Below are positions 1-64,000 of a stretch of 64,000 bases of DNA, piece after piece; position 1 is the stretch's first letter, and every line of letters begins with the position of its first letter. The stretch is from Amycolatopsis tolypomycina (GTDB taxonomy: Bacteria > Actinomycetota > Actinomycetes > Mycobacteriales > Pseudonocardiaceae), in assembly GCF_900105945.1 (NCBI RefSeq), contig NZ_FNSO01000004.1, positions 1,984,001 through 2,048,000 of the forward strand, in the 5' to 3' direction. Made by a program: the position numbers and the translations under genes. The notes beneath the pieces were generated by a model, which worked only from the letters and a program-made list of their open reading frames with translations, was not told where the DNA came from and ran no database searches.

Positions 1-923
1 CGGCGGAGGCGGCCCAGGTTGAGGGGTTCGCTCTTCTCACCCAGGACCGCAGGGATGATCATGGCATCACAGGCATGCACCCGGGCCTCGGCCGCGGTCA
101 TGGTTCCGGTGTCGCCGAGGGTGGCCTTGCCGACCCCGGACTTCAAGTCCTCCAACGACACCGCGACCATCACGTGGGCCCGCTCGCCCGCCTGCATCGG
201 CAGATCCGGAGAGTCGAGGGCGAGATCAACCGCGTCGGAGAAGGCATCGCCGTAGCGTTGCGGGGTGGTGCGGAAGTCGGGGCCGTCGTCTCCGGTGCGG
301 CGCTCGGCCAAGGCATCGAGCAAGGTGTTGGCGCGGGTGCCGGTTTCGTCGTCGAAGCGGCCGCTCAGCTCCCATATCCCGGTTCTTTTGCGGCGCAGGA
401 ACAACTCCCGGGTGGGCACCGAGGGTTCGGTGTCGTCGGGGGCGGTTCCGTCGGGGGCGAGGTGGGCGAGGATGCGGGCACCGAGGGCTGCGACTTGCTT
501 GTGCCCGGCTTCCTCGGCGAAAGTCAGCAAGTTGGCCTCGGCACTCAACCGATGCTCGACCGGAACCTGAGCCAGGACACCGGTGATCACGTCGATCATC
601 CGGTCACTCAACCGCCCCGCCCGCGCGGCAACACCGGTCGCGGGCGCCAGCGCGGGAATCGGGGAACCATCAAGGTTCCGCCCGGGATTCACCAAGCGGG
701 CACGCTTCACCAGACGTTCCACGGTCGGCTTGGGCTCGTCGGCGAGGTGTTCCAGAAGTCGTGCTGCAGAACGGTATCCGAACAGCTCCATCACTCCGCG
801 CTGCTCGATTTCCACCAGCAGCGCGCCAAGTTCGGCCTCGGCGGAGCGTATGGTCGTGAGCAGCTCACCGATGCGGTCGGCGAATGCCACCGCCTCGGAC
901 GAGAGAGCCGCGTCGTTGGTCAT
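1..923 (-). CDS. DUF222 / 13E12-repeat HNH endonuclease-type protein, 3' part beyond window
   Basis: An open frame on the minus strand starts at ATG 921-923 (MTNDAALSSEAVAF) and runs off the left edge, so only the N-terminal ~307 residues are visible. The sequence has the typical N-terminal pattern of the actinobacterial DUF222/13E12 family: an initial helix ending in VEIEQRGVMELFGY, then SAARLLEHL, then a long charged helical region, with ERAHVMVAVSLEDL near the edge. Members usually carry a C-terminal HNH nuclease motif, which would lie outside the window and cannot be checked. These proteins are multicopy in actinomycetes and their role is poorly defined. There is no sign of functional coupling to the genes to the right, which end in a terminator facing this gene. 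Confidence 0.8.
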   Translation of the reverse strand, partial: MTNDAALSSEAVAFADRIGELLTTIRSAEAELGALLVEIEQRGVMELFGYRSAARLLEHLADEPKPTVERLVKRARLVNPGRNLDGSPIPALAPATGVAARAGRLSDRMIDVITGVLAQVPVEHRLSAEANLLTFAEEAGHKQVAALGARILAHLAPDGTAPDDTEPSVPTRELFLRRKRTGIWELSGRFDDETGTRANTLLDALAERRTGDDGPDFRTTPQRYGDAFSDAVDLALDSPDLPMQAGERAHVMVAVSLEDLKSGVGKATLGDTGTMTAAEARVHACDAMIIPAVLGEKSEPLNLGRLR

Positions 924-993
924 ACCTCCAAGCTACTCACCAAATCGAACACATGGCATCACACGAAACGGTGAGAACACAAGGTAAAGAAAA

Positions 994-1021
994 GGCCCGC
1001 GGAGACGAATCTCCGCGGGCC
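994..1021 (-). terminator. Rho-independent terminator of the secreted-protein gene
   Basis: A perfect 12-bp stem (GGCCCGCGGAGA with its complement) closes on a CGAA loop. On the minus strand it is followed by a T-rich run (TTTTCTTTACC). It lies 12 bases past the stop codon of the gene at 1033-1386. Confidence 0.85.
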
Positions 1022-1032
1022 GGGCGCACGTC

Positions 1033-1386
1033 TCAGCCGAGGACCGAGATCACGTCCGCCTTGATCAGGCCGAGGATCGAGCCCACCGTGACGATCTGCA
1101 CCTTCACGTCCTTCTTCAGGTCGCCGATGACCTTCGTCAGCGGCGTCCACTCGACGACGACCTTCCGGCCCGAGCCGTCCAGCACGATGGTGACGTACTT
1201 GCCGTGGACGGCGACGACCTTGCCGGTCAGGGTCACGCTGCCCAGGCCCGGCACCGTGATGTCGGAGGAGGCGGGGGCGGTCAGCGTGGCGGCGCCCGCC
1301 GTGCCCGTCGCGCCGAGCAGGCCCGCGCACACCAGCGCGGTCGCGGCGACGGCGGTCGTGATCTTCGTCAGAGTACGCATCTTCAT
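1033..1386 (-). CDS. Small secreted protein of unknown function
   Basis: A 117-residue protein starting at MKMRTLTKI. This start is chosen because GAAAGG lies about 11 bases upstream; a longer reading to 1461 has no ribosome site. The N-terminus is a classical signal peptide: a Lys/Arg-rich start, a hydrophobic core (TAVAATALVCAGLLG) and an AGAA cleavage region near residue 30. The mature part of about 85 residues is rich in Val, Thr and Lys, in short beta-like segments (VTLTGKVVAVHGKYVTIVLDG), suggesting a small beta-barrel or OB-like fold. I recognise no family. A strong terminator follows, so it is probably monocistronic. Confidence 0.7.
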   Translation of the reverse strand: MKMRTLTKITTAVAATALVCAGLLGATGTAGAATLTAPASSDITVPGLGSVTLTGKVVAVHGKYVTIVLDGSGRKVVVEWTPLTKVIGDLKKDVKVQIVTVGSILGLIKADVISVLG

Positions 1387-1524
1387 TTCCCACGCGGCCT
1401 TTCGGTCGTTCCGATCCGGGCGAGCGGTTTCGCCCGTGCCGCGAAGATTAGGGGAGCTCACCCGCTGCGCCGTATCCGCGAATGCCGAACCATTTTCCGG
1501 GCTTTCGTTGCCGGGTAAGCGAAA

Positions 1525-1854
1525 TCAGGGGGACGCCGTGCGGCCGGCGAGCCGGTAGCCCGCGCCGTGGGCGGTCCGGATCAGCACGTGGTGGCGGTCG
1601 CCGAGTTTCCGGCGCAGCCGGCCGACGTAGAAGCGGACCTTCCGGCTGTCGCCGCCGAGCGCGCGTTCGAGCAGCCAGCCCGGGCTGACGCGGTTGGGGT
1701 TGAGCATGAGCATCCGCAGCAGCCGGAATTCGGTCGGCGTCAGGTGGACCGCTTCTCCCCGGAGGCGCACCTTGCCGGTCCGCAGATTCATTTCGAGCCC
1801 TTGGACGCGCACCACGGGCTCCTGCGACGGAGTGCGCTCGATCACGTCGGTCAT
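1525..1854 (-). CDS. Stand-alone OmpR/PhoB-type winged-helix DNA-binding protein
   Basis: A 109-residue protein that is almost entirely a Trans_reg_C winged helix: HLTPTEFRLLRMLMLNPNRV is the first helical region, WLLERALGG follows, then RFYVGRLRRKLGD is the recognition helix and HGAGYRL the C-terminal hairpin. The phosphoacceptor receiver domain that normally precedes this fold is absent, and the ATG has a good GAGGA site close upstream, so the short form is probably genuine. Such orphan output domains can act constitutively or bind partners by other means. It sits at the left end of the regulatory block and has no kinase next to it. Confidence 0.75.
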   Translation of the reverse strand: MTDVIERTPSQEPVVRVQGLEMNLRTGKVRLRGEAVHLTPTEFRLLRMLMLNPNRVSPGWLLERALGGDSRKVRFYVGRLRRKLGDRHHVLIRTAHGAGYRLAGRTASP

Positions 1855-2182
1855 GATTCCTCGAATGGTTCAGGGAATTGTTCGGCGCAGAGTGTGTACG
1901 ACGGCAAAGATCGTGGACAAGGGTCCGGCGGCTGCGCATTCCGCGGAATTATCGTTCGGCGGATCCGGAGGCGCCAGGCTCGGACGCGGGTCACCCCGGG
2001 CGGCTGAAAAGTGCCTCTGACCTGGGCGTCGTCGGATCTGTCCGATTTGTTCCCGGTTGTTGAGGGATTCCCCTGCAAGCGTTGCTCGCTGCGGATCTTC
2101 GTCGATACGCTCACCGTGCGTGACGACTTGGGAATGGGGCGTCGCCGAAGGCGGTGAAGAGACGGAACAGGGTGGGGATCGC

Positions 2183-3268
2183 ATGACTGTGCTTGACGAC
2201 CGGACGCAGCCGCAGGACGGCTTCCACGTCGACGGTGTCGCGGTGCCGTCGGCCGACCTGCTCGACGGCGTCACGCCGCCCGCCGCCCGGTCCGTGGCGA
2301 CCGCGCTGCTGGACGACGTGGCCGCGGTCTACCGCCGGGTCGTCGAGGACGACGCCGCGGTCACGCCCGCGCAGCGCGCCCGCGTCCGGATCGCCGGCGA
2401 AGCGTTCGCCGAGGCGGGCGGGGCGCCGGGCACGGCCGCCGACCTGCTCGGCCGGTTCGCGGCCCAGGTGACCGACGCCGTCGCCCGGCACCGGCCGCAC
2501 CGGGTGGTCGCCGTCGTGCAGGTCGCGCACCTGCTGGTCCAGGACCTGCTCGCCGGGGTCGGCCGCCCGGCGCCCGCCGCGCCGGCGCGGGAGGCGCGGT
2601 GCGCGCTCGTCCAGCGCCTCCTCCGGCAGGAGCAGCTCACGCCGGCGCAGCTGGCCGGCCTGGAGGACGCCTACGTCGTGGTCGCGGCCCGGTTCCCGCG
2701 GGCGGTGCCGCACGACCGGCTGGCCGCGGTGCTCGACGAGCACCACGAAGACGGCCTGCTGAGCGCGCCGGGCGGCGACGGGGTCATCGTGCTCGTCCCG
2801 GACCGGCTCGAGCGGCGGATCTCCCCGCTGCTCGAGGCGCTGGCCGGCCGGTTCGACCAGTTGCCGTGGACGACGACCGTGCCCGCCACCCGGGCCGCGC
2901 TCGCCGCCGGCTGCAAGGAGGCGGTGGACGTCCTGGCACTGGCCGCGGCGACCGGCCGCCCGGCCGGGGCGTACCGCCTCGACGACGTCCTGCTGGAGTA
3001 CGCGGTGCTGCGCGACCCGGTGACGTCGGCGCGGTTGCGGGGCCTGATCTCCCCGCTGGCGGGCAACGAGGTGCTCTTCGGCACCCTCGAAGCCCTGATC
3101 CGCGCCGACTTCAACCGGACGGTCGCCGCACGCGAGCTGTTCATCCACCGGTCCACTTTGGACTACCGGATCCGCCGCATCGAAGAGGTCACCGGGCAGA
3201 ACCCGCTGACCGGCCGCGGCGCGTACGTCCTGGCGGCGGCGGTGGTCGTGCACGCCGTCTCCGGCTAG
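2183..3268 (+). CDS. PucR/CdaR-type helix-turn-helix regulator (copy 1 of 5)
   Basis: A 361-residue protein. ATG 2183 is preferred over an upstream in-frame start at 2057 because GGTGGGG lies just before it and a plausible promoter (TTGCTC, 18 bases, TACGCT) ends at about 2119. The C-terminal ~60 residues hold the HTH_30 domain of PucR/CdaR regulators: FNRTVAARELFIHRSTLDYR followed by IRRIEEVTGQNPLTGRGA. The middle carries the degenerate CdaR GGDEF-like region (DAYVVVAARFPRAVP, GGDGVIVLVPDRL). This copy has FNRT where its four paralogues have DGNR. The gene converges on and overlaps the SulP gene by four bases. Its target and ligand are unknown. Confidence 0.85.
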   Translation: MTVLDDRTQPQDGFHVDGVAVPSADLLDGVTPPAARSVATALLDDVAAVYRRVVEDDAAVTPAQRARVRIAGEAFAEAGGAPGTAADLLGRFAAQVTDAVARHRPHRVVAVVQVAHLLVQDLLAGVGRPAPAAPAREARCALVQRLLRQEQLTPAQLAGLEDAYVVVAARFPRAVPHDRLAAVLDEHHEDGLLSAPGGDGVIVLVPDRLERRISPLLEALAGRFDQLPWTTTVPATRAALAAGCKEAVDVLALAAATGRPAGAYRLDDVLLEYAVLRDPVTSARLRGLISPLAGNEVLFGTLEALIRADFNRTVAARELFIHRSTLDYRIRRIEEVTGQNPLTGRGAYVLAAAVVVHAVSG

Positions 3269-5436
3269 CCGCGGCTGCGCGCCGGCACGTCGGCGGGGTG
3301 GAAGTCGCGGGTGGCCGGGTCGTGCAGGTGGACCTGGGCGTGGCCGACGTCGAAGTACATCCCGGTCAGCCGGAGGCGGCCGGCCTGCTCGGCTTCGGCG
3401 ACGAGCCGGTACTCGCGCAGGTGGTCCAGCTGCTGCAGCACGTTCTGCAGCGCCAGCCGATCGCCCTCGCGCTCGGGGATTCCGCCGGCCACCGTGACCG
3501 GAGCCGACCGGCGGGCGCTGGGCGCCGCGTGCGTCAGCCACTCGGTCAGCGGTCCGGGTGGTGGCCCGCTCGCCAGCGCGGCCATGGCCCCGCACGAGGA
3601 ATGCCCGCAGACGACGATCTCGCTCACCTCCAGGACGCCCACCGCGTACTCGATCGACGCGTTCATCGACGCGTCCGCCTGCCCCGGCGGGACCAGGTTG
3701 CCGATGTTGCGGATCGTGAACAGGTCGCCCGGGCCGCTCGTCGTGATCAGGTTGGGCACGATCCGCGAATCACCGCAGGTGATGAACAGGGTGCGCGGCC
3801 GCTGGCCGTCGGCGAGGCCCGACAGCGTGTCGCGCACCAGCGGGGCGGTGCGGCGCTGGAACTCCGCCGCGCCGCGGTGGGTGGGCTGCGCGGGGAGCTC
3901 GGCGGCCTGCCAGGCCGACCACGGGGCCAGCCAGCGGGGCACGAACCCGGTGCCGGCGCGACGGCTGCGCGTCGGACGGCCTTCCTTGCCGTTGGCGAAC
4001 CAGGGGTGGCCGATCTCGTCGACCGCCACCGTGCCGCCGGCGGCCTCGTGGGCGTGCTGCCAGGTCTGCAGGCTTTCGAACGCCGCGTGGTCGAGGTAGT
4101 CGACGACCAGGTCGAGCCGCACGCGCGCGCCGGCCGGGACGGTCGCCAGCACGCGGCTCAGCCGGGGCACGGACAGGAACGTGAGCACCCCTTCGACGAC
4201 GACGTGCCAGACCTCACCGTCCGGCTCGGCGTGCATGCCGGACCAGAGCGTGCGGCGCAGCATCAGCACCAGCGACAGCGCGATGCCCGCCAGCACCCCG
4301 GTGAGCAGGTCGAACACCACGACCCCGGCGAGGGTGAGCAGGTACACCGGCAGGTCGCCGTGGGCCAGCACGGTCTTCAGGTGCCCGGGGTTCACCAGCT
4401 TGACCCCGACGTGGACGAGGAGACCGGCCAGCGCGGCGAGCGGGATGTCCTGGATCACCCCGGCGAGGGCCACGACGAACACCAGCACCCACACCCCGTG
4501 CAGCACGGCCGACGCCCGGCTCTTCGCGCCGGCGGCGACGTTGGTGGAGCTGCGGACGATGACCCCGGTGACCGGCAGGCCGCCGAGCGCGCCGGACACC
4601 ATGTTCGCCGCGCCCTGCCCGATGAGCTCCCGGTTCAGGTCGGCGCGCGGCCCGGTGTGCAGCCGGTCCACCGCGACCGCCGACAGCAGGCTTTCCACCG
4701 ACGCGATCACCGCGATGGTGAGGACCGCGACGGCGAACGCGCCCCAGCCGCCGCCGGGCAGCTGCGGGGCGAAGCGGATGTTCAGCAGGTCCGCGGGCAG
4801 TTCCACCCGCGGCAGGGTCAGCCCGGCGAGCACGGACACCCCGGTGGCGACCGTGATCGCGGCCAGCGGGCCGGGCACCCGCCGCAGCGCCTGCGGGAGT
4901 CGCGGCCACACCAGCAGGATCGCGATGACGAGCAGCCCGATCGCGGTTGCGGCGTCGTGCCGGGCGACGATCTGGGCCGGCAGCTCGGCGAGGTTCGCCG
5001 GTGCCGAGGACTGCGGCTTGCCGCCGAGGACGACGTGGACCTGCCCGAGCACGATCGTCACGCCGATCCCGGCGAGCATGCCGTGCACGATGGCGGGCGA
5101 GATGGCCAGCGCGGCGCGCGCGACCCGGGAGGCGCCGAGCAGGATCTGCACCGCGCCGGCGGCCACGGTGATCGCGCAGGTGACGGCCCAGCCGAACGTC
5201 TGGATGGTTTCGGCCATCACCACCGTCAGGCCCGCGGCGGGCCCGCTCACCTGGAGTGCGGAGCCCCCGAGGGCGCCGGCGACGATCCCGCCGACGACGG
5301 CGGCGATCAGCCCGGCGACCACCGGGGCGCCCGAAGCGAGCGCGATGCCCAGCGAAAGGGGTACGGCGACGAGGAAAACGACCAACGAGGCTGGCAGGTC
5401 GTGGCGGAGCACGGCGAGTCGTCTCATGATCACCAT
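3265..5436 (-). CDS. SulP-family anion transporter fused to beta-carbonic anhydrase
   Basis: A 723-residue three-part protein. Residues ~1-400 are a multi-span SulP membrane domain (LPASLVVFLVAVPLSLGIAL near the start). Next comes a STAS-like segment (VRLDLVVDYLDHAAFESL), and residues ~510-720 form a beta-class carbonic anhydrase with zinc ligands in CGDSR and HSSCG. The fused enzyme interconverts CO2 and bicarbonate, so the transporter is probably a bicarbonate (or other anion) importer at the cell membrane. ATG 5436 is used; a second ATG at 5427 is equally possible and no strong ribosome site separates them. Its 3' end overlaps the convergent PucR gene by four bases. SulP-CA fusions are known in actinobacteria. 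Confidence 0.9.
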   Translation of the reverse strand: MVIMRRLAVLRHDLPASLVVFLVAVPLSLGIALASGAPVVAGLIAAVVGGIVAGALGGSALQVSGPAAGLTVVMAETIQTFGWAVTCAITVAAGAVQILLGASRVARAALAISPAIVHGMLAGIGVTIVLGQVHVVLGGKPQSSAPANLAELPAQIVARHDAATAIGLLVIAILLVWPRLPQALRRVPGPLAAITVATGVSVLAGLTLPRVELPADLLNIRFAPQLPGGGWGAFAVAVLTIAVIASVESLLSAVAVDRLHTGPRADLNRELIGQGAANMVSGALGGLPVTGVIVRSSTNVAAGAKSRASAVLHGVWVLVFVVALAGVIQDIPLAALAGLLVHVGVKLVNPGHLKTVLAHGDLPVYLLTLAGVVVFDLLTGVLAGIALSLVLMLRRTLWSGMHAEPDGEVWHVVVEGVLTFLSVPRLSRVLATVPAGARVRLDLVVDYLDHAAFESLQTWQHAHEAAGGTVAVDEIGHPWFANGKEGRPTRSRRAGTGFVPRWLAPWSAWQAAELPAQPTHRGAAEFQRRTAPLVRDTLSGLADGQRPRTLFITCGDSRIVPNLITTSGPGDLFTIRNIGNLVPPGQADASMNASIEYAVGVLEVSEIVVCGHSSCGAMAALASGPPPGPLTEWLTHAAPSARRSAPVTVAGGIPEREGDRLALQNVLQQLDHLREYRLVAEAEQAGRLRLTGMYFDVGHAQVHLHDPATRDFHPADVPARSRG

Positions 5437-5512
5437 GCAACCGGACGAACGATTGATTTGTCTGGTTACCGCCGGGAAATCCGCATTATTCTCAACGGAT
5501 TGCGCCGAAGTT

Positions 5513-6547
5513 TCAGCCGTGTCGGGACACGTCGGCGAAGAAACCGGGAACCGGCGTCAGCGCGTCGGCGGCGGCGAGCCGGTCGTACACGTGCTTGCCC
5601 ACGGCCAGGTCCAGGACGCCCAGCCCGAACGGCGAGAACACCACCGGCCGGTCGGTGGGCGGCTCGACCGCGCCCGTCATGACGTCGAACAGCGTGCCGT
5701 GCAGGAAGTCGCGGTGCCCGGTCCGCTGCTCGGCCAGGTGGACGGAGGTGTCCGCCTTCAGGCAGTGTTCGACGTCGTCGACGATGTTGGCCGACGCGAG
5801 CACGATCTCCGGCGAGAGATCGCGCAGGGAGACGTGCAGCACGACGGGGTTGTGCGCGAACCACGCCGGGTCCGTCACGTGCGGAACACCCGCCACGGTG
5901 GCGAACACGACCAGGTCCGAAGCCCTGACCAGCGCCTCGGCGCGCTCGTGCCGGACCACCTTCGCCGCCGTGCCGGTGCGGGCGAGGTAGCCCGCGAATC
6001 CGTCCACAGAGGACGCCGAGAGGTCGTGCAGCCCGATCTCACCGAACTCCCAGCCGTTCGCGGCGAGGTAGGTGTGGATGTACCGCGCGATCAGGCCGGT
6101 GCCGAAGAAGCCGATCCGCGCGGGCCGGCCGCGGCCGCGGGTCAGCCGGTCGGCGGCCAGCGCGGCCGACGCCGCCGTCCGGGACGCGCTGACGATCGAA
6201 GCCTCCATGACCGCGAAGGGGTAGCCCGTGTCCCGGTCGTTGAGGACCAGCACGGCGGAGGCGCGCGGGATGCCCGCCCCGACGTTGCCGGGGAAACTGC
6301 CGATCCACTTGAGACCGTCCACAGCGGACTCGCCGCCGAGCGAGGCGGGCAGCGCGATGATGCGGTCGGCGGGCCGGTCGGGGAACCGGAGGAAGTACGA
6401 CGGCGGGTTCACCGTGTCGCCGGCGCCGTGCGTGCGGTAGGCCCGTTCGACGACGGCGGTGACCGTCCGCTCGTCGCCGTCGAGCACCCGGCGCACCTCG
6501 GTGCCGGTGACGACGGTGAACGGCGGGATCGCAGGCGTTTCTGGCAA
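5513..6547 (-). CDS. sbnB: SbnB-like N-((2S)-2-amino-2-carboxyethyl)-L-glutamate dehydrogenase
   Basis: A 344-residue member of the ornithine cyclodeaminase/mu-crystallin superfamily that matches the SbnB branch. In staphyloferrin B and other pathways SbnB oxidatively cleaves the SbnA product to give L-2,3-diaminopropionate (Dap) and 2-oxoglutarate. The Rossmann motif GFFGTGLIARYI is at ~residue 147, the N-terminal substrate region has NPPSYFLRFPDRP, and GGESAVDGLKWIGSFPGN is typical of the family. The start is TTG 6547, supported by GAAGGGA six bases upstream. It begins 12 bases after the upstream PucR gene, so the two form an operon. Its usual partner SbnA is not adjacent but lies at 44176 on the other strand, at the far end of the NRPS cluster. 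Confidence 0.88.
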   Translation of the reverse strand: MPETPAIPPFTVVTGTEVRRVLDGDERTVTAVVERAYRTHGAGDTVNPPSYFLRFPDRPADRIIALPASLGGESAVDGLKWIGSFPGNVGAGIPRASAVLVLNDRDTGYPFAVMEASIVSASRTAASAALAADRLTRGRGRPARIGFFGTGLIARYIHTYLAANGWEFGEIGLHDLSASSVDGFAGYLARTGTAAKVVRHERAEALVRASDLVVFATVAGVPHVTDPAWFAHNPVVLHVSLRDLSPEIVLASANIVDDVEHCLKADTSVHLAEQRTGHRDFLHGTLFDVMTGAVEPPTDRPVVFSPFGLGVLDLAVGKHVYDRLAAADALTPVPGFFADVSRHG

Positions 6548-6559
6548 GGCCGGTCCCTT

Positions 6560-7624
6560 CTACGCGGCGGAGCGGCGGAGCTCGGCCAGGCGGTGCATGG
6601 CCGACGCGGTGGCCAGCAGGCGCAGCCCGCGGACCGTGCACGGCGAGTGTCCGGTGAGCTGGCCGATGCGCTGCAGCCGGTAGTCCACGGTGCTGCGGTG
6701 CACGATCAGCCGTTCCGCGGCCTTGCCCCGGTTGCCGTCCTCGGCCAGCAGGACCTGCAGCGTCTCCCACAGCACCGGCTGGGCCAGCAGCGGCTGGATC
6801 ACCTTCAGCAGGGCGTTGGACACCACCGGTTCGTGCGCGGCGGCGAACTCGAGCAGCACGTCGTCGAGGACGTGCACCGCGGGCGCGAACTCCAGCGACG
6901 TCGCCTCGGCGAGGATGTCGTCCGCCACCGACCGGCACGCGGACACGCTGCGGTTCCCGGGCCACACCAGTGCGGCACGGGCGGTGCCGCCCAGCGCGTC
7001 CAGCACCTTGCCGGTGCGGTGGACCGCGTCCGCCTTGTCTGGCGCGGGAACCAGGACGTGCCCGCCGCCGTCGGCCAGCAGGGTCAGGGTGTCCTCGCCG
7101 GCGTGGGCGCGGAACGCCTCGTCCACCACGGCCGGGTCGAGCTCGGCGGTGGCCACCGCGACGACGGCGTAGGTCCGGTCCGCCGCCGGGGTCGCCGCGC
7201 CGCTCAGCAGCAGCTCCGCCTGCTTGCGCCGGGTCGGTTCCTCGTGGTCCGGCGCGGTCGTGCCTGCCTCGGCGAACCCGCGGGTCAGCTCGACCAGGAT
7301 CCGGTTGCCGAGTTCGCTGATCCGCTGGGCCGCGAGGCAGCGGGTGCCGCTGTCGCGCAGGTCCGGCCGGTTCAGCGCCTTGTCCACCAGGTCGGCGGTG
7401 AGCTTCTGCACCGCCTCCAGCAGCCGTTCGAGGCCGCGGCCGGACTCCGCCCACGTGTGGCCGACCCGGCGGGCCGCCAGCACGTCGAGGACGAAACCGT
7501 CCGAAAGCACGTCCGAAAACAGCGGGAGCACGTGCCGCACCACGGTTTTGCGGGGCGTCTGCACGTCCGCCGCGTGGTTCGACGGCCCGGCGGCCACCGG
7601 CGAAATCGTCTTGTTCACACTCAT
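6560..7624 (-). CDS. PucR/CdaR-type regulator (copy 2), first gene of the sbnB operon
   Basis: A 354-residue regulator ending in the HTH_30 domain (DGNRGKAAERLIVHRSTVDY, then RLQRIGQLTGHSPCTVRGL). The N-terminal ~140 residues are helical (VLAARRVGHTWAESGRGLERLLEAV) and probably form the sensory part; the central GGGHVLVPAPD is the CdaR-like region shared with the other copies. AAGGGTGAGG precedes ATG 7624. Because sbnB follows after 12 bases, this protein may autoregulate and thereby control Dap supply. The 9-bp inverted repeat at 7750-7780, between this gene and the divergent aldo/keto reductase, is a candidate operator. Confidence 0.85.
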   Translation of the reverse strand: MSVNKTISPVAAGPSNHAADVQTPRKTVVRHVLPLFSDVLSDGFVLDVLAARRVGHTWAESGRGLERLLEAVQKLTADLVDKALNRPDLRDSGTRCLAAQRISELGNRILVELTRGFAEAGTTAPDHEEPTRRKQAELLLSGAATPAADRTYAVVAVATAELDPAVVDEAFRAHAGEDTLTLLADGGGHVLVPAPDKADAVHRTGKVLDALGGTARAALVWPGNRSVSACRSVADDILAEATSLEFAPAVHVLDDVLLEFAAAHEPVVSNALLKVIQPLLAQPVLWETLQVLLAEDGNRGKAAERLIVHRSTVDYRLQRIGQLTGHSPCTVRGLRLLATASAMHRLAELRRSAA

Positions 7625-7749
7625 CCGGCCTCACCCTTGTTCTCTCAGCCTGATCCCGTGACATCTTCACCAGATCGGGTGGGTACGTAGCTCAAAGTTT
7701 CCTCAGATTCGGGTTTTCCCTCGTCAGGGGGGCGGGAACGCGCGGCGCG

Positions 7750-7780
7750 CGGAATCCGGTTCCGCGTTGTGCGGATTCCG
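7750..7780. promoter_or_regulatory. 9-bp inverted repeat in a divergent intergenic region
   Basis: CGGAATCCG and CGGATTCCG form a perfect 9-bp inverted repeat with 13 bases between the arms. It lies between the divergent PucR gene (start 7624) and the aldo/keto reductase, covering the reductase's upstream TTG start. It could be an operator for PucR copy 2 or a hairpin. There is no T-run on either side to make it a terminator. Confidence 0.4.
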
Positions 7781-8720
7781 GGGCCGGAACCCGCGTGCCA
7801 AACTCGGCTCAGGCGCGAAAACGCTCGGATTGGACGGTGCCGTGATCTGCCTCGGAACCATGAACTTCGGGACGGCGACCGACCGCGCCGCGGCGTTCCG
7901 GCTCCTGGACGTCTTCACCGAGCGGGGCGGGCGGGCCGTCGACACGGCGAACTGCTACGCCAGCTGGGACGGCACCGGCGACGAAAGCGAGCTGACGATC
8001 GGCGCCTGGCTCCGCGCGCGGGGTGCCCGCGACCGGATCCGGCTCGCCACCAAGGTCGGGGGCCGCCCGGTCCCCGGCGGGGCGTTGATGGACTTCGAAG
8101 GGCTGGCGCCGGCGGCGGTCCGGTCCGCGGTCGAGGACAGCCTGCGCCGCCTGGGCACCGACCACGTCGACGTCTGCTTCGCCCACCTCATGGACCCGGC
8201 CGTGCCGATCGAGGACACGCTGGGCGCGTTCGAGGAGCTCGTCGAAGCGGGCAAAGTCCGGGAAATCGGGCTGAGCAACCAGGATCTCGGTTCCCTGCGG
8301 CGCGCGGGCACCCGGATCACCTGGCTCCAGCAGCGGCACAGCTACCTGCAGCCGTTCCCGGGCGCGCCGTTCGGCCCGCAGCAGCTGCTGACCCCGGAAA
8401 TGGCCGCGTACGCGCGCGAAACCGGGTTGGCCGTCCAGGGGTATTCGCCGCTGTTGTCGGGGGCCTACACCCGGGCCGACCGCGCGTTCTGGCCGCACTA
8501 CGACCACCCGGGCACCGAGCCGCGGCTCGCCGCGCTGCGGAAGGTGGCAGGCGACCTCGGGGTGTCGGCGAACCAGGTGGTGCTGGCCTGGATGCTCGCC
8601 GGCCGCCCCGCCGTCGAACCGGTGATCGGCGTCAGCTCCGAGGAGCAGCTCGCCGACTGCCTCGGTGCCACCGGGCTGGTCCTGGGCGATGAGCACCTGC
8701 GCTGTCTCGAAACCGCCTGA
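7767..8720 (+). CDS. Aldo/keto reductase
   Basis: A (beta/alpha)8 NADPH-dependent oxidoreductase of up to 317 residues. All four catalytic residues of the AKR family are visible: Asp in VDTANCY, Tyr in the same motif, Lys in LATKVGG and His in CFAHLMD. The C-terminal NADPH-binding part (EPVIGVSSEEQL) is also present. The start is uncertain: TTG 7767 gives a full N-terminal strand (KTLGLDGAVICLGTMNFG), while GTG 7842 (the V of VICLG) would remove it. No in-frame ATG is available. The FGGY kinase follows 18 bases later, so the two may form a small sugar-metabolism operon. The substrate cannot be told from sequence. Confidence 0.85.
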   Translation: MCGFRGRNPRAKLGSGAKTLGLDGAVICLGTMNFGTATDRAAAFRLLDVFTERGGRAVDTANCYASWDGTGDESELTIGAWLRARGARDRIRLATKVGGRPVPGGALMDFEGLAPAAVRSAVEDSLRRLGTDHVDVCFAHLMDPAVPIEDTLGAFEELVEAGKVREIGLSNQDLGSLRRAGTRITWLQQRHSYLQPFPGAPFGPQQLLTPEMAAYARETGLAVQGYSPLLSGAYTRADRAFWPHYDHPGTEPRLAALRKVAGDLGVSANQVVLAWMLAGRPAVEPVIGVSSEEQLADCLGATGLVLGDEHLRCLETA

Positions 8721-8738
8721 GCGAAAGGCCGGGGGACG

Positions 8739-10205
8739 ATGACGCGGCCGGACGTGGTCCTGGGGGTCGAGATCGGGGCGGCGGTGATCACCGTCGCCGT
8801 CCTCGGCGAGGACCTGGACCTGCGGGAGACCGTCGCGTGGCCGCTGCCGCGCACGACGCACCACCCGGTCGACCCGGCGCAGGACCCGTGGCTGGTGCTG
8901 GACACGCTCGCCTCGGCGGTCCGGGAGGCGGCCGGGGTCTGCGAGGTCTTCGGCAACCGCGTGCGCGGGCTGTCGCTGACGTCCCGCCTGCCCAGCCTGC
9001 TGGCCCTGGACGCCGGGTACCTGCCGCTCACGCCGGCGCTCACCGCCACCGACGGCCGTTCGGTCGGCACCATCCGCCGGCTCGTCGCCGAACAGGGGAG
9101 TGCCCTGCACCGCCTGACCGGGGTGCCGCTGACCCCGGCGTCCCCGGTGGCCAAGCTGGCCTGGTTCGCCGGGCACGACCCCGGGCTGTTCGGGCACGCG
9201 GCGCACTGGACCGGGCTGAAGGGCTTTCTGCTGTCCCGCCTCACCGGACGGCTGGTGACCGACGTTTCGACGTCGTCGGCCGCCGGGTGGGTCGAGTCGG
9301 CCACCCTGGACTGGGCGCAGCCGGCGCTCGACGTCGCGGGCGTGCACCGCGAGCAGCTGCCGGACCTGGTGGAGGCCACCACGGTGCTGCGGCTGACGGC
9401 CGCGGCGGGCGAGCTGCTCGGCCTGCCGCCCGGCACACCGGTGGTCGTCGGCGCGTCCGGGGCGGCGACCACCCAGTTCGGCGTCGGGGCGATGGACCGC
9501 GGGTGCGCCGCGCTGTCGATGGGCGCGACGGCGGACCTGTGCGTGCTCGAGGACGGCCCGGTGGTGCCGGAGTCGGACCTGGTGTCGTGCCACGCGTTCG
9601 CCGACGGGCTGTGGATTTCGCGGGGCACGTTCAGCAACGGGGACGCGGTCGCGCGCTGGGCGGCGGAGTCCTTCGGCGGCGTTGACATCGATGTCCTGCT
9701 GGCCGAAGCCGAGCAGGTGCCGATCGGCGCGGAGGGCCTGATCGGCATCCCCCAGCCGGCCGCCGACGCGACGTCGTGGGGCAACCCGGACTTCCAGGCG
9801 GCCCTGGTCGGCCTGCGGGTCGAGCACGGCAGGGCGGCGATGACCCGCGCGATGGCGGAGGGGGTCGCCCGCGAGCTGGCCACGGTGCGCGCCGCGTTCG
9901 GGGCCATCACCCGGGTGCGCGCGGCCGGCTCGGCCCTGCGGTCACCGTTGTGGGCCTCCCTGCTGGCGGCCGCGCTCGACGTGCCATTGGAGGTCGTCGG
10001 GACGGACGAGGCCCCGGCGGTGGGCGCGGCCCTCATGGCCTGGCGCGGGCTGGGGCTCCTGGGGTGCCTGTGCGACCGCCCGGGCGTCCGCCTGCCGGCC
10101 CGCGAAGTGCTGCCGGACCCCCTCGCCGCCGCGCACTTCGCCGCCACGCGCCGGCTGGGCGAGCAGCTGACCCGCCTGCTGACCCAGCTCCGGACGGCTT
10201 CCTGA
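8739..10205 (+). CDS. FGGY-family carbohydrate kinase
   Basis: A 488-residue kinase of the actin/hexokinase fold. Residues 1-230 form the first FGGY domain (VVLGVEIGAAVITVAVL phosphate loop; TDGRSVGTIRRLV). The second domain follows, with PVVVGASGAATTQFG and SMGATADLCVLE at the ATP site and RAAGSALRSPLWASLLAAAL near the C-terminus, a stretch in which many family members have GGGA-x-S-x-x-W. Family members phosphorylate gluconate, xylulose, glycerol and related polyols; the sequence does not say which. GGGGGA precedes ATG 8739. It is probably co-transcribed with the aldo/keto reductase and ends in a hairpin shared with the convergent kinase gene. Confidence 0.85.
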   Translation: MTRPDVVLGVEIGAAVITVAVLGEDLDLRETVAWPLPRTTHHPVDPAQDPWLVLDTLASAVREAAGVCEVFGNRVRGLSLTSRLPSLLALDAGYLPLTPALTATDGRSVGTIRRLVAEQGSALHRLTGVPLTPASPVAKLAWFAGHDPGLFGHAAHWTGLKGFLLSRLTGRLVTDVSTSSAAGWVESATLDWAQPALDVAGVHREQLPDLVEATTVLRLTAAAGELLGLPPGTPVVVGASGAATTQFGVGAMDRGCAALSMGATADLCVLEDGPVVPESDLVSCHAFADGLWISRGTFSNGDAVARWAAESFGGVDIDVLLAEAEQVPIGAEGLIGIPQPAADATSWGNPDFQAALVGLRVEHGRAAMTRAMAEGVARELATVRAAFGAITRVRAAGSALRSPLWASLLAAALDVPLEVVGTDEAPAVGAALMAWRGLGLLGCLCDRPGVRLPAREVLPDPLAAAHFAATRRLGEQLTRLLTQLRTAS

Positions 10206-10222
10206 CCCGCAACGGCCGGCCC

Positions 10223-10267
10223 GGTTACCTGGTCTGCCGCGACCAGCGGCCACGGCAGAAGGTGACC
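10223..10267. terminator. Hairpin between convergent genes
   Basis: GGTTACCT..TCTGCCG pairs with CGGCAGA..GGTGACC (one G-U pair and a small bulge) between the stop codons of the sugar kinase and the convergent histidine kinase. It is a plausible bidirectional terminator without a long T-run. Confidence 0.5.
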
Positions 10268-11706
10268 TAGCCTGCGGGATCGGCGCCGCCGCCGGGCGCG
10301 CCGGCGGCGGCGGGGAGCTCGGTCATCGTCATGGCCGGGAGGCTGACCCGGATCCAGCAGCCCGTGTCGGTGGGCAGCACGCGGATCGTGCCGTCGTGGT
10401 GGTGCACCAGCTCGGCCACGATGCTCAGGCCGAGGCCGCTGCCCGGCGTGCGCTGGGGACCCGCGCGGAAGAACGGCTCGAAGACCCGCTCGTGCAGGGC
10501 GGGGTCGATGCCGGGGCCGTCGTCGAGGATGTCGATCACGTGCTCCGTGCCCGTGGTCGACAGCCACACCTGCGCCTTGGTGCCCTTGGGCGTGTGGGCC
10601 CTGATGTTGGCGAGCAGGTTGGTCACCGTCTGGCGCAGGCGGAACGCGTCGCCGACGACCGGGTACTCGCGGCGGGGGTCGATGTCGTGCCGCAGCTCCC
10701 ACTCCGGGGCGGCCGCCTGGGCGTCGTGCACCGCGTCGATGCACAGCGGGCCGAGGTCGACCGGCTCCGCTTCGGACGGGCGGCCGCGGTCGAGTTCGGC
10801 GAGCAGCAGCAGCTCGTCGATGAGCGCCGTCATCCGCTTCGTTTCGCCGCCCACGCGGCGCATCGCGGCGTGGAACTCCGCCGGCTCGTCGAGCGCGCCG
10901 AGCTGGGCCAGCTGCGCGTAGCCGGAAATCGCCGACAACGGCGTGCGCAGCTCGTGCCCGGCCGCCGCGACGAACCGGCGCAGCCGCAGCTCGGCGTCCC
11001 GGCGCCGGTCGAACGAGTCCTGCAGCCGGGACACCATCGTGTTGAACGACCGGGTGAGGCTGTGGGTCTCGTACGTCGAGCCCGCGACCTCGACGCGTTG
11101 CGACAGGTCTCCGTCGGCGATCGACCGGGCCGTGCCGACGACGGACTCCAGTGGCCGCAGCCACCTCTTGCTCAACTGGAGCAGGACGAGGGCGAGCACG
11201 GTCAGCACGAGCAGCGCGACCAGGCAGCCGGCGAACACGATCCGGCGCGCGATCTGGTCGTAGTCCTCAGTGGACACCGCGCCGACCACGTAGCTGCCGT
11301 CCGGCAGCTGCCGGGCCACCCCGAGGTACGTCGAGCCGGGCAGGGCGACGATGGCGTGGTCGGCGGCCATGGACCGCAGGAGGTCGACCGGCGGGGCGGG
11401 TACCTTGGCCGGGTGGGCGCCCCAGTACTGGTCGAGCTGCCCGGACGACGAAATGATCATGGCCGCGCACACGCCGCGCTGGGCCGGGCGCGGGGCCAGC
11501 CGGCGGGCTTCGGGCGGGATCGCGAGGTAGTCGGAGAGCCCGGTCAGGTAGTCGGTCACCTGCCGCTCCAGGCGCGACCGCATGAACGAGTGCACGCCGA
11601 CGATCGTGATCACCAGCGCGGCGGCCAGCCCGATCGAAGTCGCGGCCAGTACCGTCACCAGCAGCTTGGTGCGCAGTGACCGCGGTGGCCGCTCGGCAGT
11701 CGTCAC
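10267..11706 (-). CDS. Sensor histidine kinase with extracellular loop and HAMP domain
   Basis: A 479-residue membrane kinase. GTG 11706 is chosen because GGAAAGG lies six bases upstream; the open frame continues to 12324 but that part is antisense to two peptide genes. TM1 (about residues 13-38) and TM2 (about 150-172) flank a ~110-residue extracellular sensor with one Cys (RGVCAAM). HAMP follows, then HisKA with phospho-accepting His in AAGHELRTPLS. The ATPase has N-box NLLANIRAHT, DDGPGI and GSGLGLSI. Its most likely partner is the OmpR-type regulator at 12685-13392. The two peptide genes at 11998 and 12349 lie between kinase and regulator on the opposite strand, an arrangement reminiscent of peptide-sensing circuits. 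Confidence 0.9.
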   Translation of the reverse strand: MTTAERPPRSLRTKLLVTVLAATSIGLAAALVITIVGVHSFMRSRLERQVTDYLTGLSDYLAIPPEARRLAPRPAQRGVCAAMIISSSGQLDQYWGAHPAKVPAPPVDLLRSMAADHAIVALPGSTYLGVARQLPDGSYVVGAVSTEDYDQIARRIVFAGCLVALLVLTVLALVLLQLSKRWLRPLESVVGTARSIADGDLSQRVEVAGSTYETHSLTRSFNTMVSRLQDSFDRRRDAELRLRRFVAAAGHELRTPLSAISGYAQLAQLGALDEPAEFHAAMRRVGGETKRMTALIDELLLLAELDRGRPSEAEPVDLGPLCIDAVHDAQAAAPEWELRHDIDPRREYPVVGDAFRLRQTVTNLLANIRAHTPKGTKAQVWLSTTGTEHVIDILDDGPGIDPALHERVFEPFFRAGPQRTPGSGLGLSIVAELVHHHDGTIRVLPTDTGCWIRVSLPAMTMTELPAAAGAPGGGADPAG

Positions 11707-11883
11707 GGCGGGCCTTTCCGTCCAGGACAAGTGTGTCCAGTGTAGACGTTCGCCCGTCCGGGTGAACCACTCCGCGATGTGCGGATGTTCTTCCGCGGAA
11801 CACCGAAATCGGCGCCTCGATTCATGCTTTTCGGCAAATCGGTTGCCGGTTGTTCGGAATGTCGAAAGGCGTGAATAGGCATT

Positions 11884-11918
11884 CCGGTGGATGTGACCTA
11901 TCCCTCCGGCGGGATAGT
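11884..11918 (+). promoter_or_regulatory. Candidate promoter of the first small peptide gene
   Basis: CCGGTGGATGTG is followed 17 bases later by GATAGT. The same CGGT[GC]GATGTG block occurs upstream of the peptide genes at 58822(-) and 61905(-), so it is probably an activator or sigma-factor element shared by the family. The start codon is 79 bases downstream. Confidence 0.45.
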
Positions 11919-11997
11919 GTCGGAGTTGTCGGGCAGGCGAGGAGCTCGCTGCTTTCCCGAACAATGGCCCCCTTCGGCAGAACGTAAGGTGAATCGA

Positions 11998-12264
11998 ATG
12001 TCCCAGATCGAGTCCTTCGCCAACTCCGGCGGCTCGCCCGAGCCGCTGGAGGTGCTGACCCCGACGATGGCGGTCGTCTGCACGCCCGCCGTCTTCGCCG
12101 GCGCCTTCGTCGGCATCGGCGTGAACTACGCCTTCGACAAGGCGGTCGACTGGTACGTCGCGCGCCACGGCGGCGGCCACTTCGAGGCCGTCGGTGACGG
12201 TCATGTCCCGGCCGGCGAAATGTCGGGCGACGAGCTGCTGGGACTTCTCGCCGCGCGGTTCTGA
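11998..12264 (+). CDS. Small peptide-family protein P1 (88 aa, unknown function)
   Basis: Begins MSQIESFANSGG, with TAAGGTG upstream of ATG 11998. It has the family layout: [IV]E at positions 4-5, EPLEVL at ~15-20, a single Cys at ~28 (AVVCTPAVF), an Ala/Gly/Phe-rich hydrophobic helix (AGAFVGIGVNYAF), a His/Gly-rich patch (RHGGGHF) and the C-terminal motif SGDELLGLLAARF. There is no Sec signal peptide. It most closely resembles P2, its neighbour 84 bases downstream, in the KAVDWY / KGVDYY segment and C-terminal SGD, so the two look like a tandem duplication. It lies between a sensor kinase and a response regulator. The function (pheromone, RiPP precursor or other) is not established. Confidence 0.75.
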   Translation: MSQIESFANSGGSPEPLEVLTPTMAVVCTPAVFAGAFVGIGVNYAFDKAVDWYVARHGGGHFEAVGDGHVPAGEMSGDELLGLLAARF

Positions 12265-12348
12265 CCGTTCCCGGGCGGGAACGAGACGCGGGGTGAGCCC
12301 CCGTGATTTCGAGCTGATTGTCAATCATCGAACAATGTGGAGAACGCA

Positions 12349-12621
12349 ATGAATTCGGTCGAGTCCTTCGTCAACGTCGGTGCCTCCCTCCAGCCGCTGG
12401 AGATGGTGGTCGGCGCCGCGCCGGTGTCCTGCTTCTGGGCCGCCTTCAACGGCGCGGGTGCCGCCTTCATCGCCAACTGGGCCGTGCAGAAGGGGGTCGA
12501 CTACTACCGGGCCCACCACAACGGCGGCTCGTTCGCCGAGGGCGACGCCCCGGCCGCCCCGGGGCAGGCGTCCGTGCTGTCGGGCGACCAGCTCGTGGCC
12601 CTGCGCGACGGCCGGTTCTGA
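12349..12621 (+). CDS. Small peptide-family protein P2 (90 aa, unknown function)
   Basis: Starts at ATG 12349 with GGAG six bases upstream; a GTG four codons earlier would add only VENA. Sequence blocks: MNSVESFVN, QPLEMV, APVSCFWAAF with the conserved Cys at ~28, GAGAAFIANWAVQKGVDYY, an Asn/Gly-rich link, and SGDQLVALRDGRF at the end. The P-V-S-C-F motif is identical in P3 at 32932, 20 kb away, although the rest of the two proteins is very different, which marks the Cys region as functionally important. It is followed by a strong terminator. Confidence 0.75.
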   Translation: MNSVESFVNVGASLQPLEMVVGAAPVSCFWAAFNGAGAAFIANWAVQKGVDYYRAHHNGGSFAEGDAPAAPGQASVLSGDQLVALRDGRF

Positions 12622-12639
12622 CCGGTACCGGCACGAACC

Positions 12640-12670
12640 GACGGGCCCGGTGTGTGACGCCGGGCCCGTC
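12640..12670. terminator. Bidirectional terminator between P2 and the response regulator
   Basis: A perfect 11-bp stem, GACGGGCCCGG with CCGGGCCCGTC, with a 9-base loop and TTCGTT after it on the plus strand. It separates P2 from the convergent response-regulator gene. Confidence 0.8.
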
Positions 12671-12684
12671 TTCGTTCCCGGGGT

Positions 12685-13392
12685 TCAGGTGCTGATCAGG
12701 TAGCCGAAGTTGCGTACCGTGCGGATCAGCTCCTGGCCGAGCTTGCGCCGCAGGTAGTACACGTAGGTTTCGACGACCCCGAAGTCGCCGTGCGCGCCGT
12801 GGCCCCACACCGCGGCCAGCATGTCCGCTTTGGACACCGGCTTGCCGGGGTTCGCCATGAGGTGGCACAGCACGTCGAACTCCGTGGCCGACAGCTGGAC
12901 CGGCACGCCGTCCTTCCACACCTCGCGCGTGGCGCGGTCGAGCTCGAGCCGGCCGACCTGCAGCCGCGCGCAGGACGGCGCCGGGTGCGTGCCGCGGCGC
13001 AGCAGGACCTCCACCCGGGCGACCAGTTCCTTGATGTCGAACGGCTTGGCGACGTAGTCGTCGCCGCCGAGGGTGAGCCCGTGCACCTTGTCGTCGGTGG
13101 ACTGGCGGGCGCTGAGGAACATGACCGGCGCTGTGACGTCGGCGGCGCGCAGCCGCCGGTAGACCTCGAACCCGTCGAAGTCGGGCAGCATCACGTCGAG
13201 CAGCACGACGTCCGGCGCGGCGGCGGCCGCGGCCCGGAGCGCCTCCCGGCCGGTGCAGGCCGTGACGACGTCGTAGCCGAGGAACTGGAACGTGGTGAAC
13301 AGGATCGCGGCGATGCTCACCTCGTCGTCGGCCACCAGCAACCGGCCGCGCGGTGCGGCGGGCATCGCCGGTTCCGGGGACCATCCGGGCAT
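12685..13392 (-). CDS. OmpR/PhoB-family response regulator
   Basis: A 235-residue two-domain regulator. The receiver has all key residues: the acidic pair in VADDEVSI, phosphoacceptor Asp in VVLLDVMLPDFDG, Ser in MFLSARQ and Lys in DYVAKPFD. The C-terminal winged helix carries LSATEFDVLCHLM and VVETYVYYLRRKLG. ATG 13392 is preferred (AGAGG about eight bases upstream) over GTG 13401. It lies 142 bases downstream of PucR copy 3 on the same strand. The sensor kinases at 10267-11706 and 16285-17541 are both candidates for its partner; the former is closer and on the same strand. Confidence 0.9.
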   Translation of the reverse strand: MPGWSPEPAMPAAPRGRLLVADDEVSIAAILFTTFQFLGYDVVTACTGREALRAAAAAAPDVVLLDVMLPDFDGFEVYRRLRAADVTAPVMFLSARQSTDDKVHGLTLGGDDYVAKPFDIKELVARVEVLLRRGTHPAPSCARLQVGRLELDRATREVWKDGVPVQLSATEFDVLCHLMANPGKPVSKADMLAAVWGHGAHGDFGVVETYVYYLRRKLGQELIRTVRNFGYLIST

Positions 13393-13533
13393 CGGGGTCA
13401 CCTCTTTCGGCCGTGCTCGCGGAAACCCGCGCCGAATCGGGAGTTCATCTCCGGCCGCGGGGGTCGCACGAAACGTGAGAAGTGTTCGGGAAATTGCGCG
13501 GCGGGCAGGCCGGAAGGGCAAGCCGAATGTTGC

Positions 13534-14691
13534 TCATGAATTGCCGCCGGCCCGGGGTTTCGGGGCGCCCGGCCGGTCGGTCTGGGCCGCGACCGCCTGC
13601 GCGGTCAGTGCCGCGCTGAGGACGTTGATCCCGCGGACACTGCCGGGGTGCAGGCCGGTCAGCTGCTCGATGCGCTGGATGCGGTAGTCGAGCGTGCTGC
13701 GGTGGATGATGAGCCGTTCCGCGGCCTGGCTGCGGTTGCCGTCGGTCGCCACCAGCACCTTGAGCGTCTCGAGCAGGGCGGGGTGCTGCAGCAGCGGCTC
13801 GATGATCCGCACCAGGTTGTCGCTGACCGTCGGTTCGCGGGCCACCGCGAACTCGACGAGCAGGTCCGCCAGCAGGTAGACCCCGGGCTGGTGGTCGGCG
13901 GCCCTGGCGAGGGACAGCACCTTGCCCGCTTCCTGGCGGCCCCAGACGACTTCGCCGCGCGGGCGCCACGACACCGCCATCCACACCCGGCCGGGCAGCG
14001 CGGCGTGCGCGCGCCGGGCCAGCTGCGCCGCGCGGGCCTCGTCGCCGGCCGGCAGCAGCACGAAGCCGCCCGCCGGGCCGAGCGCGGTCAGCGCGCCGTC
14101 CGGGGCGACCTGGTCGAACGTGCCGGTCAGCACGGCCGTGTCGAGCGGCTCGCCGCAGTGCACGGCGACCACCGCGTAGGCCGGGGCGAGGTCGTAGTCG
14201 TCGCCGGCTTCGGTCCGGATGCCGCGGAGCAGCTCCTGCGCGCGCTGCGACCGGCCCTTGGCGAGGGTGCCGCGGTGCTTGCGCGCGGTGGTGTGGTGGG
14301 CGCCGGCGAGCAGCTCGGCGACGAGCCTGCTGCCGGCGGCCGACACCGTCCGCGGCGACGCGGCCGGGCGCGTGCCGGTCCCGGACATCACGACGTGGAG
14401 CACCCGGGAGGTCAGTTCGCTGACCATCCCGACGATCGGGGTGACGTCGGTGGTGGCGTCGGCGATCTTCGCCACGTGCGCGCGGATCCGGGTGGCCGTT
14501 TCCTCCGACCACCGGTCGTCCCCGTCCGCGGCCGAAGCCATGAGCGGGATGACGGACCGCAGCAGCGAGTGCAGGGCCGCGTCGAGCGGTTCCGGCACGT
14601 CGCGCAGGATCGGCGCGACATCCGCCCAGAGGGTGGCGGCGAGATCGGTCGTGGCAACGGGGCCCGGCTCGGGGCGCAGCGTTGTGGTCAT
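13534..14691 (-). CDS. PucR/CdaR-type regulator (copy 3)
   Basis: A 385-residue protein starting at MTTTLRPEPG; GGGGGTC stands before ATG 14691. The N-terminal half is helical (RWSEETATRIRAHVAKIADA). The CdaR-like centre has LGPAGGFVLLPAGDEARAA and the C-terminus the HTH_30 signature DGNRSQAAERLIIHRSTLDY, RIQRIEQLTG. It is very close to copies 2 and 5 in the DNA-binding helix, so the paralogues may bind similar sites. It is divergent from PucR copy 4, and the 452-base gap between them contains a 26-bp palindrome. Confidence 0.87.
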   Translation of the reverse strand: MTTTLRPEPGPVATTDLAATLWADVAPILRDVPEPLDAALHSLLRSVIPLMASAADGDDRWSEETATRIRAHVAKIADATTDVTPIVGMVSELTSRVLHVVMSGTGTRPAASPRTVSAAGSRLVAELLAGAHHTTARKHRGTLAKGRSQRAQELLRGIRTEAGDDYDLAPAYAVVAVHCGEPLDTAVLTGTFDQVAPDGALTALGPAGGFVLLPAGDEARAAQLARRAHAALPGRVWMAVSWRPRGEVVWGRQEAGKVLSLARAADHQPGVYLLADLLVEFAVAREPTVSDNLVRIIEPLLQHPALLETLKVLVATDGNRSQAAERLIIHRSTLDYRIQRIEQLTGLHPGSVRGINVLSAALTAQAVAAQTDRPGAPKPRAGGNS

Positions 14692-14936
14692 GGCATGACC
14701 CCCGGTTCTGACCTGTGGATTCGCGGATGGGTGTGCCGAATCTAGCGGGGGCCGAACGGCGGGGTAATCAGAGCCATCGGGAAAGGTTTCAGCGATTTGC
14801 GTAAGCGCCCCGCTGCTGCAGGAAATGGATGGGCTTACGGGCAAGAAGTGTGCCCTGATTCACCGGTGTACGGGCGGTTGGTCAATTGAACCATTTCGAA
14901 GTGGGCGTGGTACAGGGGATCTGTCGGCGAACGCCG

Positions 14937-14962
14937 GGGCGACGGCCGCGCGGCCGTCGCCC
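14937..14962. promoter_or_regulatory. 26-bp perfect palindrome between divergent PucR genes
   Basis: GGGCGACGGCCGC followed immediately by its exact complement. It sits in the 452-base intergenic region between PucR copies 3 and 4, about 245 bases from the former and 180 from the latter, where an autoregulatory site could be expected. Apart from this and the promoter at 15074-15108, I see nothing else distinctive in the gap. Confidence 0.4.
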
Positions 14963-15073
14963 GGCAACCGCGCGTACCGGACATTTCGTTCGGCAGTACG
15001 CGGACAGCCGTCCGGCGAACGCGGCTCCGGCGGATTCCGGCTGTTCGATTTCGTCGAAGAATGTTCCGGTGTC

Positions 15074-15108
15074 CGCGCAATGAACAGGCGGTGTCGAACC
15101 GATAACGT
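15074..15108 (+). promoter_or_regulatory. Candidate promoter of PucR copy 4
   Basis: CGCGCAATGAAC, 17 bases, then TAACGT (a TANNNT -10). Nearly the same block (CGCGCAGTGAAC, 18 bases, TAGCGT) precedes the amino-acid permease at 62867, suggesting a common regulator or sigma factor. Confidence 0.4.
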
Positions 15109-15143
15109 GGAGTGGATTTCGGCTCGTGAAGAAAGGCAGCAGC

Positions 15144-16274
15144 ATGACCAGCACGTCGATCCGCGCCGAGGCGGCCGTCCGGCCCGAAGGCACCTCCGGG
15201 GCGCGGACGGCCTTCCCGGCGGTCGCGGGGCTCCCGGCCGAGCTGCGGGCGGAGGTCGTGGCCGTGCTCGAGGAACAGCCCCGGGAGACGCGGGCCGTCG
15301 TGCGCCGGCTGCTGGGTGCCACGGTCGCCGCCCTCGTTTCGGGTGACCGGCGCGCGTGGACGTCGGCCCGCGAGGCCGAGGAGACGATCCGGGCCGGCAG
15401 CGCGCTGGCCGCGGCGGGCGTGCGGCCGGACCCGCTGCTCGTGCTCGTCGGCCGGCTGACCGCATGGGCCGTCGAACGCGCGGCCGGGGCGGAGCCGGCG
15501 TCCGCCGGCCGGCTCAAGGACGTCGTGCGGGTCGGGCACGCGGTGACCCGCGGCCTGGCCGGCGGGTTCCACCGGCACGCCCGGTCGCGGGCGGCGGCTC
15601 CGCTCGACGGCGAACGGCTCGCCGCGGCCCTGCTGTCCGGGCAGCGGGTGCCGGGCGCGGCGGCCTCCTACCAGGTGCTCGCCGTGCGCTGCGGCCACGG
15701 TGTCCTCGACCGGCTGCCCGCACTGGGCGGGGTGGCGCTGACGCGGGGGTGCGCGGGCTTCCTGCTCGTGCCGGAGGCCGGCCCGGGCCGGGGCCCCGAA
15801 CTCGCGGCCGGGCTGCGGGCCGCGCTCCCGGCGGCGTGGGTGGCGCCGTACTGGGCGCGGACGGCCGAGGTCCCGGCGGCCGCGGCCACCGCCGCCGACG
15901 TCGTGGCGCTGGCGGCGGGTTCGGGCGCCCCCGCCGGGGTCCACCGGCTGGAGGACTTCGCGGTCGAGTACGCGGCTCTCCGCCATCCGGCGATCGAGGC
16001 GGAGCTGCGCCGGCTGATCGAGCCGGTGCTCGCGGGGCCCGGGCTCGCCGGCACCCTGCGGGCGTTCGTCCGGGCCGACGGCAACCGCACCCGCGCGGCC
16101 GCGGAGCTGATCGTGCACCGCAGCACCCTCGACTACCGGCTGAAGCGGATCGCGCAGCTGACCGGGTACGACCCGGTGAAGCCGGCGGGCCTGCAGGTGC
16201 TGGCGATCGCGATGACGACGGCGCACGCGAGGACGGTCCGGGCGCAGTTCGCGGCCGTGCCGGACCCGCGGTGA
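15144..16274 (+). CDS. PucR/CdaR-type regulator (copy 4)
   Basis: A 376-residue protein starting at ATG 15144 (MTSTSIRAEA) with GAAAGG eight bases upstream; an in-frame GTG at 15126 lies in front of that site. N-terminal helices (ETRAVVRRLLGATVAALVSG, RAGSALAAAGVRPDPLLVLV) are followed by the CdaR-like domain (SYQVLAVRCGHG, GCAGFLLVPEAG) and HTH_30 (DGNRTRAAAELIVHRSTLDY, RLKRIAQLTGYDP). The sensor kinase gene begins ten bases after its stop, so regulator and kinase are co-transcribed. This is an unusual pairing, because PucR proteins are one-component regulators. Confidence 0.87.
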   Translation: MTSTSIRAEAAVRPEGTSGARTAFPAVAGLPAELRAEVVAVLEEQPRETRAVVRRLLGATVAALVSGDRRAWTSAREAEETIRAGSALAAAGVRPDPLLVLVGRLTAWAVERAAGAEPASAGRLKDVVRVGHAVTRGLAGGFHRHARSRAAAPLDGERLAAALLSGQRVPGAAASYQVLAVRCGHGVLDRLPALGGVALTRGCAGFLLVPEAGPGRGPELAAGLRAALPAAWVAPYWARTAEVPAAAATAADVVALAAGSGAPAGVHRLEDFAVEYAALRHPAIEAELRRLIEPVLAGPGLAGTLRAFVRADGNRTRAAAELIVHRSTLDYRLKRIAQLTGYDPVKPAGLQVLAIAMTTAHARTVRAQFAAVPDPR

Positions 16275-16284
16275 CCGGCCCGGC

Positions 16285-17541
16285 ATGACCGGACGCCGCC
16301 GCCTGGTGGGCATCGCGGGACTGGTCGCGCTCGGCACGGTGCTCGCGGTGAACATCCTCGTCGCCGGCACGCTCGTGGCCTACCAGCAGATCCGCAACCG
16401 CGAGCTGATCGACGCGAGCCGGATGTACCAGGTCGCCCGGCTCGGGGGCGGCGAAGCGGCCCCGGACCCGGCCGGCGGCGACGACGAGGCTGTCGTCCTC
16501 CTCGTGCGGCCCGACGGGGCGGTGGCCGAGCGGCTCGGTGTCCGCGCCGCCGGGTTCCCGGTGCCCGGCCCGGCGGCGTTGCGGGTGGCCGCCGCCGACG
16601 GCGAGCACCGGTTCTTCGGCCGCTTCTACGGTGTCGTCGACCGGGTCGGCGGCGGCGCGTTCGTGATCACGGCCCGGGCGCTGGGCGGGCAGATCGCCGT
16701 CGCGGCGCGGCTGGCGGGCGTGCTGCTCGCCGTCGACGCGGCGGTGTGCGTGCTGGCCGCCGGGTTCGCGGCCGTGCTGTTCCGGCGGGCGTCGCCGCCG
16801 CCCGGACCCGGCGCGCGACCGTCCGAACCGGACGATCGGCAGCGGCGGTTCGTCTCCGACGCCGGCCACGAGCTCCGGACGCCGCTGACGGTGATCATCG
16901 GCTACGCCCAGCTGCTGCGGCTGGGGGTGCTGGCCGACCGCGCCGCCCGCGAGCACGCGCTGGGGGAGGTCGAGCGGGAGGCGCGGCGGCTGACTGCGCT
17001 GGCCGACCACCTGCTGCTGCTCGCGCGGATCGACGAAGGCCGACCCGAGCACCCCGGCCCGGTCGAGCTGGACGCGCTGTGCCGCGAGGTGGTCGAGGCG
17101 AGCCGGGCGGCCCACCCCGGGCACCCGGTGCGCTACCGCTGCGAGGGCGAGCCGCCCGTGGTGGCGGGCGCCGAGCCGTGGCTGCGGGAGGCGGTGTCGT
17201 GCCTGCTGGCCAACGTCGGCGGGCACACGCCGGCCGGGACGCGCGCGGAGGTCGTGCTGCGCACCGAGGGGACGGACGCCGTGCTCGACGTCGTCGACGA
17301 CGGGCCGGGGATCGCCGAGGCGGACCGGCTGCGGGTCTTCGAGCGGTTCTTCCGCTGCGACGAGGCGCGGCAGCGGCGGCCGGGGGACCGCGGCGCCGGC
17401 CTGGGGCTCAGCATCGTGCACTCGGTGGTCACCGCCTGCGCCGGGACGGTCGTGGTCCGGCCGGGCGAGCGCGGCACGTGGATCCGCGTCCGGCTCCCCG
17501 CCGAACGCCGGGAGACTTCCGCGGACCGTACATTGAAATGA
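16285..17541 (+). CDS. Sensor histidine kinase without HAMP domain
   Basis: A 418-residue kinase. TM1 spans ~8-34 (VGIAGLVALGTVLAVNILVA), a ~100-residue extracellular sensor follows, and TM2 spans ~140-163 (GVLLAVDAAVCVLAAGFAAV). A short Pro-rich linker replaces the usual HAMP domain. HisKA has SDAGHELRTPLTVIIGYAQL; the ATPase has LLANVGGHTPAGT, DDGPGI and GAGLGLSIVHS. The kinase core closely resembles that of the 10267-11706 kinase (GYAQLxxLG, ANxxxHTPxGT), suggesting paralogy. No response regulator is adjacent. Its last two codons and stop form part of the promoter of the methyltransferase gene. Confidence 0.9.
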   Translation: MTGRRRLVGIAGLVALGTVLAVNILVAGTLVAYQQIRNRELIDASRMYQVARLGGGEAAPDPAGGDDEAVVLLVRPDGAVAERLGVRAAGFPVPGPAALRVAAADGEHRFFGRFYGVVDRVGGGAFVITARALGGQIAVAARLAGVLLAVDAAVCVLAAGFAAVLFRRASPPPGPGARPSEPDDRQRRFVSDAGHELRTPLTVIIGYAQLLRLGVLADRAAREHALGEVEREARRLTALADHLLLLARIDEGRPEHPGPVELDALCREVVEASRAAHPGHPVRYRCEGEPPVVAGAEPWLREAVSCLLANVGGHTPAGTRAEVVLRTEGTDAVLDVVDDGPGIAEADRLRVFERFFRCDEARQRRPGDRGAGLGLSIVHSVVTACAGTVVVRPGERGTWIRVRLPAERRETSADRTLK

Positions 17542-17561
17542 AAATCATTATCATCTAGGGT
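17533..17561 (+). promoter_or_regulatory. Metal-responsive promoter with Fur/Zur-type box, leaderless
   Basis: TTGAAA (17533-17538), exactly 17 bases, then TAGGGT (17556-17561), with the GTG start of the methyltransferase seven bases beyond the -10, i.e. probably at +1. The spacer contains TGAAAATCATTATCA (17539-17553), a 7-1-7 inverted repeat with one mismatch. The 16-mer AATGAAAATCATTATC agrees with the classical Fur-box core at 15 of 16 positions and resembles Streptomyces Zur boxes. A repressor here would block polymerase directly. It likely controls the operon 17568-32818. Confidence 0.75.
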
Positions 17562-17567
17562 GACCGG

Positions 17568-18671
17568 GTGATCTCGGGAAGCGGGCACGCGGCGGGCGAA
17601 CGCGCCGTCGCAGGTGCCGATCTGGACGGCCTGGCGGCCCTGGTGGACCGGCTCGACGCGGTGGCGCTGCTGGCGATCGTGTTCACGCTGGGCCGCCACG
17701 GCCTGACCGGCGCCCACGACCTCGACGAGGTCTACGCGGCCACGAAGGTCGCCCCGCGGCACCGGCGGATCGTCCGGCGCTGGCTGCGGGCACTGCTGGC
17801 CCAGGACCTCGCGACGGTCGAGGACGGCCGGTACCGGCTGCGGCGCCCGGTCACCGCCGCCGAGGTCGAGCGGGCCCGCGCCGAGCTGGACACCGCCGCG
17901 CGCGGGCTCGAGCACGGGGCGGGCCTCGCCCGGTTCTTCCAGCTCAGCGTGTCCTACCTGCCGGAGCTGCTGCGCGACGAGGTCTCCCTGCAGGCCCTGC
18001 TGTTCGCCGACGCCGACCTCGACGTCGCCGACGACGTCTACCAGCGCAACGTGGCCAGCCGGTACGCCAACGCGGCGGCCGCCGACGTCGTCGCGTCGCT
18101 GGCGCGGCCGGGGCTGCGCGTGCTGGAGATCGGCGCCGGTGTCGGGGGCACGAGCGCGGTGGTGCTGCCCGCGCTCGCGGCCCATCGGCCGGACTACCTG
18201 TTCACCGACGTCTCGCGGTTCTTCCTGTCCTCGGCGAAGGAACGCTTCGCCGCCTACGACTGGGTCCGCTACGGCCTCTTCGACGTCAACGGCGACTTCG
18301 CCGCCCAGGGCCACGCCCCGGAGTCCTTCGACGTCGTGCTCGCGGCGAACGTGCTGCACAACGCCAGGCACGCGACCGAAGCACTGGCCGGGCTGCGGAA
18401 GCTGATCGCGCCCGGCGGCGCGCTGGTCTTCGTCGACACCACCGTCGAGCACCACCAGCTGATGACGTCCATGCAGTTCCTCATGTCGCCGCCGGCCACC
18501 GACCCGGACGCGGACTTCGCCGACTTCCGCCGGGGCACCGACCGCATCTTCCCCAGCCGCGAGGAGTGGCTGGACTCCTTGCAGGCGGCGGGTTTCCGTG
18601 CCGGCTGCCTGCCGCCGCCCGGCCACCCGCTCGGCCGGATCGGGCAGTACCTGTTCGTCGGCCGTGTCTGA
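17568..18671 (+). CDS. Stand-alone PKS/NRPS-type SAM-dependent methyltransferase
   Basis: A 367-residue protein. The N-terminal ~120 residues form a winged-helix-like dimerisation region, followed by a class I methyltransferase domain: motif I VLEIGAGVGGTS, then YLFTDVSRFFLSSAKERFA and FDVVLAANVLHNARHA. This pattern is that of the C-methyltransferase domains embedded in yersiniabactin-type PKS/NRPS proteins. Here it is a separate polypeptide, and neither megasynthase in the cluster has an internal MT domain, so it probably methylates the growing chain in trans (polyketide alpha-carbon or thiazoline). The start is GTG 17568, apparently leaderless. The megasynthase follows 30 bases downstream. 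Confidence 0.85.
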   Translation: MISGSGHAAGERAVAGADLDGLAALVDRLDAVALLAIVFTLGRHGLTGAHDLDEVYAATKVAPRHRRIVRRWLRALLAQDLATVEDGRYRLRRPVTAAEVERARAELDTAARGLEHGAGLARFFQLSVSYLPELLRDEVSLQALLFADADLDVADDVYQRNVASRYANAAAADVVASLARPGLRVLEIGAGVGGTSAVVLPALAAHRPDYLFTDVSRFFLSSAKERFAAYDWVRYGLFDVNGDFAAQGHAPESFDVVLAANVLHNARHATEALAGLRKLIAPGGALVFVDTTVEHHQLMTSMQFLMSPPATDPDADFADFRRGTDRIFPSREEWLDSLQAAGFRAGCLPPPGHPLGRIGQYLFVGRV

Positions 18672-18701
18672 CGGTTCCCCTTCGTTGCCAAGGAATGGTT
18701 G

Positions 18702-21700
18702 ATGAGTGATCCCCTCGCCGTCGTCGGATTCGCCTGCCGGTACCCCGGTGCTCCCGACGCGGACGGTTTCTGGCGGCTGCTCGCCGAGGGCCGCGCGGCG
18801 CTGACCCGGTTCGGCGACGCGGACCTCGCCGCGCGCGGGGTGCCGGAGGCGTTGCGGCGCAACCCGGCCTACGTGCCGGTCGGCGGCCTGATCGACGACC
18901 AGGACCGGTTCGACCCGGCGCCGTTCGGCCTGTCCGGCGCCGAAGCCGAGCTGCTCGACCCGCAGCAGCGCGTCTTCCTGGAAACGGCGTGGCACGCGCT
19001 GGAACACGCCGGGCACGCCGGCGGCCGGGACGCCGGTGTCGTCGGCACCTTCGCCGGCGCCGCGCTCTCGGCCTACCTGGCGACGAACCTCGCGCACCGG
19101 TTCGACCCGCTCGGCGGCGCCGACCCGGCGGGCAGCCTGCAGCTGCACACCGGCAACGTCGCGGACTACCTGCCGCTGCGCACCGCGCACCGGTTCGGGT
19201 TCACCGGCCCGGCGATCGCGGTCGGCGCCACGTGCGCGACCTCGCTGGTCGCCGTGCACGTCGCCGCGCAGTCGCTGCTGGCCGGGGAGTGCGACACCGC
19301 GCTGGCCGGCGGGGTTTCGCTGCGCGTGCCGCAGGGCCGCGGCTACCTGCACGTGCCGGACGGGCCGTTCTCCGCCGACGGCGTCACGCGGCCGTACTCC
19401 GCGGCCGCCCGGGGCACCGTGTTCACCCAGGGCGCCGGCGTCGTCGTGCTGCGGCGGCTCGCGGACGCGCTGGCCTCGGGCGACCACGTGCACGCCGTGC
19501 TCCTGGGCTCCGCCGTGGCGAACGACGGCGCCCGGCGGGCCGGGTTCACCGCGCCGTCGGCGGAAGGGCAGGCCCGCGCGATCGCCGAAGCCCTTGCCGT
19601 GGCGGGTGTCGACCCCACCGAAGTGTCCTATGTGGAGGGACATGGCACGGGGACCGTGCTCGGCGACCCGATCGAGGTGCAGGCGCTGCGGCGGGTGTTC
19701 GGGCGGGCGGAAAACCCGTGGTGCGGGCTCGGCTCGGTGAAGGGCAGCATCGGGCACGCCGACTCCGCGGCCGGCGTCGCCGGGCTGATCAAGACCGTCC
19801 TGGCACTGGCCCACCGCACGCTCCCGGCGTCGCTGCACGCCACGCCGGTCAACCCCGAGCTGGGGCTCGACGGCTCGCCGTTCCGGATCGTCACCGAGAC
19901 CGAGCCGTGGACCTCCGGCGGCCCGCGCCGGGCCGGGGTCAGCTCCTTCGGCATCGGCGGGACCAACTGCCACGTCGTCCTCGGCGAGGCGCCGGCACCC
20001 GTGGAGTCCACCCAGGACGAGCGCGCGCAGCTGGTCGTCGTCTCGGCGGCGACCGCCGACGCCTGCCGGGCGACCGCGTCGGCGTTGGCCGACGGGCTTT
20101 CCGGCGACCTCGCCGACGTCGCCCACACCCTCGCCGTGGGACGCAAGGAGTTCCCGGTCCGGGCCGCGGTCGCGGTCGCGCCGGGCGAGGACGTCGCGGC
20201 GGCACTGCGGGCCGCGCCGGTGACCACGCCGGGCTCGCGCGCGCCGCGGACCGTGTTCGGCTTCCCCGGCGGCGGCGCGCAATACGCGGGCATGGCCGCC
20301 GGGCTCCACCGCGACGAACCGGTGTTCGCCGAGGCGGTCGACGAGCTGGCCGCGTTCTTCCCCGCCGAGGTCCGGGCCGTGCTGCTCGACCCGGCCTGCG
20401 GCGCCGCCCGCGACCCGGGTGTCGGGCTGCCCGCGCTGTTCACCGCGTCCGTCGCGATGGCGCGGCTGCTGGACAGCTGGGGCGTGCGGCCGGACGCCGT
20501 GCTGGGCCACAGCGTCGGCGAGTACGCCGCGGCGGTCGTCGCCGGGGTGCTGACGGCCGCGGACGCCGCCCGGCTGGTCGCCGCCCGCTCCCGGCTGATG
20601 ACCGGGCTCGACGGCGGCGGCATGCTGGCCGTCCCGCTCGGCGAGGCCGAGGTGCTCGCCCTGCTCGCCCGGCACCCGGGGCTGGATCTCGCCGCGGTCA
20701 ACGCCGCGGACGCCTGCGCGGTGTCCGGGGCCCGCGCCGACGTCGAGCGGCTGCACGCCGAGCTGGCGGCCGACGGCGTGCGCGCGCGGTGGGTCGGCGT
20801 CGACGTCGCCGCCCACTCCCGGCTCGTCGAACCCGCCATGCCCGCGTTGCGCGCGGTGGCGGCCCGGCTTTCCCCGCGGCCCGCGGAGCTTCCGCTGATC
20901 ACGACGTTGCCCGGCAGCGACCCCACCGACCCGGAGCACTGGGTGCGCCACCTGCGCGGGACCGTCCGGTTCGCCGACGCGCTCGAGACCGCGCTGGGCG
21001 AGGACGCCGTCCTCGTGCAGGTTGGGCCGGGCGGGATGCTCGCGTCGCTGGCCGCGCGCCGCGGGCCGTCGGTCACGACGTTTCCGCGTCCGGACGAAGA
21101 CGGCGACGGCCGCGCCGCGGCCCTCGACGCGCTCGGCCGCCTGTGGGCCCTCGGCGCCGACGTCTCGCCGGCCGCCCCGCACCGGCCGGGCCGCCGTCGC
21201 GTGCCGCTACCGGGTTACGCGTTCCAGCGCGAGCGGTACTGGGTCGACCCGGCGCCGCGCGTGACCGACTTCGCGAGCCCCGGCGAGCCGCTGCAGCTGC
21301 CGGTCTGGCGGCAGCTGGCGCCGCTGCCCGCGGCGACGCCGAGCGTGCGGGTGGTCGGCGACGGACCGTGGGCCGACGCGGTGCGCGCCGCTTCGGGTGA
21401 CGGTGAGCCGGTCGCCGTGGTGGTGGCGCCTTGGGGTGACGCCGGTGCCTCCGGCGACGAGATGCGGCGGCTCGCCGGCGTCGTCGTCGCCTACCGGGAG
21501 CTCGGTGACCTGCCGGTGCTGCAGCTGACCGTGCACGGCGAGGCCGTCACCGGCACCGAGGCCGTCGACCCGGTCGCGGCCGGGGTGCGCGGCCTGCCGC
21601 GGGTGCTCGGCCAGGAAACCGGCGTCCGGTGGCGCACCCTGGACGTCACGCCGGAGCCCGACGCGCGGGCCGTGCTCGCCGAGGTCGCGGACCTCCTCGC

Positions 21701-24700
21701 CGGGGAGAGCGCGCAGGAGCTGGCGCTGCGGGGCGGCCGGCGGTGGCTGCGGCAGTGGGAGCCCTGGCGGCCCGGTCCGGCGGGGTCCCTGCCGGCCGAA
21801 CCCGTCGTCGTGGTGACGGGCGGGCTCGGCAACGTCGGCCGCGCGCTGGCCCGGCGGCTCCTGGACGCCGGCCCGGCGCACGTCGTGCTGGCGTCACGCA
21901 CCCCGCGTCCGGTACCCGGGGTGCAGGTCGAGGCGGTCGACGTCACCGACGCGGCCGCCGTGGCCACGCTGGTGGACCGGGTGATCGAGGAGCACGGCCG
22001 GATCGACCTGCTCGTGCACGCCCCGGTCGTCGTCGAGCTGGCCACTCTGTCCGAAGTGGACGAAGAGACGGCACTGCGGTCACTGGCGCCCAAGGTCGCG
22101 GGCGTGCTGGCCCTGCGGTCGGCGGTCGAGGGCAAGCCGGTGCGGACGGTGCTGCTGATGTCTTCGGCGGCGGGCACGATCGGCGGCTTCGGCCTGGGCG
22201 CGTACGTGGCGGCGAGCCGGTTCGTGGACGGGTTCGCCCACGCGATGCACGGCTCGGCGACGAGGTGGCTCGCGGTGGACTGGGACCGCTGGCGCTTCGG
22301 CACCGAGGCCGAACGCGAATCGGCGGCGGAGCTGACGATGCGCCACGCGCTGGACAGCGCGGACGCGCTCGAGGCTCTGCTGCGCCTGGCGGCGGTGGAC
22401 TCCCCGGCGCAGGTCGCGGTGTCACCGGCGGAGCTCAACAGCCGGTCGCGGGCGCTGGCCGGCCGGACGATCCGCGCGTCGGCAGGCGGGGCGGCGGTGG
22501 CGAACGCGGCCGAGCGCCTGGTGGCCCAGGTGTGGAGCGAGGCGCTCGGGCAGGAGGTGACCGGCCGCGAGGACGACTTCTTCGCACTGGGCGGCCATTC
22601 GCTGCTGGCGACGCGGGTGCTCGCCCGGTTGCGCGACGACCACGGAGTCTCGCTGCGGCTGCGTGACCTGCTGGCCCGGCCGACGGTCGCGGGACTGGCG
22701 GAACTGGTGGCCGCGGCCGGGGGCGGGGATGCGGTCGCCGAGCGGCGGGGCGAGGTCGTGCCGGTCGACGGCGGGCCGTTCCCGCTCACCCGCGTCCAGC
22801 ACGCCTACTGGGTCGGCCGCTCGGCGGAATACGGGCTCGGCGAGGTCGCCTGCCACTTCTACCTCGAACACCAGGCGCCCGGCCTCGACGTCGAGCGCTA
22901 CGAACGCGCCTGGAACCGCGTCATCGCCCGGCACGAGATGCTGCGCTCGGTCGTCACCGCCGACGGGGAGAACCTGGTGCTGCCGGAGGTACCGGTTTAC
23001 CGCGTGCCGGTCCACGACGTCACCGAAGCCGGCCTGGCCGAGCTGCGCGAGCGGCTCTCGCGGCGAGTGGCCGACCCCGGTCGCTGGCCGCTGGTCGAGG
23101 CGCACGTCGCGCGGCTGCCCGGCGGGGACCAGCGCGTGCTGCTGTCGGTCGACGTGCTGGTGTGCGACTCCGCGAGCTACCTGATCGTCGACCGCGAACT
23201 GCGGGCGCTCTACGCCGACCCGGACGCCGAGCTGCCCACGCCGGCCACGACGTTCGCCGAGTGCGTGGCCGCCCTCGAACAGCGGCGCGGCAGTGCCGAG
23301 CACCGCCGGGCCGCGGAGTACTGGCGGGCCCGCGACCTTCCGCCGGCGCCGCCGTTGCCGGTCCGGGACACGGGCGAGCGGCCGCGGTTCGGCCGCCGCC
23401 GCGCGATCCTCGCGGCGGACCGCTGGGCGGGCCTCCGAGACCGTGCGGCGGCCGCGGGCGTCACGCCGACGGCCGTCCTGCTGGCGGCGTACTCCGACGT
23501 CCTCGCCGGGTGGGCCGGCAGCGACCACTTCTGCCTGACGCTCACCGTGTTCGACCGCCCGGCCGCCCTCGACGGGGTCGTCGGCGAGTTTTCGTCGCTG
23601 CTGCTGTTCGAAGCCGACCGGCGCGGGCTGTCCGGGTTCGCCGCCCGCGCCGCCGCCGCGCAGGCCCGGCTGTTCGACGACCTCGACCACAGCGCGTTTT
23701 CGGGCCTGGAGGTGCTGGCCGAGCAGGCCCGCCGCACCGGGCGGCAGCGGAACGTCCCGGTGGTGTTCACCGGCATGCTCGGCCTGGACCGGATGGGCGG
23801 CGAGCCGCACGACACCGAGTGGCTCGGCCCGGTGGTGCACGGCGTCAGCCAGACACCGCAGGTGTGGCTCGACCACCAGGCCTACGAGCGGCACGGCGAG
23901 CTGATCCTGCAGTGGGACGTGGCGGAGACGTCTCTGGACGCGGCCGAGGCGGACCGCGCGTTCGCCTCGTACGTGGCGTGGCTGGAGAAGCTGGCCGAGA
24001 CCGACTGGGCCACGGCCGAACCGGGACCGCTACCGGCCGCCGCCCCCAGCGCCCCAATGTGGCGTTCGGTGCGTTCAACGCAACCAACGCCACATTGGGG
24101 CGCTTCGGCGGCCGAGACCGAGGCCGATCCGGTGCTGCAGGCCCTCGCCGGGATCTGGGGCGAGCTGCTCGATCTCGACCCCGCCACCATCGACCCGGAG
24201 ACCTCCTTCCTCGCCGCGGGCGGCGACTCGCTGCTCGCCGTGCGGATGGCGTCCTTCATCCGGCAGCGGCTCACCGTCGTCCTCGCGCCCGCCGAGATCC
24301 GGGCCGAAGCCACGCTCGCCGAACTCGCCGCCGTCGTGCGGGTCCGCGCGGCCGACGGTCCGGCGCCCCGCGCGCTCGCCACCCGCGTCCAACGCCGTCG
24401 GGACGCGGCCGAACCGTTCGGGCTCCTCCCGCTCCAGCAGGCCTACTTCGTCGGCCAGCAGGGCGGCTGGGAGCTGTCCTACGACTCCGCGCACGTCTGC
24501 ACCGACGTCGCTCTGTCCGAAGTGGACGCCGAACGCGCGCCCGCCGCGCTCGCCGACGCCCTGCGGCGCGTCACCGCCCACCAGCCGATGCTGCGGGCGC
24601 GGATCCTGCCCGACGGCACCCAGCGCCTCCAGCCGGACGCCGAGATCCGCCTCGACGTCGTCGACCTCCGCGACGGTCCCGAAGGCGAACTGCTCGCCGT

Positions 24701-26807
24701 CCGCGACCGGATGGGCACCCACGGGCCGGACCCGCTGACCGGGCCGGGCCTGCAGATGTGCCTCGTCCTGCTGCCCGGCCGCCGGGGACGGCTGTTCACC
24801 TCGTTCAGCCTGCTCGTCATGGACGGCTGGTCGGCCGCGGTCTTCGAACGCGAGCTGCTGACCTACGTCGCCGAGCCCAACACCGTCCTGCCGCCGCTGC
24901 TCGTCGACTTCGGCGACTACGCGACGGCGCTCGCCGAGATCCGCGCGGGCGACGAATGGGCCGCCGACCGCGACTGGTGGTGGCAGCGCCTCCACACCCT
25001 GCCCGCCGCTCCAGACGTGCCGCTGCGCACCGAACCGCGGGCCGTCTCGGCGCACCTGATGGCCGCCCGCGAAGCGCGATTGCCCGAGTGGGAAGCATTG
25101 CGCGCCGAGTGCGCCCGGCGCGAGCTGACGCCGACGGCGGTGCTGCTCGCGGCCTACGCCGTCGCGCTGGCGCAGGCCGCCGGGCAGAGCCGGTTCCTGC
25201 TCAACAGCCTGCAGGCCAACCGGCTGCCGCTGCACCCGGACGTCGACCGCACGATCGGCGCGTTCTCCTCGACCGCGCTGCTCGGCATCGACCTCGGCGA
25301 CGGCGGCGCGTTCACCGGCCTGGCCCGTGGCGTGCACGGCGAGCTCGCGCGGTCGCTGGCGCACAACCTGGTCAGCGGCGTGGAGGTGGCCCGCGAACTC
25401 GCCCGGCGGCGCGGCAGCACGCGGCCGGTGGCGCCGTTCGTCTTCCAGAGCACCCTCGGCATGGCCGCCGCCGTCGGCGGGGAGCGCCCGGAGACCGCCG
25501 GGCCGCTGGGCCGCATCGACGTCTCCGACTACGTCCAGCACATCCGGACCCCGCAGGTGTACTTCGAGCTGCGGGTGTTCGAGCTGGCCGGCGAACTGGT
25601 GCTCAACGTCGCCGTGGTGGAGGACCTCTTCGGCGCCGACCTGGTGGACCGGGTGTTCCACGACGTCGTGACGCGGGTGCGCGACCTGGCCGCGGGCCGG
25701 GGCTGGGACGAGCACGTCGGCCTGTCCGGCGCTGCCGCGGTGGCCGCCGTCGAGACCCGCGGCGGCCGCGAGGGCGGCACGCCGTCGGGGGAGACCGAGC
25801 AGGCGATCGCCCGGCTCTGGACCGACCTCCTCGGACTGTCCTCAGTGGATCGATCCGACGACTTCTTCGCCCTGGGCGGGGACTCGCTGCTGGCGGTCCG
25901 GATGCTCGGCCGGCTGCCCGGCCCGGCAGTGCCGCCGCGGGAGTTCCTCACCGACCCGACCGTCGCCGGGCTGGCCCGCGTGCTGCGCGCCGACGACGCC
26001 GTCGCCGTCCCGCTCAAGCCGGGCACCGGCACGCCGCTGTTCCTGCTGCACCCTTCCGGCGGCGACGTCCTCTGCTACACCGAACTGGCGCGGCGGCTCG
26101 AGGCGCCGAACCCGGTCGTGGCGCTCACCGACCCCGGCCTGGTGGACGGCGTGGGCCCGGCGGACATCCCGGAAATGGTGCGGCGTTACCGGCGGGTCGT
26201 CCGGCGCCACCAGCCGCACGGTCCATACCTGATCGGCGGGTGGTCGATGGGCGGGACGGTGAGCCACGAGCTCGCCCGCGCGCTGCGGGCCGACGGCGAG
26301 GAAGTCGCGCTGCTGCTCATGATCGACGCCAACAGCCCGGAACGCATCGTCGCGCTCGAAGGCCTCGACGCGGAGGAAAGCGACGAGGAGACCCGGCGGC
26401 GCTACCTGCGTTCGGTCGAGTCGTTCCTCGGCTTCGACTATGGCGACGGGCTCGACGCGGACACGCTGCGGCGGCGGCTCGAGGCCGACGGGCTGACCGT
26501 CGGCGAACGGCGGTTCGCGGTGTTCGCCCGGCACCTGCGGGCCCTCGCCGGCCACCACGCCGGCCCGCTGGACGAGACCGTGCCCGTGCTGCTCCTGCGC
26601 GCGGGCGTGGTGTCCCCGCGCAACAGCCGGATCGGCATGGGCGTCGACGACTCCTTCGACGAGCCGGCGCTCGGCTGGCGGCCGTACGTCGAAGGCGAGC
26701 TGACCGTCGAGGAGGTCGGCGCCCACCACTACACGATCCTGCACGACCCCGCCGTGGCGACCGTCGCGGCCCGGATTTCCGCCGCGCTCGAGAAGACAGG
26801 ACTCTGA
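18702..26807 (+). CDS. Hybrid PKS-NRPS megasynthase, KS-AT-KR-ACP-Cy-PCP-Cy-PCP-TE (HMWP1-like)
   Basis: A 2701-residue protein starting at ATG 18702 (AAGGA eight bases upstream). Domains: KS ~1-425 (Cys in GATCATSLVAVH, EGHGTGTVLGDP, SIGHADSAAG); AT ~510-800 (GHSVGEYAAA; AAHSR in the selectivity region, malonyl likely but unsure); KR ~1030-1210 (VVTGGLGNVGRALA); ACP Ser ~1298 (GGHSLL); heterocyclisation domain (DVLVCDSAS at ~1484, intact DxxxxDxxS); PCP ~1839; second Cy-type domain (SLLVMDGWS at ~2036, first Asp replaced by Ser); PCP ~2393; thioesterase (GWSMGG at ~2513). There is no adenylation domain, so both PCPs must be charged in trans, probably by the Cys-specific A domain of the 38269 protein. 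The order matches yersiniabactin HMWP1 minus MT domains plus one Cy-PCP. Confidence 0.93.
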   Translation: MSDPLAVVGFACRYPGAPDADGFWRLLAEGRAALTRFGDADLAARGVPEALRRNPAYVPVGGLIDDQDRFDPAPFGLSGAEAELLDPQQRVFLETAWHALEHAGHAGGRDAGVVGTFAGAALSAYLATNLAHRFDPLGGADPAGSLQLHTGNVADYLPLRTAHRFGFTGPAIAVGATCATSLVAVHVAAQSLLAGECDTALAGGVSLRVPQGRGYLHVPDGPFSADGVTRPYSAAARGTVFTQGAGVVVLRRLADALASGDHVHAVLLGSAVANDGARRAGFTAPSAEGQARAIAEALAVAGVDPTEVSYVEGHGTGTVLGDPIEVQALRRVFGRAENPWCGLGSVKGSIGHADSAAGVAGLIKTVLALAHRTLPASLHATPVNPELGLDGSPFRIVTETEPWTSGGPRRAGVSSFGIGGTNCHVVLGEAPAPVESTQDERAQLVVVSAATADACRATASALADGLSGDLADVAHTLAVGRKEFPVRAAVAVAPGEDVAAALRAAPVTTPGSRAPRTVFGFPGGGAQYAGMAAGLHRDEPVFAEAVDELAAFFPAEVRAVLLDPACGAARDPGVGLPALFTASVAMARLLDSWGVRPDAVLGHSVGEYAAAVVAGVLTAADAARLVAARSRLMTGLDGGGMLAVPLGEAEVLALLARHPGLDLAAVNAADACAVSGARADVERLHAELAADGVRARWVGVDVAAHSRLVEPAMPALRAVAARLSPRPAELPLITTLPGSDPTDPEHWVRHLRGTVRFADALETALGEDAVLVQVGPGGMLASLAARRGPSVTTFPRPDEDGDGRAAALDALGRLWALGADVSPAAPHRPGRRRVPLPGYAFQRERYWVDPAPRVTDFASPGEPLQLPVWRQLAPLPAATPSVRVVGDGPWADAVRAASGDGEPVAVVVAPWGDAGASGDEMRRLAGVVVAYRELGDLPVLQLTVHGEAVTGTEAVDPVAAGVRGLPRVLGQETGVRWRTLDVTPEPDARAVLAEVADLLAGESAQELALRGGRRWLRQWEPWRPGPAGSLPAEPVVVVTGGLGNVGRALARRLLDAGPAHVVLASRTPRPVPGVQVEAVDVTDAAAVATLVDRVIEEHGRIDLLVHAPVVVELATLSEVDEETALRSLAPKVAGVLALRSAVEGKPVRTVLLMSSAAGTIGGFGLGAYVAASRFVDGFAHAMHGSATRWLAVDWDRWRFGTEAERESAAELTMRHALDSADALEALLRLAAVDSPAQVAVSPAELNSRSRALAGRTIRASAGGAAVANAAERLVAQVWSEALGQEVTGREDDFFALGGHSLLATRVLARLRDDHGVSLRLRDLLARPTVAGLAELVAAAGGGDAVAERRGEVVPVDGGPFPLTRVQHAYWVGRSAEYGLGEVACHFYLEHQAPGLDVERYERAWNRVIARHEMLRSVVTADGENLVLPEVPVYRVPVHDVTEAGLAELRERLSRRVADPGRWPLVEAHVARLPGGDQRVLLSVDVLVCDSASYLIVDRELRALYADPDAELPTPATTFAECVAALEQRRGSAEHRRAAEYWRARDLPPAPPLPVRDTGERPRFGRRRAILAADRWAGLRDRAAAAGVTPTAVLLAAYSDVLAGWAGSDHFCLTLTVFDRPAALDGVVGEFSSLLLFEADRRGLSGFAARAAAAQARLFDDLDHSAFSGLEVLAEQARRTGRQRNVPVVFTGMLGLDRMGGEPHDTEWLGPVVHGVSQTPQVWLDHQAYERHGELILQWDVAETSLDAAEADRAFASYVAWLEKLAETDWATAEPGPLPAAAPSAPMWRSVRSTQPTPHWGASAAETEADPVLQALAGIWGELLDLDPATIDPETSFLAAGGDSLLAVRMASFIRQRLTVVLAPAEIRAEATLAELAAVVRVRAADGPAPRALATRVQRRRDAAEPFGLLPLQQAYFVGQQGGWELSYDSAHVCTDVALSEVDAERAPAALADALRRVTAHQPMLRARILPDGTQRLQPDAEIRLDVVDLRDGPEGELLAVRDRMGTHGPDPLTGPGLQMCLVLLPGRRGRLFTSFSLLVMDGWSAAVFERELLTYVAEPNTVLPPLLVDFGDYATALAEIRAGDEWAADRDWWWQRLHTLPAAPDVPLRTEPRAVSAHLMAAREARLPEWEALRAECARRELTPTAVLLAAYAVALAQAAGQSRFLLNSLQANRLPLHPDVDRTIGAFSSTALLGIDLGDGGAFTGLARGVHGELARSLAHNLVSGVEVARELARRRGSTRPVAPFVFQSTLGMAAAVGGERPETAGPLGRIDVSDYVQHIRTPQVYFELRVFELAGELVLNVAVVEDLFGADLVDRVFHDVVTRVRDLAAGRGWDEHVGLSGAAAVAAVETRGGREGGTPSGETEQAIARLWTDLLGLSSVDRSDDFFALGGDSLLAVRMLGRLPGPAVPPREFLTDPTVAGLARVLRADDAVAVPLKPGTGTPLFLLHPSGGDVLCYTELARRLEAPNPVVALTDPGLVDGVGPADIPEMVRRYRRVVRRHQPHGPYLIGGWSMGGTVSHELARALRADGEEVALLLMIDANSPERIVALEGLDAEESDEETRRRYLRSVESFLGFDYGDGLDADTLRRRLEADGLTVGERRFAVFARHLRALAGHHAGPLDETVPVLLLRAGVVSPRNSRIGMGVDDSFDEPALGWRPYVEGELTVEEVGAHHYTILHDPAVATVAARISAALEKTGL
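24048..24104. repeat. 57-bp palindromic REP-like element inside the megasynthase gene
   Basis: Perfect 19-bp arms (AGCGCCCCAATGTGGCGTT and its complement) flank a 19-base, itself nearly palindromic, centre. The element is in frame and encodes part of the Cy-to-PCP linker (APMWRSVRSTQPTPHWGA), whose Trp/Arg/His content contrasts with the Ala/Pro linkers around it. The same palindrome, expanded by tandem duplication, lies at 46448-46833. Confidence 0.85.
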
Positions 26808-26808
26808 C

Positions 26809-27417
26809 TTGCTGCCCAACTGGCTCTACACCCAGAACCTCCTCCCGGCCGGGATTGTCGCGGACGCGGCCGACCCCGCCGTGCCGCGGGAGGAGGTGTT
26901 CGACCGCCTGCTCGGCAGCCCGCTCAACGGCGCTCCGCGGCGCGGCGGGAACTGGGAGCAGACCGGCCGCGCGCTGGCGGCGCTCGGCACCGTGTGCCCG
27001 CAGACGGCCGTCGCGTTCGCCGGCCACCTCGCCGAGCAGCACGGCGAGGCCCGCTCGGCCCCGGAGCCCTACCTCGTGCAGGCCGCGCTGCTCGCGTCGG
27101 CAGGCGTCGGGATCGCCACGACGGCGGTGCGCGCGCGGCCCGACGGCGCCGCGGCCACCGCCGTGCTCACCGCGCAGGCGGGCATCCTGCGGGTGCTGAG
27201 CATGCTCGATGCGCTCGGCCTGTCCGGAAAGGACACCGGCGGCACGATATCGGCGAGTTTCCACACGGTGGTGAGGGGTTCCGCGCGGCTGCTCGAAACG
27301 AGCGTCCCGGACACCCGCGTCGCGACCGACCACCCGGTGCTGCGCGACGAGCCGTGGCAGGAACGGGTCACCGCGTCGCTGGCCGGCGACTGGTCCGGGT
27401 TCGGGGGTGCCGCGTGA
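26809..27417 (+). CDS. Conserved-position protein of unknown function in the metallophore operon
   Basis: A 202-residue Ala-rich protein, not recognised. It starts at TTG 26809, one base after the megasynthase stop, and its TGA overlaps the GTG start of the substrate-binding protein, so it is translationally coupled on both sides. Visible features are an N-terminal MLPNWLYTQNLLPAG, long amphipathic helices (EQTGRALAALGTVCPQTAVA, LVQAALLASAGVGIAT, AQAGILRVLSMLDALGLSG) and no signal peptide or strong membrane span. An all-helical fold, like the helical domain of acyl-CoA dehydrogenases, is possible but not demonstrated. Context suggests a role in metallophore assembly, release or handling. Confidence 0.7.
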   Translation: MLPNWLYTQNLLPAGIVADAADPAVPREEVFDRLLGSPLNGAPRRGGNWEQTGRALAALGTVCPQTAVAFAGHLAEQHGEARSAPEPYLVQAALLASAGVGIATTAVRARPDGAAATAVLTAQAGILRVLSMLDALGLSGKDTGGTISASFHTVVRGSARLLETSVPDTRVATDHPVLRDEPWQERVTASLAGDWSGFGGAA

Positions 27418-28904
27418 GCCGGGAGTTTTCGCGCCGGGCCGCGCTGGCGCTGACCGGCGCGTTCGCGCTGGCGGCGTGCGGGAAGCAGGCCGGGGCGCCG
27501 GCGGGCGGTGGCACCCTGCGGTACGGCACGGTCGCCGCGGGCGGCGCCACCGCGGTCACCGATCCGCACGGCACGCTGTTCAACGAGTCCGACTGGGTAC
27601 GGATGGCCGCGCTCTACGACGTGCTGTGCGTGCCGGGGGAGAACGGCGCGGTGGCGCCGCGGCTGGCGACGGCGTGGAGCTCGTCGCCGGACGCCACCCG
27701 CTGGCGGTTCGAGCTGCGCACCGACGCGGTGTTCACCGACGGCCGCCCGGTCCGCGCCCGCGACGTGCTGTACTCGCTGCGCCGCATCGCGAGCAAGGCG
27801 GCGGCGAACGGCGCGCGGCTCGGCACCGTCGACATCGGACGGTCCACAGCGGACGGCAACGTGCTCGAACTCGTGACGAGCCTGCCGGACGCCGAGCTGC
27901 CGCGGACGCTGGCCGGGGTGACGTTCGTCGTCCCCGAGGGCACCGAGACGTTCGACAACCCGGTGGGGTCCGGGCCGTTCAAGCTCGCGCGGGCCGACGC
28001 CCAGGGCATCGCGCTGGTCCGCAACGACGGCTGGTGGGGGCCGCGGCCGCCGCTCGACGGGCTGGAGATCCGCGGGTTCGCCGACCCGCAAGCGCTCTCG
28101 GTGGCGGTGGTGTCGGGCGTGATCGACGTCGCCGCGAACGTCAGCCCGGCCACGGCGAAGGCGGCCGAGCGCACCGGGCGGCTCGCCGTGACGTCCCGGC
28201 CGGCCGCGCTCACGTACCCGCTGCTGATGCGGCTCGACAAGGCGCCGTTCGACCAGCCGCGGGTGCGGCAGGCGGTGAAGCTGGCGGTCGACCGGCAGGC
28301 GCTGGTCGACACGGTCCTGCTCGGCTACGGCGCGGTCGGCAACGACGCGCCGGGCCCGGCCGACCCGTCGTACCCGCGTGACCTCGCCGCTCCGGCGCGG
28401 GACGTCGCGAAGGCGCGAGCGCTCGCGGGTGGCGTCTCGGTCGTGCTGCACACCACGACCGCGTACCCGGGGATGGTGTCGACGGCCACCGCCGTGGCCG
28501 GCCAGCTGCGGGAGGCGGGGATCACGGTCGAGGTGCGCCAGCACCCGCCCGAGACGTACTGGACGCAGGTGTACACGGTGGAGCCGTTCTGCGTCGGCTA
28601 CACGACGGACCTGCCGTTCCCGGTGTGGGCTCGCCAGACGGCGCTGAGCACCGCCGGCTACAACGAAACGGGCTGGAAGGACCCCGCGACGGACCGCGAC
28701 TTCGCCACGGCGATGGCGACGACGGACCCGGCGCGGCGGGCGGGACTGCTGCGCGGCATCCAGCAGCGCATGGCGGCCGAGGGCGGCTGGGTGGTGTGGG
28801 GCAGCGGCGCGTCGCTGACGGTGGCGGCGCCGCCGGTGCGGAACCTGCCGTCCGGGACGGGCTTCGCCCGCATCTTCCTGGACGGCGTGTGGCTGCAGGG
28901 CTGA
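27414..28904 (+). CDS. Opp/Dpp-type extracellular substrate-binding lipoprotein
   Basis: A 496-residue SBP_bac_5-family protein starting at GTG 27414 (GTGA overlap with the gene before). The signal peptide REFSRRAALALTGAFALAACG ends in a lipobox (LAAC), so it is lipid-anchored outside the membrane. It has the family features of cluster-C binding proteins: YDVLCVPGENGAVAPRLAT near the N-terminus, FTDGRPVRARDVLYSLRRI, NPVGSGPFKL and VRQAVKLAVDRQAL. Relatives bind oligopeptides, nickel or opine metallophores such as staphylopine. Placement in the biosynthetic operon suggests that it captures the metal-loaded product for re-import. Confidence 0.9.
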   Translation: MSREFSRRAALALTGAFALAACGKQAGAPAGGGTLRYGTVAAGGATAVTDPHGTLFNESDWVRMAALYDVLCVPGENGAVAPRLATAWSSSPDATRWRFELRTDAVFTDGRPVRARDVLYSLRRIASKAAANGARLGTVDIGRSTADGNVLELVTSLPDAELPRTLAGVTFVVPEGTETFDNPVGSGPFKLARADAQGIALVRNDGWWGPRPPLDGLEIRGFADPQALSVAVVSGVIDVAANVSPATAKAAERTGRLAVTSRPAALTYPLLMRLDKAPFDQPRVRQAVKLAVDRQALVDTVLLGYGAVGNDAPGPADPSYPRDLAAPARDVAKARALAGGVSVVLHTTTAYPGMVSTATAVAGQLREAGITVEVRQHPPETYWTQVYTVEPFCVGYTTDLPFPVWARQTALSTAGYNETGWKDPATDRDFATAMATTDPARRAGLLRGIQQRMAAEGGWVVWGSGASLTVAAPPVRNLPSGTGFARIFLDGVWLQG

Positions 28905-29788
28905 CCCGGGCCGCGGCCACCCTGGCCGCGGTGCTGACCGGCGTCTTCCTGCTCACGGCGTTGCTGCCCCAGGACGCGGCGCAGGTACTGGCGGGCCACC
29001 AGGCGGACCCGGCCCGGGTCGCACAGCTGCGCGCGGACCTCGGCCTGGACCGGCCGCTGTGGGAGCGCTTCGGATCCTGGCTGGCCGGGCTGGCGCACGG
29101 CGACTTCGGACGGTCCCTTGTGGACGGTCGCCCGGTCGGCCCGCTGCTGGCGGAGCGCCTCGGGGCGAGCGCGCTGATCGTGGTCCCGGCCTGGCTGCTG
29201 GCGGTGACGTGCGGAGTGCTGGGCGCGGTACTGGTGGCCCGCCGCGCGACGGCGTCGGCGGCGGTGGCGGCGTTCGGGTCGGTACCGGAGGTGGTGCTGG
29301 TGAGCGGGCTGGTCCTGGTGTTCGCCACGGGTCTGGGCTGGTTGCCGGCGGTGTCGCTGCTCCCGGTGGGCGGTTCGGCGTGGGAGGCGCCTGCGGTACT
29401 GGTGCTGCCGATCCTGGCGCTGGCCCTGCCGTCGGCGGCCTGGCTGGCCAGGTCGGTCCGCGGCCCGGCGGCGGACGTGCTGGGCCGCCCGTTCGTGGTG
29501 GACGCCCGGCTGCGCGGAGTACCGCCGGTTCGGGTGGTGGTCCGGCACGTGCTGCCGCATTTGGCGGGCCCGGCAGCCCAAGGAGCGGCAATCCTGGCGG
29601 GCGCGCTGCTGGCGGGCACGACGGTGGTGGAGTCCCTGCTGGCGTACCCGGGTTTCGGCCAGCTGCTGGCCACGGCGGTGGCGACCCGGGACGTGCCGGT
29701 GGTGCAGGGAGTGGCATTGGTGGACGCGGCGGTGGTGTGGGTGGCGTTGCTGGTGGCGGACCGCATCGCGGCGGCGGGAGCCCGGTGA
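28889..29788 (+). CDS. Dpp/Nik-type ABC permease (B subunit)
   Basis: A 299-residue integral membrane protein starting at GTG 28889, overlapping the binding-protein gene by 16 bases. Features are an N-terminal TM helix (TLAAVLTGVFLLTALLP), the typical DppB element LRADLGLDRPLWERFGSWL, a GDFGRSLVDGRPV loop, and the EAA-like coupling region ARLRGVPPVRVVVRHVLPHL facing the ATPase. It would pair with the permease half of the next gene. Confidence 0.9.
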   Translation: MAAGLTRAAATLAAVLTGVFLLTALLPQDAAQVLAGHQADPARVAQLRADLGLDRPLWERFGSWLAGLAHGDFGRSLVDGRPVGPLLAERLGASALIVVPAWLLAVTCGVLGAVLVARRATASAAVAAFGSVPEVVLVSGLVLVFATGLGWLPAVSLLPVGGSAWEAPAVLVLPILALALPSAAWLARSVRGPAADVLGRPFVVDARLRGVPPVRVVVRHVLPHLAGPAAQGAAILAGALLAGTTVVESLLAYPGFGQLLATAVATRDVPVVQGVALVDAAVVWVALLVADRIAAAGAR

Positions 29789-29790
29789 GG

Positions 29791-29833
29791 GCCCCCGAGG
29801 CGGCACTTTCACGTGAAAGTGCCCAGCCGGGGG
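29791..29833. repeat. Hairpin element between the two permease genes
   Basis: An 11-bp arm GGCACTTTCAC followed at once by its complement (29802-29823), flanked by a second matching pair GCCCCCG / CGGGGGC. It fills the 55-base gap in front of the permease-ATPase fusion. There is no T-run, so it may set the relative expression of the downstream genes or be a REP-like repeat. Confidence 0.6.
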
Positions 29834-29843
29834 CGGGTGGCCG

Positions 29844-31838
29844 ATGAAACGCCGCTGGCCCCTCGTCGCCCTGCTCATCCTCCTCGCCGCCGTGTTCGCC
29901 AGTGGCCTGCTTCCGGACACCACCGCCACCGTCGGGTCTCCGTGGAGCCCGGCGGGACCTCCGCTCGGCACCGATGTCCTCGGCCGGGACGTTCTCGCCA
30001 GGACCCTCGCCGGCGGGGCCACCCTCCTCGCCCTCTCGCTGCCTGCCGGGGTGCTGACCACCGCCCTCGGCACGCTCGCCGGCCTGGCCGCCGCCTCCAG
30101 CTCCGCCGGGGAACGGCTTCTTGCGCGGCTCAGTGGCGCCGTTCTCATGGTTCCCTCGCTTCTGCTCGTCCTCGTCGGGGCCGTCGTGCTTCCCTACTGG
30201 GCCGCCGTGCCCGTTGTCGTGTTATTGCTCGGTGTGCCGATGTCCGCTCGTGTCGTCCACGCCACCGCTCGGCCCTTGCGGCGGGCCGGGTTCGTCGAGG
30301 CCGCCGTTGCGCACGGGGAAAGCCCGCTGCGGGAACTGCTGCCCGCCGTCGCCGGGACCGTGCTCGGCGATCTCGGGCTGCGGATCGGCACCGCGCTGCA
30401 GCTCGCCGTCGCCGTCACCGTGCTCGGGTTCGGGCCGCCGCCGCCCGCTGCCGACTGGGCCTCGATGCTGCGGGAAAACCTGCCCGGTGCCGACCTCAAC
30501 CCGTGGTCCGTGCTCGCCCCGGCGGCCGCCCTCGCCGTGCTGGCCGTCGCCGTGACCCTCACCCTCGACCTCGCCGGCCGCCGCCGCACCCGAAAACCCG
30601 TCTTGATCCATAAAGGACAGTCGAACAAGGACAAGATAGCGCTGCAAGGTCACTGGCGTGGCGGAGATCGGGAGCTGCACCTGGACGTCCGCGTCGGAAC
30701 GGGCACCGTGCTCGGCGTGACCGGTGCCTCGGGCGCCGGCAAGACCAGCCTGCTGCGGCTGCTGCTCGGCGACCTGCCGCCGGCCACGACGTCCTGGCAC
30801 GGCTCGCTCGCCCACCACGGCACCGTCATCCGCCCGGGGACCGCCCAGGCTCGGCGGTGGCGCCGCGAGCACGTCGGCTTCCTCGGCCAGGACCCCGCGC
30901 TCGACCCGTTGCGGCGCATCGGGTCCAGCGTCGCCGACGGGCTGCGACGCCGTGACTCCCGCGCCGTGCGGGAGCTGCTGGACCGGGTGGGCCTGCCCGG
31001 CGACATCGCCCGCCGGTACCCGCACCAGATCTCCGGCGGCGAGGCGCAGCGGGTCGCGCTCGCCCGGGCGCTGGCGGGGGACCCGGAGCTCCTCGTGCTC
31101 GACGAGCCGACCAGCGCATTGGACGGCGACACCCTCGAACGCGTCACCGCCGCGCTCGCCGGGCGCACCGCGGTCGTGGTCAGCCACGACCGGGCCTGGC
31201 TCGCCCGGGTCGCCGACGAGGTGCTCGATCTCGGGCAGCAGCCGGCACCCGTCGAGCGCCTGGTCGTCCCCGTGGGCGAGCCGGTGTTCCGCGGCGGTGG
31301 GCTGGAACTGCGCGAGGGCGAACTCGTCGTCCTGCTCGGCAGGTCGGGCGCGGGCAAGACCACCCTGCTGCGCACCCTGGCCCGCACCGGCCTCATCAAG
31401 GGAGACCGGCCGCGGCCCGGCGAAGTGGAACTCCTCGCCCAAGACGCCTACGGCGCGCTGAACCCGGCCCGCACGCTGGCCGACGCCGTGGGCCGCCCGC
31501 TGCGGGTGCTGCACGGGATCAGACGGCCGCGCGCGGAAGCCGTCCGGTTGCTCGCCGAAACCGGGCTCGGCCCGGAGTTCGCCGGGCGGCGGCCGGACGA
31601 ATGCTCGGGTGGGCAGCGCCAGCGCGCCGGGCTGGCCAGGGCGCTCGCCGCGCGACCGCGGGTCCTCCTGGCCGACGAGCCGACGTCGGCCCTGGACGCG
31701 GCCACCGCCGGTGCCGTCCTGGACGCGCTGGACCGCCGCAGGGCCCGCGGCCTGGCTGTCCTGCTGGTGACGCACGACGAACGGCTCGCCGAGCGGGCCG
31801 ACCGGGTACTGAGAATCGAAGAAGGGCAGCTGCGGTGA
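29844..31838 (+). CDS. Permease-ATPase-ATPase fusion of an Opp/Dpp-type importer
   Basis: A 664-residue protein joining three parts that are normally separate subunits. Residues ~1-245 are a DppC-like permease (LGTDVLGRDVLARTLAGGAT; coupling segment RRAGFVEAAVAHGESPLREL). Residues ~270-470 are the first ATPase (Walker A GASGAGKTS, signature ISGGEAQRVALARAL, Walker B LLVLDEPTSALD). Residues ~475-664 are the second (GRSGAGKTT, CSGGQRQRAGLARAL, VLLADEPTSALD). All catalytic motifs look intact. With the binding protein and the 28889 permease this makes a complete transporter. The junction after the permease (about 30585-30660) is unusually AT-rich and encodes HKGQSNKDKIALQGHW, unlike the sequence on either side. 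Confidence 0.9.
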   Translation: MKRRWPLVALLILLAAVFASGLLPDTTATVGSPWSPAGPPLGTDVLGRDVLARTLAGGATLLALSLPAGVLTTALGTLAGLAAASSSAGERLLARLSGAVLMVPSLLLVLVGAVVLPYWAAVPVVVLLLGVPMSARVVHATARPLRRAGFVEAAVAHGESPLRELLPAVAGTVLGDLGLRIGTALQLAVAVTVLGFGPPPPAADWASMLRENLPGADLNPWSVLAPAAALAVLAVAVTLTLDLAGRRRTRKPVLIHKGQSNKDKIALQGHWRGGDRELHLDVRVGTGTVLGVTGASGAGKTSLLRLLLGDLPPATTSWHGSLAHHGTVIRPGTAQARRWRREHVGFLGQDPALDPLRRIGSSVADGLRRRDSRAVRELLDRVGLPGDIARRYPHQISGGEAQRVALARALAGDPELLVLDEPTSALDGDTLERVTAALAGRTAVVVSHDRAWLARVADEVLDLGQQPAPVERLVVPVGEPVFRGGGLELREGELVVLLGRSGAGKTTLLRTLARTGLIKGDRPRPGEVELLAQDAYGALNPARTLADAVGRPLRVLHGIRRPRAEAVRLLAETGLGPEFAGRRPDECSGGQRQRAGLARALAARPRVLLADEPTSALDAATAGAVLDALDRRRARGLAVLLVTHDERLAERADRVLRIEEGQLR

Positions 31839-32818
31839 AGTTCGACGACGTCTGGATCCAGGGCACCGGCCGGTACGCGGGGGAACCGCGGCCGGCCCCG
31901 GCCCACGTGACGGCGCACGCCGGGATCCGGTCCGTGGCGTGGTCCGGGCTCTCCGGTCCCGAGCTGGCCGTGCGCGCCGGGCAGCAGGCGCTGGCCGTGG
32001 CCGGCCCCGGCGCCGTCGGGCCGCACCTGCACGGCGCGATGGCCTACCCCGGACTGGACATCTGGTCGGCCTCCTGCTGGGTCGCCGACCGGCTGCTGGC
32101 CGAGGCACCCGCGATGTCGATGCAGTTTTCGGCGCTGTGCAACACTTCCGCGGCCGGCATCGAAACGGCGGCAAGCCTGCTGACCGGACGTCCCGACTTC
32201 GCGCGCGTCCTGCTCACCGTGGGCGACCGTTTCCCCGAGAGCGCCGTCGACCGCTTCGAAGTCGACCCCGAGATCGCGCTCGGCGACGCCGGTGCGGCGG
32301 CGGTCCTCGGCCGCGGGGGCGGGCAGGCGCGGGTGCTGTCCTGCGTGTCGCGGACCGACCCCGCCCTGGAAGGCCTCCAGCGCGGCGACGAGCCCTTCCG
32401 GGACCGGCCGGCCGAGGGCCCGGCGGTACTGCGCAAGCGGACCCGCCAGTTCTTCGCCGCGGGCACGCGGACGCCGGCGTCGGTGGTGCAGGCGCACGTG
32501 GCCGGGGTGCGGGCCGTGGTGGAGACGGCGGTGGCCGAAGCCGGCACGAGCGTCGCCGAGGCGCGGTGGGTCGTCCCGCCGTTCGTCGGGGTCAACGCGT
32601 TCGAGCACGGGTACGAGCGCCCGCTCGGCCTGGACCGCGAGCGCACGCTGGTCGAGCTGGGCCTGCGGCTGGGCCACCTGGGCGGGAGCGATCACCTGTA
32701 CGCCCTCGATCACCTGCTGCGCACCGGACTGGTGGCGCCCGGCGACAAGGTCGTGCTGGTCGGGGTGGGCGGCGGCTTCACGTTCACCTGCGTGGTGCTG
32801 GAAATCAGTGTCCGTTGA
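31835..32818 (+). CDS. Ketoacyl-ACP synthase III-like protein with altered active site
   Basis: A 327-residue thiolase-fold protein, starting at GTG 31835 (GTGA overlap with the transporter gene; GAAGAAGG upstream). The nucleophile Cys is in FSALCNTSAAGIETA. The usual FabH His (HQAN) and Asn (GNTS) motifs are replaced by PPFVGVNAFEHGYE and GGSDHLYALDHLL, so it is unlikely to be an ordinary decarboxylating FabH. KAS III-like enzymes with changed His/Asn can act as acyltransferases (CerJ is the described example, with Asp for Asn). It may load or transfer an acyl group onto the N-terminal carrier of the 38269 protein, which lacks a visible loading enzyme. It is the last gene of the 17568 operon. 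Confidence 0.82.
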   Translation: MKFDDVWIQGTGRYAGEPRPAPAHVTAHAGIRSVAWSGLSGPELAVRAGQQALAVAGPGAVGPHLHGAMAYPGLDIWSASCWVADRLLAEAPAMSMQFSALCNTSAAGIETAASLLTGRPDFARVLLTVGDRFPESAVDRFEVDPEIALGDAGAAAVLGRGGGQARVLSCVSRTDPALEGLQRGDEPFRDRPAEGPAVLRKRTRQFFAAGTRTPASVVQAHVAGVRAVVETAVAEAGTSVAEARWVVPPFVGVNAFEHGYERPLGLDRERTLVELGLRLGHLGGSDHLYALDHLLRTGLVAPGDKVVLVGVGGGFTFTCVVLEISVR

Positions 32819-32931
32819 TTTCGCGGAAACCTTCCCGGAATCGCGCCCTTAGATTGATGGATTCGCGACGGCTCCGCGGCCGCTAGTTTCTGTTCCTGTC
32901 GAACTCCCGACAATCACGAAGGAACACACCC

Positions 32932-33243
32932 ATGAATCTTGTTGAGACTGCCGCGGCCAAGCTGTTCGCCGAGGACCCGGCGGTGCGGACGCTCCAGGTC
33001 ATCGAGGCCGAGAAGCCGGTGAGCTGCTTCATCGGCGACATCGCCCGGGTCGGCTGGGCCGCGCTCCGCGCCGCGGAAGCGGCGACGAACCACGCCGAGG
33101 CCAACCGCGCGGCCGCGGCGCTGATGCGCGCCCACGGCTTCGGCGGCTACGACGACGCCGCCGGCCTGCCCGCCCAGGGTGCCGTGTCGTTCGGTGAGCT
33201 GTCGACCACGGACCTGATCGCGCTGCGCACGTCGTTCGCCTGA
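32932..33243 (+). CDS. Small peptide-family protein P3 (103 aa)
   Basis: ATG 32932 is preceded by GAAGGAA. It begins MNLVETAAAKLF, with TLQVIEAEKPVSCFIGDIA placing the conserved P-V-S-C-F at ~30-34. A long Ala-rich helix (WAALRAAEAATNHAEANRAA) follows, then HGFGGYDD, and the C-terminus is STTDLIALRTSFA. Its ending and the GFGG motif pair it with P4, which is encoded convergently 130 bases away (AVTDLIAARTAHC, RGFGGNAVA), so P3 and P4 are the closest pair here. It lies between the two halves of the metallophore cluster. Own promoter region and terminator. Confidence 0.75.
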   Translation: MNLVETAAAKLFAEDPAVRTLQVIEAEKPVSCFIGDIARVGWAALRAAEAATNHAEANRAAAALMRAHGFGGYDDAAGLPAQGAVSFGELSTTDLIALRTSFA

Positions 33244-33256
33244 TCTCGGCTCGGCT

Positions 33257-33313
33257 GCCGGGCATCTCGCACCACGTCTCGTCGAGCGTGGCGCGGGATG
33301 CCCGGCTTTTTGT
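33257..33313 (+). terminator. Rho-independent terminator of P3
   Basis: GCCGGGCATC pairs with GATGCCCGGC, followed directly by TTTTTGTT on the plus strand. The long loop contains a smaller hairpin. Confidence 0.85.
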
Positions 33314-33329
33314 TCTCCAGGCAACGAAA

Positions 33330-33360
33330 AGGGCCGCCCGGCGCGAACCCGGGCGGCCCT
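33330..33360 (-). terminator. Rho-independent terminator of P4
   Basis: A perfect 12-bp stem, AGGGCCGCCCGG with its complement, and a T-run (TTTTCG) on the minus strand, 11 bases after the P4 stop. Confidence 0.85.
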
Positions 33361-33371
33361 GGCGGCGCGAG

Positions 33372-33677
33372 TCAGCAGTGCGCCGTGCGCGCCGCGATCA
33401 GGTCGGTGACCGCCACGCTGCCCGACGGGGCGCAGGCCACGCCGCTGTCGGCGACCGCGTTGCCGCCGAAGCCGCGGACCAGGTCGACCGCACGCTCGGC
33501 CCAGTGGGCCGCGGCGCGGTGGGCACCCGCCATGCGGGCGAGCTGGGCGGTCAGCTCCGCACCCTCGACGGTGGTGGCGCAGCTGGTCGGCGAGACGCTG
33601 CGGAACAGGTCCAGCGGCGCCAGCACGCCACCGTCGGCGGGCACCTGCTGGACGGCGGCGGTTTCGATGACACTCAT
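33372..33677 (-). CDS. Small peptide-family protein P4 (101 aa)
   Basis: Begins MSVIETAAVQQV at ATG 33677; GTG 33680 immediately before it is a possible alternative with AAAGGA at good spacing. Family blocks: APLDLF at ~20-25, SPTSCATTV with the conserved Cys near residue 33, an Ala-rich helix (LARMAGAHRAAAHWAERAVD), GFGG, and AVTDLIAARTAHC. It carries additional cysteines at ~86 and at the last residue, unlike P3. It is convergent with P3 and separated from the flavoprotein gene by 142 bases containing its own promoter region. Confidence 0.72.
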   Translation of the reverse strand: MSVIETAAVQQVPADGGVLAPLDLFRSVSPTSCATTVEGAELTAQLARMAGAHRAAAHWAERAVDLVRGFGGNAVADSGVACAPSGSVAVTDLIAARTAHC

Positions 33678-33819
33678 CACGGGAAACGTCCTTTGCGGTA
33701 AGGGATGATGCGTCTCGACGGTAACCAGCGCAAACGCCGTCCGAGCCGGTCGGCGGAGCCCTTTCCCCGGGCCGCGGAAGGCACGTTCGGCCACCGAGGA
33801 ACGGGCTCCACCAGAAGGC

Positions 33820-34749
33820 TCAGCCCGGGATCGGCACGTCCACGCCGGCCCGGAAGAGCTCCTGCTCCAGCCAGATCGCCGCCTTCGCACCGTCCGCGGC
33901 CCCGGTGATCACGAACGGCGTCGGGCCCGGCAGGTCGGCCTGGCGCGCCGTGTCGCCGGCCGCGTACACGCCCGGGACCGTCGTCCGCTGCGCCGGGTCG
34001 ACCCGCACGCAGCCGTCCGGCAGCAGCTCGCAGCCCAGCCCGGCGGCCAGGTCCGTGTGCTGCCGCTGGGCGGGCCGGTGGAACACCGCCGAGCGCCACA
34101 GCGGCTCGCCCGCGGCGAAGTGGACCGTGACGTCGCCGTCGTCGCCCGCCAGCCGGGTGACCGGCTCCTCCCGCACCGGGATTCCCGCGCGCCGCACCGC
34201 CTCCTCGAGCTCCGGGCTCACCTGCAGCGGCCCGTTCGCGCACAGGACGAGGTCCTTGGCGAACCGGTCCGCGAGGTAGAGCGCCAGCATCGCCTGCGAG
34301 AAGTCCCCGCCCAGCACGGCCAGTGGCCGGTCCGCGGCCTCGAAACCGTGGCAGAACGGGCAGTGGTAGAGCCCCCGGCCGAACAGCTCGGTGACGCCGT
34401 CGATCTCCGGCAGCGCGTCCACCTGCCCGGTCGCCAGGATCACCCGGCGCGCCCGCGCGGTGGTGCCGTCGGCGAACTCCGCCGTGAAGTCGTCGATCGT
34501 GCCGCTCAGCGCCGTGATCAGCCCGTCGCGGACCTCCACGGTCGCGTACTCGGCGAGCTCGGCACGGCCGATCCGGCGCAGGGCCGCGGGCGAAAAGCCG
34601 TCACGGGACAGGAACATGTGCATTTCGGACGCGGGGGCGTTGCGCGGCCGTCCGCTGTCGACCAGCAGCGTCCGGCGCCGCTGGCGGCCCAGCGTCTGCG
34701 CCGCGTTGAGGCCGGCGGGACCGCCGCCGACGACCAGGACCTCGAACAT
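33820..34749 (-). CDS. Thioredoxin-reductase-like FAD oxidoreductase with CPFCHG motif
   Basis: A 309-residue two-dinucleotide-binding-domain flavoprotein. FAD motif VVGGGPAGLNAAQTL is at the N-terminus, the redox CxxC is in YHCPFCHGFEAADR (~residue 134), AVLGGDFSQAML is the second dinucleotide site and GVYAAGDTARQ closes the FAD site. CPxCHG, as opposed to the CATC of true thioredoxin reductases, is the motif of dithiol oxidases such as GliT and HlmI, which act on small-molecule natural products. In this cluster it might protect or oxidise a thiol/thiazoline intermediate. It directly follows the ABC gene (stop 34750) and is third in that operon. A thiazoline reductase of the PchG/Irp3 type is not present. 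Confidence 0.85.
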   Translation of the reverse strand: MFEVLVVGGGPAGLNAAQTLGRQRRRTLLVDSGRPRNAPASEMHMFLSRDGFSPAALRRIGRAELAEYATVEVRDGLITALSGTIDDFTAEFADGTTARARRVILATGQVDALPEIDGVTELFGRGLYHCPFCHGFEAADRPLAVLGGDFSQAMLALYLADRFAKDLVLCANGPLQVSPELEEAVRRAGIPVREEPVTRLAGDDGDVTVHFAAGEPLWRSAVFHRPAQRQHTDLAAGLGCELLPDGCVRVDPAQRTTVPGVYAAGDTARQADLPGPTPFVITGAADGAKAAIWLEQELFRAGVDVPIPG

Positions 34750-36462
34750 TCAGTCTCCTTCGGTGTTCCGGCCGGCGGGGATCCGCCAGCCGCGGGCGTT
34801 CTCGCGCCGGGCGTGGAAAGCGGCGTAGCGGCCGCCGAGCCGCAGCAGCTCGTCGTGCTCGCCGGACTCGGTGATCCGGCCGCCGTCGAGCACCAGGATC
34901 CGGTCGGCGGCGCGGGCGGTGGCCGGCCGGTGCGTGACGACCAGCAGCGTGCGCTCGCCGCGCAGCTCGTCGAGGGCCCGGGTGACGGCGCGCTCGGCGG
35001 CGGCGTCCAGTGCCGCGGTCGGCTCGTCGAGCAGGACGATCGGCGCGTCCTTCAGCAGGGCGCGGGCGATCGAGACCCGTTGCCGTTCCCCGCCGGACAG
35101 CCGCGTGCCGCCCTCGCCGACGCACGTCCGCGCGATCAGCTCGCCGAGGCCCGCGCGGTCGGCGGCCGAACGCACTTCCTCGTCGGTGGCGTCCGGCCTG
35201 CCGAACCGGATGTTGTCGGCCACCGTCCCGGCGAAGAGGTAGGTGTCCTGGGAGACCAGGGAAATCCGCCGGAGCAGGTCCGCGCCGCGCAAGTCGCGGA
35301 CGTCGGCCCCGCCGACCCGGACCGCGCCGCCGTCGACGTCGAAGAACCGCGGCACCAGCCGCAGGATCGTGCTCTTGCCCGCCCCCGACGTGCCGACCAG
35401 CGCCGTCATCGTGCCCGCCGTCACCGTGAAGCTGACGTCCTCCAGCACCGGCGTCCCGGCGTAGCCGAACCGCACGGCCTCGAATTCGATCGACGGCGTC
35501 CCGAACGCCTGGGACACCTCGGGTTCCGGCAGCCGCGGTTCGGCCAGCACCCGCTCGATGCGGTCCAGCGCGCCGCCGGCCAGCCGGACCGCCGCGCCGA
35601 GCTCGGCGGCCACGAGCATCGGCTCGGTGAACCGGACGGCCAGGACGAGCGCGGCCACCGTGGTCGGTATGTCGACTTGCCCGCCCAGCGCGGCGAACAC
35701 CGCCACGAGCACGAGCGCGGTGAAGGCGGCCTGCACCGTCACCACGAACACGGCCAGCCCCGGCAGCGCCGTCGTCAGCATCCGGCGGGCCGCGTTGCGG
35801 TGCGCGACGAGGGCGTCGTCGAGCAGGCGCAGCCCGGGCCCGCCGAGGCCGAACGCCCGCAGCAGCGGCTGGTTGCGCGCGAACTCGACGACCCGGGCCG
35901 CGGCCTCGCCCGCGGCGGCGTCGGCGGCTTCGTCGGTGCGGCGCACCAGCCGTCCCGACCACCGGCAGGCCGCCACGGCGAGCGGTGCCGCGGCCAGCGC
36001 GGCGAGCCCCATCCGCCAGTCGACGGCGCACAGCGCGACCACCGCGGCCGCGGGCGTCACCACCGCGCCGACCAGCGGGTCGAGCAGGTGCGCGGGCACT
36101 CCCATGACGCTCATGACGTGCTGCGTCGCCAGGCGCCCCAGCGCGCCGGACCGGGCCGGGGTGAACCAGCCGAGCGGCAGCGTGACGACGTGGTCGCCGA
36201 TCCGGCGGTGCAGGTGGGCCGAGAGCGTGTACCCCGCCTCCCGGGCGGTGACGACGCCGCGGTGGTAGGCGAGGCCGCACACCGCGGTCGCCACGACCAC
36301 GGCCGTCAGCCACGGCCCCGCGTCCTCCGGCGCGCGCAGGATCGGCAGCAGGAACGCGAACACGGCACCCTGGAGGGCGGCGGCGACGGCCAGCAGGGCC
36401 GCGGCACGCTTGAGCGGCCGCGAGCGCTCCGGGCCGAGGAGGGCGATCAGCCTGCGGATCAT
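34750..36462 (-). CDS. ABC transporter with fused membrane and ATPase domains (YbtQ/IrtB-like)
   Basis: A 570-residue exporter-fold half-transporter. ATG 36462 overlaps the stop of the partner gene (ATGA). The six-helix membrane domain covers ~1-300 (LPLGWFTPARSGALGRL is the coupling region after TM2). The nucleotide-binding domain has GTSGAGKSTI, signature RLSGGERQRVSIARAL and IVLLDEPTAALD. In yersiniabactin and mycobactin systems such pairs (YbtPQ, IrtAB) import the metal-loaded siderophore despite their exporter fold. Here the pair is divergent from the NRPS gene under a Fur-type box, which suits uptake, but export cannot be excluded. No siderophore-interaction domain is attached. Confidence 0.88.
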   Translation of the reverse strand: MIRRLIALLGPERSRPLKRAAALLAVAAALQGAVFAFLLPILRAPEDAGPWLTAVVVATAVCGLAYHRGVVTAREAGYTLSAHLHRRIGDHVVTLPLGWFTPARSGALGRLATQHVMSVMGVPAHLLDPLVGAVVTPAAAVVALCAVDWRMGLAALAAAPLAVAACRWSGRLVRRTDEAADAAAGEAAARVVEFARNQPLLRAFGLGGPGLRLLDDALVAHRNAARRMLTTALPGLAVFVVTVQAAFTALVLVAVFAALGGQVDIPTTVAALVLAVRFTEPMLVAAELGAAVRLAGGALDRIERVLAEPRLPEPEVSQAFGTPSIEFEAVRFGYAGTPVLEDVSFTVTAGTMTALVGTSGAGKSTILRLVPRFFDVDGGAVRVGGADVRDLRGADLLRRISLVSQDTYLFAGTVADNIRFGRPDATDEEVRSAADRAGLGELIARTCVGEGGTRLSGGERQRVSIARALLKDAPIVLLDEPTAALDAAAERAVTRALDELRGERTLLVVTHRPATARAADRILVLDGGRITESGEHDELLRLGGRYAAFHARRENARGWRIPAGRNTEGD

Positions 36463-38174
36463 GCCGCGCACGCCCACATCCGGGCGTACCCGCCGCCGGC
36501 CGCGACGAGCTCGCCGTGCGTGCCGCACTCGGTGATCCGGCCCCGGTCCAGTACCACGATCCGGTCGACCTCGGTCACCGTGGCGAGGCGGTGCGCGATC
36601 ACGAGCGTCGTCCGGCCCGCGACGAGCGCGGACAACGCCTCCTGGATCGCGGCTTCGGACTCCGGGTCGACCGACGCCGTCGCCTCGTCGAGGATCAGGA
36701 CCGGCGTGTCGGCGAGCAGCGCCCGCGCGATCGACAGCCGCTGCGCTTCACCGGTCGAGAGCGTGGCTTCCTCGCCGAGCACCGTGTCGTAGCCGCGGGG
36801 GAGCGCGAGGAACCGTTCGTGGATCCGGGCCGCGCGGGCGGCGGCGTGGACGTCGGCCAGCGGCGCGCCGGGACGGCCGAGCCGGAGGTTGTCGGCCACG
36901 CTGGTCCGCAGCACCCGCACGTCCTGCAGCACGAAGCCGACGTGCCGGTAGAGCTGTGCCACCGGCAGGTCGCGCAGGTCGGTGCCGCCCAGCCGGACCG
37001 CGCCGCCGGTGACGTCGTGGAAGCGCGCGGCGAGGGCGGCGATCGTGGACTTGCCGGACCCGGACGGACCGACGAGCGCGGTCACCGTGCCGGGTTCCAG
37101 TGTCAGGTCGATGCCGTGAAGCACCTCGGTTTCGCCGTCGTAGGAGAAGCGCACCGACGCGAATTCCAGCCGGGCGCCGTCGACGGTGGCTTCGCCGGAA
37201 TCGGGCAGTTCCGGGGTGGCGAGGAGTTCGGCGATGTCCCCGGCGGCGGCCTGCCCCGCGCGGGTGTCCTGGATGCTGTAGCCCACCGCGAGCAGCGGCG
37301 CGGACAACCCGGCGCCGACGATGACGAACGGGATCGTGGCGGCGGGGGAGAGCAGCACCCCGGCCAGCAGCAGGACGCCCAGGACGGCCACCGGGGACAG
37401 CGCGAACTGGCTCCAGGCCATGGCGGGCGTCACCGAGCGGGCCCAGCCGGCGACGAACGCGCCGTAGCGTTCGGCCGCCTCGGTGAACCGCCGGTGCGCG
37501 CGGCCGGCCTGGCCGAAAGCCTTCACCTCGGCGATGCCGTCGAAGAACTCGACGACGGCCGAACCGAGTGCGGCCGTGGCTGCCTGGTACTCCCGCATCC
37601 GGGCGTGGACGTCCCGCATCGCCCTGCGGTGCAGGGCCAGGCCCACGCCGAGCGGCACGACGGTGACGAGCGAGAGCACCGGGTCGAGCGTGGCCAGGTA
37701 GGCCGCGGTGGCCAGCGGCGCGACCACCGCCGTGGTCAGGTCGAGCAGGGCGTGCGCGACCAGGTGGTGCAGCGCGCCGACGTCGTCGGAGACGGCGCGC
37801 TTGACGCGGCCGGAGTCGTGCGCGGCGAACCAGCCCAGCGGCAGCCGGGTCAGGTGCCGGGCCAGCCGCCGCCGCAGCGACAGCTGCAGGTCGTTGTCGG
37901 CGAAGTGGGTCAGCGTCGAGGCCGCCACCAGCAGTGCGGCGCGGAGGGGCAGGGCCACGAGCGCGACGGCGACCAGCGGCCACAACGCGCTCATCGGGGT
38001 GCCGTCGAGCAGCCGGCGGCACAGCTCGGCGACGGCGACGAACGGGGCCGTCCCGGCGATCGCGGCGCCGGCCTGGCAGCCGAGGCCGGCGAGGAGCCGG
38101 ACACGGACCGGAGCGAGCAGGGCGCGCAGAGGTGTCACTTCCGGGTGTCCCGTCCTTCCGATGGGCTTGGTCAC
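36459..38174 (-). CDS. ABC transporter with fused membrane and ATPase domains (YbtP/IrtA-like)
   Basis: A 571-residue partner of the 34750 gene. GTG 38174 is used because a -10-like TACGCT lies eight bases upstream, implying a leaderless message; a GTG 12 codons later (38138) is possible. The membrane domain has LTRLPLGWFAAHDSGRVKRA; the ATPase has GPSGSGKSTI, LSTGEAQRLSIARALL (signature Ser-Thr-Gly-Glu instead of Ser-Gly-Gly) and VLILDEATASVDPESE. The degenerate signature next to a canonical one in the partner is common in heterodimeric ABC transporters. First gene of an operon with 34750 and 33820. Confidence 0.88.
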   Translation of the reverse strand: MTKPIGRTGHPEVTPLRALLAPVRVRLLAGLGCQAGAAIAGTAPFVAVAELCRRLLDGTPMSALWPLVAVALVALPLRAALLVAASTLTHFADNDLQLSLRRRLARHLTRLPLGWFAAHDSGRVKRAVSDDVGALHHLVAHALLDLTTAVVAPLATAAYLATLDPVLSLVTVVPLGVGLALHRRAMRDVHARMREYQAATAALGSAVVEFFDGIAEVKAFGQAGRAHRRFTEAAERYGAFVAGWARSVTPAMAWSQFALSPVAVLGVLLLAGVLLSPAATIPFVIVGAGLSAPLLAVGYSIQDTRAGQAAAGDIAELLATPELPDSGEATVDGARLEFASVRFSYDGETEVLHGIDLTLEPGTVTALVGPSGSGKSTIAALAARFHDVTGGAVRLGGTDLRDLPVAQLYRHVGFVLQDVRVLRTSVADNLRLGRPGAPLADVHAAARAARIHERFLALPRGYDTVLGEEATLSTGEAQRLSIARALLADTPVLILDEATASVDPESEAAIQEALSALVAGRTTLVIAHRLATVTEVDRIVVLDRGRITECGTHGELVAAGGGYARMWACAA

Positions 38175-38182
38175 TCTCGCGC

Positions 38183-38218
38183 AGCGTAGTTGACAATGGT
38201 TATCGTTGTCGACAAGGG
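38183..38218. promoter_or_regulatory. Divergent promoter region with Fur-family box
   Basis: GACAATGGTTATCGTTGTC (38192-38210) is an imperfect palindrome agreeing with the 19-bp classical Fur box at 14 positions, the differences being mainly transitions. On the plus strand its left end forms a consensus -35 (TTGACA, 38190-38195). On the minus strand it lies immediately upstream of TACGCT (-10) for the ABC operon. One repressor bound here could silence both the NRPS (38269) and the ABC/flavoprotein operon. Confidence 0.7.
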
Positions 38219-38268
38219 TGGAGCGGCCGCTCGCGTGAGTGGTGTCCGTGAATGCGAGGAGCGCGTCA

Positions 38269-43617
<5,349 letters not shown>

Positions 43618-43736
43618 CCACCGGTTGGCGGACGCGGATCGTGAAGGGCAACGTCACCGTTTTCGGAGTCCGGCAGGGTGAAACCGCGATTAGCCTTCCG
43701 CCGGTATGCGTTCCTTGCGCAGAACAGGAGAATTCC

Positions 43737-44039
43737 TTGAACCGCATCGAAGAAACGGTCCGGACGCTCGGTGCCGACCTGGGTCTCGAACCGCTCGACG
43801 CGACCGTGGTGCACACCCCGGTGCTGTGCGCCACGCTGGTCGACGCCGCCGTCGGCGCCGGTGCCTTCGCCGCGCGGGCGACCCGGCACGCGATCGTCGA
43901 GACCCCGGGCCGGCGGGCTTTCGCCACGTTCGACCAGGGTGTGCTGCACAACCCGCGGCACGAGGTCAACACCGCGTCGCTGCACGGCCTGACCGACGCG
44001 CTGCCCTGCGGGTCGCTGCTCGGCATCGCCAACGGCTGA
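43737..44039 (+). CDS. Small peptide-family protein P5 (100 aa)
   Basis: Start is TTG 43737 with AGGAG six bases upstream. It begins MNRIEETVRTLG, then LEPLDATV at ~17-24, HTPVLCATLVDAAVGAGAF with the Cys at 31, and ASLHGLTDALPCGSLLGIANG, a C-terminal motif with an extra Cys and a longer tail than its paralogues. It lies just after the NRPS gene, but the 119-base gap has its own TTAGCC-like -10, so it is probably transcribed separately. A strong terminator follows. Confidence 0.72.
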   Translation: MNRIEETVRTLGADLGLEPLDATVVHTPVLCATLVDAAVGAGAFAARATRHAIVETPGRRAFATFDQGVLHNPRHEVNTASLHGLTDALPCGSLLGIANG

Positions 44040-44050
44040 GCGGCCCGGCG

Positions 44051-44086
44051 AAAGCTCCCCCGGACATCCCCGGGGGAGCTTTTCGC
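44051..44086 (+). terminator. Rho-independent terminator of P5
   Basis: A perfect 13-bp stem, AAAGCTCCCCCGG with its complement, a 6-base loop and a terminal run of four T. Confidence 0.88.
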
Positions 44087-44175
44087 GCGGTTCCGGCCGG
44101 AACCCACGATTCCCGAAACCCACCTCGCCGTCCTGCGGATTACGCGCACCGTGAGCGGCGTGACACGTTACCGGG

Positions 44176-45108
44176 GTGACCGTCATCATCGGTTCCCCCC
44201 ACGAGTTCAACAGCGACGACCTCTACGTCGACCTGCGTGCGAGCGCGGGTGTCCCGCTGTTCCTCAAGTGCGAAGGGTTCAACTTCGCGCGCTCGATCAA
44301 GCTGAAGGCGGCGACCGAAATGGTCGAGGGCGCCGAACGTCGTGGCGTGCTGCGGCCGGGGATGACGATCGTGGAGTCCTCGTCGGGCAACCTCGGCGTG
44401 GCGCTGAGCATGCTCGCGGCCAGCCGCGGCTACCGGTTCGTGTGCGTCACCGACAGGCACTGCACGCCGTCCAGCCGCCGCATGATGCAGGCGCTGGGCG
44501 CGCAGGTGCACGTGGTGACCGAACCCAAGGCGGACGGCGGTTTCCTCGCCGCGCGCATCGAGCACGTCCGCGCGTTGTGCGCGGCCGAGCCCGGCACGGT
44601 GTGGCTCAACCAGTACAGCAGCCCGGACAACTGGGGCGCGCACTACCGCCGGACCGGCCCGGAGCTCCTGGCCGCCTTCCCCGGCCTCGAAATCCTCTTC
44701 GTGGGCGCCGGGACCACCGGCACCCTGATGGGCTGCGCGCGCTACCTCCGCGACCGGCGGCACCCCGCCGTGGTGGTCGCGGTCGACGTCGTGGGGTCGG
44801 TGACGTTCGGCGGGCCGCCCGGGGTGCGCAAGATCCCCGGCCTGGGCACCGGGATCCGGCCCGCGCAGCTGGACGAGTCCTATGTGGACGACGTGGTCGT
44901 CGTCGAGGAGCGCGAGACCGTCGCGACGTGCCGCGAGCTCGCCGGGCACGGGTTCGTCTTCGGCGGCTCGACCGGGACGGTCGTCAGCGGCGCCCGCCGG
45001 TGGCTGGCCCGGCACCGGCCGGGGGCCGACGTGGTCGCCGTGGCGATCGCGCCGGACCTCGGGGACGGCTACCTGGACTCGGTCTACAACGACGACTGGG
45101 CGCTCTGA
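44176..45108 (+). CDS. sbnA: SbnA-like N-(2-amino-2-carboxyethyl)-L-glutamate synthase
   Basis: A 310-residue PLP enzyme of the cysteine-synthase fold in the SbnA branch, which joins O-phospho-L-serine and L-glutamate; SbnB then releases 2,3-diaminopropionate. The PLP Lys lies in FNFARSIKLKAATEM, the Asn loop in SSSGNLGVALSM, the phosphate loop in GAGTTGTLMG, and the C-terminus has GFVFGGSTGTVVSG. GTG 44176 is the start; the ribosome site is weak and the message may be leaderless. It overlaps the convergent M16 gene by 25 bases. Its presence with SbnB shows that the strain can make Dap for this cluster, although neither megasynthase has a Dap-type A domain. Confidence 0.9.
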   Translation: MTVIIGSPHEFNSDDLYVDLRASAGVPLFLKCEGFNFARSIKLKAATEMVEGAERRGVLRPGMTIVESSSGNLGVALSMLAASRGYRFVCVTDRHCTPSSRRMMQALGAQVHVVTEPKADGGFLAARIEHVRALCAAEPGTVWLNQYSSPDNWGAHYRRTGPELLAAFPGLEILFVGAGTTGTLMGCARYLRDRRHPAVVVAVDVVGSVTFGGPPGVRKIPGLGTGIRPAQLDESYVDDVVVVEERETVATCRELAGHGFVFGGSTGTVVSGARRWLARHRPGADVVAVAIAPDLGDGYLDSVYNDDWAL

Positions 45109-46358
45109 TACGCGCGCCGCTCGTCGCACAGCAGGACGGTGATCGCGCGGTCCGGCGCCAGGTACGTGCGCGCCGCCGCCGTCACCTCGTCCGGGGTCAC
45201 CGCGGCGAGCCGGGCGTCCTGGCCGCCGAGCCAGGACACCGGCAGCCCGTGCAGGTCGAGCTCGCCCAGCGTCGCGGCCAGCCCGGTCAGCGTGGCCAGC
45301 CGCAGCCGCAGCGTGCCGACGGAGTAGCGGCGGGCGCGGTCCAGCTCCTCGGTGGTCACCGGCCGGTCGGCCAGCCCGGCCAGCTCGGCGACGACCTCGT
45401 CGACGGCCGCGGCCGTGTTCGCCGTGACGACGTCCAGGGACACCGTGGCGAGGTGCGCTTCGTCGACGTGGAGCAGGGAACTGCGCGGCGAGTAGGAGAA
45501 CCCCTTGTCCTCGCGGATGTTCTGCACGAGCCGGGAGGAGAAGTAGCCGCCGAAGACCATGGCGGCGAGCGCCAGCGCGGGGTAGTCCGGCGCGTCGTAG
45601 CGGGGGACGGGCATGGCCATCCGCAGCAGCGACTGCGACACGCCCGGCTCGTCGACGACCGACCGGCCGGGCACCCACGGACCGGGCGGGCGCATGGGGG
45701 TGGCCGGCCCCGGCGGCCAGCTGCCGAGCGCGCGTTCGACGTCGTCGAGGGCCGCCACGGGCTCGAAGTCGCCGACCAGCACGAGGCAGGCACCGGTGGG
45801 GACGACCCGTTCGGCGTGCAGCGCCCGGACGGCGTCCCGGCCGACCCGGGTGAACTCGCCGGGGCGCGGGGCGGGCCTGCCGTAGGGGTGGTCGCCGAAC
45901 ATCCGGGTGTTGAGCGCTTCGGCGACGTGCTGGGCGGGGCTCGCCAGGACGGCGATCGTGCCCTGCACCGCGTTGTCGACGGTGAGCGCGAACTCGCCGG
46001 CCGGGTAGCCGGGGTCGGTGACGACTGCGCCGAGCAGGGCGAGGAACTTGGGGAGCTGGTCGGCGAGCACGCTGCCGGCGATGCGGAGCCGATCGGCGTC
46101 GACGGCCGCGGACAGCCCACCGCCCATGGCCCGCACGCGGTCCTGGGTGCGGGTCTCGTCGGCGAGCGCGGCCGCGAGCAGGACGGCGGCCGGGGCGTCG
46201 GCGTGCGCGAAGGGGATGCTGAGGCAGAGTTCCGCGAGCGGGGTGCTCGCCCGCCGGGAGGCGAGCACGCGAAGGCCGTTCGCCAGGGTCCGCTCGTGGA
46301 CGGCGGGCACCCGCAGCGGGCCGGGGGCGGGGACATCGAGCAGATCGAACGCGGTCAT
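45084..46358 (-). CDS. M16-family peptidase-like protein lacking the zinc motif
   Basis: A 424-residue protein with the two-lobe M16 (insulinase/PqqF-like) fold. The inverted zinc motif HxxEH is absent; the corresponding N-terminal region reads TPLAELCLSIPFAHADAP...ALADET. The second lobe keeps the conserved substrate-binding Arg/Tyr region (FGGYFSSRLVQNIREDKGFSY). This is the pattern of the non-catalytic subunit in heterodimeric M16 enzymes (mitochondrial MPP alpha, bacterial paired M16). GGGAG precedes ATG 46358. Its catalytic partner is encoded upstream at 46936-48243, 577 bases away across a repeat array. Confidence 0.88.
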   Translation of the reverse strand: MTAFDLLDVPAPGPLRVPAVHERTLANGLRVLASRRASTPLAELCLSIPFAHADAPAAVLLAAALADETRTQDRVRAMGGGLSAAVDADRLRIAGSVLADQLPKFLALLGAVVTDPGYPAGEFALTVDNAVQGTIAVLASPAQHVAEALNTRMFGDHPYGRPAPRPGEFTRVGRDAVRALHAERVVPTGACLVLVGDFEPVAALDDVERALGSWPPGPATPMRPPGPWVPGRSVVDEPGVSQSLLRMAMPVPRYDAPDYPALALAAMVFGGYFSSRLVQNIREDKGFSYSPRSSLLHVDEAHLATVSLDVVTANTAAAVDEVVAELAGLADRPVTTEELDRARRYSVGTLRLRLATLTGLAATLGELDLHGLPVSWLGGQDARLAAVTPDEVTAAARTYLAPDRAITVLLCDERRAYQSAQSSL

Positions 46359-46447
46359 CGCGCGGCTCCCGGGGTGAGGTGGGTCGGAGTACGGCTGCGG
46401 CTCGGGTGAGCGGGCGCGGCTCGTCGGTGGCGCCGGTCCGTGCCGAT

Positions 46448-46833
46448 GCGCCCCAATGTGGCGTTCGGTGCGTTGAGTGCACCCAATGTGGCGTTCGGTG
46501 CGTTGGGCGCACCCAATGTGGCGTTCGGTGCGTTGAGTGCACCCAATGTGGCGTTCGGTGCGTTGGGCGCACCCAATGTGGCGTTCGGTGCGTTGAGTGC
46601 ACCCAATGTGGCGTTCGGTGCGTTGGGCGCACCCAATGTGGCGTTCGGTGCGTTGAGTGCACCCAATGTGGCGTTCGGTGCGTTGAGTGCACCCAATGTG
46701 GCGTTCGGTGCGTCGAGCGCACCCAATGTGGCGTTCGGTGCGTCGAGCGCACCCAATGTGGCGTTCGGTGCGTTGAGTGCACCCAATGTGGCGTTCGGTG
46801 CGTTGAGCGCAACCAACGCCACATTGGGGCGCT
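46448..46833. repeat. Twelve 30-bp tandem repeats inside a REP-like palindrome
   Basis: Twelve units of exactly 30 bp, each beginning CCAATGTGGCGTTCGGTGCG, start at 46453 and recur every 30 bases to 46783. Units differ only in the last 10 bases (GTTGAGTGCA, GTTGGGCGCA, GTCGAGCGCA types). The array opens with GCGCCCCAATGTGGCGTT and closes with AACGCCACATTGGGGCGC, the two arms of the 57-bp palindrome at 24048-24104. The array is therefore that palindrome with its left half amplified. It lies between the two M16 genes. Because 30 is a multiple of three, several frames stay open through it, but none looks like a real protein. Confidence 0.95.
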
Positions 46834-46840
46834 TGGGGCG

Positions 46841-46885
46841 GGCCGGTGAACCGGGGGCCGGTGAACCGGGGGCCGGTGAACCGGG
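46841..46885. repeat. Three 15-bp direct repeats
   Basis: GGCCGGTGAACCGGG occurs three times in tandem next to the 30-bp array, in the same M16 intergenic region. Apart from these two arrays the 577-base gap holds no recognisable gene. Confidence 0.9.
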
Positions 46886-46935
46886 GGCCGGCGGCCGCTC
46901 GCTCGGTTGTGCCCGGCCGAGCGGGCGCACGCGAG

Positions 46936-48243
46936 TCACCGCGCCGCTCCCGGGTGCAACTCGACCGTTGCCCGGCGCTGCGGGCGCAACGTGGCCGCCG
47001 CGGCCTGGACGTCCGCCGACGTCACCGCTCGCGCCAGGGGGCCCAGCTCGTTGATCAGCTCCGCTCCGCCGTGCTGCAGCTCGAACACCGCCAGGTGCCG
47101 GGCCCGGCCCGCCAGGCCGTCGAGCGTGCGGACCAGCTGCGCGCTGATCGTCCGGGTCGCCGCCGTCAGCTCGGCCGGCTCCGGACCTTCCGCGGCGAGC
47201 CGGGCCGTCTCCTCGTCGATCGCGTGCAGGATCGCGTCGGTGCCCGGGCCGCCCGGGGCCGGGCTCGCCGTCAGCACCAGGCACGTCGGGTCGCGGACGC
47301 CGAACACCTCGCCCGTCAGGCCCAGCGAACAGTCCACTGAGGACACCCAGCGGTCGCGGCGCACCAGCCGGCGCGTCAGGCGGCCCAGCGCCGTGTCCGT
47401 CAGCAGCAGGCACAGCACCAGGTAGGCGAGGTACCCGCGCAGGTCGGCCGCCGGATCGGGGACCCGCCACGCCGACGCGAACACCGGCAACGGCGCCAGC
47501 GGGTCCACGAAAGAGCTCCGCCGCTCGGCCGTCAGGTCCGGCTCGGCGATGACCGGCCGCGAAGGCACCGGGCGGCCCGGGATGTCCGCGAAGTACCGCT
47601 CGGCGAGCTCGATCCCGCGTTCGGCGGACACGTCGCCCGCCAGGCACAGGACCGCGTTGCCGGGCGCGTAGTACCGCGAAAAGAACGCCTGCGCCTGGTC
47701 CGTCGTCGCCGTGCGGAGCTCGTCGATCGCGCCGTAGCCGTTGTGCGCGTTCTCGAACGTGTCGAACACCAGCGGCGCCAGCTGCAGCCACGGGAAACCG
47801 CCGTAGGGGCGGGAAATGATCGCCCCGGTGATCTCCTCGGCCACCACGTCGATCTGGTTCGCCAGGCTCGCCGCCGTCAACGCCGGCGCGCGCATGCGGT
47901 CGGCCTCGAGGAACACCGCGTGCTCCAGCCCGGACGACGGCAGCACCTGGTAGTACTCCGTGTAGTCCAGGTGGGTCGTGCCGTTGAAGACACCGCCGCA
48001 GCTCTGCACGTAGTGCGCGTGCGCCCCGCGCGGCAGGTTCACCGACCCCTGGAACATCAGGTGCTCGAAGAGGTGCGCGAACCCGCTGAAGCCCCGCGGC
48101 TCGGAGCGGCTGCCGACGTCGTAGGCCACCGTGACGGCGACGACCTCGGCGTCGTGCGCGGGCGCGACCAGGACCCGCAGCCCGTTCGGGAGGACGTGCG
48201 GGGTGAGCGGGTAGCGCCGATCGGCGCGCAGCGTCGTGTCCAT
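46936..48243 (-). CDS. M16-family zinc metallopeptidase (catalytic subunit)
   Basis: A 435-residue peptidase with the inverted zinc motif HLFEH (FSGFAHLFEHLMFQGS, ~residue 57) and the downstream ligand Glu in DVVAEEITGA (~76 residues later, as usual). The preceding segment VTVAYDVGSRSEP is typical of the family. M16 enzymes cut extended peptides and in bacteria often occur in RiPP clusters (PqqF, AlbE/AlbF), removing leaders. ATG 48243 has no clear ribosome site. It is divergent from the HTTM-ABC operon and, with the inactive partner at 45084, is the best candidate for a processing protease acting on the small peptides. Confidence 0.9.
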   Translation of the reverse strand: MDTTLRADRRYPLTPHVLPNGLRVLVAPAHDAEVVAVTVAYDVGSRSEPRGFSGFAHLFEHLMFQGSVNLPRGAHAHYVQSCGGVFNGTTHLDYTEYYQVLPSSGLEHAVFLEADRMRAPALTAASLANQIDVVAEEITGAIISRPYGGFPWLQLAPLVFDTFENAHNGYGAIDELRTATTDQAQAFFSRYYAPGNAVLCLAGDVSAERGIELAERYFADIPGRPVPSRPVIAEPDLTAERRSSFVDPLAPLPVFASAWRVPDPAADLRGYLAYLVLCLLLTDTALGRLTRRLVRRDRWVSSVDCSLGLTGEVFGVRDPTCLVLTASPAPGGPGTDAILHAIDEETARLAAEGPEPAELTAATRTISAQLVRTLDGLAGRARHLAVFELQHGGAELINELGPLARAVTSADVQAAAATLRPQRRATVELHPGAAR

Positions 48244-48429
48244 GACGTCGCCACGCTAGCCGTTTCGGCCGGTCCCCGGCGCAAGGTCATCACTTCGGCG
48301 GATGCCGTTTCCGTTTTTCACGGAACAGCGGATCCACCGCATTGACGAGGCTGTTTCCGCCGTGTGAAAACGGTTTCGCCGCCGGTGATGGTCATCGAGC
48401 GGGGCGTACGAACGACAACGGAGCGACGC

Positions 48430-49287
48430 ATGGCACAGGCGGAAGTCATCCCGGGCGGGATGCTCGGCGTCGACAAGGCGCTGCGCGAGACCGAACTGCT
48501 CATTTCGGCGGGCATCATCCTCAGTTCGCTGGAATCCCTGGTGCGGCCGCAGGACGTCGAGGACGACGGCCTCATCAGCTGGCGGATCGGGCGGACCCGG
48601 TCGAAGCGGATGGCACGGGGCAAGACCGGCGAGATCTTCGACAAGGTGTTCACCAGCCCGGGCATCCAGGTGCTGACTTCGTTGCGGCTCACCGCTTCGA
48701 CGCTGGTCGCCCTGCCCGGTACCAATCGGCAGACCAAGGCCGCGGCGATGACGTTCCTCGCCGTCTCCAACGTCCTCATGCAACTGCGGAGCAACTACGG
48801 CGCGGACGGTTCCGACCACGTGAACCTCGTTGTCTGCGCCGCGCTGGCGGCCAGCAAGTTCTTCCCGAACGACGAAAAAGCGCGCAAGGCCTGCACCGCG
48901 TTCATCGCCGGGCAGTCGGTCGTCTCCTACTTCGCCGCCGGGCTCGCCAAGGCGGTTTCGCCGTACTGGCGCGACGGCAGCGCGATGCAGGGCATCTTCC
49001 GCACCAAGACCTACGGCCAGAAGCAGGTCGGCGAGATCCTGAAGAAGTACCCGTGGCTGGCCCGCGTCGGCGGCTGGGGCGTGTGGGTCGGCGAAATGCT
49101 CTTCCCGCTCGCGCTGGTCGCCCCGAAGCCGATCGCCGCCGGGCTGCTCGGCACCGGTGTCTCCTTCCACGCCGGCAACGCCGCCTTCATGGGCCTCAAC
49201 CGGTTCCTGTGGGCGTTCAGCGCCACCTACCCGAGCGTCGTCCACCACTCCAAGCACCTCTCCAAGCGCATCACGGCGGGGCGGTAA
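48430..49287 (+). CDS. HTTM-like (SdpB-type) multispanning membrane protein
   Basis: A 285-residue membrane protein. ATG 48430 has GGAG seven bases upstream. Several hydrophobic spans are visible (HVNLVVCAALAASKFF, AFIAGQSVVSYFAAGLAKA, VGEMLFPLALVAPKPIAAGL). The block GLAKAVSPYWRDGSAMQGIF followed by a span, then GVSFHAGNAAFMGLNRFLWA, resembles HTTM-domain proteins, the family that includes SdpB and the vitamin K carboxylase membrane region. In the Bacillus SDP system SdpB with SdpA matures a peptide toxin. It is the first gene of a five-gene operon; the ABC gene starts one base after its stop. Confidence 0.7.
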   Translation: MAQAEVIPGGMLGVDKALRETELLISAGIILSSLESLVRPQDVEDDGLISWRIGRTRSKRMARGKTGEIFDKVFTSPGIQVLTSLRLTASTLVALPGTNRQTKAAAMTFLAVSNVLMQLRSNYGADGSDHVNLVVCAALAASKFFPNDEKARKACTAFIAGQSVVSYFAAGLAKAVSPYWRDGSAMQGIFRTKTYGQKQVGEILKKYPWLARVGGWGVWVGEMLFPLALVAPKPIAAGLLGTGVSFHAGNAAFMGLNRFLWAFSATYPSVVHHSKHLSKRITAGR

Positions 49288-49288
49288 C

Positions 49289-51058
49289 GTGCCCACCGAA
49301 GAGAAGAGGTCCGGCACCCGGACCGTCCTGCGCCTGCTCGCCCCCTACCGGGGCCGGCTCGGCGCCGCCGGCATCGTCGGGCTGGCCAGCGCCATCGTGT
49401 CGCTGATCCAGCCGATGGTCGTCGGCGACGTCGTCGGAGCGCTCACCAGCCGCACGCTCGCGGCCGGGACGCTCGTCCTGCTCGTCTCGCTGTTCCTCGG
49501 CGACATCGTGCTGCGCGTGATCGAGATGTACCTGCTCGGCCGCTGCGGCGCGCTGCTGGTCCTCGACAGCCGCCGCTCCGTGGTGCACCGGCTGCTGCGC
49601 GCGCCGATCAAGGCGCACCGGGAACGCCAGCGCGGTGACCTGTTCGTCGGTGCGGTCGCCGACACCGACCTGCTGCACGGGTCGCTGATGATGGGCATGA
49701 TGAACATCGCCGCGAGCCTCGTGCTCGTCGTCGGCGGGGTCGCCTTCATGGTCTTCATCGACCCGCTGCTCACCCTGGTGACGGTCGCCTGCCTCACGGT
49801 CGCCGCGGTCGGCAGCGTCTTCGTCGCCCGCCAGGTGCGCAAGGCGATGGCGCAGAACCGCGAGGCGGTCGGCCGCTTCGGCGCCGCCCTGCAGCGGGCG
49901 CTGATCGCGATCGGCACGGTGAAGGTCAGCCGCGCCGAGGACCGCGAAGCCGAGCTGGTGCTGACCCACGCCGCGGACGCCACCGCGGCCGACATGAAGG
50001 CGGTGCGGCTGCAGGCCGCGATGACGCCGCTGGTCAACCTCGGCATCCACGGCTCGTTCGCCGTCGTCTTCACCTTCGGCGCGGCCCGGATCGCCAGCGG
50101 CGCGCTCGACACCGCCGGGTTCGCCTCCTACCTGCTCTACCTGTTCTACATGCTGACGCCGCTCATCACGCTGTTCACCAGCTTCGCGCAGATCCAGCTG
50201 GGCGTGGCCGCCGGACAGCGCGTGGAGGGCCTGCTCGACCTGCCGGACGAGCGCGTGACGCCCACCCCGGACGCCGTGGCCGAACCGGTCTTCGCCTCGT
50301 CCGTGCTGGAGTACGACTCCGTGTCGTTCGGCTACGCCGAGGGCAAGCCCGTGCTCAAGGACGTCTCGTTCGCCGCGCTCGAACGCGGGCTGACGGCGGT
50401 CGTCGGCCCGTCGGGCACCGGCAAGACGACGTTGTTCTCGCTCGCCGCGGGCCTGTGGCGGCCGGGCCAGGGGCAGATCCGGCTCGGCGGCGTCGACGTG
50501 GCGTCGGTGGACCTGGAAACCCTGCGCGGCCGGATCGGCTACGTCGAACAGGACGCCCCGGTGCTCGACGGCACGATCCGCGAGAACCTGTTGTACGCCA
50601 ACCCGGACGCCACCGACGCGCAGATCCGGCACGCCGTCGAGCTGGCCCACCTCGCCGACTGGGTCGACGGCCTCGAAGACGGGCTGGAGACGAAGGTCGG
50701 CGAGTCGGGTGCGGCGATCTCCGGCGGCCAGCGGCAGCGGATCGCGATCGCGCGGATGCTGCTGCTGGAACCCGACGTGCTGCTGCTGGACGAAGCCACG
50801 TCGCAGCTGGACGCCGAAGCCGAGCTCGCGCTGCGCAAGGCCGTGGCCGAGGTGGCGCGGGACCGCGCGGTCGTCGCGGTCGCGCACCGGCTGTCCACTG
50901 TGGTCGAAGCCGACCGGATCGTCGTGCTCGACGCCGGGCGCGTCCGGGCGATCGGCGACCACCAGTCGCTGCTGGCCGGCGACGACCTGTACCGGCGTCT
51001 GGTGGCGACGCAGCTGCTGCCCGAAGCCACCGTGCTCACCGCAGGGAGGAACTCATGA
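49289..51058 (+). CDS. Exporter-type ABC transporter (membrane and ATPase domains fused)
   Basis: A 589-residue half-transporter starting at GTG 49289. The membrane domain covers ~1-310 (RLLRAPIKAHRERQRGDLFV is the first coupling loop region). The ATPase domain has VVGPSGTGKTTL, RIGYVEQDAPVLDGTIREN, signature ISGGQRQRIAIARML and VLLLDEATSQLD, all intact, so it could work as a homodimer. There is no N-terminal C39 peptidase domain. Its place between the HTTM protein and the hydrolase suggests export of the molecule made by this operon. It overlaps the hydrolase gene by four bases. Confidence 0.9.
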   Translation: MPTEEKRSGTRTVLRLLAPYRGRLGAAGIVGLASAIVSLIQPMVVGDVVGALTSRTLAAGTLVLLVSLFLGDIVLRVIEMYLLGRCGALLVLDSRRSVVHRLLRAPIKAHRERQRGDLFVGAVADTDLLHGSLMMGMMNIAASLVLVVGGVAFMVFIDPLLTLVTVACLTVAAVGSVFVARQVRKAMAQNREAVGRFGAALQRALIAIGTVKVSRAEDREAELVLTHAADATAADMKAVRLQAAMTPLVNLGIHGSFAVVFTFGAARIASGALDTAGFASYLLYLFYMLTPLITLFTSFAQIQLGVAAGQRVEGLLDLPDERVTPTPDAVAEPVFASSVLEYDSVSFGYAEGKPVLKDVSFAALERGLTAVVGPSGTGKTTLFSLAAGLWRPGQGQIRLGGVDVASVDLETLRGRIGYVEQDAPVLDGTIRENLLYANPDATDAQIRHAVELAHLADWVDGLEDGLETKVGESGAAISGGQRQRIAIARMLLLEPDVLLLDEATSQLDAEAELALRKAVAEVARDRAVVAVAHRLSTVVEADRIVVLDAGRVRAIGDHQSLLAGDDLYRRLVATQLLPEATVLTAGRNS

Positions 51059-52128
51059 ACCGGCTCGCGCTCAAGTGCGGCCTGTCCGCGGCCGCGGGGG
51101 TGCTGACCGCCGTGCCGTTCGCGGCCGGCGCCGTCTACCAGCGGGTGCGGACCCGCCAGGACGACCGGGAGCTGCCCGGGCTCGGCGAGCTCGTCGACGT
51201 CGACGGCCGGAAGGTGCACGTGCGCCGCATGGGCACGCCGTCGCCCGGGCTCACCGTGGTCTTCGAGAGCGGCCTGTCCTCGCCGCTGGAGATGTGGAGC
51301 TGGATCCAGGCGGCGGTCGCGGAGTCCGTCCCGACGATCTCCTACGACCGCGCCGGCATCGGCTGGAGCGAGGCCGGCGAGCGGCCGCGGACGGCCGAGC
51401 GGATCACCGGCGAGTTCGAGCGGCTCCTCGAGGTGCTCGACGTCCGCGGCCCGCTCGTCCTGGTCGGCCACTCCTACGGCGGCATGCTGCTGCGGGCCTT
51501 CGCCCAGCGCCACCCGGACCGCGTCGCGGGCGTGGTGCTGGTCGACGCGGCGCACCCCGAGCAGCTCGAACGCTCGGCCCGGCAGCGCCTCGGCCTGCCG
51601 CTGATGCGGGCGAGCGTGCGCAGCAGCCTGTTCTGGTCCCGCTTCGGCCGCAACCGGCTCCGCAAGGTCGACGACGGCAGCCAGCTCGCGGGCCTCGCCG
51701 AGCGGGAGAAGAACACGACCGTCGCGCGGATGATGACCACCCGCAACTGGAGTGCCTCCGACGCGGAGATCGACGGGTGGCTCGAGCACGTCGTCGACGA
51801 GATCCGCGCGACCACCTTCCCCGCCGACACGCCGTTGTTCGTGGTGACCGCGGAGGAAACCGAGAAGGCCGACCCGGTGCACGGCGAGCTGCAGCGCGAG
51901 CTCGCGGCGATGTCCGCGGTGTCGGTGCAGCAGACCCTGCCCGGGGCCACCCACCTCGGGATGTTGTGCTCGGCCGGGTCCGCCAGGGGCGTGACCGCGG
52001 CCGTCCTCGAAGTCGTCGACGCGGCCCGCACGGGCCGGGCCGTGAAACCCGTCGAAGCCACCGAAGCCACCGAAGCCACCCAAGCCACCCAAGCCACCGA
52101 AGCCGAACCCCCGGGAGAACAGCCGTGA
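51055..52128 (+). CDS. Alpha/beta-hydrolase, membrane-anchored, with repetitive tail
   Basis: A 357-residue protein with AGGGAGGA before ATG 51055. An N-terminal hydrophobic stretch (GLSAAAGVLTAVPFAAGAVY) probably anchors it. The hydrolase core has the nucleophile elbow VGHSYGGML (~residue 142), the oxyanion region FESGLSSPLEMWSW and a C-terminal His in PGATHLGM. The last ~25 residues are a low-complexity tail of EAT/QAT repeats encoded by 9-bp direct repeats (about 52055-52105). Substrate unknown; in the operon it could be a processing or immunity hydrolase. GTGA overlap with the next gene. Confidence 0.85.
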   Translation: MNRLALKCGLSAAAGVLTAVPFAAGAVYQRVRTRQDDRELPGLGELVDVDGRKVHVRRMGTPSPGLTVVFESGLSSPLEMWSWIQAAVAESVPTISYDRAGIGWSEAGERPRTAERITGEFERLLEVLDVRGPLVLVGHSYGGMLLRAFAQRHPDRVAGVVLVDAAHPEQLERSARQRLGLPLMRASVRSSLFWSRFGRNRLRKVDDGSQLAGLAEREKNTTVARMMTTRNWSASDAEIDGWLEHVVDEIRATTFPADTPLFVVTAEETEKADPVHGELQRELAAMSAVSVQQTLPGATHLGMLCSAGSARGVTAAVLEVVDAARTGRAVKPVEATEATEATQATQATEAEPPGEQP

Positions 52129-52676
52129 GCACCTCGACTCGCACCCTCGCCGCGACCGGCGCCCGATTCGCCCTCTACGGCGTCCTCGGCAGCTGGCTCG
52201 TCGCCACCACCCTCAGCCAGGACCCCACCCGCAAGTTCGACAAGATCCGCAAGTGGGACCCGACCGGCTCGCTCATCCCGGACTGGCGGTTCTTCGCGCC
52301 GCGGCCCGGCATGCACGACTACCACCTGCTGATCCGGGACGAGCTGCCCGAAGGCGAGGTGACGCCGTGGAAGGAGTACTGCCAGGTCGAGGAACGCAAG
52401 TGGCAGCACTTCTTCTGGTACCCGGGCCGCCGGGCGGAGAAGGTCGTCACCGACGCGGTGTCGGGGCTGATCCAGATGCAGCCGGACCTCAAGGACCGCA
52501 AGGAGGACGTCCAGGTCTCCGTGCCGTACCTGACCCTGCTGAACTACGCGACCCACCAGGTGCCCCACCACCCGGAGGCCAAGCGCGTGCAGTTCCTGAT
52601 CGCGACGTCCGCGGGCTACGACGAGTCGGAGGAGCCGATGATGCTCTTCCTGTCGAACCCGCACCCGCTGGCCTGA
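52125..52676 (+). CDS. SdpA-like protein
   Basis: A 183-residue protein starting at GTG 52125. One N-terminal span (ARFALYGVLGSWLVATTL) is followed by a soluble part with PDWRFFAPRPGMHDYHLLIR, a P-x-W-x-F-F-x-x-x-P block like that of SdpA-family proteins that accompany HTTM/SdpB proteins. The rest (CQVEERKWQHFFWYPGRRAE, VPYLTLLNYATHQVP) is not recognisable to me. The assignment is by motif and operon company only. Together with the 48430 protein it suggests an SDP-like peptide-processing module. Confidence 0.6.
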   Translation: MSTSTRTLAATGARFALYGVLGSWLVATTLSQDPTRKFDKIRKWDPTGSLIPDWRFFAPRPGMHDYHLLIRDELPEGEVTPWKEYCQVEERKWQHFFWYPGRRAEKVVTDAVSGLIQMQPDLKDRKEDVQVSVPYLTLLNYATHQVPHHPEAKRVQFLIATSAGYDESEEPMMLFLSNPHPLA

Positions 52677-52677
52677 C

Positions 52678-53331
52678 ATGACGGGCGGCGACGGCGTCAC
52701 GGTGCTCGTGACGGGTTCGTTCAGCGTCCCGGCGGACAACATCCGCTGGCTGCGGGCCAACGCGCCGGAGATCGCCGCGGTGGAGCTGGTGGTGGACCGC
52801 GACCAGCTGTGCACCCGGGCGAGCGCCGCCGGCCGGGCGGTGGGGATCGTCGACGCGGCGACCCCGGAGCTGCCGGTGCTCGCCGAGCGGTTCGGCTCGG
52901 TCGCGGTCGGCGGGATCCTCGCGGTCACGGCGAATCCGGCCGAGGACCACGTCGTCGGGCTCTTCGCGCGGGGCGTGACGGGCGTGGTCCTCACGTCCAG
53001 CCCCGCCGAAGAGCTCGTCACCGCGATCCGCGGGGTGGCTTCGGGGCACTGGTTCGCGCCGCCGCGGTACCTGGCGGCGCTGGCCGAGACGGTGGTCCGC
53101 AACCCGCGCGGGCCGCGGGCCCGGCACCTGCGGGAGCTGCTGACCGAGCGGGAGCTGGAAGTGTTGCTGCTGCTGGCTTCGGGGAGCGCGAACCAGGAGA
53201 TCGCCGACGTGCTGGGGATCTCGGTGACGACGGTGCGCAGCCACGTGCTGAGCATCCTGCGGAAGCTGAACGTCCCCAACCGCACGGTGGCGGCGATCTG
53301 CGCCTACCGGTCGGGGCTGGCCGGGGTCTGA
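52678..53331 (+). CDS. NarL/LuxR-type regulator with degenerate receiver
   Basis: A 217-residue protein; ATG 52678 follows the previous stop by one base. The C-terminal HTH is clear (LLTERELEVLLLLASGSANQ, EIADVLGISVTTVRSHVLSI, LRKLNVPNRTVA). The N-terminal domain has the receiver fold with an Asp in GIVDAATPELP, but it lacks the acidic pair (VLVTGSFSV) and the conserved Lys (VVLTSSPAEEL). It is therefore probably not controlled by phosphorylation. Likely a local regulator of the HTTM-ABC operon it closes. Confidence 0.85.
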   Translation: MTGGDGVTVLVTGSFSVPADNIRWLRANAPEIAAVELVVDRDQLCTRASAAGRAVGIVDAATPELPVLAERFGSVAVGGILAVTANPAEDHVVGLFARGVTGVVLTSSPAEELVTAIRGVASGHWFAPPRYLAALAETVVRNPRGPRARHLRELLTERELEVLLLLASGSANQEIADVLGISVTTVRSHVLSILRKLNVPNRTVAAICAYRSGLAGV

Positions 53332-53336
53332 ACCGA

Positions 53337-53481
53337 GCCGGGGTGCCTTCCCGAAGGCGCCCCGGCTTCGGGCATGCCGAAAACCGGGGTGCGGCGAACG
53401 CACCCCGGTCTTCGGCGGGTCGTGTGCTGGATGCCGGGCCCGCGCGTCCGTCCTGGGGGTGTACGGACGCGCGGGCCCGGC
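53337..53481. terminator. Three tandem hairpins
   Basis: 53337-53366: 14-bp arms with one G-U pair. 53383-53409: perfect 11-bp arms (ACCGGGGTGCG). 53433-53481: perfect 19-bp arms with an 11-base loop. They follow the LuxR-type gene and face the convergent oxidoreductase gene. No T-runs. The region 53332-53602 holds no gene. Confidence 0.7.
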
Positions 53482-53602
53482 GGTGGGGCCGGCCGCCCGG
53501 GTGTCCCCACCGGGCGCGGCCATGGGACAAGCGTATGGCGCGCCCCGGCCCGCGGGCCATCAGCGATCGGCGGAAACCTGATCGGGGGAAGTGCGGACGC
53601 GG

Positions 53603-55030
53603 TCACGCCCGCCGGGTGCGGCGGAGGTGGCGCAGGGCCCGGGCGGCCGCGTTGGCGCCGCACATGCCGTGCGCGCCCGCGCCGGGCGGGGTCGCCGCCG
53701 AGCACAGGTACATGCCCGGAACGCCGACGTCGTACGGCGAGAGCGTGATCCGCGGCCCGAACACGAGCTGGCGGACGGTCGTGGCCCCGGTGATGACGTC
53801 GCCGCCGACGTAGTTGGGGTTGTACACCGCCATCTCCGTGGCCGAGCGGACCGCCGTGCCGACGATCCGGTCGCGGAAGCCGGGGGCGAACCGTTCGATC
53901 TGGGCGATGATGGCTTCGGTGGCGTCGCCCGGGTAGCCGTGCGGCACGTGCGCGTACGTCCACAGTGGATGGACATTGCCCGCCGAACGGCCGGGGTCGG
54001 CCAGGTACTGCTGCCCGGCCAGGACGAACGGCCGCGCGGGCAGCCGCCCGGCGTGTATTTCGCGCTCACCCGCGGCGAGCTCGGCGTACGTCCCGCCCAA
54101 GTGGACGGTGCCGGCCCGGCGGACGTCCGCGTTGGCCCACGGCACGCCGCCCTCGACCGCGAAGTCGACCTTGAACGCGCCCGGCCCGTGCCGGTACCGG
54201 CGGTAGGCGCGGGCGATCCGCGGCGGCAGGCGGTCGCCGAGGATGTCCGCGACCGCGCCGGGGGCGAGGTCGAACAGCGTCACGTCGGCGGGCGGGAGCT
54301 GCGTCGCCGACGTGACGCGCACGCCGGTTTCGATCCGGCCGCCGAGGTCGGCCAGCAGCTTCGCCAGCGCGGTGGTGATCGAGCCGGACCCGCCGGTGGC
54401 GACCGGCCAGCCGTGCCGGTGCCCGGCCGCGATGATGCCGAGGCCGATGGCCGACGTCATCGGGTGGTGCAGCGGCCGGAAGGCGTGCGCGGCGATGCCG
54501 CCGAAGAGCGCCCGCGCCCGCTCGGTGGCGAACAGCCGCGCGAAGACGGCGCCGGGCAGGGCCGCGGGCAGGCCGAACCGCGCGAGCGTCAAGGGATGCT
54601 TCGGGAACCGCAGCAGCGGGCCCATGATGTCCTCGGCCAGCGCGTCGAACCGCGCCGCCGGACGGCCGAAGGCCCGCCGCCAGCGGGCGCCGTCGGCACC
54701 GAGGGCGGCTTCGGTGGCCGCGACGGACCGGTGCAGCAGGGCCGCGTCGCCGCCGTCGAGCGGGTGCGCGCAGTCGATGTCCGGCCACGCCCAGGACAGG
54801 CCGTACCGGTCCAGGCCCAGCTGCGCGAGGAAGGCCGAGCCGACGGCCATCGGGTGGAATGCCGAGCAGTCGTCGTGCAGCAGCCCCGGCCGGATGGCTT
54901 CGGTGGACCGGGCGCCACCGCCGATCCGCCCGGCGGCCTCGAGCACGGTGACTTCGACGCCCTCACGGGCCAGTGCCACGGCGGCGGCGAGCCCGTTGGG
55001 GCCGCTGCCGACGACGACGGCGGTGCTCAT
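53603..55030 (-). CDS. CrtI/phytoene-desaturase-like FAD oxidoreductase
   Basis: A 475-residue amine-oxidase-fold flavoprotein. FAD motif VVVGSGPNGLAAAVALAREG is at the N-terminus, VTVLEAAGRIGGGARS follows, and the C-terminal FAD segment is VPGMYLCSAATPPGAGAHGM. GGGAG precedes ATG 55030. The family includes carotenoid desaturases and many uncharacterised actinobacterial dehydrogenases. No carotenoid gene is nearby, so the substrate is unknown. It faces the hairpin block on one side and the divergent small membrane protein gene on the other. Confidence 0.87.
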   Translation of the reverse strand: MSTAVVVGSGPNGLAAAVALAREGVEVTVLEAAGRIGGGARSTEAIRPGLLHDDCSAFHPMAVGSAFLAQLGLDRYGLSWAWPDIDCAHPLDGGDAALLHRSVAATEAALGADGARWRRAFGRPAARFDALAEDIMGPLLRFPKHPLTLARFGLPAALPGAVFARLFATERARALFGGIAAHAFRPLHHPMTSAIGLGIIAAGHRHGWPVATGGSGSITTALAKLLADLGGRIETGVRVTSATQLPPADVTLFDLAPGAVADILGDRLPPRIARAYRRYRHGPGAFKVDFAVEGGVPWANADVRRAGTVHLGGTYAELAAGEREIHAGRLPARPFVLAGQQYLADPGRSAGNVHPLWTYAHVPHGYPGDATEAIIAQIERFAPGFRDRIVGTAVRSATEMAVYNPNYVGGDVITGATTVRQLVFGPRITLSPYDVGVPGMYLCSAATPPGAGAHGMCGANAAARALRHLRRTRRA

Positions 55031-55251
55031 GGTCTGCTCCCGATCGGCCGGGGATCACGGACGTCCAGTTTCGGCCGCAGGCGGGGTGCCGAGGGCGGAA
55101 AGACGCCGAATCGGGGAGAAGGTTCCTCGAACGGCGGACGGGCCGGCCGCGGTCGTGAGGGATTTCCCCACCCGGGTCCGCCGGGCCGGTCGCGCGGGGC
55201 CCCGGGTGGTGTCATGAGGGGAACAGGCGCAAGCCGGGAAGGAGCGGCCGG

Positions 55252-55398
55252 ATGGGCACCGGAGCACAGGTGGTCGTGGCGGCGGTGGCGGTCCTGGTGG
55301 TGGGGACCCGGCTCGCGGTGGCGCTGTGCCAGGCCCGCACGGACGCCCGCATCGCGGCCCGCCGCGCCCGCGAAGACCGCCGGCTCCCGGCGAGATAG
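55252..55398 (+). CDS. Small membrane protein (48 aa)
   Basis: A short ORF with a strong site (GGGAAGGAG) before ATG 55252. It encodes MGTGAQVVVAAVAVLVVGTR, a single hydrophobic span, followed by a strongly basic tail (ARIAARRAREDRRLPAR). The sigma-factor gene starts 44 bases after its stop. Function unknown. Confidence 0.6.
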   Translation: MGTGAQVVVAAVAVLVVGTRLAVALCQARTDARIAARRAREDRRLPAR

Positions 55399-55441
55399 CC
55401 GCACCCGCCCGCGCGCCCCTCGTGAATGGTTGACTGGTGCC

Positions 55442-56386
55442 ATGTCGGTCGGTGTGCACGAGGTCGAGGTGTTCGAGAGCGCCAGGGCGAGGCTGGAAGC
55501 CATCGCCTACCGGCTGCTGGGTTCGGCGACCGACGCCGAAGACGCCGTGCAGGACACCTTCCTGCGCTGGCAGTCCGCCGACCGCGACCACATCGAGACC
55601 CCCGAGGCGTGGCTGACGAAGGTGCTCACCAACCTCTGCCTCAACCGGCTCACCTCGGCGCGGGCGCGGCGGGAGACCTACGTCGGCCAGTGGCTGCCGG
55701 AGCCGGTCTTCGCCGGCGACCGGATGCTGGGCCCGTCCGACACGGTCGAACAGCGGGAATCGGTCTCGATGGCGATGCTCACGCTGATGGAGCGGCTTTC
55801 GGCCAGGGAACGCGTCGTGTACGTGCTGCGCGAGGCGTTCGGGTACTCGCACGGCGAGATCGCCGAGGTCCTCGACCTCACCGAGGCGAACTGCCAGCAG
55901 ATCCACCGGCGGGCCAAGCAGCACCTGGCCGCCGACCGGCGCCGGGTCGAGGTCGACGCGGCCGCCGCCCGCAAGATCGTCGAGGAGTTCCTCGCCGCGG
56001 CCCTCAGCGGGCGGACCGACTCCCTCGTCAAGCTGCTCGCCGACGACGCCGTCAGCATCGGCGACGGCGGCGGCGTTGTCCTCTCGGTGCGGCGGCCGAT
56101 CACCGGTGCCCTGCGGGTGGCGCGGTTCCTGCGCACGCTCTTCACGCCCACCGAGGCCAAGTGGGAGCTGGTCGGCGGCCGTCCCGACCTCTACGCGGCG
56201 GTCGCCAACGGGATGCCCGCGCTGGTCATGGTGGCCGGCGAGCGGATCGCCGGCGTCTTCACGCTGGACGTCACCGAAGACGGCATCGCGGCCGTCCACG
56301 CCCAGGCGAACCCCGCCAAGCTCGAACGCGCGATGCGCGGGTGGGCCGGCGCCGACCACGGGGAGCCGCTCGCCGGTAACTGGTGA
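55442..56386 (+). CDS. sigJ: ECF41-type RNA polymerase sigma factor (SigJ-like)
   Basis: A 314-residue ECF sigma factor. Region 2 is ARARLEAIAYRLLGSATDAE, DAVQDTFLRWQ; region 4 is LTEANCQQIHRRAKQHLAAD. The SnoaL-like C-terminal extension (~110 residues) and the ECF41 hallmarks WLPEP (GQWLPEPVF) and DGGG (IGDGGGVV) are present. In ECF41 the extension acts as an attached regulator in place of an anti-sigma factor, and the usual genomic partners are oxidoreductases, epimerase-like proteins or carboxymuconolactone decarboxylases. The two oxidoreductase genes downstream fit that pattern. Confidence 0.92.
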   Translation: MSVGVHEVEVFESARARLEAIAYRLLGSATDAEDAVQDTFLRWQSADRDHIETPEAWLTKVLTNLCLNRLTSARARRETYVGQWLPEPVFAGDRMLGPSDTVEQRESVSMAMLTLMERLSARERVVYVLREAFGYSHGEIAEVLDLTEANCQQIHRRAKQHLAADRRRVEVDAAAARKIVEEFLAAALSGRTDSLVKLLADDAVSIGDGGGVVLSVRRPITGALRVARFLRTLFTPTEAKWELVGGRPDLYAAVANGMPALVMVAGERIAGVFTLDVTEDGIAAVHAQANPAKLERAMRGWAGADHGEPLAGNW

Positions 56387-56468
56387 CTCAGGTCACACCG
56401 AGCTGCTGTCAGGTTTCGCGCCGCTGTCCGGTTCAGGGAGCACAGACCGACCGGACAGGAGCAAAACC

Positions 56469-57644
56469 ATGAAGCACCGCATCGTCGTTCTCGGGGCCGG
56501 ATACGCCGGAGCCAACGCGGCCGGGCGCCTCGCCAAGCGGCTGCACCCCGCCGACACCGAGATCACGCTCGTCAACGCCGACCCCGAGTTCGTCGAGCGC
56601 GTCCGCCTGCACCAGCTGGCGACCGGCCAGGACCTCAAGCCCCGCCTGCTGACCGACGTCTTCGCGGGCACCGGGGTGCAGGTGCGGATCGCGCAGGTCG
56701 CCGCCGTCGACGCCGACCGGAAGACCGTCGCCCTCGCTGACGGCGACGCGATCGCCTACGACACGCTCGTCTACGCCCTCGGCAGCACCGTCGGCGACAG
56801 CGGCGTGCCGGGCGTCGCCGAGCACGCCCACCACATCGCCGGCAAGCAGGCCGCGCTGCGGCTGCGGGCGCGCCTGGCCGAGCTCGCCGCGGGCGGGACC
56901 GTGCTGGTCGTCGGCGGCGGCCTCACCGGCATCGAAGCCGTCACCGAGATCGCCGAAGCCCGCCCGGACCTCGACGTCGCCCTCGCCGCCCGCGCCGGCC
57001 TCGGTGACTGGCTGAGCGAGAAGGGGCAGCGCCACCTGCGCAGGACGTTCGACCGGCTCGGCATCACCGTGCACGAGAACACCGGCATCACCGGCGTCGA
57101 GCCGGGCGCCGCGGTGACCATCGACGGCCGCACGATCCCGGCCGACGTGACCGTCTGGACGGCCGGGTTCGCCGTGCACCCGATCGCCGCGGCCACGACG
57201 CTGGAGGTCGCCGAGACCGGGCAGATCGTCGTCGACGACACGATGCGGTCGGTCTCGCACGCCGACGTCTACGCCGTCGGCGACGCCGCGTTCGCCCGCG
57301 GCGGGAGCGGTGCGCCGCTGCGGATGTCCTGCGCCTCGGGCGTGCCCACGGCGTACCAGGCGGCCGACGCCATCGCCGCCCGGCTGACCGGGCGCCCGCT
57401 CCCGGAGAACAAGATCGGCTACAGCGGCCAGTGCATCAGCCTCGGCCGCCGCGACGCCCTCGTGCAGTGGGTGACCCCGGACGACCGGCCGAAGCCGTCC
57501 GCCCTCACCGGCAAGACCGCCGCGCGCGTCAAGGAGCTCGTCTGCAAGTCCGCGGCGTGGAGCATCTCGCACCCGACCTCGTTGGCCCCGGTGCGGCGCC
57601 ACCGCGTGGTCGTGGCCCAAGACTCGCTCCCGACCGCTGCCTGA
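56469..57644 (+). CDS. NADH dehydrogenase II-like FAD oxidoreductase
   Basis: A 391-residue pyridine-nucleotide-disulphide oxidoreductase-fold protein starting at ATG 56469 (CAGGAG eight bases upstream). FAD site VVLGAGYAGANAAGRLAKR; NAD(P)H site VLVVGGGLTGIEAVTEIAE; C-terminal FAD contact ADVYAVGDAAFARGG. It probably transfers electrons from NAD(P)H to a quinone or small acceptor. As the gene directly after the ECF41 sigma factor it is a likely target of that sigma factor; GTCACA at about 56393 could be a -35, but no convincing CGTC -10 follows. Confidence 0.87.
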   Translation: MKHRIVVLGAGYAGANAAGRLAKRLHPADTEITLVNADPEFVERVRLHQLATGQDLKPRLLTDVFAGTGVQVRIAQVAAVDADRKTVALADGDAIAYDTLVYALGSTVGDSGVPGVAEHAHHIAGKQAALRLRARLAELAAGGTVLVVGGGLTGIEAVTEIAEARPDLDVALAARAGLGDWLSEKGQRHLRRTFDRLGITVHENTGITGVEPGAAVTIDGRTIPADVTVWTAGFAVHPIAAATTLEVAETGQIVVDDTMRSVSHADVYAVGDAAFARGGSGAPLRMSCASGVPTAYQAADAIAARLTGRPLPENKIGYSGQCISLGRRDALVQWVTPDDRPKPSALTGKTAARVKELVCKSAAWSISHPTSLAPVRRHRVVVAQDSLPTAA

Positions 57645-57671
57645 CCTCGTCCCCGGAAAGGAACGATCACC

Positions 57672-58496
57672 ATGATCCTGCTCACCGGAGCCAACGGCGT
57701 CGTCGGACGCCGGGTGCTGGAACTGCTGCCGGACGAAGGTGTCGCGGTCACCCGCGGCACGCCGGTCCCCGGCGCCGCGAAAACCGTCCGGGGCGACCTG
57801 TGCCACCCGGAGTGGATCGAGCCGGCCCTCGACGGGGTCGAAGCGGTCCAGATCAGCCCGCGCGCGACCGGGCCCGGCCTCGACGAACTGCTGAAGCTGG
57901 CCGTCAAGCACGGGGTGCGGCGGGTGGTGCTCCTGTCGGCGACCACCGTGGCGTACCCGGCCGGCGAGCCGCGGTTCGCCGCCCGGTTCAAGGCGGCCGA
58001 GGACCTCGTCACCCAGTCCGGTCTGGAGTGGACGGTGCTGCGCCTGGCCGACTTCGCCGCCAACGCGCTGGCCTGGGCGCCCCAGCTCAAGGCGGGCGAC
58101 GTGGTGCGCGGCGCGTACGGCCGGGCGGCCAGCTCGCCGATCCACGAGGCCGACATCGCCGCGGTCGCCGTCCAAGCCCTCCGCGGCAAGCTCCCGGGAG
58201 GAACCGCGTACACGCTGACCGGGCCGCAATCGCTGGACCAGCACGAGAAAGTGCGGCTCATCGGCGCCGCGCTCGGGCGGGCACTGTCCTTCCAGGAGCT
58301 CCCGCCCGAGCAGGTCCGGCAGGGCATGCTCGCGCAGGGGCTGCCCGAAGAGGTCCCCGCCCGCCTGCTCGGCTCCCTGGCCGACTACAGCGAGCGTCCC
58401 GGCCCGACCACCGGCACCGTCGAGGACCTCCTGGGCCGTCCCGCGCTCACCTTCGCCGACTGGGCCCGCGACAACGTCGCCGCCTTCGGCCGCTGA
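57672..58496 (+). CDS. NmrA/NAD(P)H-binding SDR-type protein
   Basis: A 274-residue atypical short-chain dehydrogenase. N-terminal TGANGVVGRRVLELL binds the nucleotide; VVLLSATTVAYPAGEPRF and SGLEWTVLRLADFAANAL are typical of NmrA-like proteins, while the classical YxxxK is not evident. It follows the oxidoreductase gene by 27 bases (GGAAAGGA in the gap), so both belong to the ECF41 unit. It is convergent with peptide gene P6. Confidence 0.85.
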   Translation: MILLTGANGVVGRRVLELLPDEGVAVTRGTPVPGAAKTVRGDLCHPEWIEPALDGVEAVQISPRATGPGLDELLKLAVKHGVRRVVLLSATTVAYPAGEPRFAARFKAAEDLVTQSGLEWTVLRLADFAANALAWAPQLKAGDVVRGAYGRAASSPIHEADIAAVAVQALRGKLPGGTAYTLTGPQSLDQHEKVRLIGAALGRALSFQELPPEQVRQGMLAQGLPEEVPARLLGSLADYSERPGPTTGTVEDLLGRPALTFADWARDNVAAFGR

Positions 58497-58519
58497 ACGC
58501 CGCGAACACGGGCCGTCGT

Positions 58520-58822
58520 TCAGGACAGGCCCGCCAGCAGGTCGATGAGCTGGTGCGCCGGCAGACCGGCGCCGTGCGCACCGGCTCCGCCCGCGGCGGG
58601 CGCGGACGAGCCGGGGTGGAACCCGATGTCGCGGGTGGCGGTGGCGACCGCGCGGCCGGCCGCGTGCGCCCGCTGCGCCGCACGGGCGATCCAGACGAAG
58701 CCGAGCGCGGCGCCTTCGGCGACGTCGACGGTGCACCCCACCACCGGAGCAGCCTGGACCACCGTCAGCGGCTCCGGGCCGGCCGGGTGCGCCGCGGCGA
58801 GAAAAGCTTCCACCTTGTTCAT
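58520..58822 (-). CDS. Small peptide-family protein P6 (100 aa)
   Basis: ATG 58822 has GGAGG five bases upstream. Blocks: MNKVEAFLAAAH, GPEPLTVV at ~15-22, APVVGCTVDVAEGAALGF with one extra residue before the Cys, an Ala/Arg helix (ARAAQRAHAAGRAVATA), a Gly/Ala-rich stretch, and LPAHQLIDLLAGLS at the end. It lies downstream of PucR copy 5 on the same strand but has its own promoter, shared in sequence with P8 and P1. Confidence 0.74.
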   Translation of the reverse strand: MNKVEAFLAAAHPAGPEPLTVVQAAPVVGCTVDVAEGAALGFVWIARAAQRAHAAGRAVATATRDIGFHPGSSAPAAGGAGAHGAGLPAHQLIDLLAGLS

Positions 58823-58875
58823 GCAGACCTCCGGAATACCGTTCCTTCCCGGCGATGCCGGGTGTTCCGGAACAG

Positions 58876-58910
58876 CAGAGCATCCGGTTTCCGGGTGGCA
58901 CATCGACCGG
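58876..58910 (-). promoter_or_regulatory. Candidate promoter of P6
   Basis: On the minus strand CCGGTCGATGTG is followed by 17 bases and GCTCTG. The downstream part (GCTCTGCTGTTCCGG, then ACACCCGGCAT) is similar to that in front of P8 (GCTCTACCGTTTCCGG, then ACACGGCGACAT), indicating a duplicated promoter. Confidence 0.5.
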
Positions 58911-58930
58911 ATGAACGAGATCGGCGGCCG

Positions 58931-60079
58931 TCAATCGGATTCTTCGAGCGGCAACGGCGGGGGCGGGGTGGTGGTCGCCTCGTGTGCCGTGAGGGCCGTG
59001 CTGAGGATGTGCAGCTGGCGCAGCGACGTCGGGTCGTAGCCCGTCAGCTGTTCGATGCGCTGCAGCCGGTAGTCCAGGGTGCTGCGGTGGATGATCAGCG
59101 CGGTCGCGGCCTTGGACCGGTTGCCGTCGGCGGCCAGGAGCGCGCGCAGGGTTTCGAGCAGGACCTCGTTGCGCGTGATCGGCTCGATCTTGGCGACGAG
59201 CAGGTCGGCCACCGGCCGCTGGGTCAGCACGGCGTACTCCACCAGCACGTCGCCGAGCAGGTAGCACCCCGGCGGCCGCCGGGCCGCCAGCGCCGCCGTC
59301 ACCACGTCCAACGCCTCGGCCCGCCCCGCCGGCAGCCGCCCGGTCTTCTGCCACGAGACGCCCGCCCAGGTCTTCTCCGGGAGGGCCGCGTGCAGGCCGG
59401 CGCACCGGGCGAAGCCGGTTTCCTCGTCGCCGGCCGGCACCAGCACGTAACCGCCGTGTTCGCACAACGCGGTGAGCACACCGGTGCCCGGTTCGCCGAA
59501 CACGGACTCGTCCACTGTGGACGCCGAGACGGTCCGGAACGCCAGCACGGCGTAGGCCGGCGCGAACCGGCCCTGGTCGGTCGCCGCGTCGCCGCGGAGG
59601 AGCGCCACCGCGTCGTCGTGCGCCGCGGACCGCGGGGACGCCACGGCGAGCGTCGTTTCCTGGTAGCCGCGCAGCAGTTCCCGCAGGAAGCGGTTGCACG
59701 TCTCGGCCAGCGCCTTGAGCCGGCCGGCGGCGGTCCCTGGCGTGGCCGCCAGCACGGCCACCGTCTCCTCGCCCGCCCGGCCCAGCAGTTCGAGCACCTC
59801 GTCGAGCGGCCAGCCGGCGGCGGCACAGCCGTTGCCCATGGTCCGCGCCGCGGCGATCCGGCGCTCGTCCCACTCGGTGCGGGTGCCGGCTTCGATGTCC
59901 TCGCACAGCAAGGAGATGGCCATGGTGGCGAGGTCGTGCGCCTTCTTCCGCCGCGCGGGCGGTCCCTGCTCGATTTCGACGGCCAGCCGGCTCCAGATTT
60001 CGGCGCGGAGGCCGTTCACCTGACTGCTCTTTGAGCGGACATCGAGCGTGGAGTCCCTTTCCCGGCCGAGGATGCGCAT
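58931..60079 (-). CDS. PucR/CdaR-type regulator (copy 5)
   Basis: A 382-residue protein if ATG 60079 (MRILGRERDS) is used; GTG 60019 (VNGLRAEIWS) would give 362 residues and neither start has a strong ribosome site. N-terminal helical domain (ALAETCNRFLRELLRGYQET), CdaR-like centre (CEHGGYVLVPAGDEETG), HTH_30 at the end (DGNRSKAATALIIHRSTLDY, RLQRIEQLTGYDP), then a short Pro/Glu tail. It is closest to copy 3 in the centre and the DNA-binding helix although 45 kb away. Peptide gene P6 lies just downstream. Confidence 0.86.
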   Translation of the reverse strand: MRILGRERDSTLDVRSKSSQVNGLRAEIWSRLAVEIEQGPPARRKKAHDLATMAISLLCEDIEAGTRTEWDERRIAAARTMGNGCAAAGWPLDEVLELLGRAGEETVAVLAATPGTAAGRLKALAETCNRFLRELLRGYQETTLAVASPRSAAHDDAVALLRGDAATDQGRFAPAYAVLAFRTVSASTVDESVFGEPGTGVLTALCEHGGYVLVPAGDEETGFARCAGLHAALPEKTWAGVSWQKTGRLPAGRAEALDVVTAALAARRPPGCYLLGDVLVEYAVLTQRPVADLLVAKIEPITRNEVLLETLRALLAADGNRSKAATALIIHRSTLDYRLQRIEQLTGYDPTSLRQLHILSTALTAHEATTTPPPPLPLEESD

Positions 60080-60210
60080 CGGACGGCGACGATCGCCGCC
60101 GCGGTCAGTGTAAGCGTTGCACCGGCGTGGCCGGGCTTTCCTGCGCGGAATTCGGGAAGATGCGCGGAGAAGGCCCGGTGCCGTCCGAAATACGCGGACG
60201 GCCGCCGCGT

Positions 60211-61218
60211 TCACCTCGCCGCGGGTGCCGGTCCGGTGCTGCCCCGCCGGACCAGTTCCGTGCCGAGCACCACATCCGTGGCCGGTGGCCGGTCGTGCAG
60301 CTGGTCGAGCAGCAGCAGGGCCGCGCGTTCCCCCTGTGCGGTCACCGGTTGCGCGATCGTCGTGAGGTCGAGCGCGCCCGCGAGTTCGTGGTCGTCGAAG
60401 CCGATCACCGACACCTCCGCCGGGATTCCGACCCGGGCGCGGCGGAGGGTCTTCAACGCGCCGAAGGCCATTTCGTCGGACATCGCGAACACCGCGGTCG
60501 GCGGGGACGGCAGGGCGAGCAGGCGCGCCATGGCCGTTTCGCCGGCGGCGGCGGTGAAGCCGCCGGCCGCCTCCAGGGCGGGCTCCGGCTCGATCCCGGC
60601 TTCCGCCAGCGCGCGCAGGTAGCCGTTCCGGCGCCGGCCGGGGGTGGTGAACCCGTGGGGCGGGGGATCGGTCTCCCCGAGCAGGCCGATCCGGCGGTGC
60701 CCGAGCCCGGTCAGGTGCCGCACCGCCTGTGCCGCCGCGGCGAGATCGTCGATGCGGACCGAGGGGATGCCGTCGGCGGTGCTGCCGACCAGGACCACCG
60801 GGACCCGCAACGCCCGCAGCGCCTCGGCTTCCGCGGCCGTCAGCGGCAGGGACAGGACCAGCACCGCGTCGACCCGGCGGCGCACCGGCAGCCGGTCGAA
60901 GAAGCGGGCTCGGGCCGCCGCGTCGGGCACGCCGTAGACGACCAGGTCCAGGCCGGCTTCGCGCAGCACCGCCTCGGCACCGGCGATCACCGTGCCGAAG
61001 AACCACCGTGACACGTACGGCACCACGATCCCGACCGAGTTGGTCCGCCCCGACGCCAGGCTGGAGGCGTTGAACGGGATCACGTAGTCGAGTTCGGCCG
61101 CCGCCCGCTCGACCCGCGCCCGGGTCTGGGCGGTGACCGAAGGCAGCCCGCGCAGCGCACGCGACGCGGTGGCCGTGGACACCTGCGCCTGCCGGGCGAC
61201 GTCACGGATCGAGGGCAT
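60211..61218 (-). CDS. LacI-family transcriptional regulator
   Basis: A 335-residue regulator. ATG 61218 has GGAGGAGGTG upstream. The HTH is SIRDVARQAQVSTATASRAL; the hinge is followed by a periplasmic-binding-protein-like sensor (SVGIVVPYVSRWFFGTVIAG, GIPAEVSVIGFDDHELAGAL). Family members sense sugars. No sugar-transport or catabolic gene is adjacent in the window, so the target is unknown. Confidence 0.9.
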   Translation of the reverse strand: MPSIRDVARQAQVSTATASRALRGLPSVTAQTRARVERAAAELDYVIPFNASSLASGRTNSVGIVVPYVSRWFFGTVIAGAEAVLREAGLDLVVYGVPDAAARARFFDRLPVRRRVDAVLVLSLPLTAAEAEALRALRVPVVLVGSTADGIPSVRIDDLAAAAQAVRHLTGLGHRRIGLLGETDPPPHGFTTPGRRRNGYLRALAEAGIEPEPALEAAGGFTAAAGETAMARLLALPSPPTAVFAMSDEMAFGALKTLRRARVGIPAEVSVIGFDDHELAGALDLTTIAQPVTAQGERAALLLLDQLHDRPPATDVVLGTELVRRGSTGPAPAAR

Positions 61219-61605
61219 GCTCACCTCCTCCGGGCGCACGGTACCCGGTGGCCGCGCGCGTTACGCGGGGACGCGGGAATTCCGCGAGACGCGGACGGGT
61301 CTGCGAAGGAAACGCAACCCGCACCGCAGTTCCGTGCTTCTCGGACGCCGGGCCGGCCGCGGCCGGCGCGCTCGCCGTGGCGGCCTCGGCGGCGGCGCGC
61401 AGGTCGAGCACAACTGCACGATGTCGGCCGCGGGTGCGTTCGGTGGCACGTACGAGTTCGGGTGCCCACCAACGCCGCCACCACGCGCTTCACCGCCGCC
61501 GCGAGCTGGAACGGCCGGATTCAGGGCACGGTCACCCGTGCCGCCCGTGATCCCCGGGGCAGCTGCCCGGTGAACCGGCACCGCTCGGTTTTCGGCCACG
61601 CGCGA
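61219..61605. other. Gene-poor stretch with possible decayed ORF
   Basis: No intact gene is supported. On the plus strand one frame reads NCTMSAAGAFGGTYEFGCP (to ~61463) and a shifted frame continues TNAATTRFTAAASWNGRIQG, which together look like a secreted-protein fragment split by a frameshift. The signal is weak and could be chance in high-GC DNA. Confidence 0.25.
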
Positions 61606-61635
61606 AAGCCGGGCCGGCCGCGGCCGGCCCGGCTT
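61606..61635 (-). terminator. 30-bp palindrome, terminator of P8
   Basis: AAGCCGGGCCGGCCG followed immediately by its complement, 12 bases downstream of the P8 stop. Confidence 0.7.
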
Positions 61636-61647
61636 GGGGCGCGGGTG

Positions 61648-61905
61648 TCAGGAAACGCGCTGGGTGCGGGTCTCGAGCAGGTCCTCCAGGGAGAACTTCG
61701 CGGCCCCGGCTTCGCCGAAGTCGACGGGGTCGGGGTGCTGGTGGATCACGCCGTCCTGGCCGCCGGTGATGTTGACCCAGGCGTCGACGGCCTTGTGCGC
61801 GAAGGCGTGGAACCAGGCCTTGTCGGTCTGCGGGAGCCCCATTTCGAGCGGGGCGATCTCCTCGAGCGCGGGAACGCGGGATTCGATGGTGGCTGACGTG
61901 CTCAC
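61648..61905 (-). CDS. Small peptide-family protein P8 (85 aa, divergent member)
   Basis: GTG 61905 with GGAGG four bases upstream. It has ALEEIAPLEMG near residue 20 and the C-terminal motif FSLEDLLETRTQRVS, both family-like, but no cysteine; the Cys region is replaced by KAWFHAFAHKAVDAWVNITG. It also has a His-containing patch (VIHQHPDPVDF). Membership is supported by the C-terminus, size, adjacent divergent member P7, and a promoter that matches that of P6. Confidence 0.65.
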   Translation of the reverse strand: MSTSATIESRVPALEEIAPLEMGLPQTDKAWFHAFAHKAVDAWVNITGGQDGVIHQHPDPVDFGEAGAAKFSLEDLLETRTQRVS

Positions 61906-61949
61906 AGTACCTCCAGGGAGTCGACGGGATGTCGCCGTGTGCCGGAAAC

Positions 61950-61983
61950 GGTAGAGCGCATTCGGCGTCCGGCACATCCACCG
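61950..61983 (-). promoter_or_regulatory. Candidate promoter of P8
   Basis: On the minus strand CGGTGGATGTGCC, 15-17 bases, then GCTCTACC. Same elements as in front of P6 and, for the upstream block, P1. Confidence 0.5.
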
Positions 61984-62173
61984 ATTGACGGGGAAGGGCT
62001 ATTTCCCGATCCGCGAAGTGCGGTGACCGACCGCACACGGCAATCACGGTGAACACTTCTTGAACTCGCTTGGCCGCGTCGCGCGGTCCGTGTCATCGTG
62101 GCGAAAGCGGCCGGTGAATCGAATTCCCGCTGCCGCACGAAAGAGAAACCGAATGTTTCCAGGAAAGGGAATC

Positions 62174-62707
62174 ATGTCCGTGGCCACACCGTCCCGGGTC
62201 GTCACCGTCGCCGATGCCACCGAGTTCGACGCGAGCGCCAACTACCTCACCCCCGCGGTCGCGCCGACGCTGTGCGAAACGGCCGTGCTGGTCGCCGCCG
62301 TCGGCGCCGGTGCCGCGGTCGCGGCCTGCGCGGGGTACGTCGCCAACGCCTGGGCCAACAACTTCGGCCACCACCGCGGGCACCACGGGCACCACGGTGA
62401 CGCCGACGCGCCGCGCGGCCTCGAGGTCGCCGGTGGCTCGGTGGCCGACCTGATCGACGCGCGCGGCGGGCAGTTCGGATTCGCCGCCGAACAGCCCGTC
62501 CAGCCCGTTTCCTGCTATGCCGTGGCGGCGACGGTGGCGGCGGGTGTCGCGACGGCTTTCGCGACCGGTGCGGTGCTCGTCACGGCCGCGCACCATTTCG
62601 GCGGCCACGGTCATTTCGGCGACGACCCGGAATGCACCGTCCCCGAAATCGGCTCCGGTTCCGTGCGCGGCCTGATCGACGCCCGGCTGGCGGCGATCCC
62701 GGCGTGA
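62174..62707 (+). CDS. Small peptide-family protein P7 with two tandem family units (177 aa)
   Basis: ATG 62174 with AGGAAAGGGA upstream. The protein is an internal duplication of the family unit. Unit 1: VAPTLCETAVLVAAVGAGAA, then a His/Gly-rich patch (HHRGHHGHHGD) and SVADLIDARGGQF. Unit 2: QPVSCYAVAATVAAGVATA, AHHFGGHGHFGDD, and SVRGLIDARLAAIPA. Both units keep P-[VT]-x-C and S-V-x-x-L-I-D-A-R, which defines the two conserved parts of the family independently of the other members. The His clusters could bind metal. It is divergent from P8. Confidence 0.75.
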   Translation: MSVATPSRVVTVADATEFDASANYLTPAVAPTLCETAVLVAAVGAGAAVAACAGYVANAWANNFGHHRGHHGHHGDADAPRGLEVAGGSVADLIDARGGQFGFAAEQPVQPVSCYAVAATVAAGVATAFATGAVLVTAAHHFGGHGHFGDDPECTVPEIGSGSVRGLIDARLAAIPA

Positions 62708-62710
62708 GCC

Positions 62711-62731
62711 CGCGGGCGGAACCCGCGTTTT
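62711..62731 (+). terminator. Short hairpin after P7
   Basis: CGCGGG / CCCGCG stem followed by TTTTCC, four bases after the stop region; a modest terminator. Confidence 0.55.
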
Positions 62732-62789
62732 CCGGATTCCCCGCTGCGCGATCGCGGTTCGCTCGATCCGAGGAAGTTTTTCCCGCCTT

Positions 62790-62825
62790 CGCGCAGTGAA
62801 CGCCGCTCGGCGGTGGCCCTAGCGT
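62790..62825 (+). promoter_or_regulatory. Candidate promoter of the amino-acid permease gene
   Basis: CGCGCAGTGAAC, 18 bases, TAGCGT; matches the block upstream of PucR copy 4 (15074-15108). Confidence 0.4.
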
Positions 62826-62866
62826 GATGGCGCTCTCTTCGCCGCTTCGAGAACAGGGGAATCCTG

Positions 62867-64000
62867 ATGGCACCACCGAAGGAGGACGGGCCCGGCCTGT
62901 CCCGGACGCTGAGCTCCCGGCACCTGTCGATGATCGCCGTCGGCGGGGTGATCGGCGCCGGCCTGTTCGTCGGTTCCGGCCAGGCCATCGCGGACGCCGG
63001 CCCCGCCGTGCTGATCACCTACGCGCTCGCCGGGGTGCTCGTGATCCTCGTCATGCGCATGCTGGGGGAGATGGCGACCGCCGACCCGCGGACGGGCTCC
63101 TTCTCGGCCTACGCCGAGGAGGGCATCGGCCGCTGGGCGGGCTTTTCGGTGGGGTGGCTCTACTGGTGGTTCTGGGTGACCACCATCGGGGTCGAGGCCA
63201 CCGCGGGCGCCGCCATCGTGCACCGCTGGATCCCCCTGCTGCCGCAGTGGGCGTGGGTCCTGGTGCTGATGGCGGTGCTCACGGTGACCAACCTGTTCTC
63301 GGTGAAGTCCTACGGCGAGTTCGAGTTCTGGTTCGCCTCGATCAAGGTCGCCGCGATCGTCGTGTTCGTCCTGCTCGGCCTCGCGGCGGTGGCGGGCCTG
63401 CTGCCCGGGGTCGAGGCGCCGGGGCTGCGCAACCTCACCGGCCACGGCGGGTTCGCCCCGCACGGCGCCGGACCGGTGTTCGCGGCGATCTTCGTGGTCG
63501 TCTTCTCCTTCTTCGGCGCGGAAATCGCCACGATCGCGGCGTCGGAGTCGCCGGACCCGGTCGGCGCCGCCCGCCGCGCCGTGCGCTCGATCATGTGGCG
63601 CATCCTGGTGTTCTACTTGGGTTCCATCGCGGTCGTGGTGACGCTGCTGCCCTACGACGACGCCAGTGTCGGCAAGAGCCCGTACGTCGCCGTGCTCGAC
63701 CTGATCGGGCTGCCGGCCGCGGGGACGGTGATGGACGTGATCGTGCTGACGGCCGTCCTGTCGTGCCTGAACTCCGGGCTGTACACCGCGTCCCGGATGG
63801 CCTTCTCGCTGTCGGGCCGCGGCGACGCGCCCCGCTCGTGGGGGCGGATCTCCGCCGGCGGCGTCCCGCGGGTCGCGGTGCTGGTCTCGACGGTCGTCGG
63901 GTTCGCCACGGTGGTGCTCAACTACTTCGTGCCCGAGGAGGTGTTCAGCTTCCTGCTCAACACCTCCGGCGCGCTGGCGGTGTTCATCTGGCTCGCCATC
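62867..64000 (+). CDS. APC-family amino-acid permease, 3' end beyond window
   Basis: ATG 62867 with CAGGGGA upstream. The visible 378 residues contain the family N-terminus SSRHLSMIAVGGVIGAGLFV with its GxxIGAGLF substrate-binding turn, followed by at least nine hydrophobic spans and VVFSFFGAEIATIAASESPD, typical of GABA/aromatic amino-acid permeases (GabP/AroP group). The frame is open at the right edge. The substrate is not assignable. Its promoter element is shared with PucR copy 4. Confidence 0.9.
   Translation, partial: MAPPKEDGPGLSRTLSSRHLSMIAVGGVIGAGLFVGSGQAIADAGPAVLITYALAGVLVILVMRMLGEMATADPRTGSFSAYAEEGIGRWAGFSVGWLYWWFWVTTIGVEATAGAAIVHRWIPLLPQWAWVLVLMAVLTVTNLFSVKSYGEFEFWFASIKVAAIVVFVLLGLAAVAGLLPGVEAPGLRNLTGHGGFAPHGAGPVFAAIFVVVFSFFGAEIATIAASESPDPVGAARRAVRSIMWRILVFYLGSIAVVVTLLPYDDASVGKSPYVAVLDLIGLPAAGTVMDVIVLTAVLSCLNSGLYTASRMAFSLSGRGDAPRSWGRISAGGVPRVAVLVSTVVGFATVVLNYFVPEEVFSFLLNTSGALAVFIWLAI

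What the first reader, a model, noticed from the sequence alone, without database searches (positions are those of the whole stretch)
11998..62707. A scattered family of small proteins with a P-[VT]-x-C motif and a C-terminal S-x-x-D-L-I-x-x-R motif
Eight genes (11998, 12349, 32932, 33677-, 43737, 58822-, 61905-, 62174) encode 85-177 aa proteins that share layout rather than overall identity. Six begin M-[NS]-x-[VI]-E with Glu at position 5. Most have a [EQ]PL[EDT] segment at ~15-22, a Cys around residue 28-33 in P-[VT]-x-C or a close variant, an Ala/Gly helix, and a nearly invariant C-terminal motif. Several have strong individual terminators. They sit among PucR regulators, kinases, a metallophore cluster and an M16/HTTM/ABC operon. 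I know no described family with these features. Precursor peptides, pheromones or metal-binding effectors are all possible.
Basis: seen in the sequence. Interest (0 to 1): 0.88.

Follow-up and report, generated by a model that had tools for sequence, protein, structure and literature searches.

The report
Scattered linaridin-like precursors sharing one machinery
The scattered small genes are very probably precursors of peptide natural products related to the linaridins: one soil actinomycete carries about nineteen of them but only one gene set to process them, much as a workshop uses one machine on many blanks.

Summary
The eight ORFs form a real family: 19 genes found in this Amycolatopsis genome and 24 matching ORFs in Kutzneria buriramensis, under purifying selection. 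At E<=0.001 the family and the window's SdpA/LinL-like gene (52125-52676) occur in the same 8 of 80 genus genomes. In 25 of 40 named loci a member lies within 1 kb upstream of an HTTM gene like the window's. That operon (HTTM protein, ABC exporter, alpha/beta hydrolase, LinL-like) matches the linaridin RiPP gene set. The system differs from linaridins: a C-terminal S-x-x-E-L-L-x-x-R-like tail, Thr-poor cores, an M16 gene pair, and many precursors for one machine. A shared upstream element marks part of the precursor genes (12 of 34 regions outside the training genome, 0.34 expected). The HTTM model has the vitamin K gamma-carboxylase membrane fold. No product or chemistry is shown, and no characterised linaridin sequence could be aligned. 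Rated a new variant of a known kind.

The parts
11998..12264 (+). precursor gene, 88 aa (MSQIE...VVCTP...SGDELLGLL)
   Evidence: HMM E 3e-23; ortholog in G057 and G023
12349..12621 (+). precursor gene, 90 aa (MNSVE...PVSC...SGDQLVALR)
   Evidence: G023 ortholog; the G057 ortholog runs off the fetched stretch
32932..33243 (+). precursor gene, 103 aa (PVSC, STTDLIALR)
   Evidence: omega 0.10 to G057 and 0.59 to G023
33372..33677 (-). precursor gene, 101 aa (PTSC, AVTDLIAAR)
   Evidence: omega 0.07 and 0.51; 12-pair terminator-like hairpin 33330-33360
43737..44039 (+). precursor gene, 100 aa, TTG start (PVLC)
   Evidence: no reciprocal best hit in the G057 or G023 stretches fetched
58520..58822 (-). 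precursor gene, 100 aa (VVGC, PAHQLIDLL)
   Evidence: no reciprocal best hit in the G057 or G023 stretches fetched
61648..61905 (-). precursor gene, 85 aa (no Cys; SLEDLLETR)
   Evidence: omega 0.30 and 0.90
62174..62707 (+). precursor gene, 177 aa, made of two fused core+tail units (PTLC...SVADLIDAR; PVSC...SVRGLIDAR)
   Evidence: two separate HMM matches
45084..46358 (-). M16 peptidase subunit with the inactive domain only
   Evidence: PF05193 only
46936..48243 (-). M16 peptidase subunit with HxxEH zinc motif (HLFEH)
   Evidence: PF00675 + PF05193; sequence
48430..49287 (+). LinG-like HTTM membrane protein, candidate modifying enzyme
49289..51058 (+). ABC exporter (LinT-like)
   Evidence: ABC_membrane + ABC_tran (ORF then taken from 49157); 44-46% to two plasmid ABC proteins
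51055..52128 (+). alpha/beta hydrolase (LinE-like), GHSYGG nucleophile elbow
   Evidence: NCBIfam hydrolase matches; 28.5-36% to LinE-type proteins or the C-terminal part of LinH-type fusions
52125..52676 (+). SdpA/DUF5819-like protein, candidate LinL
   Evidence: 33-38% to five proteins in the same place in four linaridin-type plasmid loci; PF19136 at 26 bits, cut-off 27.1
52678..53331 (+). LuxR-type (GerE) regulator
   Evidence: PF00196; same place in several related clusters
48288..48307 (+). upstream element before the HTTM operon (CATCACTTCGGCGGATGCCG)
   Evidence: PWM score 21.0, background 99% 13.7 (training set; not confirmed upstream of the operon genes tested in other clusters)
48328..48347 (-). 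upstream element before the M16 genes (CGTCAATGCGGTGGATCCGC)
   Evidence: PWM score 21.0 (training set; not confirmed upstream of M16 in three other clusters)
11877..11896 (+). upstream element before precursor 11998
   Evidence: PWM score 22.8 (training set); kept in G057 and G023
61972..61991 (-). upstream element before precursor 61905
   Evidence: PWM score 22.8 (training set); kept in G057 and G023
58898..58917 (-). upstream element before precursor 58822 (weaker match)
   Evidence: PWM score 20.0 (training set)

Best explanation
The small proteins are precursor peptides of a linaridin-like RiPP system with scattered precursors and one machine. Proposed working: each precursor has a leader (M-[NS]-x-[VI]-E...PLE), a cleavage site (P-[VT]-x-C here, PVLATP or PVVCTP in relatives), a hydrophobic Ala/Gly-rich core and a C-terminal tail (S-x-x-E-L-L-x-x-R and variants) that acts as a second recognition element or spacer. 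One membrane complex at 48430-52676 (HTTM/LinG, hydrolase/LinE, LinL-like) modifies all of them in trans. The ABC protein exports them, and the M16 pair at 45084-48243 removes the leader and perhaps the tail. A common upstream element co-regulates at least part of the set. SHOWN by computation: the family, co-occurrence, adjacency in relatives, selection, the shared element on part of the genes, the predicted fold of the HTTM protein, the gene-set match. INFERRED: that the peptides are modified, cut at that site, exported, and act as bacteriocins against related actinomycetes.
For: Co-occurrence: family in 8 of 80 genus genomes and LinL-like in the same 8 of 80. In 297 family-level genomes all 13 with precursors have a LinL-like match of at least 235 bits, and the 10 with only weaker LinL-like matches (at most 145 bits) have no precursor among the candidates scored. 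Adjacency: 25 of 40 named loci have a precursor match within 1 kb upstream of the HTTM gene. Gene set: plasmid loci with short PxxxTP precursors, HTTM+hydrolase fusions or pairs and a LinL-like gene align to the window's operon; published linaridin clusters have the same parts (PMC9927463, section 5 and passages). Motif: 16 of 30 adjacent precursors carry PxxxTP and 24 of 30 a loose form of the tail; PVACTP, PITCTP and PVVCTP link the Cys form to PxxxTP. Element: 12 of 34 upstream regions outside the training genome above the background 99th percentile. Selection: omega 0.35 and 0.46. M16 pairs are known or proposed RiPP leader peptidases (PMC10885120, PMC8068269, passages).
Against: No characterised linaridin protein (cypemycin, legonaridin, corynaridin) could be aligned; the LinL-like genes of the plasmid loci used as stand-ins are annotated 'hypothetical protein'. 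At the cleavage site PxxxTP is in 0 of 19 own-genome precursors. Cores are Thr-poor (mean 2.9 Thr in about 50 aa) and no methyltransferase was recognised in the operon. No own-genome precursor lies beside the HTTM operon, unlike in relatives. The tail changes faster than the core between orthologues (pooled omega 0.56 and 0.76 against 0.24 and 0.36), which does not suit a strictly read tag. M16 is found at only 11 of 40 loci. The element is absent from 11 of 21 own-genome regions, 18 of 24 Kutzneria precursor regions, and all 4 operon or M16 regions of the test set. Co-occurrence odds ignore shared ancestry, the 235/145-bit split was seen afterwards, and the models used were partly trained on the same loci. 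No immunity gene was looked for or noticed.
Confidence: 0.8

Rival explanations
1. SDP-type cannibalism toxins: the small proteins work like SdpC, an internal hydrophobic segment being cut out by an SdpA/SdpB-like pair without any residue modification, giving a membrane-active peptide.
For: Relatives of the HTTM protein match TIGR04033 (SdpB) weakly, 12-28 bits. SdpA and SdpB are needed to process SdpC into the internal 42-aa toxin (PMC6818787, passages). The precursors carry a hydrophobic segment. A Brevibacterium survey reports weak sdpABC-like clusters next to linaridin ones in that genus (PMC5719810, passages).
Against: Scores are far below the 178-bit cut-off, and the window protein itself had no match at E<=0.001. 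SdpC is 203 aa with a secretion signal; none is seen by eye in these proteins (no signal-peptide program was run). The hydrolase, ABC and LinL-like set fits linaridins better.
Confidence: 0.1
2. Signalling peptides (pheromones) read by the PucR or LuxR regulators nearby.
For: A PucR gene (58931) lies directly upstream of precursor 58822 and two more (13534, 15126) within about 3 kb of 11998/12349; a LuxR gene closes the operon; many divergent paralogues per genome would suit private signals.
Against: No homologue of the window's PucR genes near the remote paralogues in L076, L077, L080, and only one among the 40 named loci, in Kutzneria. Peptides this hydrophobic are unusual signals (inference).
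Confidence: 0.06
3. The proteins are not precursors but small structural or regulatory partners of the membrane complex (for example chaperones of LinG).
For: Strict co-occurrence with the complex and conserved ends.
Against: 19-24 highly diverged copies for one complex, apparent gene gain and loss, a duplicated fused copy at 62174, and leader-plus-cleavage-site layout shared with PxxxTP precursors.
Confidence: 0.04

Closest known systems
Linaridins (cypemycin, grisemycin, legonaridin, mononaridin, salinipeptins, corynaridin)
   Same: HTTM protein, alpha/beta hydrolase, LinL-like protein and ABC transporter in one cluster; short precursor with leader, P-containing cleavage motif and core; mainly actinobacteria.
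   Different: In the own genome a Cys stands where PxxxTP has residue 4 (18 of 19 genes have the Cys; the following TP is kept in 2 of 19); Thr-poor core; C-terminal tail; M16 pair; 19-24 scattered precursors for one machine; no methyltransferase or decarboxylase recognised in the operon.
SDP toxin system (SdpABC, YitPOM) of Bacillus subtilis
   Same: HTTM/SdpB-type membrane protein with a second SdpA-type protein, substrate with hydrophobic segment.
   Different: No secretion signal seen by eye, weak HTTM match, added ABC exporter, hydrolase and M16 pair; SdpRI not looked for.
Prochlorosins (one ProcM, many precursors; recalled, from no call)
   Same: Many diverse precursors served in trans by one modifying machine.
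   Different: Unrelated enzymes and precursors.
Heteromeric M16 leader peptidases PttP1/PttP2 and LxmP1/LxmP2 (passages)
   Same: Two M16 subunits encoded with a RiPP system, one active and one inactive (so described for LxmP1/LxmP2).
   Different: Those serve lanthipeptides; here the pair sits with a linaridin-like operon.
Vitamin K-dependent gamma-carboxylase (GGCX)
   Different: 12% identity, no counterpart of the rest of GGCX, no sequence-level match; a shared fold does not show the same reaction.

Membership tests
Linaridin RiPP | LinL protein, the gene typically used to identify linaridin clusters (PMC9927463) | tested here: inconclusive
   33-38% identity, E 1e-25 to 1e-35, to five same-position proteins in four linaridin-type plasmid loci; no verified LinL sequence could be aligned
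Linaridin RiPP | HTTM protein and alpha/beta hydrolase (separate or fused), with ABC transporter | tested here: met
   (Pfam HTTM itself below its cut-off); published set described in PMC9927463 section 5
Linaridin RiPP | PxxxTP cleavage motif in the precursor | tested here: not met
   0 of 19 own-genome precursors at the cleavage site; the one match counted lies at residue 75. But 16 of 30 precursors adjacent to LinG in related loci. Hence filed as linaridin-like, not as a linaridin
Linaridin RiPP | Thr-rich core, the Thr being dehydrated to dehydrobutyrine | tested here: inconclusive
   Mean 2.9 Thr in about 50 aa in the own genome; Thr-rich relatives in Microbacterium, Auritidibacter, Brevibacterium. 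Dehydration itself cannot be tested
Linaridin RiPP | N-terminal methyltransferase (absent in corynaridin, PMC9927463) | not tested
   None among the operon genes searched; surrounding genes were not searched for methyltransferases specifically
SDP (SdpABC) | SdpB family model TIGR04033 above its cut-off | tested here: not met
   No match at E<=0.001 for the window protein; three relatives 12-28 bits against 178.4
SDP (SdpABC) | SdpC-like substrate with N-terminal secretion signal | tested here: inconclusive
   No hydrophobic N-terminus seen by eye; no signal-peptide program was run
Heteromeric M16 RiPP leader peptidase | One catalytically competent subunit plus one inactive subunit | tested here: met
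   46936-48243 has PF00675 and HLFEH; 45084-46358 has only PF05193. That they pair is inferred
Heteromeric M16 RiPP leader peptidase | Cleaves the cognate precursor | not testable with these tools
   needs enzyme assay
HTTM / vitamin K carboxylase fold | GGCX membrane-domain fold | tested here: met

The most novel reading that the evidence does not exclude
A genome-wide natural peptide library: one quinone-dependent, vitamin-K-carboxylase-like membrane enzyme (LinG) makes a strong base that pulls protons from residues of about twenty different precursors, giving dehydrated or D-residues, with an N-terminal Cys left by cleavage at P-[VT]-x|C. The absolutely conserved Lys174 of LinG (35 of 35 sequences) would play the part of GGCX Lys218, which deprotonates vitamin K hydroquinone (PMC9146348, passages). 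The Lys174-Lys218 match is inferred only from the ranges aligned; the cleavage point within the motif is recalled from cypemycin, not from a call.
Probability: 0.2. Interest if true: 0.88.

Novelty: new variant of a known kind. Interest (0 to 1): 0.64.

Why it matters
If right, linaridin-like chemistry can run on many unlinked precursors at once, which cluster-based mining would miss: of the 19 own-genome precursors none lies within 4 kb of the HTTM operon; the nearest, 43737, is 4.4 kb from it and 1.0 kb from the M16 genes (the eleven outside the window are further). The M16 pair is a concrete candidate for a leader-removing protease, a gene that PMC9927463 says is missing from the corynaridin and other linaridin clusters. 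The gamma-carboxylase fold of the HTTM protein gives the unexplained dehydration and epimerisation steps of linaridins a testable mechanism.

Tried and rejected
Pfam (window precursors only) and NCBIfam gave no family near a cut-off. M16 presence as a marker was dropped: an M16 match at E<=1e-20 is in 80 of 80 genus genomes. A PucR link was dropped, a terminator rule too. LinL fold: model pLDDT 79.8, pTM 0.61, no PDB match at E<=0.001, which says nothing about a new fold. The HTTM profile against PDB sequences found nothing at E<=10. Sigma-70 promoter scan found nothing in the two regions scanned. Papers: no held paper has SdpA, SdpB and HTTM together, DUF5819, or sporulation delaying protein with precursor peptide and actinomycetes. 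One search was swamped by an author name (260,789 papers). 'Linaridin' with 'M16' gave 4 papers: I saw passages of PMC8068269, PMC10885120 and PMC7794033 (lanthipeptide or general context) and only the listing of PMC12291118. Passages only of PMC5719810, PMC6818787, PMC10880069, PMC10373908, PMC9146348; section 5 and passages of PMC9927463. The survey of 561 linaridin clusters (cited in PMC9927463; I take it to be Georgiou 2020, PMC7680433) is not held, so I cannot say these clusters were not noticed there. Other linaridin papers were seen only as references.

Rows dropped and limits: six of 19 own-genome genes had no usable G057 partner (one truncated, five without reciprocal best hit; one G057 hit, C38:77943, was not fetched) and four of 19 had none in G023. 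G057 therefore counts 15 fetched of at least 16. The 24 Kutzneria ORFs include a few short or tail-less ones that may be broken genes, and the G023 partner of 62174 was counted as two ORFs. In one search the pattern missed gene 11998 (VVC) and one Kutzneria gene, whose cores count as zero in the means. Genome searches score only the best first-look candidates (62 per genome, 17, 11), so absences and counts there are bounds. The matrix was trained on own-genome regions. Its 34-region test set gave 6 of 24 Kutzneria regions, 6 of 6 Amycolatopsis precursor regions (some near-duplicates) and 0 of 4 operon or M16 regions. In one search the precursor and LinL models were built partly from the same loci; with the window's single LinL-like sequence 38 of 40 loci matched.


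Full report
WHAT IS THERE. The eight small ORFs are present at the given starts. They match no Pfam or NCBIfam family near a cut-off. A profile of the eight found them and further copies in the same 10.36 Mb genome. The gene at 62174 holds two core-and-tail units.

REAL OR CHANCE. Against 80 genomes of the genus, the 14-sequence profile hits 8 at E<=0.001 and none of the other 72 (62 candidates scored per genome). Orthologues between the own genome and G057 or G023 show pooled omega 0.35 (95% 0.30-0.45, 13 pairs) and 0.46 (0.39-0.55, 15 pairs). The operon and M16 genes run at 0.04-0.28 against G057. So these are coding genes under purifying selection, weaker than that on the machinery. By region, leader, core and tail give 0.39/0.24/0.56 (G057) and 0.50/0.36/0.76 (G023); the core is the most constrained, which I did not expect.

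THE PARTNER OPERON. At 48430-53331 lie, in order, an HTTM membrane protein, an ABC exporter, an alpha/beta hydrolase, an SdpA/DUF5819-like protein and a LuxR regulator, with two divergent M16 genes. The SdpA/LinL-like protein is in 8 of 80 genus genomes, the same 8 as the small family. In five of those genomes (G059, G078, G028, G037, G005) one or two small genes sit between the M16 genes and the HTTM gene. In the own genome no precursor is nearer than 4.4 kb to the HTTM operon. In 297 genomes of the family, 13 have the small family; all 13 have a LinL-like match of at least 235 bits, and the 10 genomes with only weaker LinL-like matches (at most 145 bits) have none among the 17 candidates scored. 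The split was noticed afterwards, and shared ancestry inflates any odds computed from it. The own genome, G023, G057 and G200 show one LinL-like match each.

NAMED RELATIVES. A scan of 84,980 species genomes with two short patterns from the HTTM alignment gave 40 loci, among them Amycolatopsis, Kutzneria, Prauserella, Saccharomonospora, Actinopolyspora, Streptomyces, Streptantibioticus, Leifsonia, Cellulomonas, Microbacterium, Brevibacterium, Auritidibacter, Mycetocola and one Bacteroidota MAG (Saprospiraceae). 39 of 40 have a LinL-like gene, 28 of 40 a small gene at E<=0.01, 25 of 40 one within 1 kb upstream of an HTTM gene, and 11 of 40 an M16 match (two of those weak, about 50 bits). The models were partly trained on these loci; 15 of 40 have no adjacent precursor found. 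Of 30 distinct adjacent precursors, 16 have PxxxTP and 24 a loose form of the tail. Thr-rich versions with a similar tail occur in Microbacterium, Auritidibacter and Brevibacterium.

WHAT IT RESEMBLES. The corynaridin paper (PMC9927463; section 5 and passages read) describes its cluster, like other linaridin clusters, as a precursor with a PxxxTP cleavage motif, LinL, an HTTM protein (G), an alpha/beta hydrolase (E) and an ABC transporter (T), with no leader-protease gene. It reports that corynaridin is cut at the motif and dehydrated at all Thr and Ser. Four plasmid loci found with a LinL-like query have this kind of layout: two with a fused HTTM-hydrolase, one with separate genes, one with both. 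Seven of the nine short ORFs (58-66 aa) that I took as their precursors carry PxxxTP; the Tsukamurella one and one of S. californicus do not. An annotated methyltransferase and ABC protein are in two of the four. The window's HTTM, hydrolase, LinL-like and ABC proteins align to theirs at 32-40%, 28.5-36%, 33-38% and 44-46% identity. These loci are not annotated as linaridin, so the chain to a characterised linaridin rests on layout and motif. The own-genome precursors lack PxxxTP at the site (0 of 19), yet relatives in Kutzneria, G059 and A. vastitatis carry PVACTP, PITCTP and PVVCTP, that is PxxxTP with Cys as residue 4. I therefore call the system linaridin-like rather than a linaridin.

REGULON. 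The element TCAnTTCGGTGGATG lies 50-142 bp, mostly 70-121 bp, upstream of many precursor starts and in the window's divergent HTTM/M16 promoter. TCGGTGGATG with at most one mismatch occurs in 1.0% of random 220-bp stretches, but in 5 of 19, 5 of 15, 5 of 15 and 4 of 24 precursor upstream regions of the own genome, G057, G023 and G200; the three Amycolatopsis sets are mostly orthologous. A matrix trained on the own genome scores 10 of 21 own regions above the background 99% level (training), and 12 of 34 regions of a test set where 0.34 are expected: 6 of 24 Kutzneria regions and 6 of 6 Amycolatopsis precursor regions, but 0 of 4 operon or M16 regions. So co-regulation of part of the precursors is supported; co-regulation with the operon rests on the window alone.

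HOW IT MOST LIKELY WORKS. Leader-bearing precursors made from many loci, partly under a common switch, are brought to one membrane enzyme complex, modified in a hydrophobic core, exported, and trimmed by the M16 pair, giving a mixture of hydrophobic peptides, probably antibacterial against relatives. Modification, cleavage site, export and activity are inferred. The tail is probably removed, since it is shared by cores of very different composition, but its faster evolution argues against an exact recognition tag.

VERDICT. A real and widespread precursor family tied to a linaridin-like machine, with an unusual many-precursors, one-machine layout. That I found no description of it rests on the family scans and paper searches; the main linaridin genome survey could not be read.

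Noticed in passing
46448-46816 and 46840-46891: Twelve copies of a 30-bp repeat (94% match) followed by 3.5 copies of a 15-bp repeat, lying between the two M16 genes; origin and role unknown.
   Followed up: no
2057-3268, 6560-7624, 13534-14844, 15126-16274, 58931-60028: Five PucR/CdaR-type regulators in one 64 kb window (Pfam HTH_30 for the first four; NCBIfam only for the last). The last lies directly upstream of precursor 58822.
   Followed up: partly
18699-26807, 38239-43617, 44176-45108, 5513-6547: Two large ORFs that I took by eye for NRPS genes (no domain scan), a PLP-dependent enzyme beside the second and an ornithine-cyclodeaminase-like gene; could make a diaminopropionate-containing siderophore (inference). 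One search, meant for 16285-38000, failed and was not resent.
   Followed up: no
3265-5436: Sulfate-permease-family transporter fused to a carbonic anhydrase domain.
   Followed up: no
L136, L137, L138, L139: Linaridin-type clusters on plasmids of Tsukamurella, Streptomyces globosus, Streptomyces sp. GBA 94-10 4N24 and S. californicus, not annotated as such; S. californicus has two side by side.
   Followed up: partly
L130:9086-10789: A LinL-HTTM pair with a weak candidate tailed precursor (E 0.009) in a Saprospiraceae (Bacteroidota) MAG, outside the actinobacteria.
   Followed up: no
43737-44039 and 58520-58822: These two precursors have no reciprocal best hit in the stretches fetched from G057 and G023, pointing to gain and loss of precursor genes.
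   Followed up: partly
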